Shown here piece by piece: positions 1 to 64,000 of a stretch of 64,000 nucleotides of DNA. The position numbers and the translations under genes are program-made. The number at the start of each line of letters is the position of its first letter. The first letter of the stretch is position 1. Origin of the DNA: Camellia lanceoleosa (taxonomy: Eukaryota; Streptophyta; Magnoliopsida; Ericales; Theaceae); assembly GCA_025200525.1 (NCBI GenBank), contig CM045760.1, forward strand, positions 47,325,932 through 47,389,931, read 5' to 3'. The notes under the pieces are model-generated. The model was not told the origin of the DNA. It searched no databases and was given only the letters and a program-made list of their open reading frames with translations.

Positions 1-544
1 CGTCATGATATATCTATTTATGCAACAAAACCCACCTGATAGACAAACATATGAATATAGCATACTATTCCATACTTTCATTATTAAATTCCAAATGCCA
101 AATACATGTTGTTCACATCTCAATGCTCCAGTTCTAATCCCAAACATGCATTTTTCAACAAATATAAAATTGAAGCCAAACAGATAATAAGTGCCCTATA
201 GGCTTATAAATTTATCCAAGAACACTCTTGGTTATACAAATGGAGTTTTAACTCAACACATATACAATCCTAGGCTTACATTCAACAATTAACAAATAAA
301 CAAAAATGAAGCCTCAGCTCCAAGTCTTTCAAAGTCAATGCTTTGGCGGAGGCATAGCACATGTACCTGAAATGATTTCCCTTATAGGGTGAGCCACAGC
401 CCAGTAGAGATATACTATGAACAATGACAAGACTAAAGAGGAGTATGCTCATGCTATGCTCATGATAAAACAGTTTATCTCTCTTTTTATAAAGCATGCA
501 ATGCTGAGATGCAACCACAAATATAAAACCATTTCCATTTAAAA

Positions 545-700
545 CCATATATGTTACATGAATACGGGCCCTGTAAATCTCTAGGGGAATGTCTGCAAGT
601 AGGCCCTAATGCACTACCACTGTCATTTTTACTAGCAAACTGGAAGGCTCGACACCTAACCGCGCGGTTCCACACCCCCTACCCAGATTCACTAGGTATT
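545..700 (-). repeat. Block shared with the LTRs of element C
   Basis: Read on the minus strand, this matches 21640-21820 in the 3.6 kb LTR of element C. Shared words in the same order are GGGGGTGT, CCGCGCGG, TAGGTGTCGAGCCTTCC, TAAAAATGACAGT, GGTAGTGC and CCTACTTGCAGACA. The flanks are much less alike, so this block looks more conserved than the rest of the LTR. Confidence 0.75.
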
Positions 701-1439
701 CATCTTTTCGTAAACAGATACATTTCCAAAACATTTCTCAAAAATAGATACATTTCCAATGAAATGAATGTAATGTAATATTCAATGCAACAAATGAGAA
801 ATGTGGTTCAATTTACTTAAGTCTCATACATTTCTACAACAACATAGCTATCATCCACCGATAGTCCAAAACAGATATTTCTATCAATTAAATTCCAAAA
901 ATTTTGATAAATACAATTTATTCCACATCTCATCAAATATGAACAACTACACTAGTTTTTATATCACAATCACATCCGGTAATCTCTCAAGGTCCATTTC
1001 TAACTGTGTCGGCTTTATACCAACAGATTCATTAAGCAAAATAATATAATTAATGCCCAAGAAAATATCATTTTCTTTCCAAACTCATTCTCCAAACATT
1101 ATTCAACTATGACATCCTATTTTGATTAAAAGCCCTCCAAATTAAATGCAATTCCTTTGTTTTCTTTAAAAATGCTCTTTTGGTCACAAACTGGTAAAAA
1201 TTTCAAAATCAATCAAATTGAAGTTCGTTTTTGTTCAAATTTAAAATATAATTCTTTCATAACCTTTCAAACATATTCCAAGTTTACACTTTCACAATTT
1301 GGGCACCAACTCTTTATTTTTCTCAAAATTTCTCTTTTAAGCAAATAAATCACGAATTTTCCAAAAAATTCTAATTAATTTATATGCAACTCTAAACTCC
1401 ATATAATCAAGTAACAGTGCATAAAGAAGTGTAAGAAAA

Positions 1440-1456
1440 ATCTCTACCTCAAGCTA
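1440..1456 (-). promoter_or_regulatory. Splice-donor-like site at the end of the LTR Z leader
   Basis: Minus-strand AGCTTGAG|GTAGAGATTT. The same arrangement occurs in LTR A (AGCTTAAG|GTAGG at 9746), LTR B (AGCTTGAG|GTATGG at 42981) and LTR E2 (AGCTCAAG|GTAAGT, minus, 48446). Use of the site in splicing is inferred. Confidence 0.45.
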
Positions 1457-1519
1457 GAAGAGGAAAACAAGCAAAAATTCAAATTTCCAATTTTGCCGAA
1501 CTTTGATCTCCACCGATCA

Positions 1520-2056
1520 AAATGTTGCCCTCATCAAACTCTTCACTTTGGCCTCAAGAACAGGTTAAAGGAGATACCACTTCCATACTGTCATTAACTC
1601 CTTGCTTGAGGTGTCGTCCTCTATATCAGAACTCTCATTTTGCCACAAAGACATCTTCAAAAATTGGCCCCTTACAGCATCCAATAATTGACATGCAATT
1701 TGCTCCCTTCTCATAGTGGGTGCAACCTAAATAGCTCTAATCCCACAAATGGCAGGAACAACTTCATATTCAAGGAATATTGCTCCCATTAGGTCCTCTG
1801 ATGCCTCGGGAGTAATTGCTGAAGGAGCTATTTTCACGGCCTCCCTTTGAAAATTAATACCACCAAATTAAAGTATAGATGAATTAGATCCATTGTTATT
1901 TGTATTGGTATCGTTGACACTTTTTGGAGCCACCGAGTTTGATAGAACTCTGTAAGCAGTTTTGATTGACTCTACAACTAAACAACCAGCAATCCTCTGA
2001 TGGAAAATATACAAATAAAGCTTGCAGATTTTATGAATCAACCATCCATTTCCAAG
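1520..2056 (-). other. Unrecognised minus-strand near-open frame next to the dynamin fragment
   Basis: After the dynamin-like residues the same frame stays open to 1868, then continues past isolated stops to about 1520. The minus strand near 2000 has a TTTTCCATCAG stretch like a splice acceptor, so this may be intron plus later exon of the captured gene, or a further captured fragment. I do not recognise the peptides (for example EASEDLMGAIFLEYEVVPAI) and assign no function. The region ends where LTR-like leader sequence resumes near 1500. Confidence 0.35.
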
Positions 2057-2242
2057 ATCCATCTCCATCACAATAATGTTTCCTATCATTCTTTCAGCCG
2101 GTTTTACAGCATCACGCAAAAATTTCCCCATGACTTCGTCTAAACGCCTTCGTAATGCTGAAAATCTTAGTATCTCCATTGCCTCACAAGCACGGCCCAT
2201 CTTTATTAGTTCATCGTAAACACTGAAGGCTAGGAGTACCAT
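2057..2242 (-). pseudogene. Dynamin-related protein (DRP3-like) fragment
   Basis: Residues from VYDELIKM through LRRRLDEVMGKFLRDAV and ERMIGNIIVMEMD follow the middle/stalk domain of plant DRP3-type dynamin-related GTPases, which act in mitochondrial and peroxisomal fission. The usual family text around this point is of the form RFPVLRKRMDEV...ePsE.MI..IIDMEMD. Only about 55 residues are present. The GTPase domain and the C-terminal effector domain are absent. The fragment starts within a few bases of the end of the COBRA-like fragment, on the same strand, so two unrelated genes are abutted. It is a captured, non-functional piece; the assignment to DRP3 rather than another dynamin class is from memory of the family. 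Confidence 0.72.
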
Positions 2243-2651
2243 TCAACCCAACATCGAACTGGGTACCCACCAAATCGATCTACGCCGACATCTAAGTCAT
2301 ATCTCCGGCGGTCTCAAAGGCAGTCTTAAGATCTGTGCTCGGGTACCCAGCAAAAATGGTGTCGTTTCTAGCTTCGGCGAGGAGGCTAGTCACGTCGGCG
2401 AGCATAGCATTGGGAGTAACTACTAAGTGCTCGTTGTGTTGAAACCCAGTGAAGGCTGGCCATGATTTGAGATCGTCGAGACCGTTGCTGACAATGGTGA
2501 AAGTGGTAGGGAGCTGAGCTCCAGCTGTGTAGGTGTAGGAGTAGGAAAGGAAGATGCCATTGCAGGCATGGGAGAAGATGCGGAGAGCTGTTGGGGCCAT
2601 GCTCTCATTGATGCCATTCTGTGGTGCGTCAGTCTCCATTCTTGAGTACAA
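2243..2651 (-). pseudogene. COBRA-like protein (COBL7-type) fragment
   Basis: The minus frame reads ACNGIFLSYSYT, then NGLDDLKSW, GFQHNEHLVV, NAMLAD, NDTIFAGYPSTDLKTA and TAGDMT. This is the N-terminal carbohydrate-binding-like domain of the long COBRA-like (COBL7/10) GPI-anchored wall proteins. The order and spacing match the family, but the usual stretch after the QLPP-type motif is shortened. A stop follows GDMT at about 2292; in another frame DVGVDRFGGYPV continues the expected (Q)VQVDLVGTQFGV region, so there is a frameshift. Cysteine-rich and C-terminal GPI parts are missing. It is non-functional, fused head to tail with the dynamin fragment. Confidence 0.75.
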
Positions 2652-2940
2652 TTCAGCATTGTCATGATCATCCAGAAAAGAAACATCATGAGTATTTAGA
2701 GTGACTGTATTTAGAAATCACTCATTTGCACCCACCATTGGGGTCATTTTTGGTTTGCGTTTCCCACCACTACGCTTGTGCTTCATTATCTTGCTACTTA
2801 GAAGATTGGATAATGAAGTTTCTTTTGTTGCAGAAGCTTTCCAAACAGGAGTTAGAGAAAACTTGATTCAGACCCTTGGCCACTTCAAACTCTGCTCAGT
2901 GCTTTTCACAGGCGACTCTAATGAGCGAGAATGTCAATTT
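2652..2940 (-). other. Near-open frame upstream of the COBRA-like fragment
   Basis: In the same frame as the COBRA-like piece, the minus strand stays open from about 2940 with only two stops. It includes a basic stretch (MKHKRSGGKRKPKM) and an acidic one (SFLDDHDNAELYSRMETDA). Nothing in it is typical of a COBRA-like N-terminus, which should be a signal peptide. It may be a third captured exon. Function unknown. Confidence 0.35.
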
Positions 2941-3103
2941 TAGAGAGAGAGAGATATATACCTTACATTCTCTTTAATCATTTTCTTCCACTGACTATGA
3001 ACCACCACCTGAGTATAAAAATATATTTTACGTTCTCTTTAATCATTCATTCCCCACCATCTTGTTTTTTTAACCATGTTTCTTTACTCCTATCATTCTT
3101 TCT

Positions 3104-3114
3104 TTATTTTATAG
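3104..3114 (-). promoter_or_regulatory. TATA box of LTR Z
   Basis: Minus-strand CTATAAAATA, about 250 bases inside the proposed LTR start and upstream of the CT-rich leader near 2950. Assigned by position and sequence only. Confidence 0.4.
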
Positions 3115-3359
3115 TCCATCAAAAGAGTAAAATAGACAACCCATGTGTATGCTTTTGTTCCCTCCCCTCATGCACACTACTTCTCTCTCTATGATATCTT
3201 TAAATAAAATAAATAATTCACTTACCACGCCACTAAAAATATCATCATCCTATGATATATCTCACTCATAATTCATCATCATATATTCTATTTTCCACCA
3301 AACCCATCTGATTATTTTTTCATTTGGTAAAAAAAAAAAAAATATATTGGGTCATTACA

Positions 3360-4781
3360 GTTGTACCAGTTCAGGTAAGTCTATATACTCACTCGTAATC
3401 GTCTCATCGAGTTTTGGTAAATTGAGGCAAAATAGCAAAGCCATTGCCAGGGAAAAGAAGAACAAGTAAGGTGAGATGCCGAATTCCTTGGCTACGTCGA
3501 AGGCAATGATGCCGAATGAATCAACGACGAGAGAAATCAAACGGGTAGAGGTGGTTAGTGAAGATAGAGTGTGTTTGAGAGAGAGAGAGAGAGATGGTGA
3601 GGAAGATTTGGGATTGGGGAGTAGCATTGAGAACGTTATTGGGTAAGTCAACGGGTGGCAGGAAGATGTGGTGGATGGTTTTGGAGAGTGTTTGGAGGAC
3701 TGTTTTTTGGGTTTTTGTGGGTGGTTCGTTGAATATAGAAATTATAGTATATAAAACCTTTTTATTTTAGTATTATGTATATAATTTATGATTGTATCAA
3801 TCACTGATTTAGTATTATTTCTTTATTTATATCGTTTCTTAAATTGTATCATAAATCTATTATATATACATGGTCTCTACCAAATTCATGGGTAAGCCAA
3901 ATAATTTTTTTCATTCTTTTTGATATCAGAGCTAAGTTAAATATCTAGTAATTTTGCTTCACCAGCAGACAACAACTTTGCCTTAGCTGCCTGTCGGATC
4001 TCAACACATTCCACTACCATATTTTCTTTTAGTATCACTTCGTGGTGATCTCTTCCTTTATCCAATAGTTTTTCCTATCCCAAATATTTCTATCATATAT
4101 ATATTTTTTTATTCGCAATCCATTTTTATATGTGTTTTTGCTCTACTTTGTTTTTTTCCTCTGTTTTAACCTCAAATAGGTTTCTATCTTCAAACCCATT
4201 TGAGTTTGAGGGGGGTATTATACATATAACATGGTAAGTATGGTGACATACCATGTGAACCACCTAAGCCACCACATTTAACACACAACCCAAGTGTGGT
4301 GCTGATGTATTAAGCACTTTTTGGCCTTTTTTTTTATTTAGTGGACTATTAGATTTGTTCGGTAGCATTTATTTGGACTAGCCGTTGAATTTTTTTTTTG
4401 GCTTCTTCCAGTAATTCATCGATAAGCTATGATTGTTGAATATCTTCACACCAGCATAAGGAGGGTGTTGAATATAGAAATTAGAGTACATAGAATCTTT
4501 TTATTTTTAGTATTATATATATAATCTATAATAGTGTCAATCACTAATTTAGTATTATTTCCTTATTTATATCGTTTTCTAAATTGTATCATGAATTTAT
4601 TATATATACATGACATCTACCTTATTCATAGGTAAGCCAAATAATTCTTTTTATTCTTTTTGGTCTGGCAGCAACTATGAGAATGGTGGCGGTGGATGAG
4701 TTGCTTGGCGAATTTTGTGAAAGGGATGATATGGCCTATGCTTCAACTTGGTACAACAACTACATGGGGTGTTTGGTCCAT
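3360..4781 (-). pseudogene. UGT72-type UDP-glycosyltransferase, 5' part, broken
   Basis: The frame starts at ATG 4781 (minus): MDQTPHVVVVPS, one stop, then GHIIPFTKFAKQLIHRHH, typical of the UGT72 (hydroquinone/monolignol glucosyltransferase) N-terminus. It is interrupted by a mini LTR element (3727-4660). It resumes with PPTKTQKTVLQTLSKTIHHIFLPPVDLP, a frameshift near 3640, then STRLISLVVDSFGIIAFDVAKEFGISPYLFF, LNLPKLDETITSEYIDLPELVQ, the usual order before the IPGC motif. It stops where LTR Z begins at 3359. About 150 of the usual roughly 470 residues are in view; the C-terminal PSPG donor-binding box is absent from the window and may lie to the left. It looks like a resident gene killed by insertions rather than a captured piece. 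Confidence 0.82.
3727..4660 (+). mobile_element. Mini LTR retrotransposon (TRIM-like) in the UGT gene
   Basis: Two direct repeats of about 195 bp (3727-3920 and 4466-4660) start (T/C)GTTGAATATAGAAATTA and end TTCTTTT. Right after the first is TGATATCAGAGC, close to the iMet-tRNA primer site TGGTATCAGAGC. Right before the second is the purine run AAGGAGGG. The flanks TGGTT (3722-3726) and TGGTC (4661-4665) form a target duplication with one mismatch. The 545 bp interior codes for nothing I can see. The element splits the UGT frame cleanly, which independently supports the ends. Confidence 0.8.
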
Positions 4782-5208
4782 GGCATAGTAGTCTTGAGAA
4801 ATATAACTTGTGTTGTGTAACTGTGTTGTGTTGAGTTTGGTTATATGAGATAATAATTGATTGATTGCTACTTATAAAACAAAGAATTATTGTATAGTGT
4901 CTTGTCTGTTTGTTCAAGTTTTGTTTTAAAATGAGGGAATTCACCTTACAGATTTTGAGTTACACCTCATCATACAAGGAGTGGAATTTCATATCTTATA
5001 AATTAAAAAAATAAAATTAATCTTCTAACTTTGATTGTTATTTTCCCTTTTAAAATTGAGATTGCATGTAAATAGTTCTAGAAGGGGACTTTCGGAAATA
5101 GTGACATCAGTACAAATGTAATAGCAAGAGTTTGGGAATAAATATTGAACCGATTAATAAAATATGATTATGTGGACTTCTATTATTTTTCACCTATGAA
5201 ATAATATA
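4782..5208. other. Upstream region of the broken UGT gene
   Basis: AT-rich DNA that would hold the promoter and 5' UTR of the minus-strand UGT gene. I see no further gene, no clear TATA box and no repeat. It ends at the target duplication of the next element. Confidence 0.4.
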
Positions 5209-5213
5209 GTTTA

Positions 5214-5757
5214 TGTGGGAACATAATTTTTGAATGACAACACGTGGTCGAGGTGTCACCGAAGTGCCAACCGAGGTGCCACGTGTTCTGGTCATGATGC
5301 CGAGATCATCTCGGCTAGGCCGAGGTTATCTGCGAGGATACCGGATTCCGAGATAAGCGGATGAGGGACAAGAGTCCTAGAATAGGAGAAGACTACAGTT
5401 TGGGTAAAGATGAGACTCTTAGAGAATTTATCCTAATCCTACTAGGAGTCCAAGATTAGCAGTAATCCTAAGTCCATTAGAGCTAGGCTTCTATTGGGAC
5501 TAGGATTGTGTTGGCTATAAAAGGAAGGCACCCTTATGGGTCTAAGGTATGTCTTTTATGCTCTATCTAGTGAGTTAAGCACTATTGGTTATCTTTGAGA
5601 GATATTTTACTGACTTGATCGTCGAAGTGCTCCCGGGTGGACGAGCCACCGCCGGAATCTCTTCTTTCTGTTGCAAGTTGTTTGGGCTTAACCTATTCTG
5701 CCGGTGTTCTCCAGTTGAGTACTAAGTTGGCAGTGTGGTCGGAAATTGACACACACA
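5214..5757 (+). repeat. 5' LTR of the gag-only element
   Basis: 544 bp, TG...CA ends, identical in length to the 3' copy at 7274-7817. A TATA box (CTATAAAAGG, 5515-5524) marks the U3/R region. ACGTGG/CACGTG words lie near the start. Confidence 0.93.
5515..5524 (+). promoter_or_regulatory. TATA box in the 5' LTR
   Basis: GGCTATAAAAGG, retained in the other LTR as AGCTATAAAAGG, about 300 bases into the LTR. A good core promoter match. Confidence 0.65.
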
Positions 5758-5758
5758 A

Positions 5759-5776
5759 TTTGGCGCCATCGGTGGG
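5759..5776 (+). promoter_or_regulatory. Primer binding site
   Basis: TTTGGCGCCATCGGTGGG directly after the 5' LTR. The TGGCGCC core is the usual primer site of Athila/Tat-type gypsy elements. Confidence 0.75.
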
Positions 5777-5792
5777 AAAGAAAGGAGAATAG

Positions 5793-7046
5793 ATGGCCAA
5801 TGACGGACAGAAAGAAAAGGTTGGGGACAACACTCTTACTAGGAGTGGGAAACATATTGACCTTGACGTTAAAGAAGACAATTACAATGAAGAGACTCGT
5901 TATAAGAATCACGGAGGAAATGATGTCGGCCAGGAGGGCGGCGTACCGAATAAATCGGACCGGAGCGGGTATTATAACGAGGACGACCTTCAAGTATGGA
6001 AAGATAAATGCCTGCGGAAGGACGACGAGATGAAAGGAATGGCGGACAAATTGGCGGACCTGTAAACGGTCGTCAATTTCATGATGTAAAACGTCATGCA
6101 GCCACTGTTCCCGCTACAAGATACGCTGATTCTAGTGGCCAAGAAAGGTGCCTAGAAAGGGGGGCAGAAAACGGTTCCTGTAGTCCCTCAGCATGGTGGG
6201 ACCAAGGGACATTCTCATCGGCCTTCGCAGGAGGTCGGGCATGGAGAATCCCAGAAGGCATATCGAACAAAAGAAACCTGCACCAAAGAACATCGAGATG
6301 TTCAGAGGAAGGAACTCTGTTTTGACACGACCAATAGAGGGAGGTCCAAAAGGACTCACGATGACACTAGAAGTAGTGCACCAAAGAAGCTGAAATCCGT
6401 AGATAGCCGAGCTCTTGGATGAACCAAAGAGGATCTAGGAGATCACCTACAGAGAAAGCAACAAGATGCCGAGGTAACCTCCCCGGTCAAGTTGAGAACG
6501 CCGTTCTCGGAAAAATTAGACAAAGTTGAGGTCTCGAAGAGATTCAGTATGCCGAGGTTCCAGATATACAATGGGAAGTCGGACCCCAACTTTCACGTCG
6601 GATTATACCTGAACGCGATGGCGTTATACTCTGGGAACGAGTCGTTGTTCTACAAAGTGTTCCCCTCATCATTCGGGGAAACTGCATCGGACTGGTTTCA
6701 CAAGTTGCCGAAAGGAACTATGAAAACCTGGGAAGGCCTGGCCGAGATGTTTGTGGCCAGGTTCGTGACAAACAAGCAATAGCCATTAAGAGTGGACGCC
6801 CTAATGGCCCTAAAGATCGGCGAGGTATTCAACTGAATACTAGGATGCAACCAAGAGGTGGCAGTCATATTGTTTAAAAATGGCTTGAAGGTTAACTGCC
6901 TTCTTCGAAAATCACTGGCAAAGACATTGCTGAAAAGTATAGAGGAGCTGATGGCCATGATAGAAAAGTATGCCAGAGCCGAGGAGGACACGCCGGGGAC
7001 AAAGATGTCCAAACAAGAGAAGAAAAATGGTTTTAACACTTGTTGA
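5793..7046 (+). pseudogene. Gag of a Tat/Athila-type gypsy element, decayed
   Basis: Three frames separated by stops and shifts: an N-terminal hydrophilic part from ATG 5793 (about 90 residues), the retrotransposon gag core at 6492-6782, and a C-terminal part at 6858-7046. The core shows PFSEKLDKVEVSKRFSMPRF, YNGKSDPNFHVGLYLNAMALYSG, FPSSFGETASDWFHKLPKG and WEGLAEMFVARFV, the classic order of the Retrotrans_gag domain. The third part has FKNGLKVNCLLRKSLAK and MIEKYARAEED, typical just before the nucleocapsid. No zinc knuckle is visible. Gag would package element RNA in the cytoplasm; this copy cannot make a full protein. The reading order supports one original gene. Confidence 0.82.
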
Positions 7047-7206
7047 AACTTGTGAAAAGTTTACAAGTTGAAGTTAAACCGAGATGATGTTTAACATTTG
7101 TTGAAACTTGTGAAAAATTTACAAGTTGAAGTTAAACCGAGAACATGTTTAACATTTGTTGAAATTTTAAGAAAAATTTACAAGCTGAAGTTAAACCGGG
7201 GTCATG
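7032..7206 (+). repeat. Three 58 bp tandem repeats before the polypurine tract
   Basis: Units at 7032-7089, 7090-7147 and 7148-7206 share TTTAACATTTGTTGAAA, TTTACAAGTTGAAGTTAAACC. Each holds an inverted pair AACTTGTGAAAAGTTTACAAGTT-like that could fold. They follow the gag remnant and lie about 70 bp before the 3' LTR. Confidence 0.9.
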
Positions 7207-7273
7207 ATTAAAGGAAGGAATGATATAGGTTCCATCACCTCAGGATGCCGAGGTAATAGAACCTAGGGGCAGT

Positions 7274-7817
7274 TGTGGGAACATAATTTTTGAATGACAA
7301 CACGTGGCCGAGGTGTTACCGAAGTGCCAACCAAGGTGCCACGTGTCCTGGTTATGACGCCGAGATCATCTCGGCTAGGCCAAGGTTATCTGCGAGGATA
7401 CCGGATTCCGAGATAAGCGGATGAGGGACAAAAGTCCTAGAATGAGAGAAGACTACAATTTGGATAAAGATGAGACTCTTAGAGAGTTTATCCTAATCCT
7501 ACTGGGAATCCAAGATTAGAAGTAATCTTAAGTCCATTAGAGCTAGGCTTCTATTGAGACTAGGATTGTGTTAGCTATAAAAGGGAGACACCCCCATGGG
7601 TCTAAGGTATGTCTTTTATGCTCTGTCTAGTGAGTTAAGCACTATTGGTTATCTTTGAGAGATATTTTACTGACTTGATCGTCGGAGTACCGCCGGGTGG
7701 ACGAGCCACCGCCGGAATCTCTTCTTTCTGTTGCAAGTTGTTTGGGCTTAACCTATTCTGCCAGTGTTCTCCAGTTAAGTACTAAGTTAGCAGTGTGGTC
7801 GGAAATTGACACACACA
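7274..7817 (+). repeat. 3' LTR of the gag-only element
   Basis: 544 bp copy of 5214-5757, no length change, differing almost only by C/T and G/A changes. Confidence 0.93.
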
Positions 7818-7822
7818 GTTTA

Positions 7823-8126
7823 CTACCATCACAATAATGTTAATTTTTTTTTATTAGTTAATAATAGAGTAAATTATAATAATTTCCTCAAGATTTGAAA
7901 AAAATAATATAAAATTTTACAATTTTGATATAATTATATTAACTTCTATTGAGATTTTAATTCACATATATAATTTTACTAAAAGAGAAGTCTATATAAT
8001 TATGTTAAAATTATAAAACTTATTATATTAGTCTAAACTTTAACGAAGATCAATATAATTTACACTTAATAATATCATATCACGGTCATTCTCAATTATA
8101 GCGTTTCTAGTTTAGACTAGACCCAT
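7823..8126. other. AT-rich spacer, no feature seen
   Basis: Very AT-rich, no coding potential and no clear repeat boundaries. Confidence 0.5.
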
Positions 8127-8282
8127 TGTGTATTCTGGACTCGGAGCTCATAGCCCCGCATGGTTGTTCATGTTTTTCCCTCTTATTTTTCCTTAAATTT
8201 TGTTATTGGATTGTAGTTGTTGTGTTTGGAACATGTGGGTTGCTTGATTTTCATACCTTTGTTGCCTAAATTTTTGCTCCTC

Positions 8283-8530
8283 CACTCGAGCGGCACTTCT
8301 TGGGCTCGAACAGGCTTTGCGAACTCTCAATATTTTTGTAGACCTGCAAAATACTGGAAGAGTGTATTCTACGCTCGAGCAGTGTTTCCTACGCTCGAAC
8401 AGGTGGGCGCTCAAGCGGCTAATCTTGAGCTCGAGTGATGTCCTTCGTCTGCAAAACTTTTGAAAGTATGTATTCTGCGCTCGAGCATCACTTCTTGCGC
8501 TCAAGTAGAACAATGTGTCTAGCGCTCGAG
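8283..8530 (+). repeat. CTCGAG palindrome cluster in LTR A
   Basis: Five exact CTCGAG words (mostly as GCTCGAGC/G) and about five one-step variants (CTCGAA, CTCAAG) lie within 250 bp, just upstream of the TATATA/leader region. The variants are what CpG decay of CTCGAG would give. Confidence 0.9.
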
Positions 8531-8590
8531 TGGACTGCGTGTATATCAGTTCGTAATGAGGTCATTTTACATCACTTTTTCACTTCTTTC

Positions 8591-8598
8591 TTTATATA
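8591..8598 (+). promoter_or_regulatory. Possible TATA box of LTR A
   Basis: TTTATATA directly after the palindrome cluster and about 30 bases before the AAAATCCTAGATCTAGAGC leader. Position fits a core promoter. Confidence 0.4.
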
Positions 8599-8688
8599 CA
8601 TTTCAAAAATCCTAGATCTAGAGCCTCTCTCTCTAAAACCTACGTTCTCTCTACATTTTCACCTAAGAGGTGGTTTGGGATGTTCTAA

Positions 8689-9607
8689 GGCCTGGTTTGG
8701 CATCTTCAAAATAAGACAAAATGTCAAAAAGTTAAAAAGTTATCACTATTCACCAAAATAAATTATAAAAAAATTGTTTTTATACAAATTGTGAGACAAC
8801 TCACTCTGACGTGAGTTATCTTTGTTTGACTTTGGTGAGAACAAATTACACAGGCAGAGGCAAGCTTAAGGATGGTGATGTTCGGCCCGTGGGGGCCATC
8901 ACGGGTCCCGTTTTGATAATCTGAACCATTCAATGTGTAGAACTCGTCGAGTACTATATGCCTATAAAAAATCACGTTGGTCGGATATCGCAAACTATAT
9001 GATCAAGTCAGTTTTGTATAAAAAAAAATAGATGGTTTTATAGTTAACGATTGAAAAAATACTAATCCGATCAGATAGCTATCGATATTTGATCAACGTG
9101 ATTTTTTATAAATATATTGTACTCGACGAGTTCTACACATTCAACGGTTTCGATTAGCAAAACGAGACTCGTGGTGGGCCCTCACGGGCCGAACAACACT
9201 GTTCAATTCAATGCCCGAAAAGGAGGGAATCATCTCCTACCCTACACTCTGCACATGCTGCCCCTTATGGCTTCCGACCGTACGGCCTATTCTATCACAA
9301 TCTTCTCCTATACATAAATTTATACAATTTTTTAATACGCATTTTTTCGTAAAAAGTCAAAAAGTTTTTCCAAACAATCATATTTTTTTCCTCAATTTTT
9401 TAGTCCAAAAAGTGCACTTATTTAGGACATCCCAAACAACCCCTAAATAAGTGAACTTTTTGACTTTTTATGAAATATAGGTTGGGTATGGGTTGGGTTT
9501 GAAGTGATGTGGTAGAGAAGTGATGTGACTTAAATAAGATGATATGACTTAAATAAGATAGTGACTTTTTCACTTTTTAACTTTTTTAGTATATGCCAAA
9601 CAATACC
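8689..9607. mobile_element. Composite Tourist-like MITE in LTR A
   Basis: Absent from the same site in LTR B. Ends GGCCTGGTTTGGCAT and ATGCCAAACAATACC are inverted repeats flanked by TAA (8686-8688, 9608-9610), the target size of PIF/Harbinger elements. Inside are a second family end (CCCAAACAACCCC followed by TAA near 9440), the GTCAAAAAGTTAAAAAGTT words of the MITEs at 29733 and 30909, and a foldback element, so it is nested. Confidence 0.8.
8876..9203. mobile_element. Foldback element inside the composite MITE
   Basis: Inverted arms: GATGTTCGGCCCGTG...GGGCC on the left and GGGCC...CACGGGCCGAACAAC on the right, continuing inward through AACTCGTCGAGTAC, ATCACGTTGGTCGGATATC / GATATTTGATCAACGTGAT. 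It shares the core GGATATC..AACTATATGATC with the element at 12097-12481. Confidence 0.8.
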
Positions 9608-9741
9608 TAAATCCATTGGTTTCTCCACCCGTGTACCTTTGTTAAAAAGGTAGAGCATCTGAAGAGATCCGTTTTGATTTAAGTAGAAGTTGGCTTCGAC
9701 TTCTTTGAAATTCCTCCATTGTTGCTTTGGTCATCTAAGCT

Positions 9742-9752
9742 TAAGGTAGGAA
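9742..9752 (+). promoter_or_regulatory. Splice-donor-like site ending the LTR A leader
   Basis: AGCTTAAG|GTAGGAATTT, with GT at 9746. The B copy at 42981 keeps the GT. Confidence 0.45.
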
Positions 9753-9775
9753 TTTTCTACACTCTTTATTCTTTA

Positions 9776-10016
9776 TTTGGGAAGCCAAACCTTGGGCTTT
9801 TTTTGGCTAAAATAACTACACACACAAAAAAAAAAAAAAAAAAAAAGGCTTTTTAACTACAAAAAACAAAATATCACATCCAACCCATAATCATTACATT
9901 CTTTTTCTCCCAAAAAAGTAAAAAAAGCTAAAAAAGCCAAAAGCCCTTCCCAAACGAGATTTTTTAGCCCGGGCTAAAATAGCCAAAAAAGCCAAAAACC
10001 AATCCACTTCCCAAAC
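9776..10016. mobile_element. MITE in LTR A
   Basis: A block absent from LTR B, with ends TTTGGGAAG and CTTCCCAAA and an interior of AAAAAAGCCAAAA-type repeats around a poly(A) run. Related sequence occurs at 15800-16025. The exact target duplication is unclear. Confidence 0.65.
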
Positions 10017-11289
10017 GTACATGAGTTTTAACTTGGTTATTTCTTGATGTATGAAAAACATTGGGTTTTGAGGTGATTTTAACAAACCTAGGGTTTGTGG
10101 TTTAAATTCCAGAGAGGGATTTTCAAAGAGATGTCTTAGAAATGGTTATGGGAATAGATATGACCTTGGGTTGTGTTAAAATAGTTGATTTTTGATATTT
10201 GGGATGAGATTGGAAAAAACGGGAGTTTTGCCCTAAAATAACTTGAATAATTATTTTGTATAAATAATGAAAATTGTACAAGAAATGTGAAATTGGATAG
10301 ACATTTATATAAATGGTGTAGTTAGATACGTGTTATCTCTCACCTATGAAAATTTGAATAATTTATTTGTTGAAAAGATTGTATATCTGTTTTAAAATAT
10401 TTATTTTGGACTATCGGTGAATGATAACTATGATTATTGTAGAAATTGTATAAGGATTAGGTAAATTGAAATTTTCTTATTGGTTCTCATTGAATATAAC
10501 TGTGTTTTAATATATTGTATATGTATGATGTTTGGGAGGAGAAAGGGGATGTACTTCATATTTGAGAGGAGAAAGGGAATGGACTCAATTAAATTAAGTT
10601 GACTTGTGTGTCTTGGGTGCAAGTCCCAAAAACTTCGCATATCAATGGGTGTCGATCTCGTGAACGAAATTTTCGTAAAATAGCAAATTGAAGTGTTTGT
10701 GTATAATGGTTGTATGGTAAGAAAACCATTGAGTTGTAGTCTCAGTTGGGTTATCTAGATAACAATGGATATGACTTATAAATTGAGGAGATATGAAATG
10801 ACATGAAACGAATTAATATAAAATAAATTGGGATATAATACTTGGCATAATATAGTTTTGAAAAAAGAGTTGTAAATGATTTTATCTTTAAGCATTGGTC
10901 ATGTACATCATGTTTATAACTTTGTTAAAGTTCATATATTGTGTTAGATTGTTTGTACTGGGTTTGGACTCACCCTATTGGGAAAAATCATTTTCATGCC
11001 TCAGCCAAGACAGTAGCTTGGAGGGATTGGGAGCAAGAGCTTCTATTTTGTTGTGTCTATTTTTGTATAAGGGCTTGAAATTGTGTTGAGTTAGGCTCAC
11101 TTTTGTTGTTACCAAGCAACGATTTGGAAATATATAAGCCATTAGGGCAACTGATGATCTATGTAGCTTTCATTCTTTCTTATATCTGTCTTTTATATAT
11201 ATTAAACTTTGATGAATGAAGGTATGTTAATTCAATTATATTTCCGCTTATGAGATGGGTTCGTTGTGTTTATTTTAGGGGGCGTTACA

Positions 11290-12087
11290 TCAATATTTAT
11301 TTAAATTTTCTAATCCTTTTTAAATAGTTAAGCTACTATATTATTTTTTTGTTTCAATCAATTAACCATCTTCAGCCAAGTTTCAATGATCTCACTTTAT
11401 TAAGACTCAGCTTGCAAAAACGGACAGAGTCTTCAGCCATGATTCATGATCTCGAGACGATTCATTTTGTTGAAAAAGGATATCAGAAGAGACCGCAAAT
11501 CTCATTTTACTGATCTGATTTATTTGTAAAAAAAAATTGTTCCCCTTTTTACTGAGTTAGTTAATTATAAAGGTAAATTACAAATATATTTCTAAAATTT
11601 ATTAAGAACATAAATTTTTATCTCATGTTTTACAATTATAATTACTCTATTATCAAAAAAATTCCTACAACTAACCTAACAGATAAAATTAAAATTATCC
11701 AAATCTATGTATTATATAAGGAAAATAGAGTTTCTAGTAAGAAGACTTATAAGAGCTCCAAAGTCTCATTCCACAATTACTGATTTTTGTGATTTTAAAA
11801 ACATTTAAAAATAATTCTATTAGCCAACAAAGTAATTATAGATTAAAAAAAATGAATAAAAAACCACCTAAAATTTTGAATTACAAGTTCGTAAAATCTC
11901 TCTCCCCATTATTTATTTCTTTTCTAAATCTCATCTCATAACAAAGTAACTGTACATTAAAAAAACATTATACATTAAAAAAAAATTACAAACAAAAAAT
12001 TATAGATTAAAAAAAACGTAAAACCACAATAGTTAATTTTTTTAATTTTAAAAATATTTAAAAAATAGTACTATTAGCTAACAAAGT
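11290..12087. other. AT-rich spacer, no gene seen
   Basis: AT-rich DNA with poly(A/T) runs. No convincing coding frame and no element ends that I can defend. Confidence 0.5.
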
Positions 12088-12096
12088 AATTATAGA

Positions 12097-12481
12097 GGAA
12101 AATGGGTCACTGCTGTGCTAAAAGCATAGTAGTGACAGTGGTGCCTCTATTTAAGGTATATTATGGCCTTATTTTTATAATTCAAACCGTTCATTTTGTA
12201 GGGTTTCTTAAGTACTTCATTCCTACCAAAAATCATATTAATCGGATATCAATAACTATATGATCGAATTGCATAATCAAAAGAAAAACTTATTATTTAT
12301 TTTTTTGGTTATTGATCATATAGTTGTTGATATCCGACTAATATAATTTTTGGTAAGTATGAAGTACTTAACAAATCTTACAAAATGAACGGTTTGGGTC
12401 ATAAAATAAGACCATAATACACCTCAAATAGAGACACCACCGTCACTGCTGCGCTTTTAGCACAACAGTGACCCCATTTCC
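12097..12481. mobile_element. MULE-like foldback MITE
   Basis: Long inverted arms start GGAAAATGGGTCACTGCTG and its counterpart ending CAACAGTGACCCCATTTCC, and extend inward about 150 bp through GCTAAAAGC, CCGTTCATTTTGTAGG and GGATATC. The flanks AATTATAGA and AACTGTAGA look like a 9 bp target duplication with two changes, as for Mutator-like elements. No coding. Confidence 0.85.
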
Positions 12482-12660
12482 AACTGTAGATTAAAAAAGA
12501 AACTAAAATTGCTAATTTTTGAAATTTTAAAAATAATGTTATTGACAACAAAGTAACTATAGATTTAAAAAAAATAATAAAAGTACACAAGTTCCAAAAA
12601 TCTCTCATCTAATATTTATCTTTTTTCTAAATCTCATAATCTATCTATCTATCTATGCTA

Positions 12661-13100
12661 TCTATACTATATATTAAGTAAAAGAGAGTTTTTAACCCCT
12701 AAGGCCTGTGGGGCCTTCAATATCTCAATCTGAATTTTCTAAATTTTTCATTTTTTATTTAAAAAAAAAAATTCAGCATTTATTGATTTGGTCAAAATCC
12801 CCTGATCAGTATTTATTAACTTTTTTCAATCCACATGTCTTTCTATATGCCTGCATTTATTGATTTGGTTAAAATCCCCTAATCAGCATTTAAAATTCCC
12901 TCATATAAATAATTATAGATACAATCTGTGTATAGTTACTGCAGTACCTTTTTCAACTTCTCTCATACACTATGGTTAGTGATAAGATTGTTAAATTATT
13001 TTTATAAAAAATCTTAAAAAGCATAATTTATATTAAAAAAAATTTAAAACAAATTTAAATATCTATGATTATCCCGTACATAGCACAGATGATAGGCCAG
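12661..13100 (+). mobile_element. Short non-autonomous Helitron-like element
   Basis: Starts TCTATACTATATATTAAG directly after A and ends CCAG directly before T, with a weak hairpin-like CCCGTACATAGCACAG about 15 bases before the end. This is the TC...CTRR layout with A|T insertion. The terminal CTAG has become CCAG and the hairpin is decayed, so the call is moderate. Confidence 0.5.
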
Positions 13101-13270
13101 TGCTATATTATACCAAAGTGACTTTTCATCTTAGAGGCCTTAAGTGTTTGAAAACTTTAAATCTAATATTTTGAAATTTTGATTTTTATTAAAAAAAAAT
13201 TAAAACATCTATTGGCTATTCTAATGATATAAATATTAACTTTTAAAATTATTTAATACAAATATATTAT

Positions 13271-13470
13271 GATAAAAAGAAAGAAAGAAAGAAAAAATAC
13301 ACAATTCTCAACCTCCCATTCAAAATAAATCAAGCTTTTATTTAAAAAGAATATATATTGCTGATAAAAAGAAAGAAAGAAAGAAAAGAAAAAAAAAAAC
13401 ACACACAATTCTCAACCTCCCACTCCTTAAAATAAATCAGGCTTTTATTTAAAAAGAATATGAATCTGAT
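13271..13470 (+). repeat. Tandem duplication of about 100 bp
   Basis: Copies at 13271-13372 and 13373-13470 both run GATAAAAAGAAAGAAAGAAAG, CACAATTCTCAACCTCCCA, GCTTTTATTTAAAAAGAATAT. They differ by small indels in the A-rich part. Confidence 0.85.
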
Positions 13471-14402
13471 ACAATCTCCTCTCTCCTAAAATAAATCTAT
13501 TGAAAAAGGGACTCTCTCACCTCCCATAAAATGTATACTATTAATATCTTTCACAACTGGTCTGATCTATATAAATGTAAAATTAAACCTGACATAAAAT
13601 AAAAATTAAACCTTATATCTAGATTCTCTCTCTCTATTCCATAATTAAACACAATTTTATTCCCAAATAAATTTAACCATATCTATACTATATATAATTT
13701 TCTTTTTTAAAAATCTCATAATTTATTATTTTTTTTATAATGATTCCATAATTTATAATTTAGAAAAGGAAAGACGAAAAAAATTATTATTGTGCATTTT
13801 TTCTCTAACCAATTCTTTCTTCTATCCAAAATCCTAACCATCATGCATTATACTTTTTCCAATTCATTCATGTCTTACTTGCCCTTTAAATATTATGTTC
13901 ATGGAACGATTTTTAATTTTCTTTTCATGAGACAATTTGGAGGCTAGTTTATCTTTAATCTATTGTATTCTTTAAATAGACTCTTTTATCTTTTAGGTAC
14001 ACTATTTTTTTTTCTTTTTTCTTTTTATTTATTTATTTATTATTTATTATTTTTTTATCTATGACCATTTTTTTGTTCTTCTATTTTATATTTTGTGTGT
14101 CATTTCTCCCTCCTCTCTACCAATCATTATCTGTTTTTTTGTTTATAACTATTTTTTGTTAGTTAATATTGTTTTACTCGAATTTTTATACTAAAATGGC
14201 GTGATAGGGTCATTTGTATAATAAAAAACATGTCACTTATTATAAAGTGATAGATCAAAATTCAAACAAAATCATTATTAATAAGTTTTTTGTATTGATT
14301 TTATATTTGTATATCATTACTTTTTAAAAAAAAAAAAAAAATTACTCTAATATTTTTTTGATATCATGATATGTGTTAATTGATAGTTAGGTTGCTAAAA
14401 AA
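13471..14402. other. AT-rich spacer, no gene seen
   Basis: Low-complexity AT-rich sequence with ATTT repeats near 14020-14050. Nothing coding. Confidence 0.5.
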
Positions 14403-14758
14403 CAACTCAGCCTATATGCTTTGATAAGGTGAGTGAGTGAGTTGAGTTAGACTGATTGGGTGATAAAATTGACTGATCAGTTAGGCTGCTAGTTAAAATT
14501 TATTAATTCCATATAGTTTTGTACGAGTCCCTACTCTATTTTTATTTCAAATTAGGAAGATTCCGAAGAAATTGAAATGGCTTTGATTTCAATTTCCTCT
14601 GAGTCTTCCTGATTTAAAATAAAAAATATAGTATGGATTTGTACAAAATTAAATGAAATTAATAAATTTTAACTAACAGCCTAACTAATCAGTCAATTTT
14701 GTTACCTAACCAGTCTAACCCAACTCACTCATCTTATCAAACAATACAGGCTGAGTTG
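14403..14758. mobile_element. Near-perfect 356 bp palindrome (foldback element)
   Basis: Two arms of about 178 bp meet near 14581 with almost no loop. The outer end reads CAACTCAGCCTATATGCTTTGATAAG against CAACTCAGCCTGTATTGTTTGATAAG on the other strand, and similarity continues to the centre (GATTTCAATTTC / GAAATTGAAATGG). An RNA of either strand would form one long hairpin. No target duplication found. Confidence 0.85.
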
Positions 14759-15085
14759 GTGTGGGAGGTCTAGTTTTTTAGTACACTCCCACACATAACC
14801 ACCCTTGCAAAAATAAAAGAAAAGAAAAGAGAGGGGAAAAAAAATTAAAAAAAAAACAAAACTAACACAATCAAAAAAAGAAAAAAAAAAAAGAAAAAAA
14901 AAGAAAATTGAGGCAAATTCGAAGCATTATTGTATTTTTATTATCAACTTTCAATTTGAAAAATTTACACCAAACAGTACTTGTTTGATCATCTTTGTCA
15001 TGATCGGTTTCAAAAAATAAAATGAAAAAAGTTAGGCAATTAAAAAAAAAAAGAGTCGGTAAAAGAGTTTGAAAATTACCTAAAA

Positions 15086-15550
15086 GAGATGTGCTACATA
15101 GCTCGAAAGACAGCCCCCTGAATCCCCCGAATTAAAAAACGACGTCGTTTTTGATTTTTTTTTTCTTTTCTTCAGAAGAAGAGAATCAGAGGAAGAGAAG
15201 GAAGGAGGAGGAAGAAGGAGAAGGAGGAAGAAGAAGAAGAAGAAGAAGAACTGGAGGGGAGGGGGCCAACAAAATCGGGCTGGAGGCGGAAGCGGGGGGG
15301 AGGCAGAGGCAATGGTAGAGGCAGGGGGCAAAGGCGGAGGTAGAGGCGGGGGCTGCGAGGCAGAGGCGGAGTTGCGACGAGCTGGAGCTGCTGCGACGAG
15401 TGACGGAGGGCGACGATCGGACGGAGGCAACGGCGGGCGGAGGGCAACGGCGGGCTCCTCTTCCCCTCTCTTCTCTTTCTCTCTTCTTTTTCTCTCCTAT
15501 CTCATTCGGGGGATTCGGGGGGCTGAAATTAGGGGGAAAAAACATTTCTC
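15086..15550. mobile_element. MULE-like TIR element with ACGACGTCGT palindrome
   Basis: Flanked by a perfect 10 bp direct repeat TTACCTAAAA (15076-15085, 15551-15560). Ends share GAGA..ATGT and then CAGCCCCC(T/C)GAATCCCCCGAAT as inverted repeats. Just inside the left end is AAAACGACGTCGTTTT (15136-15151). The interior is GAA-rich, then GC-rich (GGAGG, GGCGG). Long proline/serine/arginine-rich frames here are by-products of that composition. Same family as the split element at 19307/29475. Confidence 0.82.
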
Positions 15551-15560
15551 TTACCTAAAA

Positions 15561-16828
15561 ATAGAATGTTGTGCAAATTTAAACTTAATATAATTGAACT
15601 ATATTCGAATGTTGGTGACAAATATCCCGTCAGTTTTCAGTTACTCCAACAAGAAGCAAAGTCAGAATTTCATTTAAGTAGGTATGTCACAAAATTATGT
15701 CAAATGAGGCAAGTGTAACAAATACATGCCTAGGTCAAAGTTTCATGATCATCAAGTGTACACCAGATAAATTTTCCATGCTTTGGCATCACAATTTGCC
15801 TTTGTTTGGCAACTTGGGTTGGTTTGGGTTGGGTTTGGCACTATTTTAGTCACAAAAGATAAAATAAATTTTTTAGTGTAATAAGACAAAATGTCACATC
15901 CAATCTATAATCATTAAATTCTTTCTTTCACCAAAAGTTAAAAAAGTCAAAAAGCCTATTTCAAACAAAACTTTTTAACTACATGCTAAAATAACAAAAA
16001 AACCAACTCACTTCTGAAATGAACTCACAAGAATTACATTGGGGGAAAATGTTTGATAGGCTAAAAGAGTTTTTCTTTGTTTAACCCATAATAATGTAGT
16101 TATAGGTGTCAACTGTTTCTTTGTCAAACACTCAATTATATATAGAGCATCACTATCTTATTTCTGCACCATTATAAATAAATTTTAGAGATTAAATTGT
16201 AGATCTCTCACATTTGTTGTTTGGCACACATTTGTGTCAGCAATGTCACAGCTATCTATGATTTGGGGCCTTGTCATCTATTTATAGGCAATTTTCCTAC
16301 AAGCTATCTTGAAGAAAAAATAAAATAAATGATTTGTTAAGTTGAAAAAGAAAAAAAGAAAAAAAAAATGAATTGTAATTTTTTTCCAATTTTATTACAT
16401 AAAAGAAAAGAAAGGAATCTCTTATAAGTTATACTTATGTTTTTTTTTTTTTTGGGTTTTATGTCTTTAGTAACTGGATGGATAGTTTTAGTATTATATA
16501 AAAATTGTAATCATTTGTTTTTTTCCCTCTCCCAACCTCTCCAATTTTGGAGTGAACAAAAAAATGGATTGTAAAATAAATCAATTTCTCTTCATTTCTC
16601 TCATCTTTAATAATCCAAACAAGTAATTAGAACCAAAAGAAATCGATTTTTTTTTTCTTTTCTCTCTAAATAACTCAATCCAAACTAATTGTTAAGTTTT
16701 ATATTTTTTATTTTTATCTCTCAATTAGACCATCCTTCTAGAGTAAACTTGAAATACGCACAATCACTCGAACTACATATATCAATTAAGATTAGGTGGC
16801 AACATTGAAAATAATCAAACATAAAGGC
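15561..16828. other. AT-rich spacer with a MITE relic
   Basis: Around 15800-16025 the words GTTGGTTTGGGTTGGGTTTGG, ATCACATCCAA..ATAATCATTA and AAAAAGTCAAAAAGCC match the MITE at 9776-10016. The rest is AT-rich without visible genes. Confidence 0.5.
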
Positions 16829-17061
16829 CTTGTTTGGTTTGTTTTTCAGAAATATTTTTGAGAAAAATTCTCTACAAACAAATTTTCAAAAGTAATCAAA
16901 CCAAACAAATTTTTTTAAAAAAATTCTCAAAATTTTGTTTGGTTACCTACTTTCCAAAATCACACTCTCTTTCATACACATCAAATCAATCACTTTTTTT
17001 AAAACTCTCTTCTCAAAATAATTTTCCAAAATTATTTCCGAAAAAAAACAAACCAAACAAG
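16829..17061. mobile_element. MITE, 233 bp
   Basis: Ends CTTGTTTGGTTTGTTTTTCAG and its inverted counterpart near 17030-17061 (AACAAACCAAACAAG). The interior repeats AAATTCTC and ACCAAACAAATTTT. The frame across it is a by-product of the repeats. Confidence 0.75.
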
Positions 17062-18208
17062 TTTTCGTACTTTTTATCTCAAAAACTACTCTACAAATAC
17101 AAATCACAAAACATGCTTGGTGCCACGAAATGATTGAGAACTATACTTGGATCAAAATGCATTTGGTTCTTTGTATTCAATAAGTATTGCATGATCGAAT
17201 AACTCAAGAAGGGGCGTAGGCTGTTGAAGTGGTACTTCTCAGAAAAATGAACTACTTAAATAACTTCATTTAACTACATTTTTGTTAAAACTCATTAATG
17301 AATATAAGTTTTAATGCTTCTAAATATTGAGAATTTTTCTATAATGTGTGATTCAAATTCAACTTTTATATAGTGGCACCATAATTTGAATCCAAAATTA
17401 TTTTTGAGTAAAATTGTAAGTAACTTTTTGATTAATTATTGCATAATTTTATTTATTTTCGGTCATTCGTTAGAATTATTGTATAAATTTTGATAATCTC
17501 AAATCTAATTTCTAATCTTCTTATATCTTAGGAGGCACTCCACCATTACATTTAACCCAACACCCAGGGGATCGGGTTTGGGCCAACCTAGACTTGAATG
17601 CTCTTGACTGGGGCTTTAAAGCCCGCCGATGCCAATTTTTTTTTTTCTTGAAACTTGAAGGTCTGGCAAAAGCCAAGAGCCAGACCTTCTAAGCCATTGG
17701 TTGGGCTTTGGTTCGGCTTGAGATAGCCTGTGGGCTTGGCTTTGAGATCGACTATTTTTCATATTTCATTTTAGTAAACTCTTATTTATCAAATTATTCT
17801 CTTAACGCTATTTATATGTTCTACACATTGAATTTTGACGCTATGTTTATAATTTTACTCTACTAATTTTTTATTTTTTATTTTTATTTTTAAGATATGA
17901 GAGTATAAAAATAATCAACGACCAAACCTTTTTCAAATTGTTGCCAAAGCGTAAAGAGACCAGTGCTAATAAAATTGAAATATTGATCTTTAAGTCGAAA
18001 TCCAAGTTGAAATTTACTTAGATGTGTTCAGTTTGAAGAGAATCCACTGTACTATTACCCAATTCAAATTCAACAAGTTAGTTGTTTTGAGTTTGAATTT
18101 GACTTACATATTGTTTTTTGATAAATTAGTTTTAAGAAATCGCTATGAGATATGTATGTGATACTTTCTACTAATGAAATCATGAAAAAAGAGATTAACG
18201 AGATAAAT
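17062..18208. other. AT-rich spacer with an old GC-richer patch
   Basis: 17540-17760 is richer in GC with repeated GGGCTTGGCTTT / AAGCCAAGAGCC words, possibly an old SINE or LTR piece. I cannot place it. No gene seen. Confidence 0.4.
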
Positions 18209-18789
18209 ATTATATTCCATCTATCTAATCAAATTACGTCAAATAGGTTCTAATTAGTCCATGACTGCTACTCCAATTGATCCAAAAATTTTATGTCACC
18301 ATGCTTTGAAACTATTGAATAATGATTTTATTAGCATGTCCTTGGAATAAATATTAGAAATATTATATATTCTATATGAAAATATGTGAGGAACGCTTCT
18401 CTCTAATCTAAAATTTGAATTGGAAGTGTTGTCCAGGTCTGTGGGGCCACGAGTCTCAAATTGATGATTCAAAATGTTTATTTTGTAGAACCATGAAATA
18501 AAATTATATTCCATCTATCCAATCAAATTATGTCAAATAGGTTCTAATTAGTCCATGACTGCTACTCTAATCGATCCAAAAATTTTATGTCACCATGCTT
18601 TGAAACTATTAAATAATGATTTTATTAGCATGTCCTTAGAATAAATATTAGAAACATTATATATTCTACATGAAAATATGTGAAGAATGCTTGTCTCTAA
18701 TCTAAAATCTGAATTGGAAGTGTTGTCCAGGTCTGTGAGGCCACGAGTCTCAATTTGATGATTCAAAATGTTTATTTTGTAGAACCATG
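18209..18789 (+). repeat. Tandem duplication, 294 bp unit
   Basis: Copy 1 18209-18502 and copy 2 18503-18789 begin ATTATATTCCATCTATC and carry GTTCTAATTAGTCCATGACT, TTTTATGTCACCATGC, GGAAGTGTTGTCCAGGTCTG. Differences are scattered single bases. The end of each copy (GATGATTCAAAATGTTTATTTTGTAG) resembles the core of the foldback MITEs at 12097 and 8876. Confidence 0.9.
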
Positions 18790-18920
18790 CATGTATATCA
18801 TCTATAAAAAAAATTTAGGTTGATACCATAATTGTAGCCTTTCTATTTTATTGCGTTTGTCTCTAAAAAATGAATAATATGTGTGTTTTTAAAAATAGAC
18901 TATTTATTTTTTTGAAGGGT

Positions 18921-19060
18921 AATGCTAATGATACCAAATTTTCTATCAAACAAATAAACAAAGGTCTCACATGGGTGTAGGGTCCACAATTTTATAGACT
19001 CCACACCCACGTAAGACATTTGATCATCTGTTTGATAGAAAATTTAAAACCTATAGCATT
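18921..19060. mobile_element. Small MITE, 140 bp
   Basis: Ends AATGCTAATGATACC...AAATTTTCTATCAAACA and TGTTTGATAGAAAATTT...CTATAGCATT are inverted repeats of about 34 bp. The middle is a second inverted pair (GGGTGTAGGGTCCAC / GACTCCACACCCAC). Confidence 0.8.
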
Positions 19061-19306
19061 TTTTTTTTCGAATCCAAACGTGATATAATGCAGAGGTTAT
19101 AATTATCAGATTAATTTAAATTTTTTCGTAAATAATATATAAATCTTACAAAATGGATGATTTAAATAGTAAAAAAAAAAAAAACAAGAGCAGAGCAAAA
19201 CAACTTTTCTGGCGCGGATTTTGAACTTGAACTGTGGACAAGCTGGATCAATCTTTCTAAGCATTGTTAAGATGTGTCCTCATCTGTTTTTCATATCTCA
19301 ATCAAT

Positions 19307-19575
19307 AGTAATGGTAGAGAGCCCGAATATAGGGGCTCGAATTTGGCTTGAAATTAGGGGAAGAAGGAGGAGGAGGAGGAGGAGAAGAAGGAGAAGAAGA
19401 ACTGGACATGAGGGGCTAACAAAATCGGGCGGAGGTTGAGGTGGAGGTGGAGGCGGAGGCGGCGGTGGGCGGAGGCAGAGGCGGAGGCGGGGCTGCGATG
19501 CCGACGAGCGACGAGCGAGCGAGATCGGCCGACGAGCTGCGACGCCGGCCGACGAGCTACGACGACGACCACTCT
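19307..19575. mobile_element. Left part of a MULE-like element split by element C
   Basis: Left end AGTAATGGTAGAGAGCCCGAA, GGGGCTCGAATTTGGCTTGAAA pairs with the right end at 29432-29475. A 10 bp duplication CTCAATCAAT flanks the whole (19297-19306, 29476-29485). The interior (GGAGG repeats, AAGAACTGGA, GGGGCTAACAAAATCGGGC) matches 15250-15290 in the element at 15086. The last five bases, ACTCT, are the target copy of the inserted LTR element. Confidence 0.82.
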
Positions 19576-19758
19576 TGTAGCACTTGGGCCCTTTTAAAAC
19601 TTTTGGGAAGTGTATTTGAACCATATATTATGTTTTGGGAATCTTCGGTGTTGTTGTACCTTGGTTTTGGATGAGTGAAAATTGATTTAAACTTGTTGGG
19701 TTTGGTTGTTCGCACTTATTTTTGTCAAAACGTTCCTTGGAAACTTAGAAATTTTGCC

Positions 19759-20130
19759 TTGGGGTCGACACTATCCTTCCTAAGGGTCGACCCTTGCATG
19801 TTGTGATGTTTCTGGGAGTGTCGCTGGAATATAGGGTCGACACTAGCCTTGGTGGTGTCGACACCTGCCTCTTGTTGCTGTCCACTAGGGTAGACACCAG
19901 TCTGGGGTGGTGTCGAACCTTTGTTGTATGTGCGTTGGTTGCTGGGAGATAGGGTAGACACCAGTCTGGGGTGGTGTCGACCCTTTGCTGTCTGTGTGTT
20001 GGTTGCTGGGAGATAGGGTAGACACCAGTCTGGGGTGGTGTCGACACCAAAGATCTTGATCAAGCTTTCCCAGATTTTTTTTTAACTCTTTGGTGTCGAC
20101 ACCACTGTTGCAGGGGTCGACACCTACGTG
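19759..20130 (+). repeat. GTCGAC palindrome cluster, 5' LTR of C
   Basis: Eight exact GTCGAC words, several extended to GGTGTCGACACC, plus decayed forms GGGTAGACACC. Embedded is a 62 bp tandem repeat (GGTTGCTGGGAGATAGGGTAG, ACCAGTCTGGGGTGGTGTCG) in about three copies. It ends about 100 bp before the TATA box. Confidence 0.92.
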
Positions 20131-20220
20131 TTTTTTTTCAAATTTTGGGCTGGTTTGGGCCCTACTTTTGAGGGGTTTTGGGCCCATTATTTTATTGACT
20201 TTAGGGTCACTTTTCTACCA

Positions 20221-20229
20221 CTATAAATA
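20221..20229 (+). promoter_or_regulatory. TATA box in the 5' LTR of C
   Basis: CTATAAATA followed by a CT-rich leader; copied at 26326-26334 in the 3' LTR. Confidence 0.65.
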
Positions 20230-23179
20230 AGCTCCAAAACATGTTTGATTTCACTTTTCTCTTCTTTTCTCTCTCTCAAACCGTGAGCTCTCCTCTCTCT
20301 CTCTAAACTCAAGCTTTTGGCACTAAGATTTCTAGATCTACTCACCTAGAGTGATTGTTCCACCATGGTCTTTTGAGAAAAAGTGTAGATCTCATCATAA
20401 GCTTCCTCTTGGTCCGATTGGTTCATGGCTTCGTCGCCATTAATGTTTGGGTCGTCATCTTTGGCTTCAAGAGGTAGGGGTCCTAGTTCTCCTTCAATGC
20501 TTACATTGATAGATAGATTTGTGGTATTTTGGAATATATATATGCAAAATCTATATTTTGGGCATATAGTGTAAATCATGAAATTTTGGGGTTAGGGTTT
20601 GAAATGTTGGGGTTCTATTATGGGGTTTAGATTATGGTTTATGGATTATGGACCTAGGGTGTATAATAAATGGAAAGATTGGAACAAAAAGTAATGGGTT
20701 AAGAAATTTGGATTTTTCTTGAAATTTCTAGATTTTTTCTTAAAACCCTAGGTTGATTTATGATGATAAACAATGAGTTTGCCCAAATTGAAAGTAGAAT
20801 CATGAAATTGAGGTATGGAATTGTATATATACAAGTTTAATTGAATTTTGGAAGTGTTTGAAAATCATGTTAAAAATTAGCGATTGAACCTTATTTATGG
20901 ATATTGTAAATTATGCTATGATATGAAATGAAACTTGGGAAAAATGATCAGTTAATGATAGGGATAACATGAGCCTTTGAATGAAATGATGAAATAAAAA
21001 TTTAGGAGTACACTTTGAATTATAAATAGTGGTGTTGAGTTAAGATATGTTGAATTGTGGTGATTATGTAGAATTGTATTGACTATGCTGATTTTGGTTT
21101 TTGTGATATAAAATGTAGAGTTTCCAAAATGGGCTTAATCTCAAATTATTTTATTAAATTCCTAGTGGGCTTGCTTAGTTATTTTGAAAATCAAGAGGAT
21201 GATTTAATGGGTTCTTTATGGGGATGGAAATGCTTGGTTTTTGGTGAAAACACTAGAACTTTAGAGATTTTTGAGGAACATGGAAATGTTCATAAAACTC
21301 ATTTCTTTCTTTGAATAGAAGGTGAATGTGTGTAAATTCCATAATGTGTTTTGCAAGATTGGTAATCTTTTAAATCTATTGAGTTGGAGAAATGGTTTTG
21401 AAAACTTCATGTGTAGTCCTTGGTGGGACCATGCTGCTTTGACTTGTGAAATGAGGAAGTTGATGGTATACGGTTGATTTGAGAAGGAATGTTATGAATC
21501 ATGGAGATTTTTGCATTTGCATATCATATCATTTATCATCGTGCATTGTGGTTTTAAATCCAAGAGATTTGCATTCATGACAGAAAATGATTTGGATGAG
21601 AAATATGGAAATGTGAATGGGGTAAATACGTGGTAAGTCCGGATAGGGGGTGTAGTTGATTTTGTTAAGTTGGCCTTGAGTGTCCAGGGTGAAAGACCCG
21701 AAAGCCGCGCGGATAGGTGTCGAGCCTTCCGGTTAGCACCGGTAAAAATGACAGTTTGGTAGTGCTTGTTGAGCCTACTTGCAGACACCAGCCTAGGGAT
21801 TACCAGTGTCGTATTTACCGCCCCTTTTAAAGTAATGATGGAAGTTTGAAATTGATGAGATCATATGATGACATTGAGAACATGGTGATTTTGAAACAAT
21901 GCATTGGAACGGATGTTTTTCCTCGTTGATTTATCTTGGCATAGCATTGCATTTACATTTACTTTTGTGTTGAGGAAAAAGCATAACTATGTACATACTT
22001 TGTGAGAATACTCTACAGAACTTGGGAATTTATTTTAAAAGAATGGTTGGTTTTCAAAAATGGTTTTTGGGAGTTCACATCCCGCTGTAGTAAGCCGGCA
22101 AAAAGTGGATTGTGTTGAGCTATGTGTTGAGAGGTAAGCTGAGTTGATGATTTTTTTTTTTTGTTACTTGTGATGAATTTGTGGAATTTCATATTGATGT
22201 ATAATTTGGTTTAAAGAGGAAATGTGCATGAGCATTATTTGTAAATAATGGGAAACAAAAAAAAGAATAGATATGAGGATTGTAGATTATGATGATAAAC
22301 TTAACGAAGTAGTTGTGTTAATAAAAGTAAATTGTGAGAGTTGTTCCTTAATTAAATAAAGGATTGGCTTGGAAGGGTTTATTAACATTGTGTTATCTTG
22401 AAATAAAACTTTGCGGGTGTAATTAACGGGGTGAATTGAGTATAGGAGAATTGTTGGCAAATCAAAAAGGAACTTGAACTTGAAGTTATGGGGTTTTAAG
22501 TTAAAAATAAAGAGTAAAAGAGTAGAATGAAAGAAAAGAGGAACATTAAAAATGGAAGTTAAATGAGAAACATTTTGAGAAATGGGTTATTAACCTTTAA
22601 ATGATGTTGTTTCTTAAATACAGTTGTTTCACAAGGAGCTATGTCTTTCTAAAAGTTAAGGGATGATTTTAATGGCTGAAGGTTTTTCTTACAAGTGTTT
22701 AAATTGTTTTTGAGAAAAAGATAACTTACTTATGATATTTTGAGATTATGAAATGTCACCCTACTATATGGTATCACCCAAAGATGCATGATCATTTTTA
22801 TCTGTGTGTTAGTTATTGATTTAGAACTGTGAGATTCCTACTGGGCATTAGTGCTCACCCCGTTGTTGTTGTATCTTTTTACAGGAAGAATGTTTGGATT
22901 ATTTGATTGAAGATGTACAGAGTTCTTGAGTCATTTGTATAACTTCATGGTAGTTGTAAAAGAAGTGGATTTGTATTGTATTCATTTATTTGTAGCTTCG
23001 CGGCAGAAGCATTGGCATGTATTATTGTTGTTGTATTCATTGAGAGAGAGAATATGTATTATCGTATTTCTGCTACTCAAGTGTAATAGATATTCGTATA
23101 TGTAGAAAAAAAAATATGGACCTAAATTTACAGGCTTTGGTAATGTTTTCGTGTAATTAAAATTCGGGGCGTGACAACA

Positions 23180-23193
23180 TGGTATCAGAGCTA
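23180..23193 (+). promoter_or_regulatory. Primer binding site of element C
   Basis: TGGTATCAGAGCTA, three bases after the LTR end; the standard iMet-tRNA complement of plant gypsy and copia elements. Confidence 0.85.
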
Positions 23194-25451
23194 ACCGGGT
23201 TTGAATACCTGGAGCTCGTGGGAAGTGGTTTTTACCACAATGGGTTGGCTTCGCTTGGTGAGGATATTTGCATATAGAAATAGGAGGTATAGGACATTAT
23301 GTGTTGCATTATGTGAGCATGGGTTAAGCCTCGTGGATAGTTGTTGTAGCCGGCTAACTTGCTTTGAGATCTCATTGGAAAATGCGTCTGATCAACGTAG
23401 TTTCTAATGAGAGTTCCTTGGAAGTTCCGGGACAAGTGGTGGGACAAGTGGTCGTCTTTGTAGGCTTGATTCAATTATGTGGTTTGTTGCTAAAAAATTG
23501 TTTATGTGCTGTGTGATTATGTGTTAGGTTGGTTTCTGGATTTAGTAGGAAGAGTAAGTGCCTCAGGAAAGGGTTAGAGGTTGGTTATTAATGTCTGATG
23601 TCGTTGTTGAGATAATGAGAGCTGTAAGATAGGTACCAATCTGCAATAAGTGGGACGTTAGATAGTGGTAGAGATGTATATTGACTTATGAATCTTAAAT
23701 TGAATGAAAGTGTTTATGGAACATGGAATGTGAGAGTTGTATGAATTACAAGGAGTAAAGTTGCGATGATATGAGATCTTAGAATGGTATGAGATTAGTT
23801 TAAGTTACTTAGTGAATCGTGAGAGTGCTTGGTGGTGGTATGAAAATTGTGCCTCATGGTGATAAAAGTAGTGTTGGCTTAGGGTGTGGTGAGCTAGTGG
23901 TTGTGTGTGTATGAATGAGTTAGTAGTATTGGAGTATGGGGTTCATGAGTATGAACAAATGCTAGAAGTAATTCTTGGGAGGAAATATGAGTCGTGCTTC
24001 GTAGTAGTGAGTGTTGTGCGGGTGGTAATTCTGTTGTGTGACTCGAAATAAGTGTTATTATATCGGCTTGAGAATGATGAGATTGTTGGAAGTGGTGCTA
24101 ATGTAACGCATATTGGAAAAGTCTAGTGAGATTCTAAAAGCGGGTAGGACGGTGTAAGAAGCTTTATCTCGGGGTAGACGGTGTGAGGTAACTTGTAAGC
24201 GTTAGTAATTGTATGGTTGGCCGATTAGTGACTTCCGAGTGTAGGAGCAAAGTGTTATGAAATTTTGGGCATTGTTTGTATGAGAATAAGAGGTGATGAT
24301 GATTATGATTATGAATTGTGAGACGTGAAATGATGTGTGTATCAATAATTGAACCACGAGAATGGAAATTGGATGAATTGGGCTAAGTTGCGTAGAGAAG
24401 ACAGACTCTTGTAGTCACCCTCTTTTGTGGGACTTAAGGATTGGTTTGGGTTAGTCTGTTTTGATTTGACTTGCAACTAATGGTATTAACAAATGCTACT
24501 TGAAGTTAATTGATGCTTGATTATTTGGGGAGTTGCCTTGTTTTGGATAAGTAGGGATGTGAATGGATAGTGTCTCAAGGGGTACTTGATGGCATGAAAT
24601 CTTACTTGTACATGTATACGTGTGTTGTTTATGTGAAATTGTGAAATTGCTCTAGACGAGTTGAAAATATTCGAGTGGAAATTGTTGTAAGTGCACTTGT
24701 GCCAATGTGTATATATGTTGAATGTTGATATAAGTGTTGACATTGGTAATGAATATGTAGGTTTGTTTTGTTTGTTGTTGTTGCAAATGTGTATGGAAAT
24801 TATGTTGTGATGTCGCCGGATGGGTGGCGGAGGTTATTTGGTGATGGTTGGGATTCACCGAAAAAAAAAAAAAAGAAGTTGAGATTGATGTGGGAAAACG
24901 AAAATCTATTTTCGTTGTATGTGGCCTAGGAAGGCATGGTTGAACTAAATGTTAAGAACTTAATTCGAGTATGATGATGAATGATTTTCATTGTTCTACT
25001 TTTAAATGTCAAATGGAATAAAGAATTGATGATGCCGTTTATTGAAGTGCAATTGAAAATTTTGGTGTTGGATCGTACAATGTGAATTGTCCTTCGTTTT
25101 TGCTTGTGTTGACCTAGTGTTTGGTTTAATAATGGTTTCCATTCCTTTGAAATTCAGTTTTGGTCATTCAATAGGCGTGGTCTGCCTAATTATTAATTGA
25201 GAAGTTGTTATGGACTTTGGGATTATAAATGGTTAGTGTTGCTCCTTGCCGTTGAAATTTCGATGTGTGTGTTGGTCGAAAGGTATCTGTGATCCTTTTC
25301 TTGTGATTCTTGTTGTTTCGGTATCGTTGGAACATTGAGGTATCTAATTAGAAAATTTAGAAGTTATCCCGAGTGTGGATCTGGTTTTGAACATTACAAG
25401 GGGTGTTTCAATCCATGTTTGAGTTGTCTTCTATTTGGTTTTCTTCAATTT

Positions 25452-25480
25452 CGGGGACGAAATTTCCCCAAGGTGGGTAG
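25452..25480 (+). repeat. Second, upstream copy of the 3' terminal motif of C
   Basis: CGGGGACGAAATTTCCCCAAGG then GTGGGTAGATTATTACAC. The true 3' junction at 25651-25680 repeats CGGGGACGAAATTTCCTAAGG. GGGACGAAATTT is the usual lead-in to the polypurine tract in Tekay/Del-type gypsy elements. Confidence 0.75.
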
Positions 25481-25667
25481 ATTATTACACTTTGTATTCT
25501 TGGGTTTAGAATTGAAGTGAGGTGTAATTGAAAGCATTCGAGGTTTGGTGGATATGTATGGGTGCTCTCATGCTTCGTTGTGAACTCGGGGTTGTTAAGA
25601 ATTGGTGAGCATAAGGTTGTTGCTATTTTTGTTAGAACGGATGCAAATTTCGGGGACGAAATTTCCT

Positions 25668-25680
25668 AAGGTGGGGAGGT
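25668..25680 (+). promoter_or_regulatory. Polypurine tract of element C
   Basis: AAGGTGGGGAGGT directly before the 3' LTR start at 25681. Confidence 0.75.
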
Positions 25681-28600
25681 TGTAGCACTTGGGCCTTTTT
25701 AAAACTTTTGGGAAGTGTATTTGAACCATGTATTATGTTTTGGGAATCTTCGGTGTTGTTGTACCTTGGTTTTGGATGAGTGAAAATTGATTTAAACTTG
25801 TTGGGTTTGGTTGTTTGCACTTATTTTTGTCAAAACGTTCCTTGGAAACTTAGAAATTTTGCCTTAGGGTCGACACTACCTTCCTAAGGGTCGACCCTTG
25901 CATGTTGTAATGTTTCTGGGAGTGTCGCTGGAATATAAGGTCGACACCAGCCTTGGTAGTGTCGACACCTGCCTTTTGTTGCTGTCCACTAGGGTAGACA
26001 CCAGTCTGGGGTGGTGTCGACCCTTTGCTGTATGTGTGTTGGTTGCTGGGAGATAGGGTAGACACCAGTCTAGGGTGGTGTCGACCCTTTGCTGTCTGTG
26101 TGTTGGTTGTTGGGAGATAGGGTAGACACCAGTCTGGGGTGGTGTCGACACCAGCAGTGCAGTCAAGCTTTCCCAGATTTTTTTTTAACTCTTTGGTGTC
26201 GACACCACTGTTGCAGGGGTCGACACCTACGTGTTTTTTTTTCAAATTTTGGGCTGGTTTGGGCCCTACTTTTGAGGGGTTTTGGGCCCATTATTTTATT
26301 GACTTTAGGGTCACTTTTCTACCACTATAAATAAGCTCCAAAACATGTTTGATTTCACTTTTCTCTTCTTTTCTCTCTCTCAAACCGTGAGCTCTCCTCT
26401 CTCTCTCTAAACTCAAGCTTTTGGCACTAAGATTTCTAGATCTACTCACCTAGAGTGATTGTTCCACCATGGTCTTTTGAGAAAAAGTGTAGATCTCATC
26501 ATAAGCTTCCTCTTGGTCCGATTGGTTCATGGCTTCGTCGCCATTAATGTTTGGGTCGTCATCTTTGGCTTCAAGAGGTAGGGGTCCTAGTTCTCCTTCA
26601 ATGCTTACATTGATAGATAGATTTGTGGTATTTTGGAATATATATATGCAAAATCTATATTTTGGGCATATAGTGTAAATCATGAAATTTTGGGGTTAGG
26701 GTTTGAAATGTTGGGGTTCTATTATGGGGTTTAGATTATGGTTTATGGATTATGGACCTAGGGTGTATAATAAATGGAAAGATTGGAACAAAAAGTAATG
26801 GGTTAAGAAATTTGGATTTTTCTTGAAATTTCTAGATTTTTTCTTAAAACCCTAGGTTGATTTATGATGATAAACAATGAGTTTGCCCAAATTGAAAGTA
26901 GAATCATGAAATTGAGGTATGGAATTGTATATATACAAGTTTAATTGAATTTTGGAAGTGTTTGAAAATCATGTTAAAAATTAGCGATTGAACCTTATTT
27001 ATGGATATTGTAAATTATGCTATGATATGAAATGAAACTTGGGAAAAATGATCAGTTAATGATAGGGATAACATGAGCCTTTGAATGAAATGATGAAATA
27101 AAAATTTAGGAGTACACTTTGAATTATAAATAGTGGTGTTGAGTTAAGATATGTTGAATTGTGGTGATTATGTAGAATTGTATTGACTATGCTGATTTTG
27201 GTTTTTGTGATATAAAATGTAGAGTTTCCAAAATGGGCTTAATCTCAAATTATTTTATTAAATTCCTAGTGGGCTTGCTTAGTTATTTTGAAAATCAAGA
27301 GGATGATTTAATGGGTTCTTTATGGGGATGGAAATGCTTGGTTATTGGTGAAAACACTAGAACATTAGAGATTTTTGAGGAACATGGAAATGTTCATAAA
27401 ACTCATTTCTTTCTTTGAATAGAAGGTGAATGTGTGTAAATTCCATAATGTGTTTTGCAAGATTGGTAATCTTTTAAATCTATTGAGTTGGAGAAATGGT
27501 TTTGAAAACTTCATGTGTAGTCCTTGGTGGGACCATCTTTGCTTTGACTTGTGAAATGAGGAAGTTGATGGTATACGGTTGATTTGAGAAGGAATGTTAT
27601 GAATCATGGAGATTTTTGCATTTGCATATCATATCATTTATCATCGTGCATTGTGGTTTTAAATCCAAGAGATTTGCATTCATGACAGAAAATGATTTGG
27701 ATGAGAAATATGGAAATGTGAATGGGGTAAATCGTGGTAAGTCCGGATAGGGGTGTAGTTGATTTTGTTAAGTTGGCCTTGAGTGTCGAGGTGAAAGACC
27801 CAGCCGCGGATAGGTGTCGAGCCTTCCGGTTAGCACCGTAAAAATGATTTGGTAGTGCTTGTTGAGCCTACTTGCGCAGACACCAAATTTAGGGATTACC
27901 AAAGGTCGTATTTACCGCCCCTTTTAAAGTAATGATGGAAGTTTGAAATTGATGAGATCATATGATGACATTGAGAACATGGTGATTTTGAAACAATGCA
28001 TTGGAACGGATGTTTTTCCTTGTTGATTTATCTTGGCATAGCATTGCATTTACATTTACTTTTGTGTTGAGGAAAAAGCATAACTATGTACATACTTTGT
28101 GAGAATACTCTACAGAACTTGGGAATTTATTTTAAAAGAATGGTTGGTTTTCAAAAATGGTTTTTGGGAGTTCACATCCCGCTGTAGTAAGCCGGCAAAA
28201 AGTGGATTGTGTTGAGCTATGTGTTGAGAGGTAAGCTGAGTTGATGATTTTTTTTTTTTTTTTTTTTTGTTACTTGTGATGAATTTGTGGAATTTCATAT
28301 TGATGTATAATTTGGTTTAAAGAGGAAATGTGCATGAGCATTATTTGTAAATAATGGGAAACAAAAAAAAAAGAAAGATATGAGGATTGTAGATTATGAT
28401 GATAAACTTAACGAAGTAGTTGTGTTAATAAAAGTAAATTGTGAGAGTTGTTCCTTAATTAAATAAAGGATTGGCTTGGAAGGGTTTATTAACATTGTGT
28501 TATCTTGAAATGAAACTTTGCGGGTGTAATTAACGAGATGAATTGAGTATAGGAAAATTGTTGGCAAATCAAAAAGGAACTTGAACTTGAAGTTATGGGG

Positions 28601-29282
28601 TTTTAAGTTAAAAATAAAGAGAAAGAGTAGAATGAAAGAAAAGAGGAACATTAAAAATGGAAGTTAAATGAGAAACATTTTGAGAAATGGGTTATTAACC
28701 TTTAAATGATGTTATTTCTTAAATACAGTTGTTTCACAAGGAGCTATGTCTTTCTAAAAGTTAAGGGATGATTTTAATGGCTGAAGGTTTTTCTTACAAG
28801 TGTTTAAATTGTTTTTGAGAAAAAGATAACTTACTTATGATATTTTGAGATTATGAAATGTCACCCTACTATATGGTATCACCCAGCATGCATGATCATT
28901 TTTATCTGTGTGTTAGTTATTGATTTAGAACTGTGAGATTCCTACTGGGCATTAGTGCTCACCCCGTTGTTGTTGTATCTTTTTACAGGAAAAATGTTTG
29001 GATTATTTGATTGAAGATGTACAGAGTTCTTGAGTCATTTGTATAACTTCATGGTAGTTGTAAAAGAAGTGGATTTGTATTGTATTCATTTATTTGTAGC
29101 TTCGCGGCAGAAGCATTGGCATGTATTATTGTTGTTGTATCCATTGAGAGAGAGAATATGTATTATCGTATTTCTGCTACTCAAGTGTAATAGATATTCG
29201 TATATGTAGAAAAAAAAAATATGGACCTAAATTTACAGGCTTTGGTAATGTTTTCGTGTAATTAAAATTCGGGGGCGTGACA
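25681..29282 (+). repeat. 3' LTR of element C
   Basis: 3602 bp copy of 19576-23176. Differences concentrate at 27729-27903 and at a few spots (26154, 27537, 28886) rather than being spread evenly. Confidence 0.95.
25866..26235 (+). repeat. GTCGAC palindrome cluster, 3' LTR of C
   Basis: Same arrangement as 19759-20130, again with exact GTCGAC words and GGGTAGACACC variants. Confidence 0.92.
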
Positions 29283-29475
29283 ACTCTGTTTCTGTCTCTC
29301 GCCTCTGCTCTTCTTCTCTGTTCAACGAAGAAGAAGAAAAGAAAGAAAGAAAATGAAGAGAAAGAAAAGGAAGAAAAAGAAAAGAAAAAAAAAAAAAAAT
29401 CAAAACCCAAAACGACGTCGTTTTGGGTTTTGAGCCAATTTTGAGCCCTTAATTTCGGGCCCTCAAACATTATTC
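29283..29475. mobile_element. Right part of the MULE-like element split by element C
   Basis: Begins with the target copy ACTCT, then CTCTGCTCTTCTTCTCTG and A-rich DNA. It then has a perfect 34 bp palindrome centred on ACGACGTCGT (29400-29433), then the terminal inverted repeat (GAGCCAATTTTGAGCCC, TTCGGGCCCTCAAACATTATT). The 10 bp duplication CTCAATCAAT follows. Confidence 0.82.
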
Positions 29476-29732
29476 CTCAATCAATCTACTCTCATTATTG
29501 CTATTAATGTAAAACATTCTGTACACTCATGAGCCATAATTAACATTGGAAGATTAATTTTGACTAGCCAATTAATTAGTAACTCCTTTGAACTCTCTAC
29601 CTAAACCCAAGGGCATTTATGGAACCATAAATGTGCATTAAAATTTACAAACCCCACACGGTTTCCTTAAAACCGAATTAAGATTATATGTACCCTCTTC
29701 TTTAAATCACACCCAATTAACTTCTTGATTAA

Positions 29733-29999
29733 GGTCAAGTTTGACATGTATCAAAAAAATCAAAACGTAAAAAAATTACTCAAAAAGTTAAAAAGTTAAC
29801 ACTATTCACCAAAAGTGAACAATTACGGTTGCACAATTTTCAATATTAATTTTTCCCTACAAATCAATTTTTTCAATTTTTTATTACACATTTTTTCATA
29901 AAAAACCAAAAAGTTAACCAAAACATCCATATTTTCTTCCTCAATTTTTTAGTCCAAAAAGACAAAAAGTACACTTATTTAGGACACCCCAAACAACCC
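29733..29999. mobile_element. Tourist-like MITE, 267 bp
   Basis: Ends GGTCAAGTTTGACA and CCCCAAACAACCC, flanked by TAA (29730-29732, 30000-30002). It carries AAAAAGTTAAAAAGTTAACAC, CTATTCACCAAAAGTGAAC and GTACACTTATTTAGGACACC. Same family as 30909-31176. Confidence 0.88.
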
Positions 30000-30002
30000 T
30001 AA

Positions 30003-30640
30003 ATCTCAAAATTTATTTAATTAATTTATAGGTAAATTATACTTTACCTATTTATATTTGGTCATTTTATCATTTTGATCCTTAAAATTTATTTTTCTCG
30101 CTTTGATCTCTCATGTTTCATTTTTAAAAAAATTTTATTTCTAAAGTTAAATTCTATTTAAAATTAGACAGAAAATGTCACGTTAACTGTCACATAACAT
30201 AAAAAAAAAATATTACTCTAGTTTAGATTTGTGTTAAATGTACAAGTTATATATAATAAAAAAAACTTATGCACGTGGCTATCAATGTGTCATTTTTGGA
30301 GTTGGTGTTGTGGCACAAGATCCATGCTGTGAGGCCCCGTGGAGGTATATCTTGAGTATTTTTTGATGATCTAAATCGTTCATATTGTAGGACTTATTCA
30401 TTATATTATTCATTAAAAAATTCAGGTTAATCGAATATACGTAATCTCGTAATCAACCTTAATTATTTAAAAAAAAATCAAAATTATACTTTGTTTTTGT
30501 TTAAAATAAATGTACAACACACATATTACGCCATAAGGTATAACACCAGTCCAAGTCCGTCAATTTTTAATTTAATTTTGGACATAAATTAGATATAAGA
30601 GTAAATTGAAAAAAATTAAAAATATGAAAAATCAAACTAA
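30003..30640. other. AT-rich spacer with a foldback-family relic
   Basis: 30300-30470 contains GATCTAAATCGTTCATATTGTAGGACT and AATTCAGGTTAATCGAATAT, a single diverged arm of the 12097/8876 foldback family. No gene. Confidence 0.5.
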
Positions 30641-30870
30641 GGCCTCGTTTGGGAACATGTTTTTTTTAGTAATTTTTAGGTTTTTTTGGTTAAAATATGA
30701 TGTAAAAAAAATAGTATGTTTGGGATAACTTTTTGACTTTTTACGAAAAGATATGCAAAAAGTAGAAAGAAAATAGAATTTTTGACTTTTTGGTATAGGT
30801 TGTTTGTTTTTTAATTTTTTTAGTAATTTTTTGACTTTTTGACTAAAATAGTCACTTGCCAAACGAGACC
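30641..30870. mobile_element. Tourist-like MITE, 230 bp
   Basis: Ends GGCCTCGTTTGGGAA and TTGCCAAACGAGACC, flanked by TAA (30638-30640, 30871-30873). The inside is rich in ACTTTTTGACTTTTT. Confidence 0.9.
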
Positions 30871-30908
30871 TAAGAAAAACAAATTTTAAGGGTGTAAAGT
30901 GTAATTTA

Positions 30909-31176
30909 GGCCAAGTTTGGGAACTTGTAAAAAAGTCAAAAAGTCAAAAAGTTACTTAAAAAGTTAAAAAGTTAACACTATTCACCAAAAGTCAACAATT
31001 ACGGCTGCACAACTCCCAATTTAAATTTTTCTCTACAAATCAATTTTTACAATTTTTTATTACATATTTTTTCATAAAAAGTCAAAAAGTTAATCCAAAT
31101 ATCTATATTTTCAACCTCAAATTTTTAGTTCAAAAAGATAAAAAGTACATTTATTTAGGACACCCCAAACAACCCC
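30909..31176. mobile_element. Tourist-like MITE, 268 bp
   Basis: Ends GGCCAAGTTTGGGAAC and CCCCAAACAACCCC, flanked by TTA (30906-30908, 31177-31179). Close copy of 29733-29999. Confidence 0.9.
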
Positions 31177-31179
31177 TTA

Positions 31180-31384
31180 GTCTTAATTAATTAATTAATT
31201 TTTTGAGTTTTAGTGTCAGCCTCACGTGCGTCCCGCGCTCCTCCATCGTCTGTTTCAAAGCCGAGTTCGTGAATGTTCGGCGCGTGAGACGAAGCGCGTG
31301 GGTTTAGCAAGAGGAAACCTCTCTCCCTCACCCACACAAAATGAGAGTTCGGTCAACGGTCAACGAGCTGTAAAGCCACCTTTT
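31180..31384. other. Short GC-rich pocket, unassigned
   Basis: 31215-31390 is richer in GC than its surroundings (CACGTGCGTCCCGCGC, GTTCGGCGCGTGAGACGAAGCGCG). The 64-codon plus frame from 31226 has no recognisable motif. It could be a small captured fragment. Confidence 0.35.
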
Positions 31385-32062
31385 TATGAGACAAAACTTC
31401 GGCCAATTTTGGGAAGATGATAAAATGTGATTTTTTGATTTTTAATTAAGTTTTTAGTTTTTTTAAATAAATAATTTGAGAAATTTATAAAAAGATGTTT
31501 TTGATTTTTTTTAATTAATATTTATTTATGATGTCAAATTATAAAAAAATGATCAAATCACTACCTTCAATTTAAAATATATATAACTTCACTTATATAG
31601 TACATTTTAACCTATAAAAGGTAGAATTATAATTTCACCAGTGACTAAAAAATTAATTTCTCAAATAAAAAAAATATAAAAAAACTAATTTTTAACTTTT
31701 GTTACAAACTTAAAAAAAGGGGTACTTACCAATTAGTCCTATTCACTAGACTTATTTACCTACAGGTCCTAACTAATAAATTTAACACTATAAAAATAAG
31801 AGAGTGATAAATTTATCACTAAAAAATTATTCATAAAAAAAGAGACTGATAAATTTATCACTATAAAATTATTCATAAAAAAAAAAGACTGATAAAATTT
31901 GTCTTTATCACTTAATAAATTATATCAAATAAGACTTAATGGGTAATAAGTCTCAAAGTAAGACCTATTGAGTAATAAGTCTTCCAAATAAGACCTATTG
32001 GTAGTTTACCCTTAAAAAAATGACTATAAGCCAAGTTCTCGAAACACCCTTTTGAAGCCCAG
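31385..32062. mobile_element. Dispersed repeat, copy 1, interrupted
   Basis: Matches 32700-33045: AATAATTTGAGAA, TTTATTTATGATGTCAAAT, TATAACTTCAC, GGTAGAATTATAATTTCACC and the end AAGCCAAGTTCTC. A second MITE sits at 31719-32011. Probably an old MITE family of about 350 bp. Confidence 0.7.
31719..32011. mobile_element. MITE with perfect 9 bp target duplication
   Basis: Ends GGGGTACTTACCAAT and ATTGGTAGTTTACCC, flanked by TTAAAAAAA (31710-31718 and 32012-32020). The inside repeats GATAAATTTATCACTA. The size of the duplication suggests a MULE-type MITE. Confidence 0.82.
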
Positions 32063-32699
32063 GGTAGAAAAAAAATTGATACAACTCGGTTACAAAATCT
32101 AAAGTCGCTAACCATGGTTAAGAGTTTAACTCTGTTACAATAAAGTCACTAACCACTGTTAAAAAGTTTAACTCACAGTTAAAAGTTGGCTAGATGCTTT
32201 GTACCCAATTTTTTTTGTTAATATATCAAATTTTGTTTTTAAATTTTTAAATTTCATGTTATGTACGTAAGTTTTAGAAGAAATTATTGAAAAATTATCA
32301 AACGTTGAGAATTTTCTAGGAGTGCAATCTTTCTGTGGTTTTTTTTACACAGAAAGGAGTTTACACTTCCATAATTTTATAAATATTTTTAGTCAAATAA
32401 ACTGAGACATATAATTTTTATAAAATTTTAGAGCTTGAGGATGAGGGTTGTCTTTTTGGATTTATTTGCTAAACAAGTTGAAAAGTTTGTTTGTTATCAC
32501 CTAAAAAAGTCCAAATACTCAATTTTTTCACTAAAAAAAAGTTTTTCAAAAAATGTATTAATTTTTTTACACCATTTTATATCATAAGTTATGTGAATAT
32601 TCATATTTAGTTTCTTGTTTAGACATAATAATTAAAAAAAATAATAATAATATTTAACCATTACCCAAGATATAAAATGGCAAAAAATATCCGTAATAT
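32063..32699. other. AT-rich spacer, no gene seen
   Basis: AT-rich, with a short direct repeat of AAAGTCACTAACCA-type words near 32100-32170. No coding evidence. Confidence 0.45.
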
Positions 32700-33045
32700 A
32701 TATTTTGAGAATATGGTAAAAAATGACTTTTTGACTCTTAACCAAACTTTTGACTTTTTTAAACAAATGATTTGAGAAGTTGATAAAAAGTTACTTTTGA
32801 CTTTTTTGATTAATATTTGTTTATGATGTCAAATCATAATAAAATAACCAAACTACCCCCATTCAATTTAAAATATTTATAACTTCACCCATGTAGCACA
32901 TTTTGACTCATGAGGGGTAGAATTATAATTTCACCAATGGCTGAAAGCCAACTTTCCAAATGAAAAAAAAATACAAAAAGCCAACTTTTAGTTTTTGCTA
33001 CAAACCTAAAAAAGTAGCTAAAAGCCAAGTTCTCAAACCTAAAAG
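32700..33045. mobile_element. Dispersed repeat, copy 2
   Basis: Uninterrupted relative of 31385-32062, ending AAAAGCCAAGTTCTCAAACC. Confidence 0.7.
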
Positions 33046-34100
33046 AAAATATTAATTTTAATTAATTTTTTCAAAACTATTAAAGGCATTAGTCAACTAT
33101 TTAATTATTTATCTTTAATATGTGCAACTCATCTCTTCTTTTATGAAACTTTTCTCTCTATTTCACTGTGAGTTCATATATTTTCAGAGAAAAAAATCAT
33201 ATATAATTTAAAATTTTGAATCTTTTTATATAGGAAGTTAAAAAATAAATTTTAGAATTTAAAATATAGCTATACACAACCATATAATTTTAAATATAGC
33301 TATATTTATAATTAATTTTAATCAATCTATTACCTATCCTTATTTATATTATTATATAAATAAAAATGTTGTACAATAATTGAAATTCAAAGTTCTAATC
33401 TATTTTTTTTTTCAAAATTTAAAATTGTTAAAATGCATATGTTGCAATATCATTAATTTCTTCCCATTATAAATTTTATTTTAAATCTTATAAGATTTGT
33501 TCAATGACTAATATTCAATTTTTGTAAAAATATTCCAATATATTCCTTCCAAAAGTTAATCTAGCAAGTCTACAAAATCATATTTTAAAACTCAAAATTA
33601 TTAATAGTTTTATTTATTTTTATTTTTGTTTTAAATAAGCATATTAAAGCATAAATAGATATCCAAATAAAATTATATTTATTAATAAATATGACATTAG
33701 TTTTAATTGTAATACATCTTTTTGAAGTCTTTATTCATTTTTTTACTTTTTTTTTTTTGATATTTTAATTACATGTTATGATGATTCATTCATACTCATT
33801 AAGTTTTTAATTTTTTTTCCTAATTATTTCCCTTTCAGAAATCCATATAACAATTTTTTTAAATTAATATATTTTTATTCTAAAATAGTGAAATATTAAA
33901 ACTATATCATTTTTTTTTTATAACAAAGCATAGTTTTAATTGTTAATTGTCAATACGACAATTTTAATTTATCTATAATATATATTTTAGTAAAGGAATA
34001 TTTAAAACAATATTCTTAAAGTTATATGTAAAATTTTATTTAAAAGAGATAAAATACAAAAAAAATTAAAATAATTATCTAAATAATATATTATTTTACA
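33046..34100. other. AT-rich spacer, no gene seen
   Basis: Extremely AT-rich with many homopolymer runs. Nothing coding. Confidence 0.5.
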
Positions 34101-34103
34101 ACG

Positions 34104-34260
34104 TTGCTACGTAACTCGAAATTCATTTTCCCCGAATGGCTCGACTACCCAAAACGATGTCGTTTTTGGTAGTTTCCCCCCTCCTCTTTTTTGTTTTGTT
34201 TGAAATAGAGAGCGAGAGGAAGAGAGATGGGGGAGAAAGAGAGAAGAAAGAGAGAGGAAG
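34104..34260. mobile_element. Relic end of the ACGACGTCGT element family
   Basis: GTTGCTACGTAACTCGAAAT, CCCCGAATGGCTC then AAAACGATGTCGTTTT (34151-34166) follow the left end of the 15086 element (GTGCTACATAGCTCGAAAG, CCCCCGAATT, AAAACGACGTCGTTTT) in the same order and spacing. The opposite end was not found. Confidence 0.6.
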
Positions 34261-34263
34261 TAT

Positions 34264-34457
34264 ATTTCAACACCCACAATTTCAAGTAATCAATGAACAA
34301 ACCCATAAAATTTCAAATAATCAATGAACAACCCATGAACCATTGGTTGAGTCTCAACACATTTCAACACCCACAATTTTCAAGCAATCAATGAACAAAT
34401 CCGTAAAATTTCAAGCAATCAATGAACAACCCATGAACCATTGGTTGAGTTTCAACA
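34264..34457 (+). repeat. Tandem duplication, 97 bp unit
   Basis: Units at 34264-34360 and 34361-34457 read ATTTCAACACCCACAATTT, CAATCAATGAACAA, CCATTGGTTGAGT. Smaller CAATCAATGAACAA words repeat inside each unit. Confidence 0.9.
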
Positions 34458-34606
34458 CAACCCATGAAGCAAAAATGGTCAATGAATTTGTGTATACACA
34501 AATCCTCACAAAGTATACCCAAAACCCCATAAACCCTCACATAGTACAATCAATCTATGTATACACAAATCTATTATAGCAATTCTGGTTTTGACCCGAT
34601 CCTTAT

Positions 34607-35242
34607 TGTAATTTGGATACGGGTTTCTTGGTTTCGTACTGTTGAATATGTCTTACTTTTTTTTTTTTTTTCCCTTAAACTTGGCCTTGGGATTATTGTG
34701 GTTGTGGTTGTGTTTGAAACATGTTAGTTGTTTGTTTCCCCAAATTTTGTTGCCCAGAATTTTGCTCTTCTGCTCGAGCGGCACTTCTTCTGTTCAAGCG
34801 GGCTTTGCAATCTCTCAGTACTTTTGCAGGCCTGCAAAAATACTAGGAGAGTGTATTCTATGCTCGAGCGGTGTATCTTATGCTCAAGTGGGTGTGCGGT
34901 CGAGTTATGTTCTTTTGTCTGAAAAACTACTGGACGTGTGCATTCTGCACTCGAGCGAAACAACTTGTTGTATCTGACGCTCAAGCATCAACTCTTGCGC
35001 TTGAGCGGACTGTACGTATATCAGTTCATAGCAGCATATTTTTACATCACTTTTTCATATCTTTTTCCACTAAAACCCTAGATCTAGAGCTCCTCTCTCT
35101 AAAACTCACACTCTCTCTACTTCTTCACCTGGATTTAGTGGTTTTTACATCCTACTCTCTTTGTTAAAAAGATAGAGCGTCTTAAGAGCTCTCTTTTGAT
35201 CCGAGTAGAAGTTGGTTTCGACGTCCTTGAAGTTCTTCCATT
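34607..35242 (+). mobile_element. 5' LTR of gypsy element B, piece 1
   Basis: Proposed start TGTAATTTGGATACGG. It aligns with LTR A from here to the AAGTTCTTCCATT at 35230-35242, where the CACTA element enters. Carries a CTCGAG cluster and the AAACCCTAGATCTAGAGC leader. Confidence 0.75.
34768..35010 (+). repeat. CTCGAG palindrome cluster in LTR B
   Basis: Three exact CTCGAG and at least five one-step variants (CTCAAG, TTCAAG, CTTGAG), aligned one for one with the cluster in LTR A. Confidence 0.88.
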
Positions 35243-35254
35243 TACTACAAGAAT

Positions 35255-35935
35255 TTTCACTTTTGGCGACTAAATTTTTAGTTGCCAAAAGTCATATTTT
35301 AGTCGCCTATAGTCTTTGGCGACTAAATTTTTTGGTCGGAAAATTAGTAGCCAAAGAGTAGTCGGGAAATATAATTCCCGACTAAAGCTAATTTAGTCGC
35401 TAATAGGTTTGAAAATTAATTAAATAATACATTTTTGCTGACCAATTTTTTTGTCGCCAAAAGCCAATTATTTAGTGGTCGAAAAATTTTTAGCTACTAA
35501 ATTTTTTAGTCGCCAAAAGCAAATACTAGTGTTTTGGCTATTAAAATTTTAGTCGCCTAAAGTCACTCTTTTTTGGCTACCAAAAATTTAGTCGCCTAAA
35601 CTACGACATTTTTAGCTACTAAATTTTTAGTCGCCAAAAGTCATATTTATTCTTCAACTTTTGTTTTTATCTACAAAATATTTTAGTCGCCAAATTTTTG
35701 ATTTTTTTTTTTTGGCTACAAAACTTTTAGTAGCCAAAGGTTTGATTTTCTTTTGGCTACAAAACATTTAGTAGCCAAATGGTTGTTTTTCTTTTGTCTA
35801 CAAAAAATTTAGTAGCCACATGTTTGATTTTCTTTTGGCTACAAAACTTTTAGTAGCCAAATGTTTGTTTGTTTTTTTTTTATTTTTTTATTTTTTTCCT
35901 TTTTATTGGGTACAAAACGTTTAGTCGGCAAAAAC
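35255..35935. repeat. Left subterminal repeats of the CACTA element
   Basis: More than 15 copies of GGCGACTAAA / TTTAGTCGCC / TTTAGTAGCCAAA in both orientations, the expected transposase-binding region of En/Spm-like elements. Confidence 0.88.
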
Positions 35936-36514
35936 ATGATATTATGTTTTATTGCTAATATTATAATGTGTCCATAACCTGTCTGTATTCCATTCAACCT
36001 ATAATACATATATAAATAAAATGATACATAAATTATCAATCATTCCACAATCTGCATCCGTATACAAAAAATAAATTACTTTAACTGTTCAAGTACATAC
36101 AAACGAACTATTGTCCAAACTAAAATAATAATTCCATATAACATATATAATCATACAAAAAGTAAAGCCCTCTATATACAAAAATTACATTTACTATACT
36201 ATGTGAAATGACCATTTGGCATGGTACAAATTACCATCATAATTTGTACCACGCATTTGAGCTATTGCGGGAGCTTCACCTTCCTCAAGAGCGTGAGTTG
36301 GCTACACATGGTGCGCCCGGATCCTACACTAATCCTCTTTTTCCGTGTAAGCAATTCAATATGAACTTGGAACTTCTTTGATGGAAGAAGATGATTTGAA
36401 CATCACTTTCATCCTCCCTTGGGCAAGGGCCTAAAGTATCGAAAAGGCAAGGACTCCACAAGCCTGAGGTCAAAGAACAGCGAGCTCAAGATCAGGAGCC
36501 AAAGCGGACCGAGA

Positions 36515-36640
36515 AGAAAGATGTATGCACCAAGCCAAAAATACATCTATGTACCACGACAAAAAAATCATATATCTGTACGGCGTCAAAAGGTGATCTA
36601 TCTACCATGCCAATAATTATGTATTCGCTGCCAATAGTTT
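36515..36640 (+). repeat. Degenerate minisatellite in the CACTA interior
   Basis: Four units of about 30 bp: ATGTATGCACCAAGCCAAAAA, ATCTATGTACCACGACAAAAA, ATATCTGTACGGCGTCAAAAG, CTATCTACCATGCCAATAA. Decoded in frame this repeats Y.P.Q(K). Confidence 0.55.
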
Positions 36641-37334
36641 TCTGTATCAGGAATAGTTAACTGCACAAAAGTCGGAGATGACAAAAGTATTATATTCCTT
36701 CTATACAAAAGTACAATTTCTTCTCCATACACCAAAATATCTCTACAAGTCCACGCAACGAAGTCATCTACAAAAAAAAAAAAAAAAAAAAAAAAAAACC
36801 AATAGAATTGGACCAAAAAATGCCCAACTTCATGAATGAATTTGGAAACAAGTGACAAATAAAAATAAGTGAGAAGCAACCTTCCATGATGAATCAATTA
36901 TTAGTCATTGTACAGTCTTTCTAAAGTCTTTTGTTATAAGGAACATTGCTAAATGCAGAACAAATCATTACTAAATATTTCATTAGTAACATACAGCTAC
37001 ATACAGCTAATGTAACAATCTTCTATTTGAATGCAACATGTATCCAAATTCTGTGGCTAAATCAATATCAAAGCCCAATGTGATTAGAAAGTATTCTTTT
37101 TACCAACTTCCTCATTATTTGTTTGCAAAAGGCACTTGAATTATTATTGGATATAAAACCATCGGTGCTTATTAATGTATGTCAGTCCCATTTCAGAACA
37201 TGTGATAAAAATAATAACACACGTGTGTACGTTCAAAAAATTAGCAAGTTTAAAACAAGGCGTAAACTGAGTTCATATTGGTTTCTGAATATTTTTCCCA
37301 TAATTTTCCATTACTATACATCTCCAATACATTT

Positions 37335-38096
37335 CGTCAGTTGTCACAAGTCCTATTTGTAATGGGAAAGCTACCCGTAAGAGTCAGACGGAGGTTCGAG
37401 GGATGTTTTGAAGTTTCGCCCTCGAAACGCCCTTTTTCGACTAAGTTTTGGGCGTATTCATTTCTAAATCCCAACCTACGGGTTCGAATAACATTCCGTC
37501 AGTTGTCACAAGTCCTATTTGGCATGGGGAAGCTGCTCGTGTCGGCCACATGGAGGTTTGGGGGCTATTTTGAATTTTCGCCCCCAAAACGCCCTTTTTC
37601 GACTAAGTTTTGGGCGTATTCGGCTCTAAATCCCAATCTATAGGTCCGAATAACATTCCGTCAGTTGTCATAAGTCATATTTGGCATGGGGAAGCTGTTC
37701 GTGTTGGCCACACGGTGATTTTGGGGCTGTTTTAAATTTTTGCACCCGAAACGCCCTTTTTCGACTAAGTTTTGGGCGTATTCGGCTTTAAATCCCAACC
37801 TATAGGTCTGAATAACATTCCGTCAGTTGTCACAAGTCCTATTTGGCATGGGGAACCAACTTGTGTCGGCTACATGGAGGTTCGGGGGCTGTTTTGAATT
37901 TTCACCCCCGAAACACCCTTTTTCGACTAAGATTTGGGCGTATTCGTCTCTAAATCCCAACTTACAGACCTGAATAACATTCCGTTAGTTGTCACAAGTC
38001 CTATTTGGCATGGGGAAGCTGCTCGTGTCGGCCACATGGAGGTTTTGGGGTTGTTTTGAATTTTTTCCCCCGAAACGCCCTTTTTCGACTAAGTTT
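37335..38096 (+). repeat. 162 bp tandem array, about 4.7 copies
   Basis: CGTCAGTTGTCACAAGTCC begins units at 37335, 37497, 37659, 37821 and 37983, exactly 162 bp apart each time. Units contain TATTTGGCATGGGGAAGCTG, CCGAAACGCCCTTTTTCGAC and GGGCGTATTCG. No indel has changed the period, and 162 is a multiple of three. The open plus frame over the first copies (37278-37643) is a result of this. Confidence 0.95.
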
Positions 38097-38689
38097 TCGC
38101 CCCAGAAGATTGCTTAATGTATTACAATTGCAAATCTAAAAAAAATGACTCTATGTATGTCCTTGATTGATTGAGACTCCCTTAAGTTATTTAAATGATC
38201 CCCCTGAGTATAGACAATGTAGGTCGACCTTTAAGAATCCTAGAAACACTTAGAAATGGAAATAAGGTGGTCAATCTAGAACAAGAACATTTATAGTGTT
38301 TGTACTATTACGAACAAAAATGACTAAGTTTGCCCCTTTTTCTTCTTCAAAAGAGTTTAAGTTAAATACATATTGTGAACATTGTTGGGTACTTGAGACG
38401 AAATAATTCTAACCAACCTTGCCATATTTGTTTTAACTACACAGCACCAAAATTACGGACCCAATGCACAAAATGTTTTTGGGAAGGCTGTATTAAATTT
38501 TTGCCATAAATACCAATGTATTATACCTAACAAACCTAATGTCTCTTGTTATGGTATACCCAATGCGTAGTATTGTTTAGTGAATATGTAAATCTAAGTA
38601 TGTATAAGTGTTAGTATGAGATGAATGAAATTCTTCTTACCAAATACGACGATGCCCGTCTGAACCCTCCAACAGTGTTGATAGTCATA

Positions 38690-39665
38690 AAACCACAGAG
38701 TTCAAATGATTCAGTTGTTCTTGTTGTGCCTCTCTTTCTTTTCTTCCTTCTTCTACTTCTTTCATCAACTCCTCTCTCTCCCTCGTCATCTCTTCATGAT
38801 CTCTCTGGCGCTCTTATTTCTCCTTCATCAAATTTTCTTGAAGAACGTCAATCTCCGATCGCATTGCCTCCATTTGTTTGTCATGAGATCGTACCGCAGT
38901 ATCAGATGGCGAATAGGGTCGTAGGCCTATCCCAAATCCACGCAAGTAATTCTTTCTCTGTCCAAGCACTTGCCATGAGAGTTCCTCATATGTCAATAGG
39001 ATCCCCGCATCCGTGGCTGTCGCTTGTAGATTCACCATCGCATCTTGTCATTACCAAAACAAGTAGACTATTCAATAATGGCACAAAGAATCACATGCAA
39101 TTTTTTGCTAAGATAGGCATTAATATTACGACCATAGGCGAAAAAGTTTACTCGTTACATGTAGCTCACCACATTTGGGATCAATCCATTCATTTGTTTT
39201 CTTTGATTTGTGTGATTTCGAATAAAATTTTGAAAAATCCATGCCTGTTAGTTTCAAATAACAAATTAATTCGTCACAATAGTAGCCATGACTTTCATCT
39301 TACATATGTAAGTGCTGATAAATCTACTCCAAATGTATGTAACTCACCATGAGCGACATTGCTATTGGAAAGGAGCAAGATCTACTGGTGTGATTGTATG
39401 GCAGCAAACTCCGGTTTGCCTTACCAGCTCTAGAGCGTTTCTAAAACAAGAATTAGTACATATCAACGCATAATACACAAATAAAACAATAGAGTCGTTT
39501 ATATTTGTTTGTCACCAAATGAGATTCATCCTTCCAAGCGACATCAATCATGTGTTTCCAATCATCCAAGCAAACTCCTTTAGGCGGATGACTATATGGG
39601 TCATCAACACCCTCTTCTACAAGTTTTTCGTAGTGTTGCTTTAGGGTGTACCTCCAGTGTACAAG
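38690..39665 (-). pseudogene. En/Spm (Ptta-type) transposase-associated gene, decayed
   Basis: Minus-strand exon pieces in order: RYTLKQHYEKLVEEGVDDPY, PPKGVCLDDWKHMIDVAW, ESHLVTNKYK (39660-39480), then RSRAGKANRSLLPYNHTSRS (about 39440-39370), then TYEELSWQVLGQRKNYLRGF and a Glu/Lys-rich coiled coil (39040-38700) with one stop. This is the layout of the plant Ptta/En/Spm transposase family (TNPA-like, DNA-binding partner of the CACTA transposase): W..L..HY..., DW..., N..NR......GS.S, and ...E.......Y..G.G. Splice sites between pieces are not proven. The plus-strand 243-codon frame over 38621-39352 is antisense to this gene. The gene lies inside the CACTA ends and fits its origin. Confidence 0.75.
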
Positions 39666-40294
39666 AGATACGCCTTCGTATTAACGATCTCTTGAGCTTG
39701 TTGATCAGTATGGAAATCCTCACCAATTTCAAATGTGTCCTGCAAGCATAAGTGTGTGACGTATTACAGAAATGGAATGCCGTAAAACATAATGTACATA
39801 ATGGAGACATTTAGTTTAAGGTCCAAACTTACTAGCACAGCCTGTACTACAGCATCTTTGATACTCTGATCAATTTTCTTCCATGACTTCACTCCCTTAA
39901 GGGGGCACAACCGCCTTATCTACAAGCCCAACTCATTTGTGGCAGGCGTGGCATTCCCTCTAGTGAGTGCATTAAGCATGCGATTGACATATACATGTAG
40001 TTTCTCCCCTTTAAATAAATAGACCGATTACATTTACACATTGGATTTATCATCTTTATTTCCATATTAGTGCCGCCTCTGTTTGTTGAGTAGGGCTTTA
40101 TCTAAGCCCTAAGGGTAAGAAGATTAGATACATATGATTTGTAGAAATTGTCATACTATCTTGGAATAGACCTTGGAAAAAAAAACTTTCTCTACACACT
40201 CTCCATCACTTTTTCTCCCTATTTGATAAACCCAACCTTTCTATTTACAGAGAAAATACATGTACATATTCATTCCTCTCCAAATATTTAAGGA

Positions 40295-40325
40295 CTAGTG
40301 TATACCTGTGCCTGAAGGCACGGTG
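40295..40325 (-). mobile_element. Helitron-like 3' terminus
   Basis: Minus strand: hairpin CCGTGCC-TTCA-GGCACAGG, then TATACACTAG followed by T, the classic Helitron 3' end (hairpin, about 10 bases, CTAG|T). The body would extend to the right. I could not fix its 5' TC end; the TA-rich stretch near 42310-42340 is one candidate. Confidence 0.55.
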
Positions 40326-42305
40326 TAAATAAAAATAGGTGAACAAAAAGAAAAAATAAATAAATAAACAGGGAGGAAAATAAAACAAATAAAAAAGGGA
40401 GGGGGGAGAAAAGGAAAAAATAAAAAGAAAAGGAGGAAGGTGGGATCATAGGATCATTCATGAGATTATTCATGGGATCATGGGAGGGTGGGTGAGAAAA
40501 AGAAATTACAAATACCATGTTATCAGATTTGTTCTTCAATTGAGCTAACTAGGGGTAGGAAAGTATCCACCAAATCTGCCAAAATCGAACGGCCTGAACC
40601 AATTTGCCACAGAATAGATGGTTTCAATAGTCTGAGTGAACACTTGCGGATGCATTTTTTTTCAATTCACCTAAGTTCGGATGGATGGTGCTTGGGAGGC
40701 CATGCAACCCAATCCGATTCACTGACATTTCTAAGAAAATGAAGTTAGTCTTTATTCTTTGTGTAGTTTATTTATTTATTTATTTTTTATTTTCCCATTC
40801 TTCTCAGCTAACAAAACAAATTAAAGAAAAACAAATTTTAGAAACAAAAGATGGGGGGGAACACTTGGGTTCCACGGTTAATACCCTCCGCATGAGACGA
40901 AGATTTCAATTACAAGTTTAACTCCATCAGCTTCAAAGGGAAGGAATGATGGATTGTTGGAAAACCTGCGATTCTAGTGCACACTTCTAATTCTAGAGAT
41001 AGCTGGGTGAGGGTACCATTAAGTTCTCAACTTCCTGGTGTGATATGGTAGGATTTCATTTCTACAGGTCAACAGTTACAGATTTGACATAAGATATATA
41101 AGAGACTTATATATCTTATTATGGTATGCCCTTTTTGAAGGAATTAAAAAGGACTTCCGTAATCTAGTCCATGTACAGGTCAACAAGAAACATAAGAATT
41201 TGCCTTCAATCTTGAGCTATGCTATACAAACCAAGAAGAAATAGCTTTACCTATCATGAATGATGTTAGTTATCACTACTTTAATTAAACAAAATGATTA
41301 TACAATTGCCATTAAAAATTTCTGCTACCATATATTCAAACAACATGGCATTTCCTAATTGAATAAGGAGGCTATCATTGGAATTGTTTCCGTGATATCT
41401 TATTGATTAAATTTACACACACAGAATTAAACCACAGAAAAATCAATTGATTAAAAATTGATTTGGCATTGTTCATTCAAATATCATTCATACACATTAC
41501 ACATCATTCACACACATGAAACAACAACAATATCAGAAATAGGGGGAAACACAGAAAGGGAGAGACAGAGAGAAAATCATAGAGAGAGACATTAAACATC
41601 ATGTTGCAAGGTTAGTGAGCATAGAATCTAATATGGGTTTCGATCCCAGAATCTGACGACTAACCCTTGGCTGTCTGAGCACACTTCTCCCCAATTTTAT
41701 TTTCTTTGTTATGTATTGAAACTGGTACTCTGTTTCCAATTGAATTAGACATGAATGCTTTCAATATCAGAAAAACTTAAAAAAATATATTATACATGTA
41801 TTTGCATAAAATGTTTTCCATATAATTTCATGGTCAAATCTTTTATTTTTTTCACATCAATTGGGGAGGGGGGGCTTATGATGAAAATTCAAATTATCTT
41901 AGTGGATTTCAGTGACATATATGGGTTGAGTACATAAACCTAACCAAAAAGAAAAACCTGTGATTCAAATTTTCAATTTGTATAATACAGGGGTTCAGGA
42001 AAATCCAAATTTTCATCAATCATCTGATTGTTACATACACTGAAGCCTTTATTGTTATTATTATTAGACACACTGAATGATTAAAAATTGCTTACAAATT
42101 GATTTCGGATTGTTCATTTAAACATCATTCACACACATTGCACAGCAAGCTACGGGTCTAAAATAGGGGAAACACATGGAAAAGGGGATGCGGATAGAGA
42201 GAAAGAGATGGAGAGACACAGAGACAGACAAAGACATAGATACGCCCTTTTCCAGAGAGCTCGAACGAGAGAGGCACAGATGGACTGAGAAGCATAATGC
42301 CAAAG
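40326..42305. other. Unassigned CACTA interior, possible Helitron body
   Basis: Contains a direct repeat (41450-41590 and 42080-42200: ATTGATTT, TTGTTCATT, ATCATTCACACACAT, AAATAGGGG, GAGAGA-rich) and an exon-like stretch at 40550-40740 that I do not recognise. An (AT)n run follows at 42308-42326. Confidence 0.35.
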
Positions 42306-42559
42306 TGATATATATATATATATATAAAGAGAGAGAACTTGTGATTCAAGGGTTGAGATGGTGGTGATTGGTGCTGGTGGCGGTGGATGTGGCTGTCTGT
42401 GCGTCGCTCGTACAGTAGAATACGGTGAGGGGGCTGAGTTTTATAAGGGATTTGGTGAGGTGTGTGTGATACACTGTGGTTCAGTGTGTGAGATGGTTGC
42501 CTATACATCACTAGCAACGCGCGCGCATCACTTAATGAAGTGGCGTGAGTTCGAATTTC

Positions 42560-42935
42560 AACTTTTTACCGACTAAATTATTTTTAGTCAGGAAATGAAT
42601 GCCTGATCAGCCTTTAGCGATGAAATTTTTGGTCGGTAAAGCTAATTTCGCGACTAATAAGTATTTTAGTCGGGAAAAAGTGTATAATATAGATTTAATT
42701 TTAATTTTTTTGCCTAAATTGTACACCAACAGCGACTAATTTTTTATTTAGTCGCTGAAAAGTCTAATTTTTGCCGACTAATTTAAAATTTAGTCGCTAA
42801 TTGAGAATATTTGCCGACTAAAATATTTTCGTAGGTAAATATAGAACCAATGCCAACCAAAATCAATTTTAGTCGCCAAAAAGTATACTTTTGGCAACTA
42901 AAAAATTTTTAGTCGCCAAAATTAGTCGGCAAAGG
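42560..42935. repeat. Right subterminal repeats of the CACTA element
   Basis: GCGACTAA / TTTAGTCGCC / GCCGACTAA in both orientations, matching the left end. Confidence 0.88.
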
Positions 42936-42955
42936 TGCTTTCTCTTGTAGTGATT

Positions 42956-43313
42956 GTTGCTTTGGTCATCTAAGCTTGAGGTATGGACTCTTTACACTCT
43001 CTATGAGTTTTAACTTGGCTATTCCTTGATGTGTGTGAAACATTGGGTTTTGATGTGATTTTAACAAACCTAGGGTTTGGGTTTTAAGTTCAAGAGAGGG
43101 GTTTCAAAAAGGGTGTCTTGGAAATGATCATGAGAATGAATATGAACTTGTGTTGTGTTAAAATAGATGATGTGGTGGTTGGGATGAGATTTGAAAGGAA
43201 ATGGCGTTTTGCCCTAAAATGTTCAAGTAATTATTTTGCATAAATAATGAAATTGGAAATGGAAAAATGAAATTAGATGAATGTTTATATCAATGGTGAA
43301 GTTGGATGTGTAT
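42956..43313 (+). mobile_element. 5' LTR of element B, piece 2
   Basis: Aligns with LTR A 9720-10335: GTTGCTTTGGTCATCTAAGC, the donor-like TTGAG|GTATGG at 42981, AAACATTGGGTTTTGA, TTTTGCCCTAAAATG. Ends at the target copy TGTAT of E1. Confidence 0.85.
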
Positions 43314-45441
43314 TGTCACGACCCAAACCCACCCCTATGGGTTTAGCATCATAACCAGCTAGTAATCCTTGGATTAACAAAGGCCTCTGAACAAAATATC
43401 ATGTAATTAGGGGCTGCGGAAGCAAATATAGAAACATACATAGTCCATTGAGCTGTGCAAACATATATGAGACAATTTTTTTTTAAAAAACTTTTATACA
43501 CATATACCTGACGTTATATTGTCATATTTATTACAGATAGAACCAAAAAAAGACTTAGCCCAATATACAATTAACAAAAAATTTGTTCATAATCCAAAAG
43601 AAAACAAAGCCCTTTACATTCACAAACATGACCATATGGAACCTCCTCAGGAGGCGCAAAGGCTGGCTGACCAAAAACTCTCTAGGCGGTCATCACTGAG
43701 CCTGGCCACATGCCTGGTCACCTACATACATAAATACTAGAGTGAGCGGAAGCCTAGTGAATAAAACAAGGAAAAAAGTTTAATGAATGATATCCATTTC
43801 AGAGTTAGGAAACAGAGTTTATATCAGAAATAGATTCTTATGCATATTCAAATCTCAAATCAGAAACAGATTCAGATTCACATACTTATCCAGAAATCAT
43901 AACAGTTTCTGATATAAACTCTGTTCACATACTTATCAGATTCAGATTTACATACTTATCCAACTCAGGAACACATTTGTGCAAAATTTCATTTCTGGCC
44001 GATCGACTACCAATGGTGGCTATCGGCTACCATTGGTGGCTGGTCGGGTGATACAGGTGGCCGGTTGGCCACCCATTTCCTGAACTTCTCTTTTTGCTGC
44101 AACAGAGAGCAAACAGAGGCAAAGCAGTGTATTCTCAAGGAGTGTATGTACTGCCACTCTCCTTATCATTACACAAGTTCAAAGGAGTGTAGCTCTTGGC
44201 CCTCAAACCATCAACCAAGCATTTTCCATGCATAATGGCTAAGGAACCAAGCTTGTATAAGCTTAATGAGTGCAAAACAAGATTCAACAAAACCATAACC
44301 CTATCATGTATGATCAAGGGTGATGGTGACCAAGAAAAGTGGTGCGTTTCATCACTTTGAGTATGAAACGTCCCATTTTTTTCATGTTCGAATTAACGTC
44401 CGATTCGAACACATGCAATGCAACACAAAAGATGCTTTATCTTGCTTCGTTTACTTGTTCATTTTTATTTACTCATTTTAGCTTACCAATCCATTCTTTA
44501 ATTGATTAGTCCAAAAGCTGAATGTCTTCTAATTGAAAGTAGGCTTAAACCACAAGTGTCTTGAGCATGAAAGAGACCTCATGCCGTTGATTAGTAGAAA
44601 CCCCCAAAAGAGGATTGAAACCATTAAGCACGAGTGTCTCAATTTCACACTTAAGCCAACAAGGGGTTCAAAGCCACTTTCAAAATAAATGAAAGAGTGA
44701 AGAATAGAGGGAGGTTGCAGAGATTTCAGTGCTAAAATGGAGTGCAAAATGACACTAAAACATGCAAGCAACTCATGCAATTCATGCTAAAAACCCTAAA
44801 ACATTAAGCTAGTGAAGCCTCTTTACACTACAGCCACATAATACAAGCCTCAAAGGACCAAACTAGCTCAAAATAGAGCTGAAACTAGTCAAAACAGTAG
44901 CAAAAACATGCTGCGATTAAGGTACAAAATGCTAAAAAAACATGCTCACATGTTAAGTTATCTAGGCATGCAAACAAGACACAAGGAGAGGAGGCTACCC
45001 CCTCCAATTTTGAACTTCAAAATGAGGTTTTTTCCACTGAAATAACTTTGAATTTCAGTGGTCTAAAGGCCCAAAAAGTTTGATTTGAAAATGTCAAAAG
45101 ATGGTGCAAAAGCCTACATAATTAAGCAACAAGAAGGGTGGATCACCCCTTTACAAAAGATACCCTCAAACCATCATGTTAAGCCTCAAAAACCAGAGTT
45201 TTTTGTAGTTGAAAACCAGCAAAAACAATATAAAAGGATGGCAAAACACTAAGCAAGTGAACTACCTCTTAAAGCTCAAGCACAAAACAGCCCCTAATTC
45301 CAGCTCAAACCTCCTTCAAGAGCTCAAACTAAACTCCAAAGAACCTTAGCTCAAAGGTGAGAGTGTTTGGTTAAGGCTTTATGTGCAAAGGTGTAGAGAA
45401 AATAGAGTTCAAGGCACAAAATAAGAAGAGAGAGAGAACTC

Positions 45442-45442
<1 letters not shown>

Positions 45443-45473
<31 letters not shown>
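45443..45473 (+). repeat. (GA)n microsatellite
   Basis: About 15 GA units in the leader region of LTR fragment F. Confidence 0.95.
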
Positions 45474-45476
<3 letters not shown>

Positions 45477-45631
45477 TTGATCCAAATTTTCTAACCTTGA
45501 AAACAATAAAGAATGGCCTCTACATATAGAAAAATTAGAGCTCAGGTCGAAAATATCAAGGTAGAAATATCTAGAGCAGTGTGGAACAGCTGGAGGGGAA
45601 ATATCTGCAAAATCTGAGCTTTCTGGACACT

Positions 45632-45740
45632 TGTGGTCGACCAGCCACCATTGGTGGCCGACCAGCCACCACTGGTGGCCGACAAGGATCACTCCTAGCC
45701 GACATATGGCTGTCAAACTCCATTTGTGGCTAACACATAC
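45632..45740. repeat. GGTCGACC/GGCCGAC cluster in F
   Basis: TGGTCGACCA, then GGTGGCCGACCAGCCACCA twice and CTAGCCGACATATGGCTG. A second cluster lies at 43998-44060 (GGCCGATCGAC, GGCTATCGGCTACC, GGCCGGTTGGCC). Confidence 0.85.
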
Positions 45741-47144
45741 CTGACAAGCTTCACTAGTGGCTGGAAAACAAAAAACTGGTTTTTGGCCCTGACTTCAAGT
45801 AGGCATATCTCCTTTATTTGGACTTTTTTGTAGGCCATTCTTGAGTCTAAATTGAAGCCTTGGAAGTCTTCTTTCCAATGGTGGAAGCCTCACATCAACA
45901 TTCAAATTGTGCAAAAAGATATGCCTCTTTTAGTGAAGACTGCTCAGTTTCGGTCCTAACCAGATTTATGCCCAACTTCAACTAGCCATAGCTCCCTCAT
46001 CTGGACTCGGCTTTAGGAGATTATTGAATGTAAAATGAAGCCCCGAAAGTCCAATTTCCAATGTTGGTGGCCTCATAGCTAAAATCCAAGTGTACAAAAG
46101 GGTAGGCCTGATTTAGCGAGGGCTGCTTGACTCTCTCTTAACGGTTCATGCCCATCTTCTTCCCCAACTTGGTTTCTTCCCTCTCCTCTAATTTTCTTCA
46201 ACTCCAAACCTCTAAACAAGATATTTTAAAGATTTTTTCAAATATTTCACCTCTCTTTCATTCATTTCCACTTTGTCCTTGCTCGGTTTACCGAAAAGCG
46301 TAACATTTAGCGAAATGTGAGCTTCAGAACATCGTAGGAACTTTTTTCAAAACTATATTGAAAGAGAGGGTTTTAAGGTCTAAAAATTTTGGTCAAAAGG
46401 CTTTGGTCCAAAAAGGGGTGTGAGGTTTGGGATTTGACGCTCTCCTTGTCAAAGAAATCAAACCTTTGCACAAGATAGCCTGCATCATCAAGTAAGCAAT
46501 CAGTGGCGCCCAAGTCTTATGGACGGTCAAAAATGGGGTGTCTACAGTGGTACTATCACGCCCCAAACTCGCCCCTAAAGGTTTGGGCACGACCAATTCG
46601 GAAACAGACATAAAATTCAATATGTATAACATATGGGGCCTGAACGGAAGCAATTAACAACATGAAATAACATCCATTGAGCTAACACCTATATGCCAGG
46701 ATCGCAAATCTACCATCAAACAGTTCCAACATATGATAAATAGACACACAAGAAATAGATATTCACATATACATATATAAATATATATATAGATCCAGCC
46801 CCGCACGTGGGGGTGTAGCAAAAATATTGGTAGGGAAAGTTATACATGCTTAATCACATTAGACAAAAGACTGCTGACCAAAGCTAAGGGTTGTGAAAGG
46901 AACTCCACAAAATGCATAGACTTCACCAACTGCTTGGATACGGTGCAGTTGTCAAAAGGAAGCAACCAAAGCTGAGCTAAGACTGACCTTCGGGTTGGTT
47001 ACCTACAAAGACAGACATAATGCAGAGTGAGCAAGGCTCAGTGAATAATAGTACCTAAAGAATTCAATGAATAAACTTGAATTGTAATATTTAAAACGTG
47101 TATAAGTGCAGAGGTCATATGATTAATCTTATCCTGTAAACATT

Positions 47145-47480
47145 TTCAGAATGGCCTTGGGCCCAATTTTTATACAGAGAGGCTTTAAGCCCAGTATCAT
47201 GCAGAACGCCCTCAGGCCCAACATATCTTACAGATCAGCCTCGGGCCCAGATATCAATAGATTGGCCTCGGGCCCATATATCAACAGATGTCTGAACATT
47301 AACGGGTAAGTGATACATCGATATGTACGCCACTTCCCTCGGCCACAGGCCATAACATATATTTAATCCAAGTCATAACTCGGTCGGTGAGTCATTGACA
47401 TGTCCTCACCTCCCTCTTCTTTAGAGTTGTCCACACTCGGTGGCTTCTAACCGAACGGCCTCGGGCCCATCATTAGCAAA
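47145..47480. repeat. GGGCCC tandem-like array in E2
   Basis: GGCCTTGGGCCC, GCCCTCAGGCCC, GCCTCGGGCCC (three times) at about 29 bp spacing, separated by ATATCAACAGAT-like DNA. Confidence 0.8.
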
Positions 47481-47844
47481 ACAAAATGATTCCAGATACA
47501 CAAAGATATCATTGTTCCATAATGCACATATGCTCCATTTGTTCATCATGAGTCAATATAGTTAACTTGCAGATAATAGAACGTTAATATTAACTATTAA
47601 TAGTAAGCAAAATGCACTACTACAGTATTATTACTCACAGTGCTGTGGTGGAGCGATAGTCTCTTCTAGTATGTGACCTACACACACATGCAGTTTAGAA
47701 ATGAGTCTATTTTCCTTCTTTAATCATTATTTGATTCGTTCGACATACATTTAATTATACGCATTTTAAAAGCTTTAGATACACATTTTAGTAATCCCAG
47801 AGGATCAAACAAGAGAAAAGAAACACACAGTGTTTTTCCATATG

Positions 47845-48015
47845 GGCCGCACGTGTGGAAAGGTGGGCCGCATGTGCGGTAATCCTCCCCCGCACGTGTC
47901 TTTATTTCAGTAGCGAAGCTTTGAAATCCCTTGTTTTCCGCACTTGTGGCTGTGAGGCCCACACGTGCGGTGGTGCTTCCTGCACGTGCGGCTATGACCC
48001 CCGCACGTGCGGTTG
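47845..48015. repeat. CACGTG palindrome cluster in E2
   Basis: Five exact CACGTG (as CCGCACGTGCGG and close forms) plus CATGTG and CACTTG variants in 170 bp. Confidence 0.88.
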
Positions 48016-48439
48016 CAGCCCCTGCTTTGGGCAGTCTGAATTTAGGCAAAAATCCAATAGAACCAACACATTACTATGTGTAAAACAAGGAGAATTAACT
48101 CAGTAGGTGGACATAACATCTTCATAACATGAATCACAAAGTGTAATACCACCATAAACATGAGTACAAGCTTAAGTAGATCATAGCCCTTCCTAAATTC
48201 ACCAACACAATCCAATTCCTTTATGTTTATGGTTATGGTTGATACATGAACAATACATATGTGAGTTCAACATGGAAAATCAAAGGAGAACATGTAGTTC
48301 CTCCCAAAACAACCAAAAGATAAGAACAACCTCCTATTTAAGCAATTACATACTTTTGGGCTCAATTGTGAACCCTAACTTGCATATTAACAAGAAATTC
48401 CTACTCAAATTCAAGAAAATGATTGAACAAAGTGGGTTA

Positions 48440-48452
48440 AACTTACCTTGAG
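48440..48452 (-). promoter_or_regulatory. Splice-donor-like site in E2
   Basis: Minus AGCTCAAG|GTAAGTTT, a near-ideal donor at the end of a GA-rich leader. Confidence 0.55.
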
Positions 48453-49026
48453 CTTCAATCTCTAGAAACCCTCTCAATTCTTCCTAATCTTCTTCTTTCT
48501 TGATCTTCTTCCTTCTTAGTTCTCTCTTCTCTTAACTCTTCATTCTCTCTCTTTCAGGAGATATTTTGTGGTAGTTTCCCCCAAGTCAAATGTTTAAGGA
48601 TAAATATATATATAAAAGTTGAATAAGACAAAAGTTAATTAGTTTAGTCATTCTGAATCAGATTTTTATAGAAAATCATATTGTGATCTAAAACTCATAC
48701 AAATCTCAATTATAAAGTCAATTTCGGATTATCACGCTTCTACGGCTTCCAATTTCTATTCCAAAGATCGCAATTGTAGCAGATATTTCTCTTACTTGAC
48801 AGATATAAATCTATAACCATAAGATTCACTCAATTAAACTTAATTTCACATGGAATTTCACAGTAAACACATAAATGTGCAGAGTAAGGGACTGAAAGCA
48901 TACCAGAAAACATATACGAGGGTCGGGTTATTACAGGTACACCGATTAGCTATTATATCAACTTAGTCTTGAGACTCACATGTATAGTCGGTACCGAAGA
49001 CCATAAAGTTCCATGTCTTGCGCGCA

Positions 49027-49240
49027 AGTAGCCATGGTATTGTTACCCCCAGGCGAGGGCCATGTAAATATAGGCCTTAGTATTGTTACCCCCAGGCAAG
49101 GGCCACGTGAATATAGGCCACGATATTGTTACCTCTCGGCAAAGGCACGTGAATATAAGCCACGGTATTGTTACCCCCGAGCGAGGGCCATGTGTATATT
49201 GGCCACGATATTGTTACCCTCGGGCGAGGGCCACATGAAC
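49027..49240 (+). repeat. 44 bp tandem array in E1
   Basis: Five units of TATTGTTACCCCC(A/G)GGCGAGGGCCA(C/T)GTGAATATAGGCCACG type, spacing about 43 bp. It occupies the place held by the GGGCCC array in E2. Confidence 0.9.
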
Positions 49241-49639
49241 TAAGGATGCCACAAATACATTTTAGAAAAATGGAGATTCATTTATAATTCATAAAATAGC
49301 ATTTCAGAGAACAGATCATATCATATCAGTCAGAAAAAACTTATAAGTAAACATAGCTTTGCAAGGTTATTACTCACAAATAACAGATAGCTTCAAGGCA
49401 AACAGACAAAATGGGCAAATCAGACGTCTTGTGGCGCGTGACCTACACAGTTACAAAATGAACACGTACTGAATTACACACCTAGAAGCATTAACTTAAT
49501 TTTTTCTTATCTTGGTGTGTTTCTATTTCTTATCCTCATTATGGTGTCTTAAACTTGGCCTAGGTATGCCTAGGATGGGATGAGGATGCAAAAACGTACT
49601 TGAAAACACTTAAGAAAACTTGCTGAAAATAAGGTACTC

Positions 49640-49930
49640 ACTCGAGCGTAACTTGCTATGCTCGAGCGGACATGCAAAATGTGAGTGGTTGCTCGAGCGG
49701 TCTGTAAATTTTTGCAAAAGTGCTGGTTGTTTGATTTTTTCTGCTCGATGCTCGCTGATGCATCAGAGACATGCTCTTGCTCAAGCACAATTTTTTTTGC
49801 TTGAGCGGTCTGCAAAATATAAGAAATTCTGGGAGCATGCATTCCACGCTCGAGTGGACTTCTGGTCGCTCAAGCGGAAGTGCACGCACTCAGAGTGGTT
49901 GCTCGAGCGTGGATTATTTCGCTCGAGCGG
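49640..49930. repeat. CTCGAG palindrome cluster in E1
   Basis: Six exact CTCGAG (mostly GCTCGAGCGG) plus CTCAAG and CTTGAG variants. The same word as LTR A and B, though the rest of the LTR differs and the orientation is opposite. Confidence 0.9.
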
Positions 49931-50961
49931 AAGTGCAAAATCTAGAATTTCCAGATTGCAATCCCAAGCTCAAAACTCGAATCTAACTCATCAAAACACA
50001 ACTTTTGGCCCCCAAAACTTGAGAAAACAAGTTTAAACTTTGAAAACATTAAGAATGAAAGATCTTTTCACAAAATCAAGGCCCAAGAGTAAGTCAATTG
50101 GGTAAAATTAAACTTGATACTTATAAAACAGCACATGGACTTACATGCAAGCATTTTCTTGACTTCAAAGCTTCCAAAACATGATCAATTAAGGAAAATT
50201 GATGGAAAACATGATAAAGTTTCATAATTAAGTTGAGAACATGACATACATGGAGAATTTACTTGAAATCAACTTCAAAATTACCATAAAATGCACATGC
50301 AAGCTCTACTATTCTTCTTTCCTACTTCTTTAGTTTATTTCATGAACTAATCTTTCATTTTCATCTGAATTCACAACTTAAATGAGTTAATTACATAATT
50401 CAAGGGCTGAATTCCTTACCTACAAGTCTCGATTCTTTGAGGTCTAGAGTGATTCTTCCCAATGACTCAGATTCTAGCTAAGTTCAAGTCAATTCCTCTC
50501 AATTCCTCTCAATTCTCTAGCAATCACCCTAGTTGAGCTCAAGTCTTCTCTTTTATCTCCCTCTCTCACGTTTTGAGCTTTGAGGAGTATGTAATGAGGG
50601 TGCAAAATGTATTAAGGAAGTCAAAGTGGCCTTATATAGGCTTCATTAGGAAGACCTCATTAATAGCTAATCAATTGACATTATTTATCTAATTTTAATT
50701 ATCCCAAATCGAATTTCAAATGGACCTACCATAATGTTCTAAAAATTCCAAATAACACATATACCAAGCCAATTTCGTGATCGAATGCCAATAAGGCCTT
50801 CAATTCGCAAACCGAAACGAAAACATGAACATATCTTTCTATGTGAAACAGATATAAGCACAAATAAGGCAATATATGATGCAAAATTTCACTTTAATTA
50901 CTTATTGGGCATAATTAAGCATGGATTAACATTAATCATGGGTCGAGGTTGTTACATGTAT

Positions 50962-51945
50962 CATCCTTCACCTACAAAAATTTGAATAATTTATCTGTTT
51001 TAAAGATTGCATATCTGTTTAGAAATATCTGTTTTGGGCTATCGGTGGAGGATAGCCATGATTGTTGTAGAAATTGCATGAGGATTAGGTGTATTGAAAC
51101 TAATCTCTTATTGATTGTCATTGAATATGATTGTGTTTAATACATTGTATATGTATGATGTTTGGAAGAAGAAAGGGGATGGACTCCATTGAATTAAGTT
51201 GGCTTGTGCGTCCAGGGTGAAAGTCTAGAAAACATTATGTATACATGGGTGCCAATTCCTGCGAACGAAATTTTCGTAAAATGGTAAATTGAAGTGTTGA
51301 TGTGAAATGGTTGTGTGGTAAGAAAACCACTGAGTTGTAATCTTAGTTGGGTTGTCTGGAGAACAATGGATATGACTCATGAATTGAGAGGATATGAAAT
51401 GACATGAAACAAATTGATATAAAATGGATTGGGGTATAATATTCGACATAATATGGTTTTGGAAGAAGAGTTGTAAATGATTATACTTTGAGCTTTGACC
51501 ATGTGCATCATGCTTATAACCCTGTTAAAGTTCATATATTTTGTTAGATTGTTTTTGCTGGGTTTTGGCTCACCCTATTGGGAAAAACCATTTTCACATG
51601 CCGGTGATATGCCTCTGCCAAGGCAGTAGCTTGGAGGAATCGGGAGCAAGAGCTTCTATTTTGTTATTTATTTTGTATAGCCAAGGGCTTTAAATTGTGT
51701 TGAGCCAGGCTCACTTTTGTTGTAACCAAGAACTATCTTGGAAAGGTGTAAGCCTGTAGGGCATTTATTTCGTTGATCATTTAATTTGGTGCCACATGTT
51801 ATAGATTCAGGGTAAAGCTTATGAATGTGCAATGCATGTGCCCCTTTTGTAAATTGACTCTGATTAATGGAAACTTAATACTCTGCTTATGTCTTTTGTA
51901 TTAGTCGATACTATTGGCTTAGTATATTATTTTCAGGGTATTACA
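50962..51945 (+). mobile_element. 5' LTR of element B, piece 3
   Basis: Aligns with LTR A 10336-11289: GGATAGCCATGATTGTTGTAG, GCGAACGAAATTTTCG, AGTAGCTTGGAGGAATCGGGAG. It ends TATTACA, directly before the primer site. The three pieces total about 2.0 kb. Confidence 0.85.
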
Positions 51946-51947
51946 AC

Positions 51948-51960
51948 TTGGTATCAGAGT
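51948..51960 (+). promoter_or_regulatory. Primer binding site of element B
   Basis: TTGGTATCAGAGT, two bases after the LTR end; iMet-tRNA type. Confidence 0.85.
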
Positions 51961-52347
51961 GTATCGGGTTTGAATACTTTGGGTACATGAGAAGTGGTTA
52001 GTACCATAATAGGTTTGTCTCGTTTGCTAGATACTTAAGTACGAACAATATGTGCTTATATGATAACATGCTTGTGTGATTATATGGGTATGGGATTGAA
52101 TTTCTAGGATGTTGATTGAGTCTACGGGTTTCTAGAAGTCCTATTAGAAGAGCACTTGATCACTGCTGTTTCTAATTGGAACTCTAGCAACGCCACGGGA
52201 CAGTCATTATCCGAGAATGAAATTCGTATGTGTTTAGATAACTATTTGCTTATGTGGAGTGAATTACTGTTATCCACCGTATTAGGACATGAGTGGAGCT
52301 TCTGCACATTTGTAAATGTGCTAATCTCTTTTGTTACCTTCATTTGG

Positions 52348-55300
52348 ATGTCAGGACATGGACGTGGTGGTAGGTGTGGTAGGCCTAGACGGCAGGAGAT
52401 ACCGATACCAGATGATATTTTGACACAGGAGGAGGGTGTTGGTCAGGCCAATGTGGCTGAACCGGTTGGTCAACAGGCCATGGATGCCTTGGCTCGTGAA
52501 ATGGCTAGAGTATTAGGGGAATCCATGGATAGTCTCAGGGCTGAGAATCAAGTCTAGACCCAACTAGCTGAGGCTGGACCATCTTTTCTGAAACAGGAGT
52601 TTTTCCAGTCGAATCCGGATGAGTTTTTGGGTGATCCTAAGGAGCCACTGAAAGTGGTTGAATGGCTAGAATAGATAGTGAAGACATTTTAGATGCTCGG
52701 CATTGAAGATGGGGATTTGAGGGTGACCTTGGCATCCTTCTAGCTGAAGGAAGACGCAGGTCAATGGTGGAAGTATGTGCGTGGGCGCATTGGTGCGACT
52801 TGGGAGGCTTTCGTTGATGCCTTCCAGGACAAGTTCTTGTCTCCCACTATTAGCGAGAAGTTGAGGGATCAGTTCTCTCAGCTCAAGTAATTGAGCACAT
52901 CGGTGGCTGAGTTTGAGGCCATATTCACTAACCTCTCTAGGTTTGCACCAGAGTTAGTGGCAACTGAGGAGCACCGTTGTCTGGAGTTTGAGAAGAGATT
53001 AAGGACCGGGCTCATGTTTAAAGTGGTCAGGTTGATGATTAGGGAATATGGACGCCTTGTAGAGGCATCGGCTCATTTGGAGACTATGATGTAGATAGAG
53101 GAGGAGAGGATGAGGGGCTCTAGGAGGAGCTAGGACATTCAGGGGGACAGTAAGAGGCAAAGGGGCTCTAACCCACAACCGTCCCAGGGAGCTCAGTCGA
53201 GGTCTACTTTTCCAATGCCGAGTTTGGGTTCTGGGAGGGGTGGTCAAGAAGACATTACTTGTTTCAAATGTGGTCAGTTGGGCCACAAGTCTCCGACTTA
53301 CCCGTAGAGAGGAGGAGTGCAACGGTTTGCACTGTCTTCGGCTCATTCTTAAAGCCAAAGTCAGGGGAGAGGGCAGCCACTCACTTGTTATCAATGTGGA
53401 CAGGTGGGGCACATGAAGAGATTTTGCCCACAGTTTGGTGGCACACCTGATGCGTCTGGTTTGAGACAGACACAGAGTCACCAGCTAGCACAGTTAGCGC
53501 AGGCCTCGAGGGCCAATCAGGGAGCCTCTTCAGCTCAGTTAGTGTAGCAGGCCTATGCTCTGAGGGGAGAGCAGGTAGATTAGAGGCCAACAGGGTTTAT
53601 GTATGCTGTTACCGCACTAGATGTAGTACCAGCACCTTCTATAGTGAGAGGTCCCTTCTTGTTTTGCAATTCAGTTGCTAATGTATTGATTGATACGGGT
53701 GCATCTTATTCATTTATTTCGTTTGCATTTGCATCGATTTTAGGGTTAGAGTTGGCTCAGTTAGCATCTCCTATCTGTGTAGAGTCAACTATTGGTAGTG
53801 AGATTATTTTGAAGCAGGGGTGTCAGGGTTGTGACATAGAGGTTGCCGGTCACCGACTCCCTTTTGCATTTGTATTAATTGATATGTCTAGCTTTGACGT
53901 TATTTTGGGTATGGATTGGTTGTCTTCGTATCGGGATGTTATAGATTGCTACCATTAAAGGGTTACTGTATGTACTCTAAGCGGTGATTGCTTTTACTTT
54001 TTGGGGGACCGGGTGGATAGAGTCTTATCACTGGTATATGATCTGCGTGGTCGGAGTGAGCTTAGTTGCCTACTTGCTAACTTCCTGAGTACTGAGTGTG
54101 ATGAAGTCCAAGTTGAGTTGCTAAGAGTAGTTTGTGAATACTCGGATATTTTTCTGAAGGATCTTACCAGTTTACCACCTCACTGAGAGATCGAGTTCTC
54201 TATTGACTTAGTGCCTGGTACGACACTGATTTCTATGGAACCATATAGATTTGCACCTGCTGAGTTGAGTGAGTTGAAGATTTAACTCCAAGAATTGCTA
54301 GATAAGGGTTTCATCCACCTTAGTACTTCATCTTGGAGAGCACTAACTCTTTTTGCTAAGAAGAAAGATGGTGCGTTACGACTTTGCATAGATTACCGAA
54401 AGTTAGATTGGGTAACTGTTAAGAACGAGTACCCAATGCCTCGTATAAGCGATTTGTTTGATCAGTTGAAGGGGTCTTGTTGTTTTTCTAAGATAGACCT
54501 AAGATCGGGTTACCACCAGTTGAGATTGAGGGAGGAGGATATCCCCATGACGGCATTCCGTACACGGTATGGCCAGTACGAGTTTCTAGGGATGCCCTTT
54601 GGGCTCACCAATGCACCAGCTATATTTATGGACTTGATAAACCAGATCTTTCGTGAGTTCCTAGATCATTTTCTGGTCATTTTTGTGGATGACATCTTGA
54701 TTTACTCACCCTTTAAGGAGGAGCATGAGGAACACTTGCGGGTAGTACTTGAGTTACTTAGAGCCCACAAACTGTATGCTAAGTTTGGGAAGTATGAATT
54801 TTGGTTGAGAGAAGTTAAGTTCTTAGGCCATGTGGTTTCCGGGGAAGGGGTGACAATAGATTCATCCAACATAGAAGCAATACAAGATTAGTAACAACTA
54901 AAGAATGCTTTTGAAATCCATAGTTTCTTGGGGTTGGCCGGGTATTACCGTTTGTTTGTGAAGGATTTCTCTAGATTAGTCTCACCATTAACTAGACTGA
55001 TGAGGAAGGGAATCAAGTTTGTATGGAGTGAGTCTTGTGAGAAGTCATTTCAAGAGTTTAAGGTTAGACTTACCACTGCTTCGATTTTGATTATTTCGGA
55101 GAGGGGTTTAGGTTATTCGGTATATTGTGATGTCTCACGAGAAGGTTTGGGTTGTGTTTTGATGCAAGAGGGAAAGGTAGTAGCCTATGGCTCGTGGTAG
55201 TTGAAAACACATGAGAAGAACTACCCTACTCATGACCTAGAGTTAGCGGCGGTGATCTTTGCCTTAAAGATTTGGAGGCATTATCTGTATAGTGAGAAGT

Positions 55301-56215
55301 TTGAAGTGTTTTATGATCATAAGAGTCTGAAGTATCTGTTTACCCAGAAAGACTTGAATTTGAGGCAGAGGAGGTGGATGGAGTTCATAGAAGATTATGA
55401 TTTTGAGTTACATTATCACCCGGGGAGGGCAAACGTTGTGGCCGATGCCTTGAGTAGGAAATCAATTAGCAGTGTAGCTTGTATTGCCATCCGAGAATGG
55501 TAGATGTTGGGTGCTATTGGGGAGTTTTACTTGCATCTTGGTGAGTCTGTTGAGTCTGCCACTTTGTTTTTGGTAGTTGCGCAACCCACACTTGTGAACT
55601 GAGTGATAGAAGCACAGAAGGGTGACCTTGAGGCAGAATCCCTCCAGGAGAAGATCTCCAGTGGGAAGGTAGAAAGAGGCTTGAATGTGTATCCCGACCT
55701 GAGTGTGACGTACCGTGACCGTTTGTTCGGATCAGAGTCTTGTTGAGAGGAAGTACTCCGAGGGTTTCACTATTTACGCCTTGCGGTGCATCCAGGAGGC
55801 ACAAAGATGTATCACGATCTTAGTCGCCAGTTTTGGTGGAGAAATGTGAAGAAGGATGTGGCTATATTTGTATCGAGGTGCCTTACTTGTCAACACGCAA
55901 AAGCTGAGCATCAGAGGCTAGCTGGTTTATTGTAACCCTTGCCTATAGCCGAGTGGAAGTGGGAGCATGTCACGATGGATTTTGTTGTGGGTCTTCCGAG
56001 GACTCAACGGGGTAGTGATGCCATTTGGGTGGTGGTTGACCGGTTGACTAAGTCGGCGCACTTTATACTTATGCGTGTAAGTGACTCGGTAGATTATCTT
56101 GCCGACTTGTACATTAGGGACATAGTGAGGTTGTAAGGGGTCCTAGTAACGATTGTATCGAATAGAGATCCGCGTTTTACGGCTCGGATGTGGTAGAGCC
56201 TACAGGATGCCTTGG
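52348..56215 (+). pseudogene. Gag-pol of Ty3/gypsy element B, stop-riddled and truncated
   Basis: Domains in order: gag from ATG 52348 (SGHGRGG start, capsid core around 52600-53100); two zinc knuckles, CFKCGQLGHKSPTY (last Cys changed to Tyr) and CYQCGQVGHMKRFC; aspartic protease VLIDTGASYSFIS (53682); reverse transcriptase 54295-54891 with [21 protein letters not shown] and FVDD; RNase H with AYGSW and TLE-equivalent HDLELAAV up to VADALSRKS (55490); integrase HHCC zinc finger (55770-55895) and first catalytic Asp in MDFVVGLP. It is cut near 56215, soon after NRDPRF, by LTR G1. About 18 in-frame stops, nearly all from CAG, CAA, CGA or TGG. Layout and primer site suggest a Tekay/Del-type chromovirus; the chromodomain is not in view. 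It can make no enzyme. Confidence 0.95.
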
Positions 56216-57326
56216 TGTAGATCGCCTGAGCTCATTTCGCACGTCCCCCCTTTCGGAGAGGGTGCAGATTTGGGTTCTTAGCTACTACAGTTCGAACTCC
56301 TGTCATGGTTCTGAATCTAGTCTCACAAAGTGCAATGTGAGACTGATAAATCACCAAAGAGTCCAATCCGGCAAATCATTTTGGAAAATCAGATTTTGAA
56401 TCAAATAATGCCAAAACTAGATTGCTTTTCAAGATTACAGAGTCGCCACCTAAATATTTTATTTTGGGAAATTTAGGAAATCCTGACTCGTGCCAAAGGC
56501 CACGTGTCTGTCATCACCAAAGTTACCTCGGCTCGGGAACTTGGGTACGAGAGGGGAAGGTCATGAAATGAGCACCCCCGCTCGCCCGATCAAAGATCAG
56601 CCTCTACTAACATGATATGTTGTTTTGAAAACACATGTGTTCTTATTCTGATTATTAATCTAACTTACTATGTGATGCGCACAACACACAAGTATAGACT
56701 AAATCGTTCAATTTGGAACAAAACATCTCATGTTTGTTTTTTTTCGAAAATAGTTTGAAGATGCTACTCGCAAGTAGGCTAAAGCGCGGATTTGCCACCC
56801 TCAAGTGGGCATAAGAAAACAAGATTTTGCCACTTCACAAAGTGGGCTTAAAACTCACATTTTGATGAATTGTTCCAATTCAAGTAACGAAGCCTTCATC
56901 CATAGGCTTTCATGCAGTTAATCACTTAAGCACATAACCTCATGGTAAGCATGCTAAACATGGCAGTCACTTACACTCATGCAAGGATGCTAAAGCGTAA
57001 ACACTTACAGTGTACTTTGAGCCAAAATAAAGAACTAGTAAGAAAATCATGCATGCTCCTAACTATACAAAATGCCTAATGCAACACATGCAATAATGCA
57101 ATTGAATAGGCTCGACTATCTAATCATGACAATGGATGCGACATTTGATACATGTATTCAAATAGGTGTTGAAATACAATGCAGTTTGAATGATGCGCCG
57201 AGCCCGGTGCATGCAAAACAAATGAATGACGCACGCATGCAAGCATAAGGATGCTAATTGAAATATGCCCTAAACTAACCACCGAAAGCGGGTAAGTGAA
57301 AAGGAGAAAGACGTGGGGTTGGAAGA

Positions 57327-57330
<4 letters not shown>

Positions 57331-57367
<37 letters not shown>
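57331..57367 (+). repeat. (CA)n microsatellite in G1
   Basis: About 18 CA units; the G2 copy near 60222-60240 has only a few, interrupted. Recent expansion in G1. Confidence 0.95.
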
Positions 57368-57369
<2 letters not shown>

Positions 57370-57719
57370 ATTACAACATTTGCCCTCTTGACGGAGGGTC
57401 CGAATAATAAGCTAACTAGCTACGCTAATTAAACTAATTATTATAAACCAAAACTAATTAACTATTCCTAATTAACTAATTATTACAAAACAAATCGATT
57501 AATTAAGCACATTAACTAATTAAGTACAAAACTGACGAATTAGCTAACTAAGTAAAGTAGCTAAAGCAGTTAAAAGAGGTCCTCGGGGCGAGGGGTGCAT
57601 GCATGCTCGATCGCCTCGCTCGGAAATCCATTGCTATGCCTAGAATTGCCTCTGTTTGCATTTGATTTGATCTTCGAAAAGTGCACTGACTTCTAGATTG
57701 TTTCTTCTCCAACATGGGG

Positions 57720-57830
57720 ACCTCCTGGTGGGCTGCCGACCAGAAAAGGGGGCTGTAGACCAGAAAAACTGGATGTAGACCAGGAAAAGTGGTCGGTCGA
57801 CCACCCCTATTGGTCGGCCAACCAGTTAAT
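57720..57830. repeat. GTCGACC cluster in G1
   Basis: GCCGACCAG, TGTAGACCAG twice, GTGGTCGGTCGACCAC and TTGGTCGGCCAACCAG: palindromes and half-sites in 110 bp. Confidence 0.82.
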
Positions 57831-58868
57831 TTTCCAAGCTCTAGTTTTGTTGCAACAGAGAACAACAAGGGGCATAACAGTTTATTTGCAAGATATATGT
57901 GCACAACCACCCTCTTTATCATTTCTCAAGCTGAAGGGAGTGCGATACTTGACTCTTGGGCCACCAACCAAGCATCGCAATGCACAATGGCCAAGAAGCC
58001 AAGTTTGCACAAGTCAATGTCAATGAATGCACAAATAACACATAAGGGCCTCCACCTCTATCATGCTTGATCAAGAGGGTCGGCGATAAAGAAGTGCTAC
58101 ACGTTTCATCACTTTGAGTATGAAACATGCGACATTCCTCGTGTTTGGATTAACGTCCAATCCAAACACATGCAACGCAAACAAGATGATCAAACTTCAA
58201 TTCTAAAGTGACATGCGCAAGACTCTATCATGTAAGCAATGCATGCATGGCACGTTTAAAAGCTAAGGCATCAAAGCTAATGAAACATATTACACATGAG
58301 GCATGCACTATCAATCTCAAATGGTCAAACCAACCCCAGACAGAGGTCAAACATGCCAAAACAGTGGCTGAAATATGTTAAGATCAAGGCATATAATACA
58401 AGGAGAACATGCTCATTTGATGGCTCATTAACAATGCACAAAGACACAACTCTCAAAAGCTCTCAAGGAATGAAAGAAGTGAGAACATGACACACGTACA
58501 TGCTCTGAAATAACATGTTAAACGATGCCCAAACTTGCAACCATCACAAATATAGCATAGTAGGGTGCTCAAAACTCAAGACTGGCTAAGGTCTTGCACT
58601 ATAGCCATATCAAGCAAGCCCCAAAGGGCCAAGATGACTCAAAATAGTCCCAATGCAGGTCAAAACAATGCCAAAACATGCATGGAGTAGAGCTAACACA
58701 GGCTAGAATGGGAGGCATAAAGCATGATGCATGCAAGGCAAATGAGTGGGATTACACTACACATACCAAAACCAAGCATGAGGTGACTTCACCCAAAAAA
58801 ATCAGAGTTGTAACATGGTAAAATAACACCAAAAACATGCTGAGATGGTAGCCCAAAAGCTTAGGCAA

Positions 58869-59125
58869 AGTAAACAAGTGCGATAGATACACACAGTGAA
58901 CATGTGCGATAGATACACTAAATGAACATGTGTGATAGATACACAAAGCGAACAAAGTGTGATAGATACACTAAACGAATAATCTTAAATGAAACTTCTC
59001 TGAATGAACCGCATATACAATATCATGCCTGCATAAGAAAGATACTTAACAGATACAGCAGCATAGGAATGCATGTTCCATGCAAGGTTGATAGCATGCA
59101 CCATGCTAATGTGAGAAGTGCATAT
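58869..59125 (-). mobile_element. Internal sequence of G1 with GATAGATACAC repeats
   Basis: Four units of GTG(C/T)GATAGATACAC(A/T)A at 58875-58980 match the array at 63640-64000, which in G2 lies inside the element. The rest to 59125 is non-coding. CATAT before G2 is a possible target copy. Confidence 0.65.
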
Positions 59126-62100
59126 TGTAGACGTCCCCGAACGTCCCGGGAGGGAATCCAGTTTTGTTCTTTTTGGGGTTCACTATAGTTCAGGACTCAA
59201 TGTCACGGTCCTGTATCTAATCTCGCAGAGTGCAATGCAAGACCGATGAATCATCAAAGAGTCCAAATCCGGCAAATCGTTTTGGAAAACTGATTTTTAA
59301 GAAGTGCCAAACATGGACTACTTTGCCAGATACAGAGTCGCCACCTAAATATTTTGTTTTGGGAAAATTTAAGAAACCCTGACTCATTTGCCTAAGGCCA
59401 CGTGTCCGTCATCACCAAAGTTGCCTCGGCTCGAGAACTTGGGTACGATTGGGGAAGGTCAGCTATGAGCACCCCCGCTCGCCCGTTCAAAGATCGGCCT
59501 CTACTAAACATGATATCTTGTTTTGAAAACATATGCATTCTTATTCCGGTTTATTAGCCTAGAATTACTATGTGATGCGCACAACATACAAATATAGACC
59601 GGATTGCCTGAGTTGGAACGAAACATTTCATGTTTGTTTTTGAAAGCGGTTTGCTACTCGTAAGTAGGCTAAAATGTGAATTTGCCACTTTCAAGTGGGC
59701 TTAGAAAACATGGTTTTGCCACTTTCAAGTGGGCTTAAAACTTTCATTCAATGCATTGTTCCAATTTCGGTAATCCAACCTTCACCCACAGGCATTCAAG
59801 TAGTTATATCACATAGACACGTAACCTCATGGTAAGCATGCTATCATGTTAACATTCATACACATGCGAGATGCTAAAGCATAAATGCTCACCTAGTACT
59901 CCAAGCCAAAGCAGAAACTAGTTAGTAATCATATGCATGATCCTAGTTCATGTTAAGATGGCTAATGCAACACATGCAAGATGCAACTACAATAGGCTCA
60001 GCTATTCTAAGATGGCATATGATGATGCTACAACTAACACGTATTCAACTTAGAATTGAAATACAATGCAGTTAGTATGATGTACCAAGCCCGGTGCATG
60101 CAATACAGATGAATGAATGCACGCATGCATAGCATAAGGTATGCTAATTTAAATATGCCCTAATACTAACAATTGAAAGCAAGTAAATAAAAGGGAGAAA
60201 GAAGTGGGGGTTGGAAGACATACATACACTCACACACACTTATTACACAATTGCCCTCGCTCGGAGGGTCCGAAAGAATAATACAGACCGAATGAATAAT
60301 TAACTACTCTAGCTAATTAAATATTACAAACCCTTAACTAATTAACAAATTAATTAAACTATTTAGAGCAGTAAAACAGCCTCAGGAAGAGGGATGCACG
60401 CATGCTCGGTCGGCTTTGCTCGGAAATCCATCGCCATGCCACAGTTGCCTCTGTTTACACTGCTCTGTTCTTTTGAAAACTGTGCCAACCTCTGTGACAC
60501 CTTTGAAACATCTTGGAGACATGCTGAGAGGCCATCAGCCATAAGATGGGACCACCAGCCAAGTGAAACAGGTCATCGACCAAAAATTATGCTCTCGGCC
60601 AAAAATGGATAGTCGGTCGGCACTGAAGATGGCCGACCGGCCATCTCTTCCTGCAGAATCTTGTTTGACAGCAGTAGAGGGAAAACAGAGCATGGCAATG
60701 CATTTTCAAAGCAATGTATGCACAACCACCCTCCCTATCATGTCATGAACTCAAGGGAGTATGGTTCTTGACCCTCGGGCCACCAATCACGCATTTCAAT
60801 GCATGATGGCTAAAGGAGCCGAGTTGTGCATTTTGATGTCAAATGTAATGCACACCAAACAAACACATAAGGCCCAACCTCAAATATAGTGATTTCAAGA
60901 GGCAAGGCATGCATGCAAAATGCAATGCAACCTAGGCATGCAAGCTAAGTATGCACCATGAACATGAGGGCAAGCAATGTAAACATGCAACATGGACAAC
61001 ACACAAACATGTAATAACATGTTAAATGGCTAAAAGAGAGAATACATGCCAAATGCATTACAACCTAAGCATGCAACAACATGTCATATAGCTCAAGCAA
61101 TGCAACAAAATGCAATATGGCTAAGCATGTGTCAACAATGCAAGTAATGAGCATGCAAAACATCATACAACCAAAGCATGCAAACATGAAGCACTGTAAC
61201 AAAATTTGAGCAACATGCAAAAGGTGGACTTAAACTAATATGGACAAGCCTCAGCCATGTCTAAAATCAGTGGCCAAATGTGCTAAAATGATGGCTTGAC
61301 ATGCACCAAAATGAAGCTCATGTAATGGTCCAAAAATGAGGTATTCATGCATAACTCTCAAAAGCATTTAAAGAATGGAAAACATGGGAATATGGCATAC
61401 ATATAAGATCTGAAATATGATGCACAATGATGCCAAAACATAGAAACACCTCAACATAGGCATGCAATAGGCTCCAAAACTCGAAGCTAGGCAAGGGTAT
61501 TGAACTACAACCATGCATAACAAGAAACATTCGACCATGAGGCCCCAAAACAGAGCTAGGGCAGTCCAAAATACACACAAAATCAGTTTGTGGCATGGTC
61601 AAAAAGTGCTAGAATCAAGGGTCACCAAAGCATGCAAAGTAAGCTAGTGAACCATGATTTGCACTACAACTATATGAAGCATATGAGAGATCACCAAACC
61701 AGCCAAAAACAGAAGTATGCCATGCCAAAATATGCCCAAATAACTACTGAAACTCAGTCAATACATGTTAGAATGAAGTGCTCATTTGGAAGGCCATGCA
61801 AAGGGTTGTTCTACACATACATGATATACATACAAAATGGCAAAATCACCTCTAGAAAGAGGTTATGACAGCCCTAAAACTCACTAAAAAGGGCTTGGAA
61901 TGAGCCAAGGAAGCATACAAGTAAAGACCCCTTTGGAAGGCCTTGTGGAGGATTACTCTACACATGCATAATAGACACTTTATATGGAAAAATGGGCTCT
62001 GGATAGACCCTATGCAGACCTTAAAACTCACCAAAAAAGGCCTAAAATATGGCTTTGAAACATGCAAATAGGAGCCCCTTTGGAAGGCCAAAAATGCTAG

Positions 62101-62664
62101 AAAACAAGACAACAAGGGAGAGGGTCACCCCTCTCCTTCTTAGGACCTCAAAACACCATCCTCACCACTGAAATCCCTTTGGATTTCAGTGGTGAGAAGG
62201 CCAATACAAGGTGGTCCCGAAGCTCACAAAAAAGACACAAAAATGAGGCCAAACAAGGCCTAAGAGGGGGTAAACAACCCCAAACACAAAAGTGATCTTA
62301 AAAAACTTAAAAAGGAGCTCAAAATAAGACTTTTTTTAGTTTATTACAAAGCTCAAAAATTCTTACAAGTAAGGCTAAAATATGAAGCAAAATAAAGACC
62401 AAAAGAGGGTAACGTGTGTTACCCTTGTAGCCAAAAGGGGACAACAGCTTCTTGGTCCAGAAAACCAGTCCCTTAGCCTCTAAAAATGGCTTCCAAGATC
62501 CTTAGGTTGATGATGGAGGTGTTAGGCTAAGAGTTGGTGTGCAAAGGGGCCAAGAACTATGGACTTTGGAGCTCAAAGTAGTGAGATATGTATGGTTTTT
62601 GCCTTAGCAAAATTTTTGGAACCCTTGCAATGGAAGAGGAGCTCTTATTTTATAGAGGAACAAA

Positions 62665-62965
62665 GGTGCAAGCTTCTCTTAGAAGCTTGAGCAAAGGGGC
62701 CAAGCTTCTCTTAGAAGCTTGGAGCAAAAGGGTCAAGCTTCTTGAGGAAGCTAGAGCAAAGGGGTCAAGCTTCCTCAAGAAGCTAAGAAAGGGTCAAGCT
62801 TCTCTTAGAAGCTTGGAGCAAAGGGGCCAAGCTTCTTGGAAAAGCTAGGCAAAGGGTTCAAGCTTCTTGGAGAAGCTAAAAAGGTTCAAGCTTCTTCAAG
62901 AAGCTAAAACCGAGGGTTCAAAAGGTTCAAGCTTCCTCAAGAAGCTAAAACCAAGGTTTAAAAGG
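62665..62965. repeat. AAGCTT hairpin array in LTR G2
   Basis: Nine or ten units of about 30 bp, each an inverted pair such as AAGCTTCTCTTAGAAGCTT or CAAGCTTCTTGAGGAAGCT, separated by AGCAAAGGGG(C/T). The plus frame through it (62588-62848) is a by-product. An RNA of either strand would fold into serial hairpins. Confidence 0.92.
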
Positions 62966-62989
62966 TTCAAACCTCCCCAAGACAGGGTC

Positions 62990-63115
62990 TCGGCCAGAAA
63001 AAGTGGCCAGTTGACCAAAATTAGTGGTCGGCCGACCAAACATAATGCCGACCGGCCAACACCTTTGGTCGGTAGCAAGAAAACAGGGCCGGTGGCCTCA
63101 AACCATGGCCGGTGA
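62990..63115. repeat. GGTCGGCCGACC cluster in G2
   Basis: TCGGCCAGAAAAAGTGGCCAG, GTGGTCGGCCGACCA, GCCGACCGGCCAAC, TGGTCGGTAG and GGCCGGTGG within 126 bp, about 200 bp from the LTR start. Confidence 0.85.
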
Positions 63116-63334
63116 GGTGTGGGGATGGCCAACAAGCTATTTCCCACCCTCAGAAGCAAAACAACAAGTATTTGGTGCAAAACCAAACACAAAACAAATA
63201 AGTCGAGAGATCTTAAGGCAAGGCGTGCGGCCGAAACCTCCGAGAACTCAAGACGAACACAAACATGGATGATCATTGAGTGTTCAAACGATGACGTCCA
63301 GGTCTTGAGGACGGTCAAAAATGGGGTGTCTATA

Positions 63335-64000
63335 GTTGCCTCTCTTTGACAGAACTCGAAAGTCATAACAATGACGAGAGTGAATGTCAAAGCCCAGAGA
63401 CGACCCATTTTTGGCAAGGCCGAAGACTTAGACAAAGCATACAAGCTACAGACAAAGATATGCGCCCGAGGGCAGGGGCGAAATACAAGAACAATGCACA
63501 AAGCCGAGCATAAATTATGATCATGCAAAGAAAGCTGTAACGAAGCGTAGCAATGCAACAGTTTTAAGCAAGTAGAAACCAAGCTACATTACAATGCAAA
63601 AAAAGATGTAAGAGAATTACTGCAATTCTCACTGCGAATATAGTGTGCATGTGTGATAGATACACAAAGCGAACGTGTGATAGATATACAAAGTGAGCAT
63701 GTGTGGTAGATACACAAAGCGAATGTAGTGTGATGGATACACAAAAAAAGTGAACACAAAGTGTGACAGATGCACTAAGTGAACAAGGTATGATAGATAC
63801 ACAAAGCGAGAGTATATGATTGATACACAAAGCGAATGTGATGAGCATAGTGTGATGGACACAAAAAGCGAATGTGTGATAGATACACAAAGTGAGCATG
63901 TGATAGATACACTATATGAAGCAAAATGTGATAGATACAGTAGCTGAGCGCGTGATAGATACACTAAGCGAGTGTGGTGAGCACAGTGTGATAGGCACAA
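63335..64000 (-). mobile_element. 3' internal region of the G2 element, runs off the right edge
   Basis: Begins (minus, right to left) outside the window and ends in GTCAAAGAGAGGCAAC before the LTR. 63640-64000 is a tandem array of (A/G)TGTGATAGATACACAAAGCGA-like units, 24-36 bp each, about 13 copies. Long serine/leucine/histidine-rich minus frames here come from the array, not from a gene. Confidence 0.75.
63640..64000. repeat. GATAGATACAC tandem array
   Basis: Units vary in length but keep TGATAGATACAC and AAAGCGA / AAAGTGA. A shorter array of the same unit is at 58875-58980. Confidence 0.92.

Follow-up and report, generated by a model that had tools for sequence, protein, structure and literature searches.

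Several LTRs in a stretch of the Camellia lanceoleosa genome carry clusters of one short palindrome repeated many times, and neighbouring copies tend to lie 20-22 bp apart. These clusters seem to widen a known, poorly understood retrotransposon design. All of them come from one 64,000-nt window, CM045760.1 (GCA_025200525.1), positions 47,325,932-47,389,931, and coordinates below are those of the window.

Clusters and copy numbers

The clusters, with the handles of the LTRs that hold them, are the following.

8285-8530, plus strand: CTCGAG cluster of A, five exact copies (8285-8525) and five with one mismatch
19764-20121, plus strand: GTCGAC cluster of the C 5' LTR, eight exact copies (19764-20116) and five with one mismatch
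25869-26224, plus strand: GTCGAC cluster of the C 3' LTR, nine exact copies (25869-26219)
34773-35005, plus strand: CTCGAG cluster of B, three exact copies (34773-34950) and four with one mismatch
43997-44070, minus strand: second, looser cluster of F, GGTCGGCC with at most three mismatches
45635-45704, minus strand: cluster of F, one exact GGTCGACC (45635) and three GCCGAC units
47850-48009, minus strand: CACGTG cluster of E2, five exact copies (47850-48004) and two with one mismatch
49641-49927, minus strand: CTCGAG cluster of E1, six exact copies (49641-49922) and four with one mismatch
57735-57819, minus strand: cluster of G1, GTCGACC-like units with one exact GGTCGACC (57795)
62670-62934, minus strand: AAGCTT cluster of G2, twelve exact copies
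62985-63120, minus strand: cluster of G2, one exact copy of GGTCGGCCGACC (63026) and GGCC-type dyads

The exact copies described in an earlier note on this DNA were found in A, B, C, E1 and E2. The same note claimed several exact copies for F, G1 and G2, where each has one exact GGTCGACC or GGTCGGCCGACC and the repeated unit is a looser GGCCGACC-like or GTAGACC-like one. When one mismatch is allowed, there are 10 copies in the LTR of A, 7 in B, 10 in E1, 13 in the C 5' LTR and 7 in E2. The clusters exceed chance. The maximum number of copies per 300 bp is 7 for GTCGAC, 6 for CTCGAG and 5 for CACGTG, while CpG palindromes did not exceed 3 in 100 dinucleotide-preserving shuffles of 1-kb blocks. 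Retention of the cluster by other family members was confirmed in two cases, A versus B and the two LTRs of C. Among the strongest 6-mer clusters of the window that are not microsatellites, those in LTRs centre on AAGCTT, CTCGAG, GTCGAC and CACGTG, and those at 35575-35858, 42651-42928 and 63659-63939 are not palindrome-centred (both judged by eye).

Two further clusters were absent from the earlier note: the 12 AAGCTT copies, several of which are arranged as CAAGCTTCT-N3-AGAAGCTTG inverted repeats, and 6 copies of GCATGC at 60907-61181 (shuffle maximum 3).

The description of the spacers as A/T-rich needs an exception for C and E2, whose spacers are G+C-rich. The suggestion that the imperfect copies mostly reflect CpG decay, counted as single-mismatch copies that are CpG transitions, applies to the CTCGAG clusters (three of five in A, three of four in both B and E1) and not to C (0 of 5) or E2 (1 of 2). 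These counts come from the one-mismatch copies; the spacer comparison described below lacks two of the copies (8424 and 19880) and includes an extra one with two mismatches (34793).

LTRs, elements and families

The LTRs and elements delimited in the window are listed here.

8092-11289, plus strand: A, an LTR that is solo or a remnant; its start is approximate, and it holds an insertion from about 8664 to 9610
19576-23176, plus strand: 5' LTR of C, with the 3' LTR at 25681-29282, target duplication ACTCT and PBS at 23180
34570-35243, plus strand: first piece of the LTR of element E, which is B, with further pieces at 43003-43313 and 50957-51946
43314-50956, minus strand: E1, an LTR inserted within the LTR of E, duplication TGTAT, and interrupted in turn by F and E2
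46554-48935, minus strand: E2, an LTR nested in E1, duplication GGTAC
51949-56133, plus strand: PBS of E, then broken protease, RT, RNase H and integrase zinc domain, in Ty3/gypsy order

A and B were initially treated as separate families. This is ruled out: they are diverged copies of one family, and B is a piece of the interrupted LTR of E. The claim that each family has its own word fails on this point, and also because E1 shares CTCGAG with A and B. Element E has the domain order of Ty3/gypsy elements, with a Pfam match to Integrase_H2C2 after the RNase H. No Pfam match to an integrase was obtained for its integrase core piece, and the element is cut off in the integrase at about 56.28 kb. 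By this domain order at least the A/B/E family is Ty3/gypsy; the lineage of C, E1, E2, F and G is without coding evidence. From the look of its pol and PBS, element E may be a Tekay/Del chromovirus. A plus-strand orientation of E1 and E2 was also rejected, as the motif close to the 3' end, GCTCAC and then TAGG or CAGG, occurs only on their minus strands, and its orientation is fixed in C by the PBS of C.

Of the 121 ORFs with at least 75 residues, 82 were scanned with Pfam, which yielded three weak family matches and nothing useful. In total 94 ORFs or pieces (10 + 82 + 2) were scanned with Pfam without a candidate motif-binding protein, in elements that are broken or non-coding. RT relatives were absent from a viral contig collection, and the LTR-end/PBS pattern gave no matches in viral and general genome contig collections, none of which is a plant collection.

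Spacing of neighbouring copies

When A, the C 5' LTR, E1 and E2 are pooled, 18 of the 36 neighbour gaps are 20-22 bp long, a bin that had been noticed in the positions before the spacing test. In 5000 randomisations the best bin held 6.3 gaps on average and 12 at most. The same peak is seen when F is added, when B replaces A and when AAGCTT is included; G1 and the second cluster of F were excluded since they need two or three mismatches. The gaps vary among the clusters. E2 has five of six (at 21-22 bp), the C 5' LTR six of 12 (at 21-22 bp), E1 four of nine (at exactly 20 bp) and A three of nine (at 20 bp). The F cluster at 45635-45704 has three of three (21, 21 and 20 bp) and G1 three of four (20, 20, 20 and 17 bp). 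The spacing was not significant for B (2 of 6, P 0.068), AAGCTT (3 of 11, P 0.09) or the second cluster of F (1 of 4, P 0.43). This regularity is not in the earlier note.

The sequences between the copies differ in how well they are conserved. In E1 and E2 the spacer length is nearly constant, yet the middles of the spacers agree at only 40% and 35%. Spacer resemblance within a cluster is 67% in A, 58% in B and 62% in C, where a 64-bp duplication accounts for three of the six 21-22 bp pairs, and the 21-bp units of F are nearly identical. Long-range 10.5-bp phasing was rejected as a general rule: C (P < 1 in 2000 randomisations) and F (P 0.019) show it significantly, and A, B, E1 and E2 do not.

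Position within the LTR and homology between clusters

E1 and E2 are related LTRs whose clusters sit at corresponding points, 44% and 42% of the LTR length, and consist of different words. Their promoter parts are homologous, and so are their 3' parts (0 of 200 shuffles in each case), but their clusters are not. Of the stretches beside the clusters, the upstream one has weak homology (9 of 200), and homology of the downstream one was not supported (34 of 200 shuffles).

The clusters of C, E1 and E2 are in the upper half of the LTR. A fixed position relative to the TATA box, raised in the earlier note, was not observed. With the probable TATA boxes picked by eye, the clusters are upstream in A, B, C, F and G2 and downstream in E1 and E2. 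Clusters on both sides of the probable TATA box fit enhancers. Two of these boxes, both by eye, are given below.

20222-20229, plus strand: TATAAATA of C, about 100 bp past the last word and ahead of a CT-rich leader
about 62648-62655, minus strand: TATA box of G2, with the AAGCTT cluster just upstream

A common origin of the clusters across families was rejected after the words had been masked and 13 pairs of clusters aligned in both orientations, with 200 shuffles each. The A-B match is strong (0 of 200). With B reversed it is also 0 of 200 at a weaker score, so the spacers of the A/B family hold some inverted similarity too. F and G1 match only when G1 is reversed (0 of 200). The plus-strand match of A and E1 is marginal (2 of 200) and would mean an inverted shared module. 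For E1-F the result is borderline whichever way the pair is oriented (10 and 6 of 200). In every other test, 30 or more of the 200 shuffles scored as high as the real pair or higher.

Possible roles of the clusters

What would keep the symmetry of the word and its spacing when the word itself is replaced? The earlier note suggested a constant design with changing words, constrained by a dimeric protein or an RNA fold. The different words of E1 and E2, the 20-22 bp spacing and the folding agree with this, but the merging of families and the three weak clusters do not. We give about half of our confidence to the reading that the arrays are homotypic, dyad-symmetric boxes in promoter-bearing parts of the LTRs and work like Sirevirus RM boxes, as an enhancer. 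A host transcription factor that acts as a dimer would bind each 6-12 bp dyad. With about two helical turns between them, a pair of boxes would put both dimers on the same face of the helix and may allow cooperative binding, and the array would act on the LTR promoter whether it is upstream or downstream of the TATA box. Slippage and unequal exchange would extend and rewrite the arrays, so that a family could switch its word as a whole. Transcripts through an array would fold because any copy of a palindrome can pair with every other, which would make the array a likely siRNA and methylation hotspot. We regard such a hotspot as a cost rather than as the reason for the design.

Folding could instead come first. 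The palindromes would then be kept for hairpins in the transcript, as structured LTR RNA or miRNA-like siRNA precursors, with DNA binding secondary or absent. We consider this unlikely, but it has evidence of its own. Ten of the 11 clusters overlap regions predicted below -40 kcal/mol per 110 nt (on average 1.6 and at most 5 clusters do so in 5000 circular shifts), the fold z values of the clusters are -2.0 to -12.0 against shuffles, and palindrome regions of maize Sireviruses have been described as small-RNA hotspots in the available parts of PMC10760457 and PMC5311732. However, repeated palindromes fold automatically, and only in E1 and F are the flanks within 20-22 bp pairs more complementary than those of other combinations. 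The best window of A is -38.3 and misses the cutoff, and the z values of G1 (-2.86) and of the GGTCGG part of G2 (-2.04) lie close to, or inside, the background limit at the 5th percentile (-2.78). Folding as such fits the RNA reading and the dimer-binding reading equally well. The arrays may also be functionless minisatellites, tandem duplications of about 21 bp or longer that happen to hold a palindrome. The 64-bp duplication in C, the near-identical units of F and the spacers that are still alike in A, B and C are consistent with this, but in E1 and E2 the spacers are nearly unrelated though their length is kept, and the strongest 6-mer clusters of the LTRs centre on palindromes; we find this reading rather unlikely.

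There are two other explanations. In one, the word is the site of a cognate, fast-evolving protein of the element that opens or de-silences the LTR, as VANC does for VANDAL. The VANC targets, family-specific short motifs that are repeated in non-coding DNA and diverge together, provide the precedent (PMC5735166, PMC10398659, as far as their available parts go). Those parts do not describe the motifs as palindromes, and the 94 ORFs or pieces scanned with Pfam, from broken elements, include no candidate; we find such a factor improbable. In the other, the palindrome in the genomic RNA serves as a dimerization or packaging signal by pairing with its own copy in another RNA molecule. Retroviral kissing loops pair two genomic RNAs through a palindrome in this way. 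Such a signal must be a palindrome and is otherwise free in its letters, as is seen across these families; but it has no need of many copies at fixed spacing, and neighbouring copies can pair together rather than stand free. We regard this as highly improbable.

A wider reading can also be proposed. Paired palindromes two helical turns apart might be a family-specific address in long plant Ty3/gypsy LTRs, with an exchangeable word and fixed symmetry and spacing, read by a fast-evolving cognate dimer, encoded by the host or the element, that opens the promoter or resists silencing. It would have arisen separately in Sireviruses. This broader proposal is quite doubtful. If the rule holds genome-wide, a feature described as specific to Sireviruses would be a general, perhaps convergent, design of long-LTR plant retrotransposons. 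Its grammar would be measurable, with a set symmetry, a 20-22 bp spacing and free choice of the word. Sequence alone could then guide the search for the proteins that switch each family on and for the sites that host small RNAs target first. Word swaps at constant spacing would put the enhancer reading and the hairpin reading to a direct test.

Comparison with known systems

Maize Sirevirus LTRs contain palindrome-rich small-RNA hotspots (Bousios et al. 2016, as related in the available parts of PMC10760457 and PMC5311732). The palindrome arrays and their strong predicted folding (-40 kcal/mol per 110 nt) resemble these, but the lineage is another one. The likeness to VANC targets, arrays of short family-specific motifs in non-coding element DNA, is one of form only: according to the available parts of PMC5735166 and PMC10398659, VANDAL elements are DNA transposons with motifs of 8-9 bp and a known cognate protein. 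Rice Retrosat2 also has very long LTRs (> 3.2 kb, with several regulatory signals), but other repeated motifs are reported and the term 'palindrom' is absent from its paper (PMC3485330). A target-site preference for palindromes (PMC6911290, in the part available) was set aside, as it concerns insertion sites and not LTR content.

The earlier note knew of no named feature of this kind, but a counterpart exists in the palindromic repeated motif (RM) of Sireviruses, which are Ty1/copia elements (Bousios et al. 2010; PMC2829016, whose available part is the source of what follows). RM boxes are clustered, dyad-symmetric and different in nearly every element. They occupy the upper half of long LTRs and are as a rule upstream of the TATA box. 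They carry CpG, and their clusters form CpG islands. Each element has at least eight copies, in totals that include copies outside the LTR, and 12 of the 13 published boxes have a CGG-CCG core. They are reported absent from the other Ty1/copia elements examined.

The Camellia clusters differ from RM boxes in several respects. Element E, whose LTR holds B, has the Ty3/gypsy order protease-RT-RNase H-integrase, and the words of E1 and E2 are downstream of the probable TATA box. CTCGAG, GTCGAC and AAGCTT are without a CGG-CCG core, which among the words here only GGTCGGCCGACC of G2 has; the extended word of E2 carries CCG and CGG in the opposite order. The 20-22 bp distance between neighbours has no mention for RM boxes in the available part of PMC2829016. 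Dyad-symmetric LTR repeats are shared by A, B, C, E1, E2 and the AAGCTT cluster, and weakly by F, G1 and G2. The Vitis box CGGTCGACCG in the available part of PMC2829016 is close to GGTCGACC/GGTCGGCCGACC of F, G1 and G2.

Palindrome Clusters in the LTRs

Exact copies of each word, the short palindrome repeated in an LTR cluster, were counted over the full 64 kb, and all results come from this one window, in which the copies are decayed and nested. The clusters named in the earlier note are present for CTCGAG (5 exact copies in the LTR A, 3 in B and 6 in E1), for GTCGAC (8 in the 5' LTR and 9 in the 3' LTR of element C) and for CACGTG (5 in E2); those it described in the LTRs F, G1 and G2 have just one exact copy each. 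In 100 shuffles of 1-kb blocks with dinucleotides kept, CpG-containing palindromes numbered at most 3 per 300 bp, compared with observed maxima of 7, 6 and 5. A cluster absent from the earlier list, AAGCTT in G2, has 12 copies (shuffle maximum 4). Palindromes of A and T only hardly exceed the shuffles, as TATATA/ATATAT reach 7 against 6, within a TA microsatellite. The G2 LTR also holds 6 copies of GCATGC in 275 bp (60907-61181; shuffle maximum 3), possibly a further palindrome cluster. The proposal that imperfect copies are mostly the product of CpG decay holds for the CTCGAG clusters, where CpG transitions account for 3/5 single-mismatch copies in A and 3/4 in both B and E1, but not for C (0/5); the figure for E2 is 1/2.

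Elements Carrying the Clusters

The best-delimited elements are the following.

C LTR pair: 3.6 kb each, 97.8% identical by self-comparison, target duplication ACTCT
43314-50956, minus strand: E1, inserted in the LTR of element E, duplication TGTAT, split by F and E2
46554-48935, minus strand: E2, duplication GGTAC

E1 and E2 are placed on the minus strand by a motif in which TAGG or CAGG comes after GCTCAC, 324 to 476 bp short of the LTR end. In these two LTRs it occurs on minus strands only, and its placement was anchored in C by the PBS of C. No coding domains were found among the scanned ORFs of the 2.5-kb C interior. F, G1 and G2 are similar to one another in self-comparison and are read as minus-strand LTRs of unassigned lineage.

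Self-comparison aligns A (about 8092-11289) colinearly with three separate pieces, 34570-35243 (B), 43003-43313 and 50957-51946. The last is followed by a PBS with one mismatch and then by fragments of protease, reverse transcriptase, RNase H and integrase zinc domain, arranged as in Ty3/gypsy elements. B is therefore the promoter part of the LTR of E, interrupted by later insertions, and A is a second, diverged member beside it, so that A and B are one family and not two as had been claimed. From the look of its pol and PBS, E may be Tekay/Del; the chromodomain is not within the window. Clusters of the non-palindromic words GGCTAC and CGACTA (35252-35860, 42650-42950) resemble the subterminal repeats of DNA transposons of the CACTA type, one of which would have entered the LTR of E.

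Different Words at One Place

The E1-E2 local alignment scores 351, whereas the best of 30 shuffles reached 190, which indicates that the two LTRs are homologous. Part by part, with 200 shuffles each, the promoter and 3' parts were matched by 0/200 shuffles each, the stretch before the cluster by 9/200 and the stretch after it by 34/200, while alignment of the clusters themselves found no similarity (200/200 shuffles match). The cluster lies at 44% of LTR length in E1 and 42% in E2. The palindromes of these two related LTRs therefore differ, CTCGAG in E1 and CACGTG in E2, although the clusters occupy the same relative place. Given the weak flanks, a larger middle part may have been swapped instead. 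With words masked, A and E1 give a marginal plus-strand alignment (2/200 shuffles), inverted relative to the LTR of E1, which is a hint only. E1 also contains direct repeats at 49031-49223 with GGCCACGTGAATATA-like units and two exact CACGTG (49104, 49146).

TATA boxes were chosen by eye. A TATA-like site lies about ten bases past the last word in A and B, and TATAAATA lies 100 bp past it in C. The words of F and G2 are upstream of a minus-strand TATA, whereas in E1 and E2 the probable TATA precedes the cluster by ~600-1000 bp. The clusters thus have no fixed position with respect to TATA, as would suit enhancer-like elements more than a part of the core promoter. By eye, E1 (50956-43314) and E2 (48935-46554), both minus strand, have a GTAAG-type splice-donor-like site past the leader and, close to the 3' end, an acceptor-like TAGG, and so the word cluster may lie inside an intron of the LTR.

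Spacing and Folding

The distance between neighbouring copies is 20 bp in CTCGAG pairs and in G1, 20-21 bp in F, and 21-22 bp in C and E2. The share of 19-22 bp gaps was compared with random placement inside each cluster, the bin having been seen in the positions first and tested afterwards.

Gaps of 19-22 bp between neighbouring words
E2: 5/6 (P 0.00005)
C, 5' LTR: 6/12 (P 0.0005)
C, 3' LTR: 6/12 (P 0.00035)
E1: 4/9 (P 0.0045)
F: 3/3 (P 0.012)
G1: 3/4 (P 0.012)
A: 3/9 (P 0.047)
B: 2/6 (P 0.068)
AAGCTT: 3/11 (P 0.092)
F, second cluster: 1/4 (P 0.43)

Pooling A, E1, E2 and the 5' LTR of C, 18/36 gaps fall at 20-22 bp; the best of any bin in 5000 null runs averaged 6.3 with a maximum of 12. Phasing at 10.5 bp over longer range was significant in C and F only.

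Fold z scores of cluster RNA against shuffles run from -2.0 (GGTCGG part of G2) down to -12.0 (AAGCTT part); 40 background windows gave a mean of -0.70 (sd 2.15, 5th percentile -2.78, one at -10.9). The 110-nt, -40 kcal/mol criterion, applied to maize miRNA-like regions in the part of PMC10760457 drawn on here, was run in 5-nt steps and gave 25 merged regions in the window. These overlap 10/11 clusters (mean 1.6, maximum 5 in 5000 circular shifts), the exception being A, with a best window of -38.3. The two strongest folds, 18911-19070 (-66.8) and 62081-62270 (-60.7 kcal/mol per 110 nt), both minus strand, are outside the word clusters.

Possible Function

The reading we favour, at about an even chance, is that neighbouring words would be paired sites for DNA-binding dimers and together act as an enhancer in the LTR; silencing that starts from hairpins would then be a side cost of the palindrome array. 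CACGTG is the plant G-box, and GCCGAC is similar to the DRE core. That the RNA fold is instead the reason for the palindromes is a less likely reading. Within the 20-22 bp pairs, pairing of flanks is clearly above other combinations in E1 and F only. Repeated palindromes fold anyway, and folding alone therefore cannot tell RNA from DNA as the target. Neutral minisatellites, repeats without function, are given a slightly lower probability. Spacer middles agree at 67% (A), 58% (B), 62% (C) and, from a single comparison, 89% (F), and three of the six C pairs stem from a 64-bp duplication, which makes these gaps partly non-independent; in E1 (40%) and E2 (35%) agreement is low, and spacer length is therefore kept while the letters are not. 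A cognate protein reading the words, like the VANC proteins that read VANDAL transposon motifs, and a role of the palindromes in RNA dimerization may also be considered, but nothing in this window supports either.

Relation to Known Motifs

The earlier note knew of no named feature, but there is a counterpart. In the part of Bousios et al. 2010 (PMC2829016) drawn on here, the repeated motifs of 13 Sireviruses are palindromes with dyad symmetry, mostly element-specific, with at least 8 copies in total, chiefly in the upper LTR half upstream of TATA. All but one have a CGG-CCG core, and the motifs were absent from the other Ty1/copia elements examined there. Palindrome arrays are therefore already named in Ty1/copia. 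Later work, as cited in passages of PMC10760457 and PMC5311732, linked maize Sirevirus palindromes to small-RNA mapping. What seems to be added is the Ty3/gypsy LTR host, the different words of E1 and E2 at one place, and the spacing. No report of palindrome arrays in Ty3/gypsy was recognised in the portion of the open-licence PubMed Central literature covered, which is not proof of absence; the passages drawn on here for Retrosat2 (PMC3485330) and Retand describe other repeats, not palindrome arrays.

Other Features of the Window

5214-5761 and 7274-7821: 548-bp direct repeats, 94% identical, each with a pair of CACGTG at a distance of 39 bp; they probably form a short LTR pair flanking the next feature
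6423-6782: weak gag match, below the Pfam cutoff
37314-38099: four tandem copies of a 162-bp period
1868-2242, minus strand: ORF matching Dynamin_M (E 6.2e-8), which probably belongs to a host gene or gene fragment
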